Origin: Bacteroidia bacterium
GTDB lineage: Bacteria > Bacteroidota > Bacteroidia > Cytophagales > JAAEPT01
Direction: 5' to 3'
DNA length: 35,961 bases
Assembly (NCBI GenBank): GCA_030431525.1
Contig: JAUIJC010000040.1
Span: 1-35,961, forward strand
Shown: positions 1 to 35,961 of the stretch, one piece after another
How the letters are laid out: each line of letters starts with the position of its first letter
Position numbering within the stretch: position 1 is the stretch's first letter
The notes under the pieces: model-generated
What the model saw: only the letters and a program-made list of their open reading frames with translations
Databases searched by the model: none
Told to the model about the DNA's origin: nothing
Position numbers and translations under genes: made by a program

Positions 1-1320
1 CAAGTAAACAACGTTTTGGGCTTCCCGTTCATCTTCCGTGGTGCCATCGATGTGCGCGCCACCGAGATTAACGAAGCCATGAAACTGGCGACGGTACAGG
101 CTTTGGCTGAAATGGCCAAAGAGCCTGTTCCAGAAATGGTTTGCAAGGCCTATGGCCAAGACAAAATCACCTTTGGCAAGGATTATTTGATTCCAAAGCC
201 ATTGGACCCACGCCTCATCACACGCATTTCTCCAGCAGTAGCCAAGGCCGCCATGGATTCAGGGGTTGCAAAACACCCTATCCAAGACTGGAAGGCCTAC
301 GAAACGGATTTGGAGAAACGCATTGGCATCGACCAAAAATTGATGTCCCGCACGATGGAGCGCGCACGCAAAGCTCCAAAACGCGTGGTATTCGCCGAAG
401 CCGACAACATCAAAGTGTTGCAGGCAGCGAACATCGCCAAGGAAGAGGGCTTCTGCGAGCCTATCCTCCTCGGACCAGTGGAGCGCATCCAAGGTATTAT
501 CAAAGAGCAGGGCTTGGACGCTTTGAAAAACGCCTCCATCATCAACCCATTGGAAGAGCGCGAGAAGCGCATCGAGTACGGTGAGGTTTTCTTGGAGAAA
601 CGCAAGCGCAAAGGCATTACTCCACACGATGCACGCAAAGCCATGTTGGGTCGTAACTACTACGGCGCGATGATGGTGGAGCAAGGTGAGGCCGATGCCT
701 TGATTTCGGGTATGACCCGTGACTACGGTTCGGTTATCAAGCCAGCCCTTCAAGTGATTGGCAAGCGCAACGACATCGAGCGTGTGGCGGGTATGTACAT
801 CCTGCTAACCAAGAAAGGTCCATTGTTCTTCTCGGACACTACGGTTAACATCGACCCGTCGACACCAGAATTGGTAGACATTGCGGCCATGACGGCCGAT
901 GCAGTTCGCTCCTTCGACATTGAGCCACGTGTGGCGATGATTTCATTCTCCAACTTTGGCTCTGCCCGAAGCAAGGAATCAATGAAAGTGGCTAACGCTA
1001 CTGAATTGTTGAAGGTAAAAGACCCGTCCTTGAAGGTGGACGGCGAAATGCAGGCCAACATCGCCCTGAACCCAGAGCTTCATAAAGAACTCTTCCCGTT
1101 CAGCTCCATCGCACAGGAAGGCGCCAACACCTTGGTGTTCCCAAACCTTTCCGCAGGTAACTCCGCCTATAAACTGTTGATGGAAATTGGTGGTGCAGAA
1201 GCCATCGGCCCTGTACTTATCGGCATGAAAAAGCCTGTCCACATCCTTCAGATTGGCTCCTCTGTTCGAGACATTCTCAACATGGTGGCCATCGCCGTGG
1301 TGGACGCACAACGTTTCTAA
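1..1320 (+). CDS. maeB: NADP-dependent malic enzyme, C-terminal part (5' end outside window)
   Basis: Oxidative decarboxylation of malate to pyruvate with NADP reduction, in the cytoplasm. The reading frame is open from base 1, so the start lies upstream; 439 residues of a protein usually about 750-760 long are present. The first residues (QVNNVLGFPFIFRGA) are the characteristic end of the malic-enzyme NAD-binding domain. From about residue 115 the sequence changes to a phosphotransacetylase-like domain (LMSRTMERARKAPKRVVFAE...), which in MaeB-type enzymes is fused to the C-terminus, lacks a proven catalytic role and is thought to bind acetyl-CoA as a regulator. It ends in TAA at 1318-1320. 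The next gene, ruvA, follows after a word-repeat hairpin that runs into six T residues and may terminate this transcript. Identification is confident; the partial state is only due to the window edge. Confidence 0.95.
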   Translation, partial: QVNNVLGFPFIFRGAIDVRATEINEAMKLATVQALAEMAKEPVPEMVCKAYGQDKITFGKDYLIPKPLDPRLITRISPAVAKAAMDSGVAKHPIQDWKAYETDLEKRIGIDQKLMSRTMERARKAPKRVVFAEADNIKVLQAANIAKEEGFCEPILLGPVERIQGIIKEQGLDALKNASIINPLEEREKRIEYGEVFLEKRKRKGITPHDARKAMLGRNYYGAMMVEQGEADALISGMTRDYGSVIKPALQVIGKRNDIERVAGMYILLTKKGPLFFSDTTVNIDPSTPELVDIAAMTADAVRSFDIEPRVAMISFSNFGSARSKESMKVANATELLKVKDPSLKVDGEMQANIALNPELHKELFPFSSIAQEGANTLVFPNLSAGNSAYKLLMEIGGAEAIGPVLIGMKKPVHILQIGSSVRDILNMVAIAVVDAQRF

Positions 1321-1330
1321 GTATTCTATA

Positions 1331-1440
1331 GTGTTGGGGTGTTAAGGTGTTGAAGTATTGAGGTGTTGAGGTGTTGTAGTTCCGTAGCAAGGACTCGAAC
1401 ACCTCAACACTCCAACACCTCAACACCTCAACACTTTTTT
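1331..1440 (+). repeat. Octamer-word hairpin downstream of maeB, ending in a T-run
   Basis: The left arm is six phased 8-nt words of the GTGTTGAG type (1331-1378) and the right arm is words of the complementary AACACCTC type (1398-1434), with a loop of about 19 nt. Six T residues (1435-1440) follow directly, so on the + strand this could act as an intrinsic terminator. It starts 11 nt after the maeB stop codon and ends 11 nt before the ruvA ATG. The same word is used at 9541-9662 and 34265-34327. Confidence 0.9.
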
Positions 1441-1451
1441 ATTCCCCTACC

Positions 1452-2054
1452 ATGATTGCATTTATCGAAGGCCCATTTGCTCATAAGGACCCTGCAAAAG
1501 TGGTCATCAATTTGGGCGGAATTGGTTATGAAGTCTTTATCTCCCTTCAGACCTACGCCAATATTAAGGAAGCCGAAAGCGCTCGCTTGCACACCTATTT
1601 TCACGTCAAGGAAGACGCCCAGCTCCTCTACGGATTCTTTACCGAGGAGGAAAAGCAGGTATTCACGCTCCTCATTTCCATTTCAGGTATCGGGCCAAGC
1701 ACCGCGTTGGTCGTACTTTCCAGCCTCAGCCCAGCTGAACTTCAAAACGCCATCCTCACCGAAAATGTCAAAGTCATTCAATCGGTGAAGGGAATTGGGG
1801 CTAAAACCGCCCAAAGGGTGATTTTGGAGTTGAAGGACAAAATCCAGAAAATCATCTCGCTCCCTGAAGGGGAACTCCCAAAAGAAATTTCTCCAACGCC
1901 AGACAATAAACTCAGGGACGATGCGTTGGCCGCACTGACAACCCTTGGTATTGCCAAAGCTGCCGCCGAAAAGAGCATTGACAGCATTTTGAAAAAGGTG
2001 GGAGACGACGTGAACTTGGAAGAGCTTATCCGTCAGGCACTCAAGGCAAGGTAA
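1452..2054 (+). CDS. ruvA: Holliday junction branch-migration protein RuvA
   Basis: RuvA binds four-way DNA junctions as a tetramer and loads the RuvB helicase during recombination and repair. The 200-residue length is normal. The N-terminal OB-fold begins MIAFIEGPFAHKDP; two helix-hairpin-helix motifs are visible (ISGIGPSTALVVLSSL near residue 76 and VKGIGAKTAQRVILELK near residue 112). The C-terminal RuvB-contacting domain follows a linker (about residues 135-155) and covers the last 45 residues. The ATG at 1452 gives the standard N-terminus. There is no ruvB or ruvC next to it; ruvA beside sprA is an arrangement I recall from other Bacteroidota. Confidence 0.96.
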   Translation: MIAFIEGPFAHKDPAKVVINLGGIGYEVFISLQTYANIKEAESARLHTYFHVKEDAQLLYGFFTEEEKQVFTLLISISGIGPSTALVVLSSLSPAELQNAILTENVKVIQSVKGIGAKTAQRVILELKDKIQKIISLPEGELPKEISPTPDNKLRDDALAALTTLGIAKAAAEKSIDSILKKVGDDVNLEELIRQALKAR

Positions 2055-2359
2055 TGTAGTTTTACATCCCCTTTTACTGGATTTTGGCTTAAGGGCAAGC
2101 AGGGAAAACCTTCATCGTTTTGGTGACCAGCCTCTTGCCCTTGGCGAAGTGTGATTTATGTATGCACGAGAAATTCTTTATGGCAAGATAAACGTGTAAC
2201 TTGCGCCACTATTTGACCACCGTTTTCACACGGTTTTTATCCTAAAAAGGTGGTCTATTTCACGGGTCACGTCCCTCTTATCCTTTGATTATCAAGAGGA
2301 GGCCCACCTACACCCCCAAGGGTGCTTTCCTATTTAACTGATTTCAACCCACTGTTTTA
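2055..2359 (+). promoter_or_regulatory. Leader/intergenic region before sprA with several inverted repeats
   Basis: This 305-bp gap carries no convincing ORF. It contains an inverted repeat AAGGGCAAG (2091-2099)/CTTGCCCTT (2134-2142), a nested structure AGGTGG (2248-2253)/CCACCT (2304-2309) enclosing CCTCTT (2274-2279)/AAGAGG (2294-2299), and a small hairpin CACCC/GGGTG (2311-2324). A weak -7-like sequence TAACTTGC lies at 2197-2204; if used it would give a structured 5' UTR of roughly 150 nt for sprA. The repeats are directly visible; a regulatory role is inference. Confidence 0.4.
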
Positions 2360-5300
2360 GTGATTTCTTCCAAGAAGATATTGTTGCTGCTTACCCCCAT
2401 ATTGATGATGGGGGCTTGGATGTTTTCATTCGCCAATAACGGCGCCCCTCTCACAGAGCTTTTGGGCGCAGCGGTTGTTGACACCCTTTATCCAGAAGCG
2501 AAAGACCGTCGTGGTGATGTTTTTTCTAACCCCGAGGACAAATCTCCACTGAAAATCCTACCTCCACCCTCCAACACCAAAGTGGAAGTGGATGTGGACA
2601 CCAACCTGCGGACTTATAAAATCGAGGAGAAAACGGGCGATGTGGAAAACCGTCCGCCGTCTGAGATGACTTTTGAAGAATTTGCCGAGTACCAGCGTCG
2701 GAAAATGATTCAGCAACACTGGCAGACCTTGGAGGAATCCAACAAGCCACAGGCAGGACTCAACGACTCCCTACTTTTCCAAATTAAGGCCGCTGGTAAA
2801 CCCGTGGCCACTATCCGCCCAGCGGGTACTGTAACCTTGGAGTTTGGTGGTGATTTCCAACGTACCCAGAACCCAGCTATTCCTGTTGACAACCAACGCA
2901 CTGGCGGTTTCCTTTTTGACCAAAGCATTTCCCTCAACCTTTCAGGAACCATTGGCGAACGCCTAAAAATCGGGGCTAACTGGGACACCAAGGCCGCTTT
3001 TGAGTTTGACAACAACATTAACATTGACTACGTCGGTAAGGAGCGGGACATTATCCAAGACATCGAGGCGGGTAACGTCAGCATGCCGCTGAACAACACC
3101 CTCATTAGAGGGGCGCAGAACCTATTTGGTTTAAAAATGCGCATGCGTTTTGGGCATTTGTATGTAACGACTCTCCTATCGAACCAGCGCGGAACAACCC
3201 GTACGTTGACCGTTCGCGGAGGTGCTTCCACGCGCCCATTCGAGATTCCAGCAAGTGGATATGACGTGTACCGTCACTTCTTCTTGACTCACTATTTCCG
3301 TAACCAGTTCAACCAAGCCTACCGTGTTAACCCACTGAACCCGAACAACGGCTTCAAGATTACCCGTGTGGAGATATGGATTACCAACCGAAGCACTAAA
3401 ACGGAAGGACTTCGCAACATTGTCGGCTTTACAGACTTGGGAGAATACAACCCAAACAGCAAGGTGATTACTGGGCAAACGGGCCCTGTCAACCCTTCGG
3501 ATACTTCCAACAACCTGTTGAGCATCCTGAATGCCAACCCTAATTACCTGAACGCTGACCAAACCAACAGCACCCTTCAGAATTTGGGCTTTAACCAAAG
3601 CGCTGACTACGAAAAAATCAACAGTGCTCGCCAATTGGAGGAAGGCCGTGACTTTATCTTCCACCCAGATTTGGGCTACATCTCCTTGGTATCCAAACTC
3701 CAAGATGATGAAGCCTTGGCTGTCGCTTTTGAATACACCTTTAACGGCCGCCAATACAAGGTTGGTCAGCTTAAAGAAGACTACGCCAACGTTTCTGAAG
3801 ACGAAGTCATCCGCCTGAAGCTTCTCAAGCCTCAAGGCATCAACACATCCTCACCGATGTGGGACTTGATGATGAAGAACGTTTACTACCTGAACACCAC
3901 CAACCTTCAGAAAGACAACTTCCAGCTTCGTATTGTCTACAAGGATGACCGCACAGGTGTGGACAACCCAAGCCTTCAGGACGGTAAGGTGAAGAACATT
4001 CCATTGGTGCAATTGCTTCGGGCAGATACCTTGAACCCGAACGGAGACTTTGCGCCAGATGCCAACTATGACTTTATCGACGGGGCAACGGTAATTGCCA
4101 GAAATGGCCGTGTTGTTCTCCCATTGGTGGAACCATTTGGTTCGGACCTCGATTCAATATTCTTCACCCGCGACCAAGACAGCGCATTTTTCCTCTCCTC
4201 AAAATACACCTTCCAAAGCCTGTACGACCAAACCCAATCGCAGGCTGAACGGAACACAGAGAAGAACAAATTCTTCCTGACGGGTTTTTACCAATCAGCT
4301 TCTTCCACGGACATCCAGCTTCCAGGCATTAACATCGCCGAGGGTTCTGTAACCATCACCTCGGGAAGTATCACCCTCAGAGAGGGATCTGACTTTACGG
4401 TGAACTATGACATTGGCCGAGTAAGCATCACCAACGAGGGTGTTTTGGCCTCCGGCAAGGACCTGATCATCAAATACGAGCAGGCCAACCCATTTGCCTT
4501 CCGTACCAAAATGCTCTTGGGAACACGCTTGGACTATGTGGTCAGCGACAAAATTAACTTTGGTGCAACCCTTTTGCACCTGAATGAACGCCCGAACATT
4601 ACCCGTATCGGCATTGGCGACGAGCCTATCAAGAACACCCAATATGGTTTGGACGCCACCTATGAGGACGAATCCCGCTTTTTGACCAAAATGGTGGATG
4701 CCCTTCCTGTCATTCAGACCAAGGCCAAATCCAATGTTGCCCTTCGCTGGGAAGCGGCGATGTTGAAACCTGGCACCTCAAAGCTTCTGGAAGAAGGAGG
4801 AACGTCATACATCGATGCCTTTGAAGGCGCTCGAACCTCCTACTCCATGATAAGTGCACTGCCGTGGGTACTCGGTTCCACACCGAGGCGCTTGGGTAGT
4901 GCCAACACAGACTATCTCGACTGGTTGAGTGACAGCCTCAGCTATGGCTATCACCGCGCAAGGCTTTCATGGTATAACGTGGACCGCTCCTTCTACCAAG
5001 GAACACAAGGCGGGTTTACCTTGGACAACACCAACCAGGAAAACCCTTACACACGTGCTTACGCCTCTACGCAGCTTTTCCCAAACAGGCCGCAGGTAAA
5101 TGCCTCGTCCAACATCCAAACATTGCTGGATTTAGCTTACTACCCTGCACAGCGTGGTCCTTATAACTACAATGCTAACCCAACTGACATTGACCAAAAC
5201 GGCCGATTCATCAACCCTGAAAATAACTGGGCATCCATCACCAAGGAAATCACTTTTGATACTGACTTCGACAACGCCAACGTCGAATTCATCCAGTTCT

Positions 5301-8300
5301 GGCTACTCGACCCATACTTGAATGAGGGTCAGACTTTGGCAGAAGTACTCCCTGAAGACGAACAGCCTTTTTACAACCCAAATCAGGTTGGTGGTGAACT
5401 TTACATCAACTTGGGTAACGTTTCTGAAGACATTCTGAAAGACGAACGCCTTTCTTTTGAAAATGGCCTTCCAGACAATGTGGACAGCACCGATTGGGGT
5501 TTGGTTCCAAATATCCCATTCATTAATGACGCCTTTGACAACCAACAGGATCGCTCCAGTCAAGACGTTGGTCTGGATGGTGTTGGTGCAGAAAACGAGC
5601 AAAACTTCTTTGCCAGCTACCTCAACCAGCTCTCTACCATTGTCACGAACCAAGCGGCATTGGATCAAGCCATCAATGACCCATCAACGGACAACTTTGG
5701 ATTCTACCGCACCAGCGATGGTGACGAGCGTGGATTATTGACCCGTTACTTAAACTACTACGGTTACGAGAACAACTCCCCGATTCCTGGGGCGACAGGT
5801 AGCATTAACCAAGCTTCTCCTCAAACAAGAGCGAACACGGAGGATATCAATGGCGACAAAACCCTTAACACCCTTGACGCCTACTTCCAGTACAAGGTTG
5901 ACTTGCGTCCAGAAATGTTGAACGCTGACAACCCATTGATTACAAACGTCAACGTCATCCCAGAAACTGGTGAACGCTGGTTGCAGTTCAAGATTCCTGT
6001 TCGCACAGAAAACTCCGTAGGTGAAATCTCCGATTTCAACACCATCAAATTCATGCGGATGTACATGACGAACTTCTCCCAGCCAGTAGTTCTTCGTTTC
6101 GCAGAATTCCAATTGACCGCCAGCCAATGGCGTGTTTATACGGAAACGGACTTGGATGATCCAAATCCAAGCAAGCCTGTTTCCAAGGCACCATTAACCA
6201 TTTCCACGGTCAGCATTGAAGAAAACAAGGACGGTGTTGAAGGTAGCAGAGCGCCTTACCTTCTCCCTCCTGGAGTAATTCGAGATACTCCACCAGACCC
6301 TACGGCTCAAGGAGCATTGCTTCAGGACGATGAACAATCCATGGAGCTTGTGGTTACCGACCTTCCTGACAAACAAGCAGTAGGTGCCTTCAAGAACATG
6401 GCTTATGACCTGATCAACTACGGTCGTATCAAAATGTTCGTACACGCAGAGAGTATTGATCCAACAACACAAGATGGTGACGTGACCTTGTTCATGCGAA
6501 TCGGTACGGACCAGGCAAAAAACTACTACGAGATTGAAGTTCCTTTGGAGCTCACTCCTTTGAATGCTGAGACCCACGCTACCTCTGCTAACCCAGATGA
6601 TGAGGGGAACAGGAAAATCATTTGGCCAGATGCCAACACTATCGACTTGGCCGTTGATGAATTGATCAATACAAAGATTGAACGTGACCGCGTTGGTCAA
6701 ACCTCTGAAAGTCGCTTCTCTCGCCAATTCGGGAAATACACCCTTTCGGTGGTAGGTACGCCAGACATTAGTACTGTTCGGACGACTTTGATTGGTCTGC
6801 GAAATCCAAGCATTACCACCAATCCGAATCCTGACGACGGCAATAGTAAGACCATAGCTGTGTGGGTGAACGAACTTCGCGCCACGGATTTCAACACGGA
6901 TGTTGGTGTAGCCACCACAGCTACCTTGAATGCCAAGCTCGCTGACTTTGGTACTTTCAGTGCCAGTGGCCGCTTCGTATCAAACAACTATGGCGACATC
7001 GAGCAGCGCATTAGTGAGCGTACCCGAGCTACAACAGCACAGTATGGCGCCTCCACCAACTTGGACTTGGATCGCTTGATCTTCAAGAAAAAGGTCTTGA
7101 GTCTGCCTGTTTACGCCAGCTATGACCGCGAGGTAGTCACTCCTAAGTTCAACCCATTGAACCCTGACGTAAAACTGGACGATGCCCTCGACCTTCCTCA
7201 AAACCAATCCTCTGCTCAAGGCGGTAACGACTTGGAGGAAAAAGCGGTTTATAAAAAGACCGTAAAGAGCATTAACGTGACCAATGTGCGTAAGCACAAA
7301 GTGAAGCCCGATGCCAAAAAGCACGTCTATGACATTGAAAACCTTTCGGTGTCGGCAGGTTACACGGAAGAAACTCGTGGCGGATTGGGAACTGCTACCA
7401 TCGCCTACGGAAACAACATCAAAGAGTATAAGCGACAACAATGGACGGGTGGATTGGCTTATAACTATGACTTCTCGGCAAAGCCGGTAACCCCATTGAA
7501 AAAAGTGAAGTTCCTTCGTTCTAAACACTTGGCCTTAGTTCGGGACTTTAACTTCCAGCCATTGCCAAACAACATTACTTTCCGCAGTGATCTGAACCGG
7601 ACGTACACCAAAACCCAGCTTTACAACTCGGAACTTACCACTGCAGGAGTTTTGCCGACCTACGAAAAATCCTTCCTGCTGAACCGTACCTACGGCATGC
7701 GCTGGAATTTCACAAAGAGCCTTTCCTTCAACTATGCGGCTCAGGCCAATGCCATCGTGGATGAACCAACAGGTGACCGCTTGGGTGACAACAGCATTTC
7801 AAGGGCGGAATACAAGGATTCAGTTGTAGAGAACCTAAAGAACTTCGGCCGTCTTAAGGTGTACAATCAGGACATGAACCTGAACTACCGACTGCCACTG
7901 AGTAAAATTCCATTATTGAACTGGGTGCAAGCCGATGCCGCCTACAAAGTGAACTATAACTGGCAGGCCAGAGCACTTGGTTTGAAAGGTTTGGATAATG
8001 AAGCCTTGGGACACATCGTTTCAAACAAACGTGGAATTTCGGGCAACGCCAAACTAAACATGGTGCGCCTCTACGACAAGTCGGGTTACCTGAAGAAAAT
8101 CAACCATCCTCGTCGAAGCAAAGACACTACAAGCATTTTCACAAAGGCAGGTGAGGGTATTCTTCGATTGGCGATGTCTGTGCGTGACGTCAATGTGCGA
8201 TACAGCTGGGATCAAGGAATCACGGCTCCAGGCTACCTTCCTGTTCCTGATGCCTTGGGATTAAACTTCGGGCAAGCCAATGCTCCAGGCATCCCCTTCA

Positions 8301-9535
8301 TCTTGGGATCCCAGAACTTAGATCAGTTCCAGGAAGATGCCCAAGAGAACGGCTGGTACACGCGAAGCATTAGCCAGAACGATCCGTTCATGCAATCCCA
8401 CCGCGAGGCCATTAACTTGCGCTCCACGGTAGAGCCATTCAAAAGCTTCCGAATTCAATTGAGCGCAAAACGTGACAAGTCCTCTAACTTCTCGGAGATT
8501 GTCCGTTATGACCCAAACACGGACCAGTGGAACTCCCTGAGCCCTGTAGTTGGTGGTAGCTATTCCATCTCATTCTGGAGTATTCCAACAGCCTTCCAGG
8601 CCGATGGATCTGACAACATTTCGGATGCCTTCCAAGACTTTGTAAACAACCGCCAGGTAGTTCAGGGACGCTTGCAAGCACAACAGGTAAATGGCGGTGA
8701 GTTTGACATCAACTCGCAGTCGGTTTTGATTCCAGCCTTCATTGCCGCTTATAGCGGACAAAGTGCAAACTCGGTAAGCCTGAAGTCGGTGCCAACCATT
8801 CCAATTCCAAACTGGCGTGTGGATTATGCTGGACTTTCCCGCTTGAAACCTTTCAAGAAATACTTCTCTTCCTTTAGCATCAAGCACAGCTACAGCTCCA
8901 CGTATAGCTTGTCGCAATACACCTCGTCATTGACCTATAACAGAGACAACCTCTTCGGCTTTGACTCGGATAGTGATGTGGACGACCAGTTCAACACCTT
9001 GATCCTAAATGACAGCGGACAATACGTTCCAGTATTCGTTCTCAACCGTTCCATCATTCAAGAGAAGTTCTCCCCACTCATCGGTATCAGCATCCGAACC
9101 AAAGGCAAGAACAAGTTCAATATCCGATTGAACTACGACGTCTCCCGCGAGCTTGCCTTGGACTTGGCAAACGCCCAAATCACGGACCAGCGCAGTAAAG
9201 GTTTCTCAGGTAGTCTTGCCTTCACCCCACCTAAACTCCGAATCCCAGGAGTACGAGGAAGCAATGGCCAGCTTAGGGAATTTGAAAACGTGACCTTCAA
9301 AGTGGACGTATCAGTAAGGGACACCCGAACGATTCAACGCTCCATTGACAGCCAACAGACTGTAACGGCGGGTAATTTGAATACACGGATTAACGGCAAC
9401 ATTGACTACAAGGTGAACCGTCGCTTGAACACTCAACTTTTCTTTGAGCGCACCATCAACAAACCACGTATCTCCACCTCTTACCCACGCTCCACAACGC
9501 GCTTCGGTATCAGGTTGCGATTCAGCTTGGCGTAA
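2360..9535 (+). CDS. sprA: Cell-surface protein SprA, outer-membrane translocon of the type 9 secretion system
   Basis: SprA forms the very large single-chain outer-membrane beta-barrel through which T9SS cargo leaves the cell; in gliding relatives it is also needed for motility adhesin export. At 2391 residues it has the expected size. The start is GTG at 2360, followed by a signal peptide (KKILLLLTPILMMGAWMFSFAN), and no better in-frame ATG precedes this hydrophobic stretch. The N-terminal part has the SprA motif pattern (MTFEEFAEYQRRKM near residue 103, then TLEFGGDF and SISLNLSGTIGERLKIGANWDTKA segments), and many alternating beta-strand stretches follow to a C-terminus ending in FGIRLRFSLA, typical of outer-membrane barrels. 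The gene lies between ruvA and gcvH. No other T9SS core gene is in the window. A probable substrate of the system is encoded at 27750-28898. Confidence 0.96.
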   Translation: MISSKKILLLLTPILMMGAWMFSFANNGAPLTELLGAAVVDTLYPEAKDRRGDVFSNPEDKSPLKILPPPSNTKVEVDVDTNLRTYKIEEKTGDVENRPPSEMTFEEFAEYQRRKMIQQHWQTLEESNKPQAGLNDSLLFQIKAAGKPVATIRPAGTVTLEFGGDFQRTQNPAIPVDNQRTGGFLFDQSISLNLSGTIGERLKIGANWDTKAAFEFDNNINIDYVGKERDIIQDIEAGNVSMPLNNTLIRGAQNLFGLKMRMRFGHLYVTTLLSNQRGTTRTLTVRGGASTRPFEIPASGYDVYRHFFLTHYFRNQFNQAYRVNPLNPNNGFKITRVEIWITNRSTKTEGLRNIVGFTDLGEYNPNSKVITGQTGPVNPSDTSNNLLSILNANPNYLNADQTNSTLQNLGFNQSADYEKINSARQLEEGRDFIFHPDLGYISLVSKLQDDEALAVAFEYTFNGRQYKVGQLKEDYANVSEDEVIRLKLLKPQGINTSSPMWDLMMKNVYYLNTTNLQKDNFQLRIVYKDDRTGVDNPSLQDGKVKNIPLVQLLRADTLNPNGDFAPDANYDFIDGATVIARNGRVVLPLVEPFGSDLDSIFFTRDQDSAFFLSSKYTFQSLYDQTQSQAERNTEKNKFFLTGFYQSASSTDIQLPGINIAEGSVTITSGSITLREGSDFTVNYDIGRVSITNEGVLASGKDLIIKYEQANPFAFRTKMLLGTRLDYVVSDKINFGATLLHLNERPNITRIGIGDEPIKNTQYGLDATYEDESRFLTKMVDALPVIQTKAKSNVALRWEAAMLKPGTSKLLEEGGTSYIDAFEGARTSYSMISALPWVLGSTPRRLGSANTDYLDWLSDSLSYGYHRARLSWYNVDRSFYQGTQGGFTLDNTNQENPYTRAYASTQLFPNRPQVNASSNIQTLLDLAYYPAQRGPYNYNANPTDIDQNGRFINPENNWASITKEITFDTDFDNANVEFIQFWLLDPYLNEGQTLAEVLPEDEQPFYNPNQVGGELYINLGNVSEDILKDERLSFENGLPDNVDSTDWGLVPNIPFINDAFDNQQDRSSQDVGLDGVGAENEQNFFASYLNQLSTIVTNQAALDQAINDPSTDNFGFYRTSDGDERGLLTRYLNYYGYENNSPIPGATGSINQASPQTRANTEDINGDKTLNTLDAYFQYKVDLRPEMLNADNPLITNVNVIPETGERWLQFKIPVRTENSVGEISDFNTIKFMRMYMTNFSQPVVLRFAEFQLTASQWRVYTETDLDDPNPSKPVSKAPLTISTVSIEENKDGVEGSRAPYLLPPGVIRDTPPDPTAQGALLQDDEQSMELVVTDLPDKQAVGAFKNMAYDLINYGRIKMFVHAESIDPTTQDGDVTLFMRIGTDQAKNYYEIEVPLELTPLNAETHATSANPDDEGNRKIIWPDANTIDLAVDELINTKIERDRVGQTSESRFSRQFGKYTLSVVGTPDISTVRTTLIGLRNPSITTNPNPDDGNSKTIAVWVNELRATDFNTDVGVATTATLNAKLADFGTFSASGRFVSNNYGDIEQRISERTRATTAQYGASTNLDLDRLIFKKKVLSLPVYASYDREVVTPKFNPLNPDVKLDDALDLPQNQSSAQGGNDLEEKAVYKKTVKSINVTNVRKHKVKPDAKKHVYDIENLSVSAGYTEETRGGLGTATIAYGNNIKEYKRQQWTGGLAYNYDFSAKPVTPLKKVKFLRSKHLALVRDFNFQPLPNNITFRSDLNRTYTKTQLYNSELTTAGVLPTYEKSFLLNRTYGMRWNFTKSLSFNYAAQANAIVDEPTGDRLGDNSISRAEYKDSVVENLKNFGRLKVYNQDMNLNYRLPLSKIPLLNWVQADAAYKVNYNWQARALGLKGLDNEALGHIVSNKRGISGNAKLNMVRLYDKSGYLKKINHPRRSKDTTSIFTKAGEGILRLAMSVRDVNVRYSWDQGITAPGYLPVPDALGLNFGQANAPGIPFILGSQNLDQFQEDAQENGWYTRSISQNDPFMQSHREAINLRSTVEPFKSFRIQLSAKRDKSSNFSEIVRYDPNTDQWNSLSPVVGGSYSISFWSIPTAFQADGSDNISDAFQDFVNNRQVVQGRLQAQQVNGGEFDINSQSVLIPAFIAAYSGQSANSVSLKSVPTIPIPNWRVDYAGLSRLKPFKKYFSSFSIKHSYSSTYSLSQYTSSLTYNRDNLFGFDSDSDVDDQFNTLILNDSGQYVPVFVLNRSIIQEKFSPLIGISIRTKGKNKFNIRLNYDVSRELALDLANAQITDQRSKGFSGSLAFTPPKLRIPGVRGSNGQLREFENVTFKVDVSVRDTRTIQRSIDSQQTVTAGNLNTRINGNIDYKVNRRLNTQLFFERTINKPRISTSYPRSTTRFGIRLRFSLA

Positions 9536-9540
9536 TGAGA

Positions 9541-9662
9541 GTGTTTGGGTGTTGAGGTGTTGAGGTGTTGAGGTGTTGAGGTGTTGAGGTGTTGAGGTGT
9601 TGAGGTGTTGAGGTGTTGAAGTTATCAGACACAACACTTCAACACCCCAACACTTTAACACC
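9541..9662 (+). repeat. Octamer tandem array and hairpin downstream of sprA
   Basis: Eight perfect consecutive copies of GTGTTGAG occupy 9549-9612, preceded by a degenerate copy (9541-9548) and followed by GTGTTGAA (9613-9620). After a 10-nt spacer, complementary words of the type AACACTTC/AACACCCC run from 9631 to 9662, so the right arm can pair with only part of the longer left arm. It starts 5 nt after the sprA stop codon. No T-run follows. The perfect head-to-tail copies suggest copy-number instability. Confidence 0.93.
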
Positions 9663-9691
9663 ATACCCCTGCAACACTTCCCTACTTTGCT

Positions 9692-9699
9692 TAACTTGC
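9692..9699 (+). promoter_or_regulatory. Weak candidate -7 element for gcvH
   Basis: TAACTTGC lies 25 nt upstream of the gcvH ATG; the identical octamer occurs upstream of sprA at 2197-2204. It departs from the consensus TAnnTTTG, and a TTTG at a proper -33 distance is not obvious, so this is only a suggestion. Confidence 0.25.
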
Positions 9700-9724
9700 A
9701 TAAAATTCTACTTAGTACTCAACA

Positions 9725-10105
9725 ATGAACTTCCCAGAAGAACTCAAGTACAGTAAGGACCACGAGTGGGTCCGCGTCGAAGGCGACATCGCCTATGTGG
9801 GCATCACCGACTATGCACAGCGTGAGCTTGGCGACATCGTGTATGTGGAAGTGGAAACCGAGGGCGAAGAGGTAGCCCAAGGTGAGACTTTCGGAACCAT
9901 TGAGGCCGTAAAAACTGTTTCTGACCTATTCATGCCTGTATCGGGCGAGGTGTTGGAAGTGAATCCGGAATTGGAAGACGCTCCTGAAGCGGTAAACGAA
10001 GACCCATACGGCCAAGCCTGGATCATCAAAGTGTCCATCAGCGACGCATCCGAATTGGATGGTTTGATGTCCGCTGACGAATACAAAAACGAAATTGGCG
10101 CATAA
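9725..10105 (+). CDS. gcvH: Glycine cleavage system H protein
   Basis: GcvH carries the lipoyl arm that shuttles the aminomethyl group between the P, T and L proteins of the glycine cleavage complex. Its length of 126 residues is standard. The sequence starts [16 protein letters not shown] and contains the lipoylation site [13 protein letters not shown], with the modified lysine at residue 63. The C-terminal part ([13 protein letters not shown]) is also typical. The partner genes gcvT, gcvP and lpd are not in this window. A hairpin with a T-run follows directly and should end the transcript. Confidence 0.97.
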
Positions 10106-10108
10106 TTG

Positions 10109-10166
10109 AATACCGAGCATTCGGCATGCCTAAGGTGTAAAGGCTTACCCAATGCTTGGTATTTTT
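10109..10166 (+). terminator. Intrinsic terminator after gcvH
   Basis: AATACCGAGCATT (10109-10121) pairs with AATGCTTGGTATT (10151-10163) with one G-T mismatch, and the 3' arm runs into TTTTT (10162-10166). It starts 4 nt after the gcvH stop codon. Confidence 0.7.
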
Positions 10167-10194
10167 CATTTATCTGCCATTAGTTCGCTCAGGG

Positions 10195-10554
10195 ATGTTA
10201 CTCAAATACAACTCGCTCTCTTTATCTTGGGCATTAATCATCCTGCTTCTCTCCTTGGTGGCTGGCGATTCAGCCAACATTGAGTTGGACTACCTCGATA
10301 AGCTCATTCATATACTGATGTACAGTATCTTGAGTTTGTTGCTAACAGTCGGACTCAAAAAACAAGGGAGTTATCCCCAACTGCGCTTCAAAGCCGTGTG
10401 GGTAAGTTTGGCAATCTGTGTTGTTTATGGCTTCTTCATCGAGGTGTTGCAACTACAGATTCCCTACCGAGAATTTGAGCTTGGGGACATTATCGCCAAT
10501 ACTGTTGGCGGTGGCGTAGGCATCGGATTGTTTTATTTGATTTACAAAGTGTAG
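10195..10554 (+). CDS. VanZ-like family membrane protein
   Basis: A small integral membrane protein of 119 residues from the ATG at 10195 (MLLKYNSLSLSWALIILLL). Longer starts (TTG at 10156 or further upstream) would lie inside the gcvH terminator and are less likely. Four hydrophobic segments are visible: about residues 8-24, 39-53, 65-84 and 97-115. The pattern DKLIHILMYSILSLLL, then a polar loop and YGFFIEVLQLQIPYREFELGDIIANTVGGGVG, is the VanZ-family signature. VanZ itself gives low-level teicoplanin resistance, but chromosomal homologues next to gcvH in Bacteroidota have no established function. It is followed 42 bp later by tonB in the same direction and is probably co-transcribed with it. 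Confidence 0.85.
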   Translation: MLLKYNSLSLSWALIILLLSLVAGDSANIELDYLDKLIHILMYSILSLLLTVGLKKQGSYPQLRFKAVWVSLAICVVYGFFIEVLQLQIPYREFELGDIIANTVGGGVGIGLFYLIYKV

Positions 10555-10596
10555 AGAACTTAGTCTTTGTACGCAAGGCGCTAAAATCTTTTGCGA

Positions 10597-11418
10597 ATGG
10601 CTTTCCTTATTTCCTCCCTCCTTCTCCTATTGCTGACCAGTTTGGCGGTTCTTGCCTACAAATCCAGAGGTGCTACTGTACCCTCGGCAATGGTGGAACA
10701 TAAGAAACAAAGTTCCTTTTTGGGGAAGCAATACCCTGAAGCCAGCATCGAACAAAAGCGAACCACCTTCCTTTTGAGTGGCTTGCTTATCGCGTTGCTG
10801 TTCGCCATCGTGTTGGTGGAATACCCAACATGGATCAGAATTGCGGAAGAAGAAGTCGAGGAACTAGTAACCTTGGAAGCCCAAACCCTCAGCATTCCGC
10901 CTACTCGCATTCAGCCCCCTCGTCCTCCTCAGCCGGAGCAACCCAAAGTGGAAATCGTCACTCCTCCAGAAAAGATTGAGGTAAAAAAAGACGAACCAGA
11001 GAAAGAGGAGCCGGAGAAGAAATTGGAAATCGAAACGCCTCCTCCACCAGTTCCTTCTGATTTACCACCGGATGACACTGATGAAGGAGAGGCGGTAAGC
11101 AATATCCCCATCGACGCCAACTTGGTGGAACAAAAACCTGAGTTTCCAGGCAACATGAATGATTACATTCGTAGAAACCTGAAAATCTCAGATCGCGACA
11201 TTGAGGAGGAAAACTTCGGTATCATCTACGTCCAATTCGTGGTTAACTCAAGCGGACAGGTAACCGATGTAAAAATCATCAAGGGCATTAACTCTAGACT
11301 GAATAACAGTGCCCTGAACGTGGTAAAAAACATGCCGGAATGGGAGCCAGGAAGACAGGGAGGACGGCCTGTAAGCGTTCGCTACAACTACCCTATCCGC
11401 ATCACCAGACAACGTTAA
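10597..11418 (+). CDS. tonB: Energy transducer TonB
   Basis: TonB transmits the proton-motive force from ExbB/ExbD to TonB-dependent outer-membrane receptors. The protein is 273 residues from the ATG at 10597. Two hydrophobic segments are present: residues 1-20 (MAFLISSLLLLLLTSLAVLA) and about 63-82 (TTFLLSGLLIALLFAIVLVE). Most Bacteroidota TonB proteins have only the second, preceded by a short charged segment, so an alternative start at the ATG at 10690 (MVEHKKQ) is plausible. A Pro/Glu/Lys-rich periplasmic spacer follows (about residues 105-165), then a TonB C-terminal domain (YVQFVVNSSGQVTDVKIIKG ... MPEWEPGRQGGRPVSVRYNYP). It is separated by only 7 bp from the Dabb gene downstream. Confidence 0.92.
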   Translation: MAFLISSLLLLLLTSLAVLAYKSRGATVPSAMVEHKKQSSFLGKQYPEASIEQKRTTFLLSGLLIALLFAIVLVEYPTWIRIAEEEVEELVTLEAQTLSIPPTRIQPPRPPQPEQPKVEIVTPPEKIEVKKDEPEKEEPEKKLEIETPPPPVPSDLPPDDTDEGEAVSNIPIDANLVEQKPEFPGNMNDYIRRNLKISDRDIEEENFGIIYVQFVVNSSGQVTDVKIIKGINSRLNNSALNVVKNMPEWEPGRQGGRPVSVRYNYPIRITRQR

Positions 11419-11425
11419 GCAAATC

Positions 11426-11710
11426 ATGATTACCCATATTGTGAGCTTCAAGCTCAAAGAAGAAAACAAGGACGCCAATATTCAGCAAATGAAATCCCTT
11501 TTGGAGGCTTTGCCTGCCAAGATTGCTGAAATCAAGGATTTTGAGGTAGGCGTTAACTTTGTAGAAGGTGGATACGATGTTGTGCTCTATTCAACCTTTG
11601 CCAGCCAAGAAGATTTGAAAACCTATGCGGTTCACCCTGACCACTTGGAGGTTGTCGCTTTTATCAAACAAGTGATTTCCGACCGCGTGGTGGTGGATTA
11701 CGAAAAGTAA
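11426..11710 (+). CDS. Dabb (stress-responsive alpha/beta barrel) domain protein
   Basis: A 94-residue protein with the dimeric alpha/beta-barrel fold. The N-terminal ITHIVSFKLKEE, the central GVNFVEGGYDVVLYSTFASQEDLKTYAVHPDHLEV and the C-terminal VVDYEK are typical of the Dabb family. The histidine in the YAVHPDH segment is the conserved position. Members of this family have varied or unknown roles, so no substrate can be given. Seven bp separate it from tonB, and it probably ends that operon; a heptamer-word hairpin begins 7 nt after the stop. Confidence 0.9.
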   Translation: MITHIVSFKLKEENKDANIQQMKSLLEALPAKIAEIKDFEVGVNFVEGGYDVVLYSTFASQEDLKTYAVHPDHLEVVAFIKQVISDRVVVDYEK

Positions 11711-11717
11711 GTTTTTA

Positions 11718-11825
11718 GTTGATGGTTGGTGGTTTATAGTTCATTGTTCGTGGTTCATGGTTAGTGCACTGCTTCCATGAACTATAAACCATGAACCATG
11801 AACTACAAACCACCATCCATGAATC
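11718..11825 (+). repeat. Heptamer-word hairpin between the Dabb gene and the flippase gene
   Basis: The left arm is six heptamers starting with GTT (GTTGATG, GTTGGTG, GTTTATA, GTTCATT, GTTCGTG, GTTCATG; 11718-11759) plus a partial seventh. The right arm is seven complementary heptamers of the CATGAAC type (11776-11824). The order of variants partly matches across the arms: the second and third words of the left arm (GTTGGTG, GTTTATA) face GATGGTG and GTTTGTA. The right arm touches the next gene's ATG at 11826. No T-run is present. Confidence 0.92.
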
Positions 11826-12833
11826 ATGTCCTCCTCCAAATTACGCTCCTTACTTGCCCAATTGAGTTTTTTGATCCTTGGCCTCATGTTGCTTTGGATG
11901 GCCTTGGGAAGGACGAATTTGGATGACTTTCAAAGACAATTCAGCCAGTTAGACTTTTTCTGGATCTTCGTTGTTCTCCTCATCAGTTTTCTGGGTCATG
12001 CCATTCGCGCATTGCGTTGGCAACTTCTTTTGGCTCCCACAGATCATCACCCTTCATTCTGGCGGACCTATCAAGCATTGATGGCAGGCTATTTCGTAAA
12101 CCTTGCTGTCCCACGGCTTGGAGAAGTGAGCCGTTGCATTGGATTGAAGCGCACAGAAAAAGTCCCTTTCAACACGTCTTTTGGAACAGTCGTTACCGAA
12201 CGTGCCATTGATATCCTCTGCTTATTATTGATTGTGGTGGCTGTCAGCCTTGGGTTTTATGAGGTTGTTGAGGAACTCCTGCAGCAGTATATCCTTCCAG
12301 CAGTCGAACAAAAACTACCCAAACAACGACTGTGGATAACATTGGCCGGAGCCTTAATGGTGATCATTGGGTTAGGCATCGTACTGAAACGTCCTATCCT
12401 GAATTGGCTCCACAAAATTAATGTGGCAGACTATCTAAAAAACTTCAAGCAAGGACTGCTAAGTGTGTTTCAACTCGACCAAAAGGGATTGTTCCTCAGC
12501 TATACCGTGCTGATTTGGGCGGGATATTTCCTGACCAGCTTTTGTTGCTTTTTCGCCTATCCGGCCACCGCTCACTTGGGAATAAAAGCTGGCTTGGCCC
12601 TACTCGCCTTTGGTAGCATCGCCAAAAGTCTTCCCATTCAAGGAGGAGGACTGGGAGCTTATCACTTTGTTGCTGCCCAAACGTTATTACTCTTCGCTCT
12701 GCCCCCAACTGATGGCCAGTTTTTAGCGGTCATCATTCATGGAACTACCACGCTTTTCCAACTTATTGTGGGTGGCATCTGTTTCGGCCTGCAAGCAAGG
12801 GGAGAGAAAAAGAGATTAGAGGTTAGACCTTAG
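11826..12833 (+). CDS. Flippase-like membrane protein (lysylphosphatidylglycerol synthase TM domain family)
   Basis: A 335-residue polytopic membrane protein of the UPF0104/LPG_synthase_TM family; relatives move lipids or lipid-linked intermediates across the inner membrane, but the substrate here is unknown. Hydrophobic helices are seen at about residues 11-28, 40-56, 124-145, 173-190, 225-250 and 300-320. The family pattern is visible in FLGHAIRALRWQLLL, NLAVPRLGEVSRCIGLKR and IQGGGLGAYHFVAAQ. The last residues (RLEVRP) and the TAG stop are encoded inside a heptamer-word hairpin (12813-12870), and the ATG directly follows another one, so both ends of the gene adjoin such elements. It converges with the epimerase gene. 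Confidence 0.88.
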   Translation: MSSSKLRSLLAQLSFLILGLMLLWMALGRTNLDDFQRQFSQLDFFWIFVVLLISFLGHAIRALRWQLLLAPTDHHPSFWRTYQALMAGYFVNLAVPRLGEVSRCIGLKRTEKVPFNTSFGTVVTERAIDILCLLLIVVAVSLGFYEVVEELLQQYILPAVEQKLPKQRLWITLAGALMVIIGLGIVLKRPILNWLHKINVADYLKNFKQGLLSVFQLDQKGLFLSYTVLIWAGYFLTSFCCFFAYPATAHLGIKAGLALLAFGSIAKSLPIQGGGLGAYHFVAAQTLLLFALPPTDGQFLAVIIHGTTTLFQLIVGGICFGLQARGEKKRLEVRP

Positions 12834-12870
12834 ATTTTAGCTCAACGATTGCTAAAGTCTAACCTCTAAT
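12813..12870 (+). repeat. Heptamer-word hairpin overlapping the flippase stop codon
   Basis: Left words AGATTAG, AGGTTAG, ACCTTAG, ATTTTAG (12813-12840) all end in TTAG; an 11-nt loop follows, then CTAAAGT, CTAACCT, CTAAT (12852-12870). The stop codon of the upstream gene (12831-12833) is the last three bases of the third word. It lies between convergent genes. No T-run is present on either side. Confidence 0.88.
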
Positions 12871-12883
12871 GCCTTCTTTCAAT

Positions 12884-13762
12884 TTAAACCAAACTCACCT
12901 CAAAGCGACGTTCCCACTCAGCTCCAGCATCCAACCTCTGATTTCCCCGCTTGGTAGTAAACTCGCCATCAGCATCACTTTCATCGGCAATACCACACCA
13001 CGGCTCAATACAGACATAATTAGCCGCTGGCATGGCCCAAATACCTAAGTACTGCCAGCCTTCCAAACTTACCCTAAGCTCCTTCCCTCCTTTTTTAGGC
13101 TTGATGGCAATGTATTCTGATGTAAGATTCTCAAACACTAGAGCATCCGCGTCAAATAGTTGCTTGGTGATTGGAATGCGCTTCTCCCCTTTCAAATAAT
13201 CCTTTTCCAGCTCTCCACTTAAAAGGCCGTTACTCAAATCAATTTTAATCAAGTCTTGAGTTTCCTCCTTAGAGAAAGCCAGTTCATAATCTTCCAGCTC
13301 CTCTTCCGCAGTGAAAGGCGTGGCAAAGGCTGGATGGCCTCCCAAACCAAAATACATCTCCTCTTGCCCCTTGTTCCTCACAGTGTACACAAAGGACAGT
13401 TTCTTTCCCTTAAGCACGTATTTCAAGTCCAGCTCAAAATCGAAAGGAAACATTGCTTTAGTCTCCTCATTGGCGCTTAGCCGGAAAGTCAAAAAGTTTT
13501 CTCCCTGCGCTGCCAACTCGAATTCATAGTCACGGGCAAAACCATGCTTTGGCATTTTATACTCCTGCCCTTTGAATGAATACGTTCCATTCTTGCTCAT
13601 CCCTACGGCAGGAAACAAAATGGGAGAATGCTTCCCCCAAACATTTGGGTCAGCCTGCCACAGATGCTCGATACCATCTTCCTTATCGAACATACTGCAC
13701 AACTCAGCCCCTTTGTGCTTTACAGCTATTTTCAGATACTCGTTTTCAATGCTTGAAACCAT
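12884..13762 (-). CDS. Aldose 1-epimerase family protein (LacX/YihR-like)
   Basis: Galactose-mutarotase-fold protein of 292 residues from the ATG at 13762 (MVSSIENEYLKIAVKHKGAE). The open frame extends 63 bp upstream, but that part overlaps the spacer behind the response-regulator terminator and does not resemble the family. Likely active-site histidines are in MPKHGFARDYEF and GLGGHPAFATPF; the catalytic glutamate lies in CIEPWCGIADES. These motifs match the LacX-type subgroup, whose sugar substrate is not well defined. It is presumably cytoplasmic, with no signal peptide. It stands alone on the minus strand, with its own short upstream gap of 101 bp. Confidence 0.88.
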   Translation of the reverse strand: MVSSIENEYLKIAVKHKGAELCSMFDKEDGIEHLWQADPNVWGKHSPILFPAVGMSKNGTYSFKGQEYKMPKHGFARDYEFELAAQGENFLTFRLSANEETKAMFPFDFELDLKYVLKGKKLSFVYTVRNKGQEEMYFGLGGHPAFATPFTAEEELEDYELAFSKEETQDLIKIDLSNGLLSGELEKDYLKGEKRIPITKQLFDADALVFENLTSEYIAIKPKKGGKELRVSLEGWQYLGIWAMPAANYVCIEPWCGIADESDADGEFTTKRGNQRLDAGAEWERRFEVSLV

Positions 13763-13806
13763 GGAATTCCTATTGCTTTTGATGGATGCAAGATACACAT
13801 CGAAAC

Positions 13807-13844
13807 AAAAAACGGCACCACCCAAAATTGGATGGTGCCGTTTT
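13807..13844 (-). terminator. Intrinsic terminator of the response-regulator gene
   Basis: Read on the minus strand, AAAACGGCACCA and TGGTGCCGTTTT form a GC-rich stem (13809-13844) followed by a T-run of six (complement of 13807-13812). It lies 20 nt after the response-regulator stop codon. Confidence 0.85.
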
Positions 13845-13863
13845 CAATAAATGTCAATGAGTC

Positions 13864-14334
13864 TTACAATGTTGCCAACTCCTCCTCGCGAAGAGGCTTA
13901 TGGATGTAGCGAACAAAGTTAGAATACTGTTCAGCCTGCTTCTTATCCCTTGGATTCACCGAGGCAGAAAGCATCACGATTTTACAATGGTTTCTGATTG
14001 CCTCGTCCAGCTTCTGGAATTCCTCCAAGAACTGAAACCCATCCATCATCGGCATATCAATGTCGAGGAAAATGTACTCTGGCAATTTGTTGTCCTCTGG
14101 AGTAGAAATCTTGACGATGTTACGCAAGAAATCCAAAGCACTGCTTCCACTGTTTTGCGTGTAAGTAACCTGCGCAAAATTGGTACACTCAATCATCTTG
14201 CTGTTGATGATGTTATCAATCTCGTTGTCGTCCACCAACATCACAGCAAAATGCTTGGTTGAAGTGTTACCATTCATGTTTCCGGTATTGCTTTTAGAAG
14301 CTTGGACTGCTCCCCCAAAAAAAGTAGTCTCCAT
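13864..14334 (-). CDS. Stand-alone response regulator (CheY-like receiver domain)
   Basis: A single receiver domain without an output domain; 156 residues from the ATG at 14334 (METTFFGGAVQ), with MNGNTSTKHF at 14277 as an alternative start. The receiver occupies residues 27-156. The acidic pair is D35/D36 (MLVDDNEID), the phospho-acceptor is D91 (IFLDIDMPMMDG), the switch residue is S123 (VMLSASV) and the invariant lysine is K146 (YIHKPL). Such proteins normally act as phosphorelay intermediates or protein-protein switches. No histidine kinase is adjacent, so the partner is unknown. The upstream gene on this strand is an aldehyde dehydrogenase 160 bp away. A strong terminator follows. Confidence 0.92.
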   Translation of the reverse strand: METTFFGGAVQASKSNTGNMNGNTSTKHFAVMLVDDNEIDNIINSKMIECTNFAQVTYTQNSGSSALDFLRNIVKISTPEDNKLPEYIFLDIDMPMMDGFQFLEEFQKLDEAIRNHCKIVMLSASVNPRDKKQAEQYSNFVRYIHKPLREEELATL

Positions 14335-14494
14335 AGTTGTTCCTGTTGAGATTAAACTAATATATGGCTTTGTACGACACTGCACAAGAGCCAGTTCCCC
14401 ATATATTTCCCCTTACATGACAAACAGGCCAAATGTTCTTTTTTTTCGACCAAATGGCACCGAACGTCTTTGAAATCGACGCATTACCAAGCGG

Positions 14495-16036
14495 TCACAC
14501 ATCAAATTTAATTCCCTGTGCCAAAGGAAGTTCAGCACTGTAATTAATTGTATTGGTCTGTCGGCGCATGTAACTTTTCCAAGCATCCGACCCAGACTCA
14601 CGCCCTCCTCCCGTATCTTTCTCTCCTCCAAAGGCGCCTCCAATTTCTGCCCCCGACGTACCAATGTTCACATTGGCGATGCCACAATCGGACCCCATTG
14701 CCGACAAGAAGCGTTCTGATTCCAACAGGTCCTTCGTAAAAATAGCTGAAGAAAGTCCCTGAGGCACATCGTTTTGTATGGCAATAGCCTGTTCTACCTC
14801 TCCCTCGTAAGGAAGCAAATAAAGCATGGGGGCAAAACATTCCCTGTTGATAGTATTGGACACAAAGGAATTGGTTGCCTCTACGATGGTAGGTTTTATG
14901 AAATTCCCTCCTTCCAAGCCCTCGACAACAGCCTCTTCACCACCCGCAATCAGCTCAGCACCATCACTTAAGGCCGATTTTAGCATGGTATAAAAATTTT
15001 CTACCGATTGCTTATCAATGACTGGCCCCACATGGGTTCCCTCATCAAAAGGACTACCAATTGTCAGTTGACCATAAACCTTGACCAGACGTTGACGTAC
15101 CTCTTGGTAAATTTCTTTGTGAACAATCAAACGGCGCGTAGATGTGCAACGCTGACCAGCAGTGCCTACCGCCCCAAAGACCACAGCACGAACAGCCAAA
15201 TCCAAATCGGCGCTTGGCGTAATAATAATAGCATTGTTACCACCCAGCTCCAACAAACATTTTCCAAGGCGTTGCCCGACAATCTGGGCCACTTCCCTAC
15301 CCATATTGGTAGAACCTGTGGCGGATACCAAATTGATGCGCGCATCGCCAGCCAGTACCTTTCCGATGGAACGGTCTCCAATCACCAAAGTGAATAGTCC
15401 CTCTGGGAGATTATTTTCTTGAATGACTTTCTGAACAATTCGTTGACATGCAATAGCCGTCAAAGGCGTTTTTTCGGATGGTTTCCACAAACACGCATTG
15501 CCACAGACGGTGGCAATCATAGCATTCCAAGACCAAACAGCGACAGGAAAGTTAAAGGCCGAGATGATTCCCACAACACCCAATGGATGCCATTGTTCAT
15601 ACATGCGGTGATTTGGGCGCTCAGAATACATGGTCAGGCCATGAAGCTGACGAGAGAGTCCTACAGCAAAATCACAGATGTCAATCATCTCCTGTACCTC
15701 ACCCAAGGCTTCTTGGTATAGTTTCCCCATTTCGAGGGTTACCAAATGGGCCAAGTCCTCTTTATGGAGGCGCAATGCTTGACCAATCTGGCGGACAATC
15801 TCCCCTCGTTTTGGAGCGGGAACCGTCCTCCAGAACGCTGAGGCCTCGGAGCTTTTTGCAACGACCTGCTGATAGTCTTCCACGGAAGCCATTTGCACGG
15901 CAGCTATTTGCTTTCCGTCAATTGGCGAATGGATAGGACGCTGTGTTTGCTTTTCGTCACATTTTCCTTCTTGGTTTCCAGTGAACCAAGAGGCATTTAT
16001 CGAAGAAATTCCCAAACGGGACAAGACATCTTTCAT
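14495..16036 (-). CDS. Aldehyde dehydrogenase of the ALDH7 (antiquitin) type, probable alpha-aminoadipic semialdehyde dehydrogenase
   Basis: NAD-dependent oxidation of an aldehyde, most likely L-2-aminoadipate 6-semialdehyde/piperideine-6-carboxylate from lysine catabolism. From the ATG at 16036 the protein has 513 residues, matching the family and beginning MKDVLSRLGI; the frame is open ten codons further but with no family resemblance. The catalytic cysteine is C297 in GTAGQRCTSTRRL, and the general-base glutamate is E263 in LLELGGNNA. The cofactor region (SAFNFPVAVWSWN, ATGSTNMGREVA) is typical. The run NVNIGTSGAEIGGAFGGEKDTGGGRESGSDAWK near the end is characteristic of antiquitin. No lysine aminotransferase is nearby. 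The gene is divergent from the 146-residue exported protein. Confidence 0.92.
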   Translation of the reverse strand: MKDVLSRLGISSINASWFTGNQEGKCDEKQTQRPIHSPIDGKQIAAVQMASVEDYQQVVAKSSEASAFWRTVPAPKRGEIVRQIGQALRLHKEDLAHLVTLEMGKLYQEALGEVQEMIDICDFAVGLSRQLHGLTMYSERPNHRMYEQWHPLGVVGIISAFNFPVAVWSWNAMIATVCGNACLWKPSEKTPLTAIACQRIVQKVIQENNLPEGLFTLVIGDRSIGKVLAGDARINLVSATGSTNMGREVAQIVGQRLGKCLLELGGNNAIIITPSADLDLAVRAVVFGAVGTAGQRCTSTRRLIVHKEIYQEVRQRLVKVYGQLTIGSPFDEGTHVGPVIDKQSVENFYTMLKSALSDGAELIAGGEEAVVEGLEGGNFIKPTIVEATNSFVSNTINRECFAPMLYLLPYEGEVEQAIAIQNDVPQGLSSAIFTKDLLESERFLSAMGSDCGIANVNIGTSGAEIGGAFGGEKDTGGGRESGSDAWKSYMRRQTNTINYSAELPLAQGIKFDV

Positions 16037-16161
16037 AAAACGAACGGTTGTTGAAGTACGGCTCAAGAGGCTTCAAACAACGAATCTCCAAATTCTTCAT
16101 CAAAAGCAGGAACCTTTGCCAAGAAAAGGCTTGTTTTGTCCTCAAGAAACCTTTCTTACTT

Positions 16162-16602
16162 ATGAAAACGACATCAATTTTCTTCTTCGTCTTTCTTTTT
16201 CTCTCTACCCTTGGTTTTTCCCAATCCAAAAAGACCTTGGAAAGCCAAGTGGAGTTCTGCAACTACGAGATGACCCAATTAGAAAAGGAGTATTCCAAAC
16301 TCAAAGATCTCCTCGACATGCAGACAAAAATGGTTAGCGACTTGAAGATCCGAGTGGTGACCATGGAGGAAGAAAAAGCTAAAGAGGCACAAGCTGCCAA
16401 GAACAAAGAGCAGGTTTTGGCATCATCCCTTTTGAGGGCTGCTATCCGACTTGATAAAGCTGGAGATACTGAGGGCGCCAAGGAACTCTACGAACTGATT
16501 ATCAGATCATTCCCAGAAACCACTGAAGCGTATAAGGCTGAGGCTAAGCTCAAAAGCCTTATGCGCTGGAGTGATAGCGGAAAAAAAAAGCGAAAAGATT
16601 GA
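16162..16602 (+). CDS. Exported coiled-coil protein with a TPR-like C-terminus, function unknown
   Basis: I do not recognise a named family. From the ATG at 16162 the product is 146 residues with a clear signal peptide (MKTTSIFFFVFLFLSTLGFSQS). Residues 24-80 are strongly predicted coiled coil by heptad appearance (KKTLESQVEFCNYEMTQLEK, then LKDLLDMQTKMVSDLKIRV, then KEAQAAKNKEQ). Residues 95-135 look like one tetratricopeptide-like helix pair (AIRLDKAGDTEGAKELYELI, then IRSFPETTEAYKAEAKLKSL). The overall plan resembles YbgF/CpoB-type periplasmic proteins, but without clear homology. The C-terminus is basic (GKKKRKD). The longer frame from 16048 overlaps the divergent promoter region and would hide the signal peptide, so it was not used. 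Confidence 0.72.
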   Translation: MKTTSIFFFVFLFLSTLGFSQSKKTLESQVEFCNYEMTQLEKEYSKLKDLLDMQTKMVSDLKIRVVTMEEEKAKEAQAAKNKEQVLASSLLRAAIRLDKAGDTEGAKELYELIIRSFPETTEAYKAEAKLKSLMRWSDSGKKKRKD

Positions 16603-16732
16603 GCTTTTCACTACCACTTTTCACCTCCTACCCAAGCTTTTAACACCCTCTATTACTTTCCTTTAACATCGAAAAATCGTATGTTAGGCCTTAATTTCCT
16701 GAAAAGTACCAGCCGAAATAAGCGCCTTTCAT

Positions 16733-19348
16733 ATGAAGAAATCACTCCTTCCTCTTGCCTGTCTTGTCATGGGTCTTTCCTTTTGGCAATGCAGCAGCAA
16801 GAAAAGCTCTAACAACGGTAACAAAGAGACCGCAACTGTGGAAACTCCCGCCGACGCCGCAAACATCGCCGTGGAATGGGAACTTATCCGCAATCAGGAC
16901 AAAGGACAAAACGCCTACAAGGCCCAGTTCATCCTGAAGAACAACCGGAAGGACACCTTGGACAACACCGGCTGGGGACTATATTTCAGCAAGGCGCCGC
17001 ATAAGGTGCTCAAAAGCGACAACAGCATCACCTTCGAGAACATCAACGGTGATTTTTACCGCATCTCCCCTACCAAGGAATTCACGCCTCTCGCCCCTGG
17101 CGACAGCATTCATATTAGGTATTCCTGCGAAAACTGGAACATCAAGGACACCGACGCTCCTGGCGGACTTTTCTTCGTTTTTGACGATGCCGACGATGAG
17201 CCTTTGACAGTTTACGACTACACTGTTCACCCAAGAACAAAGGCCATCCAAAGCCAACGCACTGCGGATGACATCATGCCAGTAACCACGGCGCAATCCC
17301 GCTACGAAAGCAACGAAAAGCTTAGCCTTTTGCCTGCCGACCAAGTGCAGCCAATCGTTCCAACTCCGGTAACGCTGGAAAAAGGTGAGGGAAGTGTTTC
17401 TGTTACTCCAGCATTCACCATCCACTACGGTAAAGGCTTGAAAAATGAGGCCGACCAACTATCAGAAGCTTTCCGCCTAGTATTCGGTAAGCCTTTGCAA
17501 ATGGTAGAAAGCAGCCAGCCATCTCCAACGGCTATCATTCTCCGTCGCAAGGGATTGATGGTTAACGGAAACAGCAAGGAAGCTTATCAACTAAGCATCA
17601 GCAAAGAAAATGGTATCGCCATTTTGGGTAGCGACCCTGCAGGCGTTTTCTACGGCATCCAAAGCTTAAAAGCCCTCCTTCCAATCAAGGCTTGGGCAGG
17701 AAGCCAGGAAAGCGTAGAAATTCCTTCCATCAAAATTGAGGACGCTCCACGTTTTGCTTACCGCGGTATGCACTTGGATGTTGCCCGTAACTTCCAGACC
17801 AAGGAATCTGTACTTCAGCTCTTGGACTTGATGTCTTTCTACAAACTCAACAAGTTCCACTTCCACATCACCGATGATGAAGGTTGGCGTTTGGCCATTG
17901 AGGAATTGCCTGAATTGACTGAGATTGGCAGCAAGCGTGGTTACACCAAAGACGAGAAAGACCAACTCATGCCATGCTACAACGCTGGTGTCTTCTCTGA
18001 ATCAACTGGAAGCGGTCATTATTCTCGTGAGGATTTCATTGAAATCTTGCAGTATGCTAACGCTCGCCACATCGAGGTAATCCCTGAAATTGACTTGCCT
18101 GGCCACGCCCGTGCTGCCATCAAAGCGATGGAAGTGCGTTACGACCGTCTTTCTGCTGCTGGAAAAATGGAAGAGGCAAACAAGTACCGTTTGATTGACC
18201 CACAAGACAAATCAGAATACCTGTCTGTTCAAAAGTACAATGACAACGTTATCTGCGTTTGTAAGCCAACTGTTTACAACTTTTTGGAAACAGTGGTTAA
18301 CGATGTAGTGGAAATGTACGACGAGGCTGGCGTAGAGCTTGCCGCCATCCACACTGGTGGTGATGAAGTACCGAAAGGCGTTTGGGAAAAATCCCCGATT
18401 TGTGAGGACCTATTGAAAACAGAGAAAGACCTTACCACCGAAGGTCTTCAAACCTACTTCGTAAAACGTTTCCAAGGCATCTTGGCTCAACACGACTTGG
18501 TGACAGGTGGTTGGGAAGAAGTTGGTCTTGAGCGTAACGCTGAAGGTCACTATGGCAAGGTGAACCCAGACTTCGTGGACGCTAATGTTCGTCCATACAT
18601 CTGGAACAACGTATGGGGCTGGGGCGATGAGGACCGTGGCTACAAATTGGCCAACGCTGGTTACAACATCGTCCTTTGTAACGCCACCAACTTGTACTTT
18701 GACCTTTCCTATAACAAGGATCCAGACGAGCCGGGCTACTACTGGGCTGGTTTCAGCAACACGCGCTTGGCTTATGAGTTCATCCCAATGGACCTCTTCA
18801 AAAACGCGAATGTGAACCGAATGGGTCAACCTTTGAACCAAGAGGATTTTGCCAACAAAACACGTTTGACCGCAGAGGGTCGCAAGCACGTTTTGGGTAT
18901 CCAAGGGCAACTCTGGAGTGAAACCGTTCACGGACAAGACATGATGGAGTACTCCACCTTCCCTAAACTTCTTGGATTGGCGGAAAGGGCTTGGGCCGTG
19001 CAACCAGAGTGGGCAACCATCGAAGACCAAAAGGAACGTGAGCAAGCTATCGAAAAATCTTGGAATGGATTTGCGAACACCTTAGGTCAGCGCGACCTGC
19101 ACCGCCTTGGCTATTGGGGAATTAACTATCGTCTCCCTAAACCAGGCGCTATCGTAGAAAACGGTGAGCTAAAAGCCAATACATCATTCCCAGGCTTGTC
19201 TGTTCACTACGCCAAGAAGGAAAAGGATTTTGACGAAAAGGCTGAGGTTTTGAAGGCTGGCACCAAAGTGAAAGAAAACAAGGACGCCTACCTAAAAACC
19301 AAGGACAATGCTAATCACGAGAGCAAACTTTCCGTGGTACACCATTGA
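16733..19348 (+). CDS. Beta-N-acetylhexosaminidase, GH20, probable lipoprotein
   Basis: Hydrolyses terminal beta-linked N-acetylhexosamine, as in chitin oligosaccharides or glycoconjugates. The 871-residue protein starts with a lipoprotein-type signal (MKKSLLPLACLVMGLSFWQC) and should be membrane-anchored at about C20. Domains in order: a CHB_HEX-like carbohydrate-binding domain (about 48-180, VEWELIRNQDKGQNAYKAQF), a GH20b-like domain (about 205-335) and a GH20 catalytic barrel (about 340-790, FAYRGMHLDVARNF). The catalytic pair is D544-E545 in HTGGDEVPKG, and FHFHITDDEGWRL is also typical. It is followed by a terminator. The catalytic half appears richer in GCT, CGT and ACT codons than the N-terminal third, a pattern also seen in the aspartate aminotransferase gene and suggestive of high expression. 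Confidence 0.95.
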   Translation: MKKSLLPLACLVMGLSFWQCSSKKSSNNGNKETATVETPADAANIAVEWELIRNQDKGQNAYKAQFILKNNRKDTLDNTGWGLYFSKAPHKVLKSDNSITFENINGDFYRISPTKEFTPLAPGDSIHIRYSCENWNIKDTDAPGGLFFVFDDADDEPLTVYDYTVHPRTKAIQSQRTADDIMPVTTAQSRYESNEKLSLLPADQVQPIVPTPVTLEKGEGSVSVTPAFTIHYGKGLKNEADQLSEAFRLVFGKPLQMVESSQPSPTAIILRRKGLMVNGNSKEAYQLSISKENGIAILGSDPAGVFYGIQSLKALLPIKAWAGSQESVEIPSIKIEDAPRFAYRGMHLDVARNFQTKESVLQLLDLMSFYKLNKFHFHITDDEGWRLAIEELPELTEIGSKRGYTKDEKDQLMPCYNAGVFSESTGSGHYSREDFIEILQYANARHIEVIPEIDLPGHARAAIKAMEVRYDRLSAAGKMEEANKYRLIDPQDKSEYLSVQKYNDNVICVCKPTVYNFLETVVNDVVEMYDEAGVELAAIHTGGDEVPKGVWEKSPICEDLLKTEKDLTTEGLQTYFVKRFQGILAQHDLVTGGWEEVGLERNAEGHYGKVNPDFVDANVRPYIWNNVWGWGDEDRGYKLANAGYNIVLCNATNLYFDLSYNKDPDEPGYYWAGFSNTRLAYEFIPMDLFKNANVNRMGQPLNQEDFANKTRLTAEGRKHVLGIQGQLWSETVHGQDMMEYSTFPKLLGLAERAWAVQPEWATIEDQKEREQAIEKSWNGFANTLGQRDLHRLGYWGINYRLPKPGAIVENGELKANTSFPGLSVHYAKKEKDFDEKAEVLKAGTKVKENKDAYLKTKDNANHESKLSVVHH

Positions 19349-19370
19349 TTCCAATCCTATTGAAACCTAT

Positions 19371-19402
19371 TCCCCTCGGCCTTTGGTCGGGGGGATTTTT
19401 TT
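19371..19402 (+). terminator. Intrinsic terminator after the GH20 gene
   Basis: TCCCCTCGGCC and GGTCGGGGGGA form an imperfect GC-rich stem with a TTT loop, followed by a long T-run (19396-19402). Confidence 0.85.
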
Positions 19403-19657
19403 GCTCAAGACCTAAAACAATCCCAATTCATCAGACTTAAAGAACAAATGATTGGATTTTCCCAATACAGGATACTAAAAGAGAAAACTACTCCCTACAT
19501 TCGCATAACCTTTTGAATGCAAGGAGGGTACAAAACAATAAGTTGTTTTTTTAAAAACATCCTCTTCAACCGACAACAATGGATTTGCATTCTTTTGATG
19601 GTTCAACCAGATCCAACATTTTTCCAGGAACGTACATTGAAAATCAAATTGGAAAGT
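19403..19657 (+). promoter_or_regulatory. Upstream region of the LamG gene
   Basis: This 255-bp stretch lies between the GH20 terminator and the chosen LamG start. A -7-like TACATTCG is at 19496-19503 (one mismatch to TAnnTTTG), with no clear -33 element. The downstream reading frame is open from an ATG at 19517, but the intervening residues look non-coding. I see no other structure here. Confidence 0.3.
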
Positions 19658-20491
19658 ATGCTAAGAGGATTACTCATTCTATTTATTGGCCTAATTGGCA
19701 CCACCTTGAGTTTTGCCCAGCAATATGAAACTGGCTACTCGCTGGGGTTTGATGGTAAAGATGACTTCATTCAACTAAATCGACCATTGGTCATCGACTC
19801 ATCCAGTGCCACCATCGAGCTTTGGATGCAAGTACCACAGGTAACTCCTGGGGTTCTTGGAAGCAATGACCGTGTAGGGATCATTGTAGGAAACTATGCC
19901 CCACGGGACAAGAACACCTACAACTTGGAAATCTACAAGAACGGAAAAGCCCATATCTTCTGGGCCCAAGGGGAAATCAATGCCTTCGGGAATACGGACC
20001 TCAGGGACGGTGCTTGGCACCACTTGGCTTTTGTACGGGATAAGGAAAACAACAAGTTCTTCTTCTACATTGATGGAAGGCTCGACTTGGAAGTGAACTC
20101 TGCAGGCCGTGACCTGAAAAATGCAAAAGCCCCTCGCATCGGTGGCGACCTCAGGAATGGTACTGGCGGCCCAAGCCTACATGGCCAGATGGATGACTTC
20201 AGGGTTTGGAACATTCCACTGAAGAAAAAGCAGCTCATGTTCACCATGGAGAACCTTATCACGGAAAGCCATAACGACTATGAGCACTTCATCACCTATT
20301 TCAATTTTGATGCGCATGGCGGCTATCTGGCTGATAACCGAGGCACAAACAACGGTGAGCTCATGCACTTCTTGAAGGTGAAGAAGAGCGAGGAGGAAGA
20401 CCCTCAAGAAGAATTGCCAGTCGCTCATAAGAAAAATGCTCCGGCCTTACCCGAGGATCAAAGTTCCAAAGTATCCTCAACAGAACAATAA
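19658..20491 (+). CDS. Exported LamG-like (concanavalin A-fold) domain protein
   Basis: From the ATG at 19658 the product is 277 residues with a signal peptide (MLRGLLILFIGLIGTTLSFA). Residues 25-215 form a LamG/Laminin_G_3-type jelly roll: SLGFDGKDDFIQLNRP, TIELWMQVPQ, GAWHHLAFVRDKENNKFFFYIDGRL and GQMDDFRVWNIPL are the standard landmarks. Such domains often bind sugars, but no ligand is evident. The tail (about 240-277) is rich in Glu, Lys, Pro and Ala and lacks a T9SS sorting domain, so the protein is probably periplasmic or loosely surface-associated. The alternative ATG at 19517 would bury the signal peptide behind 47 unlikely residues. A strong terminator follows at once. Confidence 0.87.
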   Translation: MLRGLLILFIGLIGTTLSFAQQYETGYSLGFDGKDDFIQLNRPLVIDSSSATIELWMQVPQVTPGVLGSNDRVGIIVGNYAPRDKNTYNLEIYKNGKAHIFWAQGEINAFGNTDLRDGAWHHLAFVRDKENNKFFFYIDGRLDLEVNSAGRDLKNAKAPRIGGDLRNGTGGPSLHGQMDDFRVWNIPLKKKQLMFTMENLITESHNDYEHFITYFNFDAHGGYLADNRGTNNGELMHFLKVKKSEEEDPQEELPVAHKKNAPALPEDQSSKVSSTEQ

Positions 20492-20496
20492 GCACT

Positions 20497-20532
20497 GCGC
20501 CACCCATGAAAATGGGTGGCGCTCATTTTTTT
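20497..20532 (+). terminator. Intrinsic terminator after the LamG gene
   Basis: A perfect 11-bp stem GCGCCACCCAT/ATGGGTGGCGC with a GAAA loop (20497-20522) is followed by seven T residues (20526-20532). There is no T-run on the other strand, so it serves the + strand only. Confidence 0.92.
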
Positions 20533-21349
20533 AACGGAGCTGAAAATGAATGTGATCGTCATGCCGAACAGCGTGGCATCCATGAAATCTCACTTTTCCC
20601 ACTGCAGAAAGCCCAAGTCTATTCCTCAAATGAGGCTCAATAAATATCTTTTGGACTTGGGCTTTTTGAGCTAACAAACGGATTAATGCACCAGTCCGTT
20701 TTTCATCGAATTTCAAGTGTCCTTTCTTACGGTTTGTGGCAAACCATCCCGTCATTCCGTATTGAAAAGCCCCTCTTTTTCTGCATTGCTCAGCAGTATT
20801 CACCTCAGCTGAACGAGGCTCCTCAAAACCTCCATAGCCCAAATAGGTCAGCGCCTCACCATTCACCTCTTTCTCGGATTCTGTGTAGAAAAAAGCCAGA
20901 TCAAGTTTCTTACCGTCATTATGACTCCAGTGAGGCAACAGCGGAAAGCCATTGACAAAAGGAAAATTCCCATCCAGATAGGAGACAATCGCATCTGGGT
21001 GTTTTTTACGGAGCTCCGTCGCACATTGAAAAAGGACCTCTCTAACCTCAGATCGAACATAATGACGGTTCATCACACAAGTCAAAATCGCCAACGGCTC
21101 TACCCCTTTTTCTTGGATTAGCGGCAATGGCACCCTTCCAGTTATTCGAGCCAATAAGGGAATTAGGGTAAAAGACGCCAGTAAATAAACCCCAAGAAAA
21201 AAAGACAGGTTTGCCACAGGTCTTTTCCAACCTGAAAACCAACCTTTTACCTTTTTATAAAGAGGAATGCACAGCAAATAAATAACCCCGCCCACTTGTG
21301 TGAGCAGGGTCAATAGAACAAAAACGACTATTCTGAAAAATATCATCAT
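20531..21349 (-). CDS. Membrane-anchored putative zinc metallopeptidase of the LAS (M15/M74-like) type
   Basis: No named family is recognised over the full length. The 272-residue product has two hydrophobic N-terminal segments (about residues 4-30 and 47-68). The soluble part carries residues that resemble the zinc site of LAS peptidases such as MepA: H143 and D150 in HNDGKKLD (the pattern HxxGxxxD) and H266-I-H268 in RHDDHIHFQL, plus VQKIFIEPHLRNRL (234-247), which resembles the segment preceding the last ligand in that family. This suggests a periplasm-facing peptidoglycan endo- or carboxypeptidase held at the inner membrane. The motif match is seen; the activity is inferred. It lies 23 bp downstream of the EamA transporter gene and is probably co-transcribed with it. 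Confidence 0.65.
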   Translation of the reverse strand: MMIFFRIVVFVLLTLLTQVGGVIYLLCIPLYKKVKGWFSGWKRPVANLSFFLGVYLLASFTLIPLLARITGRVPLPLIQEKGVEPLAILTCVMNRHYVRSEVREVLFQCATELRKKHPDAIVSYLDGNFPFVNGFPLLPHWSHNDGKKLDLAFFYTESEKEVNGEALTYLGYGGFEEPRSAEVNTAEQCRKRGAFQYGMTGWFATNRKKGHLKFDEKRTGALIRLLAQKAQVQKIFIEPHLRNRLGLSAVGKVRFHGCHAVRHDDHIHFQLR

Positions 21350-21372
21350 GGGTCATGGAGCGATTTAACTCA

Positions 21373-22296
21373 TCACTTCTTCAAACTTACCCAAACCACT
21401 CCAATAATCACCAACACCGCCCCTATCACCTGATTCAACAACAAGGTTTCCCCTAAGAAAATAATGGACAAGCTTATGGTGGAGACAGGCCCCAAGCTCC
21501 CAACAATCGACACTGTTGGGGCACCCAATCGTCGGATTGCCTCAGAAATGATGTAGGCAGGAATTACCGTGGCAATGATAGCCATCGCCAAGGCATAACC
21601 ATACACTGGCATCGGCAAACCAAATACCGACATTTCGGAGAACACAAGATGGTGAACAATGACACAAATTGACGACACAACCATCGCATAGGTCGTAAAC
21701 CTCACTGTCCCCATTTTACCCACCATTTCTCCGCTCCCCATCAAATAGAAGGCATAGGTCAAGGCGCTACAGAAAATCAGCACTGACCCCAACCAAAACC
21801 CATCTTCCGAAGGAGATGTTTCGGTAATTCGGTTCCCGAAAATGACCACCATGCCCAAATAGGTCAGCCCAATGGCCACCAATTGTTGGCGGCGTATCCG
21901 CTTGCCCAAAATCACTGCCGAAAGCACCACCACCAAGGTGGGATACACAAAGAGAATCAACCGCTCCAAACTCGCTGAGATCAAGGTCAAGCCCTTGAAA
22001 TCAAAATAGCTGGCCATGTAATAGCCCACAAAGCCCAAACCAATCATGGTCAAGTGGTCCTTCCATTTCAACGTATAGGGTTCTTCTTGAAATGTTCGTC
22101 TACCTTTCAGCCAACCAACCAAAAGGAACACTGGCAAAGCAAAGAGCATCCTCAACAACAACAGGCTGACAGGGTCCACCCCGTAGCCATAAGCCAACTT
22201 TACCATTACCGCCTTGGTCGAAAACATCAACACACCAGTAGCCGCCAATAAGATGGCAGCTACCTTGGGCCCACTGGAATCATTTGAAGGTTCCAT
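21373..22296 (-). CDS. EamA/DMT-family transporter
   Basis: A 307-residue inner-membrane protein with about ten hydrophobic helices in two similar halves, the plan of the drug/metabolite transporter (EamA) superfamily. The first half begins AAILLAATGVLMFSTKAVMVKL and the second GFWLGSVLIFCSALTYAFYLMG. The repeat end motifs SLERLILFVYPTLVVVLSAVILGKRI and IVGSLGPVSTISLSIIFLGETLLLNQVIGAVLVIIGV are clear. Substrate is unknown; relatives export amino acids, nucleosides or other small metabolites. The ATG at 22296 is preceded at 24 bp by the terminator of an upstream RNA gene, so a promoter must lie in a very short gap or transcription must read through. Confidence 0.9.
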   Translation of the reverse strand: MEPSNDSSGPKVAAILLAATGVLMFSTKAVMVKLAYGYGVDPVSLLLLRMLFALPVFLLVGWLKGRRTFQEEPYTLKWKDHLTMIGLGFVGYYMASYFDFKGLTLISASLERLILFVYPTLVVVLSAVILGKRIRRQQLVAIGLTYLGMVVIFGNRITETSPSEDGFWLGSVLIFCSALTYAFYLMGSGEMVGKMGTVRFTTYAMVVSSICVIVHHLVFSEMSVFGLPMPVYGYALAMAIIATVIPAYIISEAIRRLGAPTVSIVGSLGPVSTISLSIIFLGETLLLNQVIGAVLVIIGVVWVSLKK

Positions 22297-22319
22297 TTCT
22301 CACATTTGACACATTAAAC

Positions 22320-22366
22320 AAAAAAACCGAAGCCCCTTGAACGGATGGTTCAAGAGGCTTCGGTTT
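22320..22366 (-). terminator. Intrinsic terminator of the minus-strand RNA gene
   Basis: On the minus strand a 19-nt arm AAACCGAAGCCTCTTGAAC pairs with GTTCAAGGGGCTTCGGTTT (plus 22324-22366, one G-T pair), followed by a seven-T run (complement of 22320-22326). No T-run exists on the plus side. It is placed 18 nt beyond the structured RNA, not next to a protein-coding stop codon. Confidence 0.9.
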
Positions 22367-22383
22367 AGAATAAATATCCTATT

Positions 22384-22487
22384 GGATGATGCAATTGCGC
22401 TACATACCACTACCGTGAAGCCCCTCGAATCGGAAGACGAGAGCCCTGTGCCAACGGAGAATAATATGTAGTGATTGCTTAATCATT
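22384..22487 (-). ncRNA. Candidate structured non-coding RNA, 6S-like
   Basis: The 271-bp gap between the cytochrome peroxidase and the EamA gene holds a self-complementary unit. On the minus strand, ATGAT, GCAAT and CTACATA at the 5' side pair in order with TATGTAG, ATTGC and ATCAT at the 3' side; between them is a central open region, then CCGT/ACGG and a terminal CTCTCG/CGAGGG hairpin. A long closing stem, a central bubble and a terminal hairpin in about 105 nt resemble the short 6S RNA type described for Bacteroidetes (6S-Flavo). A perfect -7 element (22492-22499) lies just upstream and a strong terminator just downstream. If it is 6S RNA it would bind the main RNA polymerase holoenzyme. 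The structure was folded by eye. Confidence 0.6.
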
Positions 22488-22491
22488 TCAA

Positions 22492-22499
22492 CAAACTTA
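22492..22499 (-). promoter_or_regulatory. -7 promoter element for the non-coding RNA
   Basis: Minus-strand TAAGTTTG matches the Bacteroidota -7 consensus TAnnTTTG exactly and predicts a start near 22485-22487. A weak TTGG lies about 22 nt upstream in place of the -33 TTTG. Confidence 0.6.
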
Positions 22500-22567
22500 C
22501 GAAAAGGTTCTAAACGGCCACCCAAGCTCAAACGCTTTTTTACAAAAGGCGACCATTAAAACCAGTA

Positions 22568-23920
22568 CTAAGGAAGAGGTTTTTCGCCATCACAGCCCAT
22601 ATCTCGTTTTGACACTTCATCATTGACGGGGAAACAATTCCCAGAAATCACAGAGGCTGGGGTGTAACGAGAGAGGTTCGGATCATAGAGCCCGACTTTG
22701 ATGAACTCCACCAACATTGACTGTTCCAATCCTGTCAAATTTAACGGTGTGAAATTCGGCGCCAATCGCTCTTTGGGGACATTTGGATTCTCAGGCACCC
22801 CTTTACTTTTGTAAGCAATTATTTCTTCAAGGGTCATGCTTGCTCCATGCCCACACATTGGAGCATCATCCAAATTATAAAGCTGAGGCACCTTAAACTT
22901 GTAATCATCTTCTGGCTTTCCTGTAAAACCTCCCCTTCCCTTTCGAGTGGCCTCATCCACTTCGCCTACCATCTCCCCAATATCCAAGTCATGAAGACCT
23001 ATCGCATGAAATTCCATTGAGTTCAATGCTGGTCCTGTATGACACTGCACGCAACCTGCATCACCAAAAAACAACATAGCACCAGCCTTTTGTCGCTCTG
23101 TCAATGCCGAGTTATCTCCTCGAAGCCATCGCTGAAAAGGGCTTTGATTCGTCAGCACCGTCCGCTCATAAGCAGCAATCGCCAAACCTACACCTTCATT
23201 GGAATACCTTCTATACTCGGGCAAATCAGGGAATGCTTCATCCATCAATGTCCTATACTCTGGGTATTTCTCAAAGAAGTATTCATCAACGGTCATCCGA
23301 TGAACATCAAGTCCTGTAATTGCCTGAGATTCGGCTCCTTCATAACCTAAATAATTGACATTCAAATGACTGGCAGTAGACCACTGTGCTTCAGTACCTA
23401 AGTTTGGTCCAACACCACCTAACTCCCCACTCCACAGTACAACCTCTTGATAAGCGATATTTGCTACAGAAGGAGGACGACGGAAAAGTATGTCCATCTG
23501 CTCAGTATAATAGGCTGGATTTGGCCTGCGTCCCTCACCAGCTACACCATAGCCTTGACCTCCTTCCGATATTCCCTGCCTAATTCCAGAGAAGAAACTA
23601 ACATCCGCATGATGGCAACTCGCGCAAGAATAAGTGCCTTGGCCAATTGTCAAAACAGCATCATCCGCCAAACCTGTTTCATGGAAAAGCATCTTGCCCA
23701 AAGCAACCTTCTCTTTGGTTAGCGGATTGTTGGGGTCCTGTGGAATTTCAGACAAATCCCTGCCATCGGGCAAAAGGAAATAATCCATACTCCCCGTTTG
23801 GGAAGCTTCCCGCAATTGCTGATTCAAGCGATTATCCCACTCTGTGGTTGAATCGTCACGAGAACAGGCAGCTAAACTAACCAGCAAACTCGCCCAAAGA
23901 ATTACGGTTGTGAACTTCAT
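22568..23920 (-). CDS. Di-haem cytochrome c peroxidase family lipoprotein
   Basis: A 450-residue protein of the bacterial di-haem CcpA/MauG family, which reduces hydrogen peroxide with electrons from cytochromes or oxidises other substrates. The signal MKFTTVILWASLLVSLAAC ends in a lipobox with C19, so it should be a periplasmic-side or outer-membrane lipoprotein. Haem-binding motifs are C99-ASC-H103 and C290-VQC-H294. The N-terminal haem domain starts with the typical PLTKEKVALGKMLFHETGLA, and ALNSMEFHAIGLHDL and KFKVPQLYNLDDAPMCGHGASMTLEEIIAYKSKG are also family-like. It lies 66 bp downstream of the amino-acid permease gene on the same strand. The ncRNA gene follows it without a visible terminator of its own. 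Confidence 0.93.
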   Translation of the reverse strand: MKFTTVILWASLLVSLAACSRDDSTTEWDNRLNQQLREASQTGSMDYFLLPDGRDLSEIPQDPNNPLTKEKVALGKMLFHETGLADDAVLTIGQGTYSCASCHHADVSFFSGIRQGISEGGQGYGVAGEGRRPNPAYYTEQMDILFRRPPSVANIAYQEVVLWSGELGGVGPNLGTEAQWSTASHLNVNYLGYEGAESQAITGLDVHRMTVDEYFFEKYPEYRTLMDEAFPDLPEYRRYSNEGVGLAIAAYERTVLTNQSPFQRWLRGDNSALTERQKAGAMLFFGDAGCVQCHTGPALNSMEFHAIGLHDLDIGEMVGEVDEATRKGRGGFTGKPEDDYKFKVPQLYNLDDAPMCGHGASMTLEEIIAYKSKGVPENPNVPKERLAPNFTPLNLTGLEQSMLVEFIKVGLYDPNLSRYTPASVISGNCFPVNDEVSKRDMGCDGEKPLP

Positions 23921-23986
23921 AAATCCTTTTAGTTATACGCTTATTATTACGCAGCCAAAAGGATTAGGGTTAGCCACTTTATTACA

Positions 23987-25279
23987 TCATAGGGTCTGTA
24001 TTTTTCGCTTGAAGAATTTGGAATACCCCCATTCAAACAATAGCGAGAAAGCCAACATGGATAAGAAAATATACACGGCATTAGAGTTTTCTCGCCATGT
24101 ATTCACTAAAAGGACAACAAGGGAAATCAGACACAATAAGGCACCAATACCCGTGATAACCCGATTTGCCCCTATTTTTTCTCCAAACTTGAAAGCCGCT
24201 GCATTCACCACCGCAAATACCAATAGAAACCCAGCACTCCCCATAATGGCTATAGACTCCAAATCCACAAGATTAGCCAGCAAAAGCGATAAAAACGTCG
24301 TCAAAAGCACAGCACCCAAAGGTCGGTTCCACGCACTTTTTTCCAAAACCTCAGGCAATTCTCCATCCTTGGCCAAGTAAAAGCCAAGCCGAGCATTTCC
24401 ATAAATCGTGGCATTGATGGCCGAAAAGGTTGCCAACAGGGCAGAAATAGCAACTACGGTAAACCCTACTTTTCCTAAACTGGGTTTGGCCGCCTCCGCC
24501 AAGGCATAATCCTTTGATTGCAAAATCACCTCAGGCGACACAGAACCCACCGTTACCACTGCGACCAACACATAAAGCACCACCACGAAAACCACACAAC
24601 CAATAAATGCCGAAGGAAGCGTTTGGGATGGTTTCCTGACATCCTCAGCGGCATTGGCGATTAACTCAAAACCTTCATAGGCTACGAATATCACCATCCC
24701 CCCAGCCACCAAAGCCAACGGACTTTCCCAATGACTCGGCTGAAAATGACTGAAATCAACATTTGACCAACCTGCTATAATAACTACTGTCAACAACAAA
24801 AGTTTAATCACTACAATGGCCGTCTCGGATTTACTAATCAATGCTGCATTCATCAGGTTAATGGCTGCAGGCAATACAATGGCCACACTTATTAATGCAT
24901 GCCCCAACCATGAAGGTGCGTCACTATGGAAAAAGGTTTGGGCATAAGAGCCAAATGCCGAAGCGTAGAGCGCAATGGTCACCAAATAACTTAACCACAA
25001 CAGCAAATTGAGGGCACCAGTGATATAACTCACCCCAAAGGCCTTATCCACAAAAACCACCGTGCCTCCAGAGGACGGAAACCTCACCGACAAGCGTGCA
25101 TAGGAATAGGCTGTGATAAGCGCAATTATTCCCGAAAAGAGAAAGGCCATGGGCGTACCTCCTCCTGCCAAACTGACCGCTGTTCCCAATACAGCAAAGA
25201 TTCCACCCCCAACCATTCCTCCGACACCAATGGCCATAGCGCCAAATAACCCTATTTTTCCCTTTTCTGATTTATCCAT
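23987..25279 (-). CDS. APC-family amino-acid permease
   Basis: A 430-residue inner-membrane transporter with about twelve hydrophobic helices. The first helix carries the glycine-rich binding loop AMAIGVGGMVGGGIFAVLG that defines the amino acid-polyamine-organocation superfamily. Helix 6 (GGMVIFVAYEGFELIANAAEDVRKPSQTLPSAF) is also typical, including the conserved E-x-x-x-P stretch. The substrate cannot be read from sequence. It is transcribed divergently from the thioesterase gene with 100 bp between them; no clear -7 element was found on its own strand. The cytochrome peroxidase gene follows 66 bp later. Confidence 0.92.
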   Translation of the reverse strand: MDKSEKGKIGLFGAMAIGVGGMVGGGIFAVLGTAVSLAGGGTPMAFLFSGIIALITAYSYARLSVRFPSSGGTVVFVDKAFGVSYITGALNLLLWLSYLVTIALYASAFGSYAQTFFHSDAPSWLGHALISVAIVLPAAINLMNAALISKSETAIVVIKLLLLTVVIIAGWSNVDFSHFQPSHWESPLALVAGGMVIFVAYEGFELIANAAEDVRKPSQTLPSAFIGCVVFVVVLYVLVAVVTVGSVSPEVILQSKDYALAEAAKPSLGKVGFTVVAISALLATFSAINATIYGNARLGFYLAKDGELPEVLEKSAWNRPLGAVLLTTFLSLLLANLVDLESIAIMGSAGFLLVFAVVNAAAFKFGEKIGANRVITGIGALLCLISLVVLLVNTWRENSNAVYIFLSMLAFSLLFEWGYSKFFKRKIQTL

Positions 25280-25327
25280 TCAAAAACCGTTTAATGGTAT
25301 TTCTATGTTATACGGGACAGGATTCAC

Positions 25328-25335
25328 TAATTTTG
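25328..25335 (+). promoter_or_regulatory. -7 promoter element for the thioesterase gene
   Basis: TAATTTTG matches TAnnTTTG exactly, 45 nt upstream of the GTG start. No clear TTTG is seen at the -33 distance. Confidence 0.55.
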
Positions 25336-25379
25336 TAGTTGCAATCAAAGGCGATTCGCTCGCCTAAATCCTCTCTGTC

Positions 25380-25802
25380 GTGCGCATCAAAATCCCCGTA
25401 CCCGCATCCTTTTCCTTCAAAACAGAAATCCCTGTCCGCATTGGCGACCTGAACTATGGAGGCCACGTAGGAAACGAAGTCTTTTTGGCTTATGCCCAAG
25501 AGGCCCGCGTACATTTCCTCAATCAACTGGGCTATGCTGAATTAAATCTGGAAGGTGTAGGATTGATTATGGCTGATGCCGCCATCAACTACAAGGCCGA
25601 GGCATTCCATGGAGATACCTTGGTTGTAGAAGTTACCGCCAACGACCCAACCAGAATGGGTTTCGACCTTGTGTACCGCATGACCAACAAGGCGAACGGA
25701 AAAGAGGTTTGTATCGTTAAGACCGGCATGGTCTGCTTCGATTACGAGAATAAAAAGGTGGCCATGTTGCCCGAGGCCGCAAAAGAAAAACTTTTCAGTT
25801 AG
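25380..25802 (+). CDS. Hotdog-fold acyl-CoA thioesterase
   Basis: A 140-residue protein of the 4-hydroxybenzoyl-CoA thioesterase/YbgC type. The hotdog helix and active-site region are visible in PVRIGDLNYGGHVGNEVFLAYAQEARVHFLNQLG, where the D-x-N-xx-GH pattern is the usual one. The second half (VGLIMADAAINYKAEAFHGDTLVVEV) is also typical. It hydrolyses some acyl-CoA or acyl-ACP; the exact substrate is unknown. The start is GTG at 25380, with no family-like sequence upstream in frame. The TAG stop codon lies in the first word of a heptamer hairpin that separates it from rlmN. Confidence 0.88.
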   Translation: MRIKIPVPASFSFKTEIPVRIGDLNYGGHVGNEVFLAYAQEARVHFLNQLGYAELNLEGVGLIMADAAINYKAEAFHGDTLVVEVTANDPTRMGFDLVYRMTNKANGKEVCIVKTGMVCFDYENKKVAMLPEAAKEKLFS

Positions 25803-25875
25803 TCAGTTATCAGTTAACAGTTATCAGCCCAATGTTAGCTGACTGTTAACTGATAACCGTTAACTGATAACTGAA
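25796..25875 (+). repeat. Heptamer-word hairpin between the thioesterase gene and rlmN
   Basis: Left words: CAGTTAG (25796-25802, containing the stop TAG), then after one base CAGTTAT, CAGTTAA, CAGTTAT (25804-25824). Right words: TTAACTG, ATAACCG, TTAACTG, ATAACTG (25846-25873). The spacer (25828-25845) also carries a degenerate copy. It ends 9 nt before the rlmN start. No T-run is present. Confidence 0.9.
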
Positions 25876-25882
25876 TATTGCC

Positions 25883-26914
25883 GTGACTGACATTCGAAAA
25901 CTTTCCCTGACCGAGCTTCAAGCCTTCTTTAAAGAGATTGGAGAGAAACCGTTCCGCGCCAAACAGGTGTATGAATGGCTATGGAAGAAGTCTGCCCGTG
26001 ACTTCGACCAAATGACCAACCTCTCCAAGGCGACAAGGGAAAAGCTCAAGGAGCATTTCGCCCTGAATGCAGTCAAAATTTCAGAGCGTCAGGTAAGTTC
26101 AGACCGAACGATCAAATACGGTTTTGGACTACATGACGGGCCAAATGTTGAGGGTGTTTTGATTCCGACGGACAGCCGTGTAACCGCCTGTGTATCCTCT
26201 CAAGTGGGCTGCTCGCTCACCTGTAAGTTCTGCGCGACGGGTTATATGGACCGCGAGCGCAACTTGGACCCTGCCGAGATTTACGACCAAGTCGTTCACA
26301 TCAAAGAAGAGGCTGAAAAAACCTACGGGCAACCACTGAGCAACATCGTGTACATGGGCATGGGCGAGCCATTGCTCAACTACAAAAACGTGATTGACTC
26401 TGTAGAGCTGATCACCTCTGAGAAGGGCTTGGGCATGTCCCCAAAACGCATCACGGTCTCTACGGCGGGCATTGCCAAAATGATTAAGAAATTGGCTGAC
26501 GACGAGGTGAAATTCAACCTTGCCCTCTCCCTTCACGCTGCGAATGACAAGAAGCGTGACCAGATCATGCCCATTAACGAGACCAACACCTTGGAGGCCT
26601 TGCGTGAGGCATTGACCTATTTTTATGATAAAACGGGAAGTCGTCCAACCTTGGAATACATCGTGTTCAACAAATTCAACGACACGACCGAGGACGCCCA
26701 AGAACTCTGGGAGTTTGCCACCCAGTTCCCTTGTAAAATCAACATCATTGAGTACAATCCTATCGCCCAAGCCGACTTCAAAAACGCTGATGGCGATGCC
26801 TTGGACCGATTTGTCCAGCACCTCGAAAAACGGGGCATGGTGGTGAATGTTCGCCGCAGCCGAGGAAAGGATATTGATGCGGCTTGTGGGCAGTTGGCGG
26901 GGAAGAAAGATTGA
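25883..26914 (+). CDS. rlmN: 23S rRNA (adenine2503-C2)-/tRNA (adenine37-C2)-methyltransferase RlmN
   Basis: Radical-SAM dual-specificity methyltransferase acting on A2503 of 23S rRNA and A37 of some tRNAs. The 343-residue protein starts at GTG 25883 (MTDIRKLSLTELQAFFKE). The [4Fe-4S] cluster motif is C110-xxx-C114-xx-C117 (VGCSLTCKFCATGY). The methyl-carrier cysteine near the C-terminus is C335 (DIDAACGQL). ESKxxxxx-type landmarks VYMGMGEPLLNY, KRITVSTAGI and LALSLHAAND are all present. It is followed after 10 nt by a 30-bp perfect hairpin shared with the convergent HugZ-like gene. Confidence 0.97.
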   Translation: MTDIRKLSLTELQAFFKEIGEKPFRAKQVYEWLWKKSARDFDQMTNLSKATREKLKEHFALNAVKISERQVSSDRTIKYGFGLHDGPNVEGVLIPTDSRVTACVSSQVGCSLTCKFCATGYMDRERNLDPAEIYDQVVHIKEEAEKTYGQPLSNIVYMGMGEPLLNYKNVIDSVELITSEKGLGMSPKRITVSTAGIAKMIKKLADDEVKFNLALSLHAANDKKRDQIMPINETNTLEALREALTYFYDKTGSRPTLEYIVFNKFNDTTEDAQELWEFATQFPCKINIIEYNPIAQADFKNADGDALDRFVQHLEKRGMVVNVRRSRGKDIDAACGQLAGKKD

Positions 26915-26924
26915 TTAAACCCAA

Positions 26925-26989
26925 GTAAAACAAAAAGTCCAGACCTGACAGGTTTCTAAAACCTGTCAGGTCTGGACTTTTTGTTTTAC
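26925..26989. terminator. Long perfect hairpin, bidirectional terminator between convergent genes
   Basis: A 30-bp perfect inverted repeat (26925-26954 with 26960-26989) with a 5-nt loop. The centre is CCTGACAGGTTT/AAACCTGTCAGG, and each outer arm contributes a T-rich end (CTTTTTGTTTTAC), so it can terminate transcription from both sides: rlmN on the plus strand and the HugZ-like gene on the minus strand. The GACAGGTT core recurs in the hairpins at 27680 and 28925. Confidence 0.85.
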
Positions 26990-27005
26990 CCTTCAAAGAA
27001 AATCA

Positions 27006-27536
27006 TCAGGCTTTCGCCTCTTCCCTTTTCTTATGGCCATCACGCAGGTGGTTCACTTCCTCGCCAGCAAGTGTCTCACCAGCCAACGTATATGCCTTAC
27101 CAAAGCCCTTCACATAGCGTCCGCCTTTCGGGTTCAGTTTGAAAAGCTTGAAATCCTGCATCTGACTTAAGTGTTCGATCATTTGACCTTGACGCTCGGC
27201 CAATGTTTTGACACCAAGTTCCCAAGCCTCCGTGTCATTCGGAATAAGCTCAGCCTCCACAGAATAATTCACACGAACACGTGCAAAAATCTGCTCGGCA
27301 GCATCCTCGTCCTGAACAATCAACACAGAGGCTTTTGGGTTGTGCTGAAGGTTAACGCCATGGATAGCGATTTCACTCAACAGCACATACAAACACTCCT
27401 CACCAATGGCAAATGGAGCGTAGGAAGAATAAGGCGAGCCATCTTCTTGGATGGAGGCCAACTGGAGCGTTTTTCGGGAGGAAATAAAGTCCAACACCTC
27501 GGTGTTCAACTTGGCCTCCATATGCTTATTATTCAT
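27006..27536 (-). CDS. HugZ/HutZ-like haem-utilisation protein (pyridoxamine 5'-phosphate oxidase fold)
   Basis: A 176-residue cytoplasmic protein with a split-barrel flavin-binding fold. The N-terminal half (FISSRKTLQLASIQEDGSPYSSYAPFAI) is typical of the pyridoxamine-phosphate-oxidase superfamily. The C-terminal part (FKLFKLNPKGGRYVKGFGKAYTLAGETL then HLRDGHKKR) follows the HugZ/HutZ subgroup, where histidines near the end bind haem for storage or degradation. The final stretch is rich in basic residues. A role in haem use would fit the tonB gene in this window, but no haem receptor or transporter is adjacent. The specific activity is inference. Confidence 0.75.
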   Translation of the reverse strand: MNNKHMEAKLNTEVLDFISSRKTLQLASIQEDGSPYSSYAPFAIGEECLYVLLSEIAIHGVNLQHNPKASVLIVQDEDAAEQIFARVRVNYSVEAELIPNDTEAWELGVKTLAERQGQMIEHLSQMQDFKLFKLNPKGGRYVKGFGKAYTLAGETLAGEEVNHLRDGHKKREEAKA

Positions 27537-27679
27537 AATTAGATTAATTCAAATAGAGCTTTCACAAAAATACGCTCTTCCCTCGCCAAAGGGTATCGCC
27601 GCAGTTGGGTAAATCCATGGAAGTCTCCTACCTATCAAGCTCCTTAACGCTCACCATCATTAGGTAGTCTTGGGATATG

Positions 27680-27718
27680 AAAAAAGCCCCAACTGGTTTT
27701 TGCTAACCTGTCGGGGCT
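27680..27718 (-). terminator. Intrinsic terminator of the T9SS cargo gene
   Basis: Minus strand: AGCCCCGACAGGTT pairs with AACCAGTTGGGGCT, then a six-T run (complement of 27680-27685). It lies about 31 nt after the stop codon of the gene at 27750. Confidence 0.85.
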
Positions 27719-27749
27719 CTTACAATGTTATAAATTCCTATTTGGAATA

Positions 27750-28898
27750 TCAGTGCTTAAAAAATTTCTGAACGGACACCCCACCTTGTGAATTGGCAAC
27801 CCGAACAAAGTAAAACCCTTTCTCTAAATGCTCTACTGAAATAGTTTCATTCTCGGACAGGGAGCCCGCCATTACCACTTTTCCTTGGGAATCACAAAGC
27901 TGAAAATCCGATTGAGAAAAGCCATTCTCCACTTCAATTGTAAGCTTGTCCTTCGTAGGATTTGGATATAAACTCAACTTCGAATCAAGCTCCTCAGTTG
28001 TACTTAAAAGGCCATCAATTTCTGAGTAATAGCAGGTAGCATAACCACTACTTTCCCAAGCATTATTTTCTTCACTCCCAACATACCCTTCCCAGCCTAA
28101 TATCTTACCATTTGCCATATTGAATGGTATGCCTCCATCGAACGTAGAAAAAATAGAGTTTGTATTAAAAGATTCCATATCAAAATCGTAGGCCACGTAA
28201 TTTTCGAAAACAGTTCCATCAATATTTAACCTAAATAATTGATATCGGGAAATACGGTCATTTTCATCATAAGACAATTCACCATAAATGAATTCATATT
28301 TCTCCCCTTGTGCATTCCACCTGTAATCACGCTTCATCATCACTGCCGAACTGCCATCGGCATAAACGAAATGGCTCTCATTTCTTGGCTCCCACTCATT
28401 ATTTGATTGATTCAAAGCAGAATCAAGCTCAACAGCTAGCCTTCCCTCTTCATCATAATTATAGTAGATTTTATAATCAAGGTTCCAGTCACCATCATCA
28501 CTCCCCCAATTGCTCCAATTATACTTTTCCTTCCTAACCAAAGTATCACCATTATAATGATAGGAAGAAGATGCTCCTATGAATTTACCATCATATAAAG
28601 TATCCCTGACCAATTTTCCAGACTCATCATACACATAAGAATAGGCGTAGTCCTGAGACCAGTTTCCATTATAATTCTTCTCAACAACAGACTTAACAAC
28701 CCTATGTAAGGAGTCATAGGAAAACCTCTGACGATTTTTAATAGTAGAGCCTTCCCTCCAAACTATAGAATCCAAACGAATGGCATTTTGAGCCACCTTT
28801 TGTCCACCATATGAATTTATGGTTTGATACCCCTGCCCCTGCGCAAATGAAGCTTGGATACAGAAAAAGAGCGTAAATAGAATGGCTATAAGTTTCAT
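27750..28898 (-). CDS. Secreted protein with a type A T9SS C-terminal sorting domain
   Basis: A 382-residue exported protein. The signal peptide is MKLIAILFTLFFCIQASFAQ. Residues 50-250 consist of irregular Tyr/Asp/Asn-rich repeats (YDSLHRVV, YDESGKLVRDTLY, YNYDEEGRLAVEL, YDENDRISRYQLF), which resemble YD/RHS-type repeats. Residues 308-382 are a classical T9SS type A CTD: SLYPNPTKDKLTIEVENGF, then GKVVMAGSL, GFYFVRVANSQGG and the C-terminal VQKFFKH. It should be exported through SprA and attached to the surface or released. No catalytic domain is seen and its function is unknown. Its own terminator and the following hairpin isolate it as a single gene. Confidence 0.9.
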   Translation of the reverse strand: MKLIAILFTLFFCIQASFAQGQGYQTINSYGGQKVAQNAIRLDSIVWREGSTIKNRQRFSYDSLHRVVKSVVEKNYNGNWSQDYAYSYVYDESGKLVRDTLYDGKFIGASSSYHYNGDTLVRKEKYNWSNWGSDDGDWNLDYKIYYNYDEEGRLAVELDSALNQSNNEWEPRNESHFVYADGSSAVMMKRDYRWNAQGEKYEFIYGELSYDENDRISRYQLFRLNIDGTVFENYVAYDFDMESFNTNSIFSTFDGGIPFNMANGKILGWEGYVGSEENNAWESSGYATCYYSEIDGLLSTTEELDSKLSLYPNPTKDKLTIEVENGFSQSDFQLCDSQGKVVMAGSLSENETISVEHLEKGFYFVRVANSQGGVSVQKFFKH

Positions 28899-28924
28899 AA
28901 CTAAATCAAGTTCTAAATGATAAA

Positions 28925-28957
28925 GGCCCCGACAGGTTCATTAAACCTATCGGGGCC
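28925..28957 (-). terminator. Hairpin downstream of the FKBP gene
   Basis: GGCCCCGACAGGTT (28925-28938) pairs with AACCTATCGGGGCC (28944-28957), one G-T pair. The minus-strand flank is T-rich but not a clean T-run, so termination for the FKBP gene is likely but not certain. It shares the GACAGGTT core with its two neighbours. Confidence 0.6.
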
Positions 28958-29026
28958 AAAATTATGAGATTTGTTTCAGACGTTCTTCAAAAACATCAAA
29001 TCCCTTACACCTCATTTAAGAAGCTC

Positions 29027-29527
29027 TTAGTGCTGGTGTCCACCTGGACCGTGCACGTGTCCGTGGTCCAACTCTTCAGCGGTAGCCTCACGCACTTCAA
29101 TCACCTCACCAGTGAAGTGAAGCTCTTGGCCGGCCAACATGTGGTTGAAATCCATTTTAACGGCTTGGTCACCCACCTCAAGGATACGACCTTGAAGCTG
29201 AGTACCGTCTTGGTGCTGCATTGGCAAAACATTGCCCTCAACAAGCATTTCAGTGTTCACAACGCCTTGTTCGTCTTTGAACACATCCAAAGGAAGGTCA
29301 ACAACGGCTTGCGGATCACGCTCGCCATAGCCTTCTTCCGGGGAGATAACCATGTCAAAAGTGTCTCCGGCCTGCTTGCCTTCCAATTCCTTTTCAAATC
29401 CAGGAATCATCATGCCTACGCCGTGAATAAAAAGTAATGGTTGCTCTTTGGAGGCTTGGTCAAGTACCTGGCCGTCCACCTTGAGTGTATAGGACACTGA
29501 AGGTACTGTGTTGGTTGTAATCTTCAT
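29027..29527 (-). CDS. SlyD-type FKBP peptidyl-prolyl cis-trans isomerase
   Basis: A 166-residue cytoplasmic PPIase and chaperone. The FKBP fold residues (VSYTLKVDGQVLDQAS, LLFIHGVGMMIPGFEKELEGKQAGDTFDM) flank the IF-domain insertion (about residues 72-120, with EEGYGERDPQAVVDLPLDVF and VEGNVLPMQHQDG) that is typical of SlyD. The C-terminus is His-rich (HGHVHGPGGHQH), as in SlyD, where it binds nickel. Start at ATG 29527. No metalloenzyme genes are near. The upstream minus-strand gene is an outer-membrane protein with its own terminator. Confidence 0.93.
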   Translation of the reverse strand: MKITTNTVPSVSYTLKVDGQVLDQASKEQPLLFIHGVGMMIPGFEKELEGKQAGDTFDMVISPEEGYGERDPQAVVDLPLDVFKDEQGVVNTEMLVEGNVLPMQHQDGTQLQGRILEVGDQAVKMDFNHMLAGQELHFTGEVIEVREATAEELDHGHVHGPGGHQH

Positions 29528-29574
29528 ATTGGTGAAGGTACAGTTTTCTTATTCCAATGGCCATTCTAGCAAAA

Positions 29575-29609
29575 GAAAACAGCTACTCCCCTCAGGAAAT
29601 AGCTGTTTC
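29575..29609 (-). terminator. Terminator of the outer-membrane protein gene
   Basis: Minus strand: GAAACAGCTAT pairs with AGTAGCTGTTTTC around a loop, followed by a T-rich stretch. It lies 24 nt after the stop codon of the gene at 29633. Confidence 0.7.
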
Positions 29610-29632
29610 AAAACCTTTTTGTTCCCTTTTAA

Positions 29633-30319
29633 TTAGAACGCATAACCTACCGAGAAGCCGAAGCGAGGCATAAAGCTGGCTTTCTTAAAGGTAGCCTTAG
29701 CAGAACTTGCTGTTACTTCCACCTCTGGATCACCCAGCAGGTCAACCATTTCTTGCAAGTTGCCCAACTGTGCTGGATAGTTTGCCGAAGCGTCCTCGGA
29801 AGTGACATTGTACTCGATGTCATTACCCATGTATCCTAAACCAGCATTCAAGTCAATAGCGATGCGATCTCCGAGCAACCACTGGTAACCCACGCCAAGA
29901 CCACCGCCAATGCTTTTGATGAATCCTCCGTTTTCATACTCCACATTGTTATCCACATAGGTTCCAGCCAAATCGTAATTACTGTAACGGAAATATGGAG
30001 CAGCATACAACCCTTGAGCCCTTCCTTTATCACCCAAATAATAGCGGAATTCAGGGGTGATGGAATACCCGTTCATTTTGAGGTATTGCACCTTATTGGA
30101 AGGGTCCATATCAAGCATTCCCAAGAATGGAATCTTCCGATTGAACATATAAGATGCCCCCAAGGATGCAGACATTTTATCCGTGATTACATACTCGTAT
30201 GTTCCGTAAACATTTCCCAAGCCGAGAGCAGGAACATTCAACTTCACCACATGGTCCTGAGCGAAACTTGCCCCCATGAGTCCAAACAAAACTGATATTG
30301 TAGTTATTAACTTTTTCAT
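29633..30319 (-). CDS. Outer-membrane beta-barrel protein (DUF3575-like)
   Basis: A 228-residue small barrel. The signal peptide is MKKLITTISVLFGLMGASFAQ, and the mature sequence begins VVKLNVPALGLGNVYGTYEYVITDKMSASLGASY, the pattern of the small DUF3575 porin-like family. Alternating aromatic beta-strands (RYYLGDKGRAQGLYAAPYFRY, SIGGGLGVGYQWLLGDRIAIDLNAGLGYMG) lead to a C-terminal strand ending FGFSVGYAF with the terminal phenylalanine expected for barrel insertion. The function is unknown. It stands alone, with 205 bp up to TrkH and a terminator behind it. Confidence 0.85.
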   Translation of the reverse strand: MKKLITTISVLFGLMGASFAQDHVVKLNVPALGLGNVYGTYEYVITDKMSASLGASYMFNRKIPFLGMLDMDPSNKVQYLKMNGYSITPEFRYYLGDKGRAQGLYAAPYFRYSNYDLAGTYVDNNVEYENGGFIKSIGGGLGVGYQWLLGDRIAIDLNAGLGYMGNDIEYNVTSEDASANYPAQLGNLQEMVDLLGDPEVEVTASSAKATFKKASFMPRFGFSVGYAF

Positions 30320-30457
30320 AGCACATTCATTTTTATTATCCTATTGATAATCAGATAAATGCAATTGCTATTCCAAAAGTTCAATTTTAAGAGGTATGTT
30401 TTTTACGTCTTTTTCAAAAAATCAAACCAGCATGATTTTAAAGTCTGTTTTTTCCAC

Positions 30458-30492
30458 AAAAAAAAACGAGGATAGCCTTTAGCTCCCTCGTT
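30458..30492 (-). terminator. Intrinsic terminator of trkH
   Basis: Minus strand: AACGAGG pairs with CCTCGTT (plus 30466-30492), followed by a nine-T run (complement of 30458-30466). It lies 32 nt after the trkH stop codon. The rest of the 30320-30523 gap shows no clear promoter. Confidence 0.88.
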
Positions 30493-30523
30493 AATCAATA
30501 GTCATACACTTCTTGTTGAATAC

Positions 30524-32326
30524 CTATCCAATCATCAAGTGCGCACTTGGATACTTATAGTTGGTAGAAACCACTCGCGAACTCAATGCCAGTGCCAAGG
30601 TCAGCGTACCAATCCTTCCGATAAACATGGATAGGATAATGATACTTTTTCCCTGAACAGACAGTTCATTGGTAATTCCTGTACTCAAGCCTGTGGTACT
30701 AAATGCAGAGACCGCTTCGAAGGTGACACTGACAATATCCAGATTGGATTCCGTAATGGATAGAATAAAAATAATTGTAAGAATATAGACCGCCGCAAAC
30801 ACGAAAATGGAAAAGGCCTTGCCCAACATCTCCTGAGGAATGGAACGATTCCCCATCTCCATATTCTTCTTTCCGCGAATGGTGGCCAAGGCCGAGGTAA
30901 GAATCAGCAGAAAGGTTGATGTCTTAATACCGCCGCCTGTGGAGCCCGATGAAGCCCCTACAAACATTAGAAATATCATAAAAATCAACGTAGGTGCCCT
31001 AAGCGCGGAAAAGTTCACCGTATTAAACCCAGCCGTTCTGGTCGTCACGGATTGGAAGAAGGCTCCCACAATCGCCCTCATATCTTCCACTTCACTCAAG
31101 GTTCCACCCTCGGCTCTCTCCAAGAAATAAAACACGCCCATACCCACAAACACAAGAATCATGGTCATAAACAAGGAAACCTTGGTGGATAACTTCCAAT
31201 CCTTCCAAGGCTTTTCCATCCGCTCACGTAGCATCCGAGGAGAGAACAAATCCTCAACCGTAGAGAAGCCCAAACTTCCCATGATAATGGTCAAGGCAAT
31301 CACCACATGTAATAACAAGGAATGACGAATTTCCTGTTGGTAAAGCCCATCCGAAAACAAGCTGAAACCCGCGTTACAAAAGGCTGAAACAGCATGGAAA
31401 ACCGAAAAGAATACACGTTGCCAAAATCCCCCAAACACCATCTCGCGTCCCCAAGTGAAGAAAATCAACACCGTGGAAATCGCCTCGATGGTCAAGGTCA
31501 TAAACACAATTTTCCTCAACAAGGCCTTGGCAGAACTCAACGATTCACTACTCAAAAAGTCTTGCAAAATCACCTGTTGCTTCAAGCCCACACCATCCTT
31601 CATAAACATAGCAAAGAAGGTGGCAAAGGACACAATTCCTATCCCGCCGAACTGAATCAAGAGCAACAGCACCAGCTTTCCCTTAAAGGTGAAATAAGTG
31701 GAAACATCCACCACCGATAGCCCCGTCACACAAGACGCACTGGTAGAAGTGAATAAGGCCGTCAAGAAATCAGCGCCTCCAGCCCCAGTAGTCATCTGAG
31801 GAAGCATCAGCAAGCCTGTCCCAATGCCAATCAAGACGATAAAGCTGAGAATAAACGTTCCAGCAGGTTTGAGGGCCAATGAGTTGAGGTAACGACTGAC
31901 ACGTACAAACTCAATCCCCACCAAATAGAGCATTGACAGGGTAACGAAAACCCAGTAATGATGCCGGTAATGGTCGTAATCAACATTCTGGAAGAAAGCT
32001 TGAAGCGGATAATGTCCAAAGATGAGACGGCTAAGTCCCACATACACGATGCTCGCCACAATCACCCCCTCGAACCACGTGTGCTTCAAAAAATCAAGCC
32101 GATCAAAGCTGTAAAGCAAGCGCACAAAATACACCAAGCAGAACATCGTAAAGATGGCGTCCATACCCTTGTGGACCTCTGTCGACTGCTCAGGGCTTAG
32201 GTGATAGCCATTCTCATAGACAATCAAGGTCAGGGCCAACAAAGCCGACACAATCGACACGCCCTTGGCAATGCGCAATACAATACCCTTGGTATCGTAC
32301 AAAAACTCATTTAACCGCTCTATCAT
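30524..32326 (-). CDS. trkH: TrkH/KtrB-family potassium uptake protein
   Basis: Inner-membrane K+ translocation subunit, 600 residues from the ATG at 32326 (MIERLNEFLYDTK); the frame stays open for 33 bp upstream into the repeat element via TTG, which is unlikely to be used. Four K+-filter loops are visible: TSASCVTGLSVV near residue 200, HAVSAFCNAGFSL, SVTTRTAGFNTVN and EAVSAFSTTGLSTG, the diagnostic fourfold M1-P-M2 arrangement. There is also an N-terminal extension of about 130 residues with extra membrane segments. The regulatory TrkA/KtrA partner is not in the window. Its upstream neighbour on this strand is a GT9 gene, separated by a heptamer hairpin. Confidence 0.93.
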   Translation of the reverse strand: MIERLNEFLYDTKGIVLRIAKGVSIVSALLALTLIVYENGYHLSPEQSTEVHKGMDAIFTMFCLVYFVRLLYSFDRLDFLKHTWFEGVIVASIVYVGLSRLIFGHYPLQAFFQNVDYDHYRHHYWVFVTLSMLYLVGIEFVRVSRYLNSLALKPAGTFILSFIVLIGIGTGLLMLPQMTTGAGGADFLTALFTSTSASCVTGLSVVDVSTYFTFKGKLVLLLLIQFGGIGIVSFATFFAMFMKDGVGLKQQVILQDFLSSESLSSAKALLRKIVFMTLTIEAISTVLIFFTWGREMVFGGFWQRVFFSVFHAVSAFCNAGFSLFSDGLYQQEIRHSLLLHVVIALTIIMGSLGFSTVEDLFSPRMLRERMEKPWKDWKLSTKVSLFMTMILVFVGMGVFYFLERAEGGTLSEVEDMRAIVGAFFQSVTTRTAGFNTVNFSALRAPTLIFMIFLMFVGASSGSTGGGIKTSTFLLILTSALATIRGKKNMEMGNRSIPQEMLGKAFSIFVFAAVYILTIIFILSITESNLDIVSVTFEAVSAFSTTGLSTGITNELSVQGKSIIILSMFIGRIGTLTLALALSSRVVSTNYKYPSAHLMIG

Positions 32327-32344
32327 TTCAGCGAGTCTTTTTGG

Positions 32345-32419
32345 AGTACCAAGTACCAAGTATAGCGTACCAAGTCATACCATTCGTCATGATACTTGGT
32401 ACACTATACTTGATACTCA
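32345..32419 (-). repeat. Heptamer-word hairpin between the GT9 gene and trkH
   Basis: On the plus strand AGTACCA, AGTACCA, AGTATAG, CGTACCA, AGTCATA (32345-32379) face TGATACT, TGGTACA, CTATACT, TGATACT (32390-32417). The TGA stop codon of the GT9 gene (complement of 32417-32419) falls at the outer end of the element. It is also 18 nt from the trkH start. No T-run on the minus strand. Confidence 0.9.
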
Positions 32420-33427
32420 ACAATCCGTACTCTTTACCTCCTTAATATTCTCTAAGCGCTCAACGACCTTGGATACATCGAACCACTCCAAACAAGCATA
32501 ATCACCGCGCCAACAAGGTTTGTTTCCAAACACAGAACACGGACGACAAGGCAAGGTGTCCACATCCACCTGTACCGCATTCTCCAACGACTGTCCATAG
32601 CCGAGGAAACCAGCATCCGGATGCGTGGCTCCCCACACAGAAACCACTGGAAGCCCGACCAAAGAGGCCAAATGCATATTGGCCGAATCCATGCTGACCA
32701 TCGCATCCAAGCCAGCCATAAATTCCAACTCCCCTTTCAGGTCAAAAGCACCAGCCACCAATTTCACATTGGACAAGCCTTCACTCAAACGCTCCAACTG
32801 CTCCAACTCCCCCTTTCCACCAAAAAGGCTCACCGCCCAACCCTTGGCAGTCATCTGCTCCAACAACTCGCGTGATTTCTTCTCAGGCAAGCATTTTCCC
32901 TGATGAGCGGCAAAGGGCGCAAACCCAATCTTTGGAATTTCATGGGGGCGCCTCCGGCGATCCGGCAAGGCAAACGAAAGCTTCACTTCCCGTCCCAAAC
33001 GACCAAACACATCTGCATAGCGCTGACATGAATGAGTCAGAGACTTTCGCTCCTTATTCTCCTTGCGTACCAAGGCCTTCTTCTCCTCTCTGCCCTTGTC
33101 AATCATGGCCACCTTGGTACCCGACAACAAGAACAGGTTACGAACAACATGCGTCCGCAATACGCCATGCAAATCCGCCACAGCATCTACTTCCTCTTTC
33201 TTAAGGAGTTTATAGAGTCGATGCAGACCGCCAATCCCATTATAATCCTTATCCACATCCACACCCAACACTTTTAGCCTTGGATGCTGTGGAAACAATT
33301 TTGCGGGAAACGGACGCGTGACGAATACAACTTCCACCTCGGGATGTTGCTCCAAAAGAGCCATCACCACGGGAATGGTCATCGCCACATCGCCAAAGGC
33401 GGAAAACCGGAGGGCAAGGATGCGCAT
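32417..33427 (-). CDS. Glycosyltransferase family 9 (heptosyltransferase-like)
   Basis: A 336-residue GT-B fold enzyme of the ADP-heptose:LPS heptosyltransferase family, expected to add sugars to a lipopolysaccharide core or related envelope glycan at the cytoplasmic face. The N-terminal MRILALRFSAFGDVAMTIPVV is the family signature. The second domain has the KIGFAPFAAHQGKCLPEKKSRELLEQM stretch, SMDSANMHLASLVGLPVVSVWGATHPDAGF (the nucleotide-sugar site) and C-terminal cysteines (CRPCSVFGNKPC, CLEW). The ATG at 33427 is right behind the heptamer hairpin separating it from the DUF4254 gene. I recall GT9 next to DUF4254 in other Bacteroidota, so a joint role in envelope glycan assembly is plausible. 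Confidence 0.9.
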   Translation of the reverse strand: MRILALRFSAFGDVAMTIPVVMALLEQHPEVEVVFVTRPFPAKLFPQHPRLKVLGVDVDKDYNGIGGLHRLYKLLKKEEVDAVADLHGVLRTHVVRNLFLLSGTKVAMIDKGREEKKALVRKENKERKSLTHSCQRYADVFGRLGREVKLSFALPDRRRRPHEIPKIGFAPFAAHQGKCLPEKKSRELLEQMTAKGWAVSLFGGKGELEQLERLSEGLSNVKLVAGAFDLKGELEFMAGLDAMVSMDSANMHLASLVGLPVVSVWGATHPDAGFLGYGQSLENAVQVDVDTLPCRPCSVFGNKPCWRGDYACLEWFDVSKVVERLENIKEVKSTDC

Positions 33428-33436
33428 GGGGAATGG

Positions 33437-33521
33437 ACGTTAGACCTTAGATATTAGACGTTAGCTCCAGCCTACTTGGGCTAAAGTCTAACGTCTAAAA
33501 GCGAAGCGGTCTAAAGTCTTA
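33437..33521 (-). repeat. Heptamer-word hairpin between the DUF4254 gene and GT9
   Basis: On the plus strand ACGTTAG, ACCTTAG, ATATTAG, ACGTTAG (33437-33464) face CTAAAGT, CTAACGT, CTAAAAG (33481-33501) and, after an interruption, CTAAAGT (33511-33517). The loop contains a small AGCC/GGGCT stem. The stop codon of the DUF4254 gene (complement of 33519-33521) adjoins the last word. No T-run on the minus strand. Confidence 0.9.
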
Positions 33522-34133
33522 TTTCTTTTTGTAAAGAACAGGGTTCAAGCTCGGGTCGTTGTACATCTTCATCTGGCGATAAACCTTCATGTACTTCTCA
33601 CCTGAAGCGATGTCCTGCACCAATTCCTCGATGGCAGTGCCTAGGTCGATGTGTTGCTCGCTCAAAACAGCCAGCTTACCACGACATTTCGCCTTGTGCT
33701 CCTCAGAGGCATCCTCACGTTCCACCTCCTCAGCCATGTGGAAAACTTTTAGCGCGAGGATAGAAAAACGGTCGATGGCCCAAGCAGGGCTCTCGGTATT
33801 GATTTTTGCTCCTTCCTTCACTTCCACGTCAGCGTACTTCTCACGGAAGTAGGTATCAATTTCCTCCACCATGTCCGTGCGGTCTTGGTTGGAAGCATCA
33901 ATGCGGCGCTTGATTTTCAAAGCCTCCTCAGCGGAGATGCTTGGCTCACGGATGATGTCCTCCAAATGCCACTGAACCGTGTCAATCCAGTTCTTGTGGT
34001 AAAGCGTCGCCTCGATGGTTCCCTCAGCAAAAGGGTTGTTCAAAGGCGCGTCAACATTGTCGGTTTTATGGTAGTCAGCAATGCTCTGGTTGAAGATGTC
34101 CCAAGCCTGCTCTGTGAAGGATTTCTGTGCCAT
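33519..34133 (-). CDS. DUF4254 domain protein
   Basis: A 204-residue, mostly alpha-helical, charged protein of unknown function starting at ATG 34133 (MAQKSFTEQAWDIFNQS). The frame is open 162 bp further upstream, but those 54 residues are a translation of palindromic intergenic repeat and a terminator and do not look like protein. Landmarks are TIEATLYHKNWIDTVQWHLEDIIREPSI, KRRIDASNQDRTDMVEEID and PAWAIDRFSILALKVFHM, as in the DUF4254 family. No signal peptide. It lies directly upstream of the GT9 gene, 91 bp apart; this pairing suggests a role linked to the glycosyltransferase, but that is inference. Confidence 0.85.
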   Translation of the reverse strand: MAQKSFTEQAWDIFNQSIADYHKTDNVDAPLNNPFAEGTIEATLYHKNWIDTVQWHLEDIIREPSISAEEALKIKRRIDASNQDRTDMVEEIDTYFREKYADVEVKEGAKINTESPAWAIDRFSILALKVFHMAEEVEREDASEEHKAKCRGKLAVLSEQHIDLGTAIEELVQDIASGEKYMKVYRQMKMYNDPSLNPVLYKKK

Positions 34134-34143
34134 ATGTTGCTTT

Positions 34144-34208
34144 CGTAGAGGCAGACCTGTGTGTCTGCCTACAATCATTATGGGCGGACACACAGGTCCG
34201 CCCCTACG
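34144..34208 (-). repeat. Nested palindrome between the aminotransferase and DUF4254 genes
   Basis: A left arm of 26 nt (34144-34169) pairs with a right arm (34182-34208). Each arm is also itself a small palindrome (GGCAGAC..GTCTGCC; GGCGGAC..GTCCGCC), so the region can form one long hairpin or two side by side. Arms differ by transitions that keep G-T or A-T pairing. Similar GGACCTGTGTGTCCGCCC-type sequences I recall as dispersed intergenic repeats in several bacteria. Confidence 0.8.
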
Positions 34209-34226
34209 GTATTGCCCGCAAGTTAC

Positions 34227-34258
34227 AAAAAAAGCCACCTTCCTTTCAGAAGATGGCT
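34227..34258 (-). terminator. Intrinsic terminator of the aspartate aminotransferase gene
   Basis: Minus strand: AGCCATCTT pairs with AAGGTGGCT, followed by a seven-T run (complement of 34227-34233). It lies 72 nt after the stop codon, on the far side of the word hairpin 34265-34327. Confidence 0.85.
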
Positions 34259-34264
34259 TGAATG

Positions 34265-34327
34265 GTGTTGGAGTATTGAAGTGTTTCAGTAACACAACAC
34301 CTCAGCACCTTAACACTCCAACACTAA
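34265..34327 (-). repeat. Octamer-word hairpin behind the aspartate aminotransferase gene
   Basis: On the plus strand GTGTTGGA, GTATTGAA, GTGTTTCA (34265-34288) face AACACCTC, AGCACCTT, AACACTCC, AACACTAA (34296-34327). It uses the same 8-nt word as the elements behind maeB and sprA. It ends 3 nt from the aminotransferase stop codon and is followed, in the direction of transcription, by a separate intrinsic terminator. Confidence 0.85.
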
Positions 34328-34330
34328 GAT

Positions 34331-35542
34331 TTAGCTCAACTTGCCCAACCACTCTGCGATACGAGCAACAGCCTCCTTGATGTTCTCATCAGAAGCCGCG
34401 AAAGAGATACGGATGTTCTGAGGAGCACCGAAAGCGTCACCAGTTACGGTAGAAACGTGTGCGCTGTTCAACAAATAAAGGCTCAAGTCGCTGGCATTAG
34501 CGATAGTAGATCCGTCAGGAGCAGTCTTACCGAAGTAAGCGCTTACGTCTGGGAAGATGTAGAATGCACCTTGTGGAACGTTTGTCTTCACACCTGGGAT
34601 CTCGTTCAAAAGACCGATGATCAAGTCACGACGACGAAGGAAAGCCTCACCCATTTCAGCAGTAGCTTTCTTCAACTCAGACTCGTTCTCCAACGCCTCG
34701 ATACAAGCGCGCTGTGCGATAGAACAAGTACCAGAAGTCGTCTGGCCCTGGATCTTCTGGGTAGCTTTCGCCAACCACTCAGGAGCGCAGATGTAACCAA
34801 CCCTCCAGCCAGTCATGGCGAAGCCTTTGGAGAATCCGTTGATGGTAACAACTTGGTCTTTTACAGACTCGATGGCACCGATAGACTCGTGGCCACCTAC
34901 GTAGTTGATATACTCGTAGATTTCGTCAGAAAGAATGTAAACGCCTTTGTGCTGGCTAACAACAGCAGCAATCTCCTCCAACTCCTCTTTGGAGAACATT
35001 GCTCCAGCAGGGTTACTTGGGGAAGAGAACATGATTGCCTTAGTCTTAGGCGTGATCGCAGCAGCGATATCAGCGGCAGATGGCTTAAAGTCGTTCTCGA
35101 TGGAACCAGAAACGATTACTGGCTTGCCTTCGGCGAACTTTACGATGTCCTCGTAAGACACCCAGTAAGGAGCAAGGATGATTACCTCGTCACCTGGGTT
35201 GATCAAGCTCAAAACAACGTTAGCGATGGACTGCTTAGCGCCAGTGGAAACAACGATGTTGTTAGGACCACACTCGATGCCGTTCTCTTTCTTAAGCTTC
35301 TTGGCAATCGCCTCCTTAAGCTCTACGTAACCAGGAACTGGTGTGTAGAAGGTGTAGCCATCATCACAAGCCTTCTTAGCGGCTTCCTTGATGTACTCAG
35401 GAGTGGTGAAGTCAGGCTCACCAACACTAAGGTTGATAACGTTGACTCCTTGTGAGGCCAGCTCGCGAGCTGCCTGTGCCATAGCGATAGTTGCCGATTC
35501 GGCCATCGCTTTGATGCGATCAGAGATTGCTTCTGCGCCCAT
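34331..35542 (-). CDS. Pyridoxal-phosphate aspartate aminotransferase (class I)
   Basis: Transfers an amino group between aspartate and 2-oxoglutarate; cytoplasmic. The 403-residue protein starts at ATG 35542 (MGAEAISDRIKAMAESATIAM); 27 further codons upstream are open but overlap the promoter. The PLP-binding lysine is K239 in INGFSKGFAMTGWRVGY, the cofactor-contacting residues N177 (SSPSNPAGAMFS) and D206 (LSDEIYEYI) are present, and the class I family phrase NLSVGEPDFTTPEYIKEAAKKA is clear. Closest in type to the thermophile-like (1-gamma) AspAT. Codon choice (GCT, GGT, ACT, CCA) appears biased to expected high expression. A promoter, a word hairpin and a terminator frame it as a single gene. 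Confidence 0.94.
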   Translation of the reverse strand: MGAEAISDRIKAMAESATIAMAQAARELASQGVNVINLSVGEPDFTTPEYIKEAAKKACDDGYTFYTPVPGYVELKEAIAKKLKKENGIECGPNNIVVSTGAKQSIANVVLSLINPGDEVIILAPYWVSYEDIVKFAEGKPVIVSGSIENDFKPSAADIAAAITPKTKAIMFSSPSNPAGAMFSKEELEEIAAVVSQHKGVYILSDEIYEYINYVGGHESIGAIESVKDQVVTINGFSKGFAMTGWRVGYICAPEWLAKATQKIQGQTTSGTCSIAQRACIEALENESELKKATAEMGEAFLRRRDLIIGLLNEIPGVKTNVPQGAFYIFPDVSAYFGKTAPDGSTIANASDLSLYLLNSAHVSTVTGDAFGAPQNIRISFAASDENIKEAVARIAEWLGKLS

Positions 35543-35612
35543 AACGTTTATGGAAGAATAGATAAGAAATTCGCCTTGGACACGCCAAGGCTTTGTTTTA
35601 TTCAAAACGGCA

Positions 35613-35644
35613 CAAATATACACAGGATATAGGGAAACGGGAAA
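35613..35644 (-). promoter_or_regulatory. Promoter of the aspartate aminotransferase gene
   Basis: Minus strand: -7 TATATTTG (plus 35613-35620) matches TAnnTTTG, and TTTC (plus 35641-35644), one base off TTTG, lies exactly 20 nt upstream. The predicted 5' UTR is about 65 nt. Confidence 0.65.
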
Positions 35645-35715
35645 TGGAAGTTATACTCCAAGAAAAGAGCCCTACTACACACACCCAAAACATCAAAGCC
35701 AAAGAGGAATCTGAC

Positions 35716-35723
35716 TACCTTTG
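35716..35723 (+). promoter_or_regulatory. -7 promoter element of the Kir-like gene
   Basis: TACCTTTG fits TAnnTTTG exactly, 26 nt upstream of the ATG at 35749. No TTTG at the -33 distance was found. Confidence 0.5.
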
Positions 35724-35748
35724 AGCAGGCAAATTCAGCAGGCGAAAC

Positions 35749-35961
35749 ATGATACCTCAAGAGCAACAACAACTTGACCCAGGAACGGGATCAGTCTATA
35801 AAAAGCCCACACAACGCCTCTTCAACGGGAACGGAACCTTTAACGTCAAAAAAATTGGCGGACGCGGAGGCACCAGCACCTACCAACTGCTGATCAACAT
35901 CCCTTGGTTTTACTTCCTGTGCATCATTTTTCTTTTCCTCGCCTTCGAAAACGCTGTGTTT
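35749..35961 (+). CDS. Kir-type (inward rectifier) potassium channel, N-terminal fragment
   Basis: The first 71 residues of a gene that continues beyond the window. The sequence has the cytoplasmic start of bacterial Kir channels (NGNGTFNVKKIG near residues 26-37), a linker (GGRGGTSTYQLLIN) and the start of the slide helix and first membrane segment (IPWFYFLCIIFLFLAFENAVF). The pore helix and GYG filter lie outside. It is divergent from the aspartate aminotransferase gene with 206 bp between them. The assignment rests on this short match. Confidence 0.7.
   Translation, partial: MIPQEQQQLDPGTGSVYKKPTQRLFNGNGTFNVKKIGGRGGTSTYQLLINIPWFYFLCIIFLFLAFENAVF

Follow-up and report, generated by a model that had tools for sequence, protein, structure and literature searches.

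The window, i.e., the whole 35,961-nt stretch of DNA that was analysed, contains eight elements that were confirmed at the positions given in a preliminary description and that are built on one design, in which an arm of short words repeated in phase is followed by a loop and an arm of complementary words (Table 1). The word has a period of 7 nt in five elements and of 8 nt in three, as noted earlier and as borne out by reading and by the scores of a gapless hairpin scan, which recovered seven of the eight and missed 34263-34326, visible on folding. For each of the eight elements, 0 of 200 shuffled versions folded as well as the real sequence. Rfam gave no match in the window at gathering score. 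The PTA_PTB-domain gene preceding the first hairpin may encode the C-terminal portion of a malic enzyme. The earlier view of one design with many words stood as far as the shared design and the variation of words are concerned, but the eight elements do not represent eight words, as TTAGACN is common to the elements at 12815 and 33436, and GTGTTGAG to those at 1330, 9541 and 34263.

Table 1. Phased-word hairpins in the window, their RNA-fold z-scores and their neighbouring genes
Feature	Position	Gapless-scan match	Fold z	Structure	Neighbouring genes
Period-8 hairpin, GTGTTGAG family	1330..1435	1330-1435	-10.0	38-nt arms, loop 30	9 nt past stop of PTA_PTB-domain gene, 16 nt before ruvA
Period-8 array, GTGTTGAG family	9541..9662	9588-9662	-6.5	left 9541-9618, right arm 9632-9662	5 nt past stop of SprA-like gene, 62 nt before gcvH
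Period-7 hairpin, GTTCATG	11718..11823	11722-11820	-8.1	arms 11722-11762 / 11780-11820	between Dabb-domain gene (stop 11710) and LPG_synthase_TM gene (ATG 11826)
Period-7 hairpin, TTAGACN family	12808..12870	12815-12870	-6.3		overlaps LPG_synthase_TM gene and provides its stop codon; convergent with Aldose_epim gene
Period-7 hairpin, CAGTTAT (= TAACTGA word)	25796..25874	25803-25874	-8.8		first word gives stop codon of 4HBT thioesterase gene; rlmN 8 nt downstream
Period-7 hairpin, AGTACCA	32345..32417	32352-32417	-6.8		adjoins stop of minus-strand glycosyltransferase-9 gene; called trkH-like start 25 nt further
Period-7 hairpin, TTAGACN	33430..33516	33436-33495	-4.8	plus outer stem	23 nt past stop of minus-strand DUF4254 gene, 8 nt before next start
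Period-8 hairpin, GTGTTGAG	34263..34326		-5.3	seen in RNA fold, outside gapless-scan matches	directly past stop (34331) of minus-strand aminotransferase gene

A sample of 1,132,040 bp (27% of the genome; L057, which is all N, was excluded) contained 92 periodic-arm hairpins, 77 with period 7, nine with period 8 and six with other periods, and zero with periods of 9-13. Five shuffles of the gaps together produced one phased hairpin against 83 in the real ones, and entirely within a called gene lay none of the 79 elements with a word family and one, itself without a family, of 86 overall. The seven elements by which these sets differ were dropped as their family was absent or on one arm only, and 78 of the 79 were placed relative to genes, the remaining one lying at a contig edge. 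By reading, the phased arms form seven word families without a common tag. Many copies have words in common and some also loops (same-family loops are alike, with a score of at least 10, in 24 of 462 pairs and in 0 of 462 after shuffling), which is left unexplained by local slippage alone.

Genes were called with a simple program based on codon usage, which put the start at 11826 wrongly at 12081; such errors enter all class and distance counts. On these calls, 45 of the 56 tandem-gap elements were nearer the preceding stop codon than the next start (median distances 8.5 and 25.5 nt), and nine of the 56 lay at or within the stop codon. The claim that the elements sit behind genes is thus upheld as closeness to stop codons, but not as exclusion from divergent gaps; none occurs there in the window, but genome-wide 12 of the 78 placed elements do, where the number of gaps predicts 13.8 and their length 16.3, and confident gene calls alone give 9 of 60 (11.2 or 13.9 expected). 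Moreover, 68% of the tandem-gap elements lie at most 40 nt from the next start, compared with 23% of control hairpins, which weakens a role in termination because a strong terminator at that distance would silence the next gene.

That the phased hairpins are classical intrinsic terminators, repetitive by chance, is very unlikely, even though the element at 1330 finishes in a six-T run and three of the 79 elements are preceded by an A-run and followed by a T-run. The 56 tandem elements show no T-tail (3.45 T per 10 nt on the sense side vs 3.43 on the mirror side), whereas 116 control hairpins of the same genome do (4.20 vs 3.18), and convergent gaps hold 10 of the 78 placed elements where 10 are expected, whereas 190 intergenic control hairpins comprise 59 convergent and 15 divergent ones. 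On these two comparisons, classical intrinsic terminators were rejected as a class, and in that form the earlier suggestion of transcript 3' ends fails. It retains some force from the places in which the phased hairpins are found, i.e., where conventional hairpins are absent or where a congeneric species has a terminator. A conventional hairpin was absent from nine of the 10 convergent gaps with a phased hairpin and from 31 of the 83 others (both kinds in one gap, a phased hairpin alone in nine, a conventional one alone in 52 and neither in 31; p 0.0019). Tandem gaps show the same near-exclusivity (both 4, phased only 52, conventional only 104, neither 308; p 0.002), which after splitting by gap length has p values of 0.14 and 0.08 and could partly stem from short gaps without room for a second hairpin; divergent gaps show none (both 2, phased only 9, conventional only 12, neither 88). 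In genus g58, the gap upstream of ruvA is phased in two of the four species read and holds a T-tailed terminator in the other two. The phased hairpins therefore occupy the terminator's place at gene ends, a statement that concerns position and not function.

The same hairpin design recurs patchily, with other words, in other Bacteroidota. At both purE-ispG and ruvA (30 loci each), species within one genus have phased hairpins with differing, sometimes unrelated words, so that at such places it seems to be the structure that is retained and not the sequence. Among the purE-ispG loci of the Parabacteroides genus, 15 were called phased by the program, of which 14 were kept after L192, a short GC-rich hairpin, was judged false; one locus was left undecided. 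In these 14, arms scored higher against their own partner (mean 22.9) than against foreign arms (13.4), a value reached by 0 of 20,000 permutations; own scores are raised by the selection of loci that have a hairpin, and the same split rule was used for own and foreign arms. In 8 of the 14 rows, one or more foreign arms score as well as the own arm. An earlier run on 13 loci picked by eye, which included L193 and L199 (unphased by the program rule) and missed the phased L171, L178 and L188, gave 22.1 vs 11.6 (p 5e-5). Own- and foreign-arm scores in G000 agree with this concert of the arms but were not relied on, as elements there were selected by hairpin score, a weakness that also affects the two purE-ispG runs, though to a lesser degree. 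No purE-ispG hairpin was found by the program in five of the 30 loci, among them L198, whose roughly 9-nt word array was missed. At ruvA, L320 (wrong start) was counted as having none, and the L314 terminator, outside the program's 170-nt window, was read separately.

Between two species that are about 90% identical, the arrays differ by exact 7-nt gaps at two places, and at a third place a single unit has A/T in one species but C/G in the other, the difference being present in both arms. Together with the arm-to-arm concert, the 7-nt gaps support slipped or template-switching replication, which had been listed earlier among the possible origins. Another gap of this pair shows a difference of 12 nt, which is no multiple of 7, and in a G076 gap 9 kb into its stretch the arms of the sister species have drifted apart, so that the concert is not universal. 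If the arms are indeed written by fold-back copying, their covariation alone is here not evidence of selection on RNA, because such copying can yield it unaided. Stem mismatches read on the sense strand show no G.T bias (G.T 34 and A.C 40 of 123), as expected of copying at the DNA level. Intrastrand template switching has been proposed to yield more G-C than C-G pairs (PMC8794818), and a U-A excess is also predicted there. The 5' arm has more G than C in 64 of the 79 elements (11 reverse, four equal) and in 38 of 47 elsewhere (four reverse, five equal; orthologous, non-independent loci included), while control hairpins with this and the reverse polarity number 93 to 106 and 79 to 71. Family C lacks the polarity (5 to 5 of 12), and the U-A excess is barely visible (5' arm T 0.324, A 0.315).

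Precedents exist for heptamer repeats, in Xanthomonas, Nostoc and Beggiatoaceae, and for a stem built on a repeated word, in Nostoc trnL P6b. In P6b of the Nostoc trnL group I intron (Kaasalainen 2015, PMC4476775), a hairpin stem is built on a repeated 7-nt word as it is here, the alternative words TDNGATT and NNTGAGT repeatedly replace each other at one site, and unit indels occur, some on both stem sides; that case concerns one cyanobacterial intron site with two words, whereas the present one concerns many intergenic sites and words in Bacteroidota. The GGGAATC and GGGGA(C/T)T heptamer arrays described from Xanthomonas and Nostoc (Rehm 2015, PMC4692102) lie mostly between genes and closer to the preceding one (28 vs 160 nt), with few in divergent gaps (8% and 7%); inverted neighbouring arrays number 70 in Xcc and 75 in Xac. 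The phased elements resemble them in the 7-nt unit, the intergenic location and the closeness to the preceding gene's end. The heptamers, discussed as G-quadruplex, are one G-rich word, whereas here the hairpin is the defining trait and the words are many; by reading, the consensus words lack GGG tracts, and some units of the GTGTTGAG family have GGG or GGGG. No assigned function for hairpins of this kind was found in searchable papers.

On the sequence comparisons made here, the reading that we favour, with something short of an even chance of being right, is that word slippage and fold-back template switching make the hairpins, and that these are kept or tolerated behind genes, where they would act as stem-loops at transcript ends or between cistrons. 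Through slippage, a word of 7 or 8 nt would multiply, after which the growing strand would fold back and one arm would be copied into the other by intrastrand template switching. The same fold-back process would later tend to hold the arms in register, so that an altered word spreads through both, and copies would persist mostly directly behind stop codons. As RNA stem-loops they would replace the conventional hairpin at a gene end or between two cistrons, where they would most likely block 3'-to-5' decay and insulate adjacent genes, whether or not transcription truly terminates. The missing T-tail, the 12 of 78 elements in divergent gaps, the non-universal arm concert and the partial polarity speak against it. 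A neutral by-product is a serious contender, though probably not the answer: slippage and template switching would act everywhere, and the arrays, functionless, would survive only where harmless, behind stops. Such a process would yield all the DNA-level features (period restriction, arm concert, 7-nt gaps, lack of G.T bias), as well as elements overlapping or providing stop codons, the lack of a T-tail, gap classes as expected and the absence of the hairpin from some relatives, but it does not lead one to expect that phased and conventional hairpins nearly exclude each other in convergent and tandem gaps or that phased ones occupy terminator places of same-genus species. A further reading, less likely than not, is that structure and not sequence is inherited at these gaps, i.e., a hairpin slot interchangeable with a terminator, in which fold-back copying rewrites the word or another word displaces it entirely, since any phased word gives a working stem, words being exchangeable as in Nostoc P6b across many genes and lineages.

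REPs are short extragenic palindromes that often lie behind genes, and the phased hairpins resemble them in these respects. It is nevertheless improbable that they are mobile palindromes of a REP- or MITE-like kind moved by a transposase, word families being element families and word change re-insertion. The alike loops within families would fit, as would unrelated words at ruvA within one genus, a CGCAGA hairpin that occurs twice in Parabacteroides G073 within a unit with GTGTCAAA/TTTGACAC ends, and outer flanks that are alike within families in 28 of 2452 comparisons (11 after shuffling), mainly owing to a few B-family copies. Bracketing 5-/6-mers, looked for as target-site duplications, are mildly in excess (17 vs 9.7 expected from mismatched pairs), which could also come from leftover words at ragged array ends. 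Most flanks are, however, unrelated, and the Y1 transposase (PF01797), matched in 22 of 28 genomes and three times in G000, gave no match in the hairpin carriers G059, G073, G076 and G163; the Y1 gene in L059 of this genome, the only one whose flanks were read, is bordered by a different palindrome. Mobility by RAYT/REP was rejected on this empty search of the four carriers, which covered this transposase family only. REPs bear a GTAG or CGTC tag, and those with GTAG are associated with RAYT transposases (PMC3733652); in the phased words no shared tag was read, and the four carriers gave no Y1 match.

If slippage, fold-back copying and retention behind genes is the right reading, it would provide a natural and frequent case in bacteria of long stems that arise from folded-back repeated words and not by base-by-base compensation, and the template-switch model would become testable at many sites, i.e., at the 79 assigned elements in the sample. 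It would also add a class of transcript-end elements that escapes T-tail-based terminator rules and, in the window, Rfam.

The word of the CAGTTAT family (family E) is the TAACTGA word of direct repeats that are reported (MacGregor 2015, PMC4679880) as intergenic in Beggiatoaceae, Cyanobacteria and Bacteroidetes; in BOGUAY these are mostly just upstream of starts, with one indirect, whereas here paired arms lie near stops. Three successive CAGTTAN units occur in 19 of 247 Bacteroidota genomes and the same pattern read backwards in 12; as this control word also forms arrays, the TAACTGA word is not special. Three TTAGACN units occur in four of the 247 genomes and the backward pattern in eight. 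That the word acts as a signal, or that it proves horizontal transfer, was rejected, as the backward patterns match too. As to carriage by phages, 13 and 14 stretches of a viral collection match two word patterns.

The window, which carries ruvA, a SprA-like gene, gcvH, and rlmN among other genes, is part of contig C66 in a Bacteroidota genome of 4,236,503 bases and 75 contigs. Of 58 further genomes listed as relatives, one belongs to the same family and none to the same genus. The eight phased hairpins listed in the preliminary description were borne out, with RNA fold z-scores of -4.8 to -10.0 and none of 200 shuffles equaling any of them. Approximately 1.13 Mb of this genome, window included, was scanned for gapless inverted repeats (score of at least 12, loop of at most 60), and arm periodicity was scored for periods 4 to 13, arms being regarded as periodic at z of at least 3. 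Among the 299 hairpins obtained, 92 had periodic arms, with period 7 in 77, period 8 in 9, period 4 in 3, period 5 in 1, and period 6 in 2, and periods 9 to 13 were absent from this sample. In 645 gap segments 83 phased hairpins were present versus 1 in five dinucleotide shuffles, and hairpins of all kinds numbered 270 versus a total of 7 over the five shuffles. Plain tandem arrays displayed the same restriction in period (15 arrays of period 7, one of them intragenic, 4 of period 8, and 1 each of periods 6 and 9). Seven word families cover 79 of the 86 hairpins of period 7 or 8.

Word families of phased hairpins in the sampled part of the host genome
Word family	Elements	Period
TTAGACN	26	
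GTATTAT/GTACAAT	18	
GTATCAA/GACACAA	12	
CAGTTAT	9	
AGTACCA/AGTACGG	7	
GTGTTGAG	6	8
GTTCATG	1	

None of the 79 assigned elements lies wholly within a called gene; 56 occupy tandem gaps, 12 divergent gaps, 10 convergent gaps, and 1 a contig edge. The initial impression that divergent gaps are free of them fails genome-wide, as 12 were found versus 13.8 or 16.3 expected from gap number or length, respectively, and avoidance is not significant (9 of 60 versus 11.2 or 13.9 with confident genes only). Their position behind genes, also proposed from the window, is confirmed as closeness to the stop codon, the median distance in tandem gaps being 8.5 nt versus 25.5 nt to the next start, with 45 of 56 elements closer to the stop and 9 of 56 touching or overlapping it. 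For control hairpins of the same genome, the corresponding distances to the stop and to the next start are 29 and 131.5 nt.

Phased hairpins are not ordinary terminators, yet they occupy the terminators' place. The number of T residues in 10 nt was 3.45 in the sense and 3.43 in the mirror orientation, i.e., no T-tail, versus 4.20 and 3.18 for the control hairpins, which carry one; a sense-strand G.T excess was absent among the 123 stem mismatches (34 G.T, 40 A.C). A conventional hairpin was encountered in 1 of 10 convergent gaps with a phased hairpin versus 52 of 83 without (p 0.0019), and in 4 of 56 versus 104 of 412 tandem gaps (p 0.002), and divergent gaps displayed no such exclusivity (2 of 11 versus 12 of 100). 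Short gaps with little room may add to this exclusivity, which in tandem gaps gave p 0.14 below 150 nt and p 0.08 at 150 nt or more.

The purE-ispG and ruvA gaps were chosen because elements had been noticed there, and their occupancy is therefore not a fair sample: in Parabacteroides, where gcvH was present in 36 of 38 genomes and 30 loci were read, the purE-ispG gap was phased in 14 loci by our own count (15 by the program), contained another hairpin in 9 and none in 5, with 1 unassigned, and in family f11, where 80 of 81 genomes had ruvA and 30 loci were read, phased, other, and no hairpins numbered 6, 14, and 10 upstream and 5, 10, and 15 downstream of ruvA, the last class including one locus, L320, that did not resolve. 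The purE-ispG words were GTTGAAA, GTTGACA, AATTGAC, AATTGAA, AATGAAG, and the 8-mer AGTTGACA, several only one or two letters apart. Across the 14 phased loci, which entered through having a hairpin, left arms matched their own right arm better than foreign ones (22.9 versus 13.4; 0 of 20,000 permutations), with at least one foreign arm equaling the own arm in 8 of 14 rows, and this test had also been run earlier on 13 loci. The better own-arm match indicates joint change of the two arms since the species diverged. In a species pair of approximately 90% identity, arrays at two places differed by gaps of exactly 7 nt and those at a third by 12 nt, one unit there differing on both arms; at a fourth place the arms of one species had drifted apart.

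Around ruvA, four of the five genomes of one genus had a phased upstream gap with three unrelated words (AATGTAC twice, GTGAGTG, GTTTACA), and two had a phased downstream gap with two words. Genomes G044 and G134, with RuvA proteins 97% identical, have different words upstream as well as downstream of the gene. Four species were read in another genus: two had phased hairpins, and in the remaining two a T-tailed terminator occupied the same place. The window element near 1330 is likewise upstream of ruvA, but behind a different neighbor.

Elsewhere phased hairpins were patchy across lineages. Across 1.29 Mb from 80 named gcvH loci, hairpins of period 7 numbered 14 and those of other periods 1 to 3, with words such as AATTGAA (P. 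distasonis), GTTGAAA, AATTGAC, and GTTGACA in Parabacteroides. Forty same-order genomes (at most 20 kb each, 768 kb) yielded 13 of period 7, some not clear word arrays, 5 of period 4, and 1 to 2 of each other period. Out of 247 genomes, 4 and 19 had matches to two word patterns, and 8 and 12 to the same patterns read backwards as controls; no single word is favored.

The G-richer arm was the 5' arm in 64 of 79 elements of the host genome (reverse 11, equal 4) and in 38 of 47 in other genomes, orthologous loci included (reverse 4, equal 5); control hairpins lacked such polarity (93 to 106; 79 to 71), and word family C breaks the rule (5 to 5 of 12). Intrastrand template switching has been proposed as the reason why RNA stems have an excess of G-C over C-G and U-A over A-U, the repaired pair being set by the 5' base (PMC8794818). 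Only the G-C excess is clear in phased arms, T and A being nearly equal in the 5' arm (T 0.324, A 0.315), and the polarity agrees with such switching without proving it. In the preferred explanation, the word would be multiplied by slippage, the second arm would be made and renewed by fold-back template switching, and copies would be retained downstream of genes, where having a stem is either neutral or beneficial. Position and exclusivity with conventional hairpins suggest a role in RNA, which might comprise end protection, insulation, or possibly Rho-assisted end formation. Loops were alike in 24 of 462 same-family pairs versus 0 shuffled, and in 5 of 1884 different-family pairs versus 3 shuffled. 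This likeness, together with longer flanks common to three family-B copies, indicates that a portion of the elements moved, or were duplicated, in their entirety. As the common agent, Y1 transposases were rejected, no match being found in four carrier genomes.

Heptamer repeats are already known. Those of Xanthomonas and Nostoc, including inverted pairs, resemble the phased hairpins in closeness to the preceding gene (PMC4692102), TAACTGA arrays are described for Beggiatoaceae, Cyanobacteria, and five Bacteroidetes (PMC4679880), and Nostoc trnL P6b has exchangeable 7-nt words within one stem (PMC4476775). In a literature mostly outside subscription journals, no title or abstract opening was found that describes phased-word hairpins throughout a genome whose word changes between orthologous sites.

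Several other elements were encountered alongside. Family-B hairpins at L014:2245, L054:1040, and L054:19359 have TACAAAAATGTCCAGTAG-like flanks, which for the first two are present on both sides, and both L054 hairpins occupy divergent gaps. Window positions 26925-26989 contain a 33-nt palindrome (AGACCTGACAGGTTT, 3 nt, AAACCTGTCAGGTCT), present at 18 places in the genome and as a single copy in each of 4 relatives out of 117; with one mismatch permitted, at least 8 extra outer pairs extend 10 of the 11 copies read and 15-20 extend 8 of them, and these pairs are locus-specific sequence, reflecting either terminator-loop insertion or inverted flank copying. A GTAGGGGCRGACCTGTGTGTCYGCC-type REP-like palindrome lies at window 34144-34208, with 7 half-copies in the sampled genome part. 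At L059:9195-9533 (contig C39 of the host genome), a Y1_Tnp transposase gene with GCCCTNNNAGGGC-core palindromes on both flanks is a conventional REPtron-like unit, unrelated to phased hairpins. In genome G073, a CGCAGA-word hairpin with a period of roughly 9-10 nt lies inside a unit with GTGTCAAA / TTTGACAC ends (L201:3168-3310, L202:12608-12745); in the sister species, different sequence occupies each of these two positions. Finally, in the pglZ-tsaE gap (L225:1369-1491 and orthologues L221 and L222) phased arms flank a motif like TAnnTTTG, the Bacteroidota -7 promoter element, and the phased element may thus frame a putative promoter.
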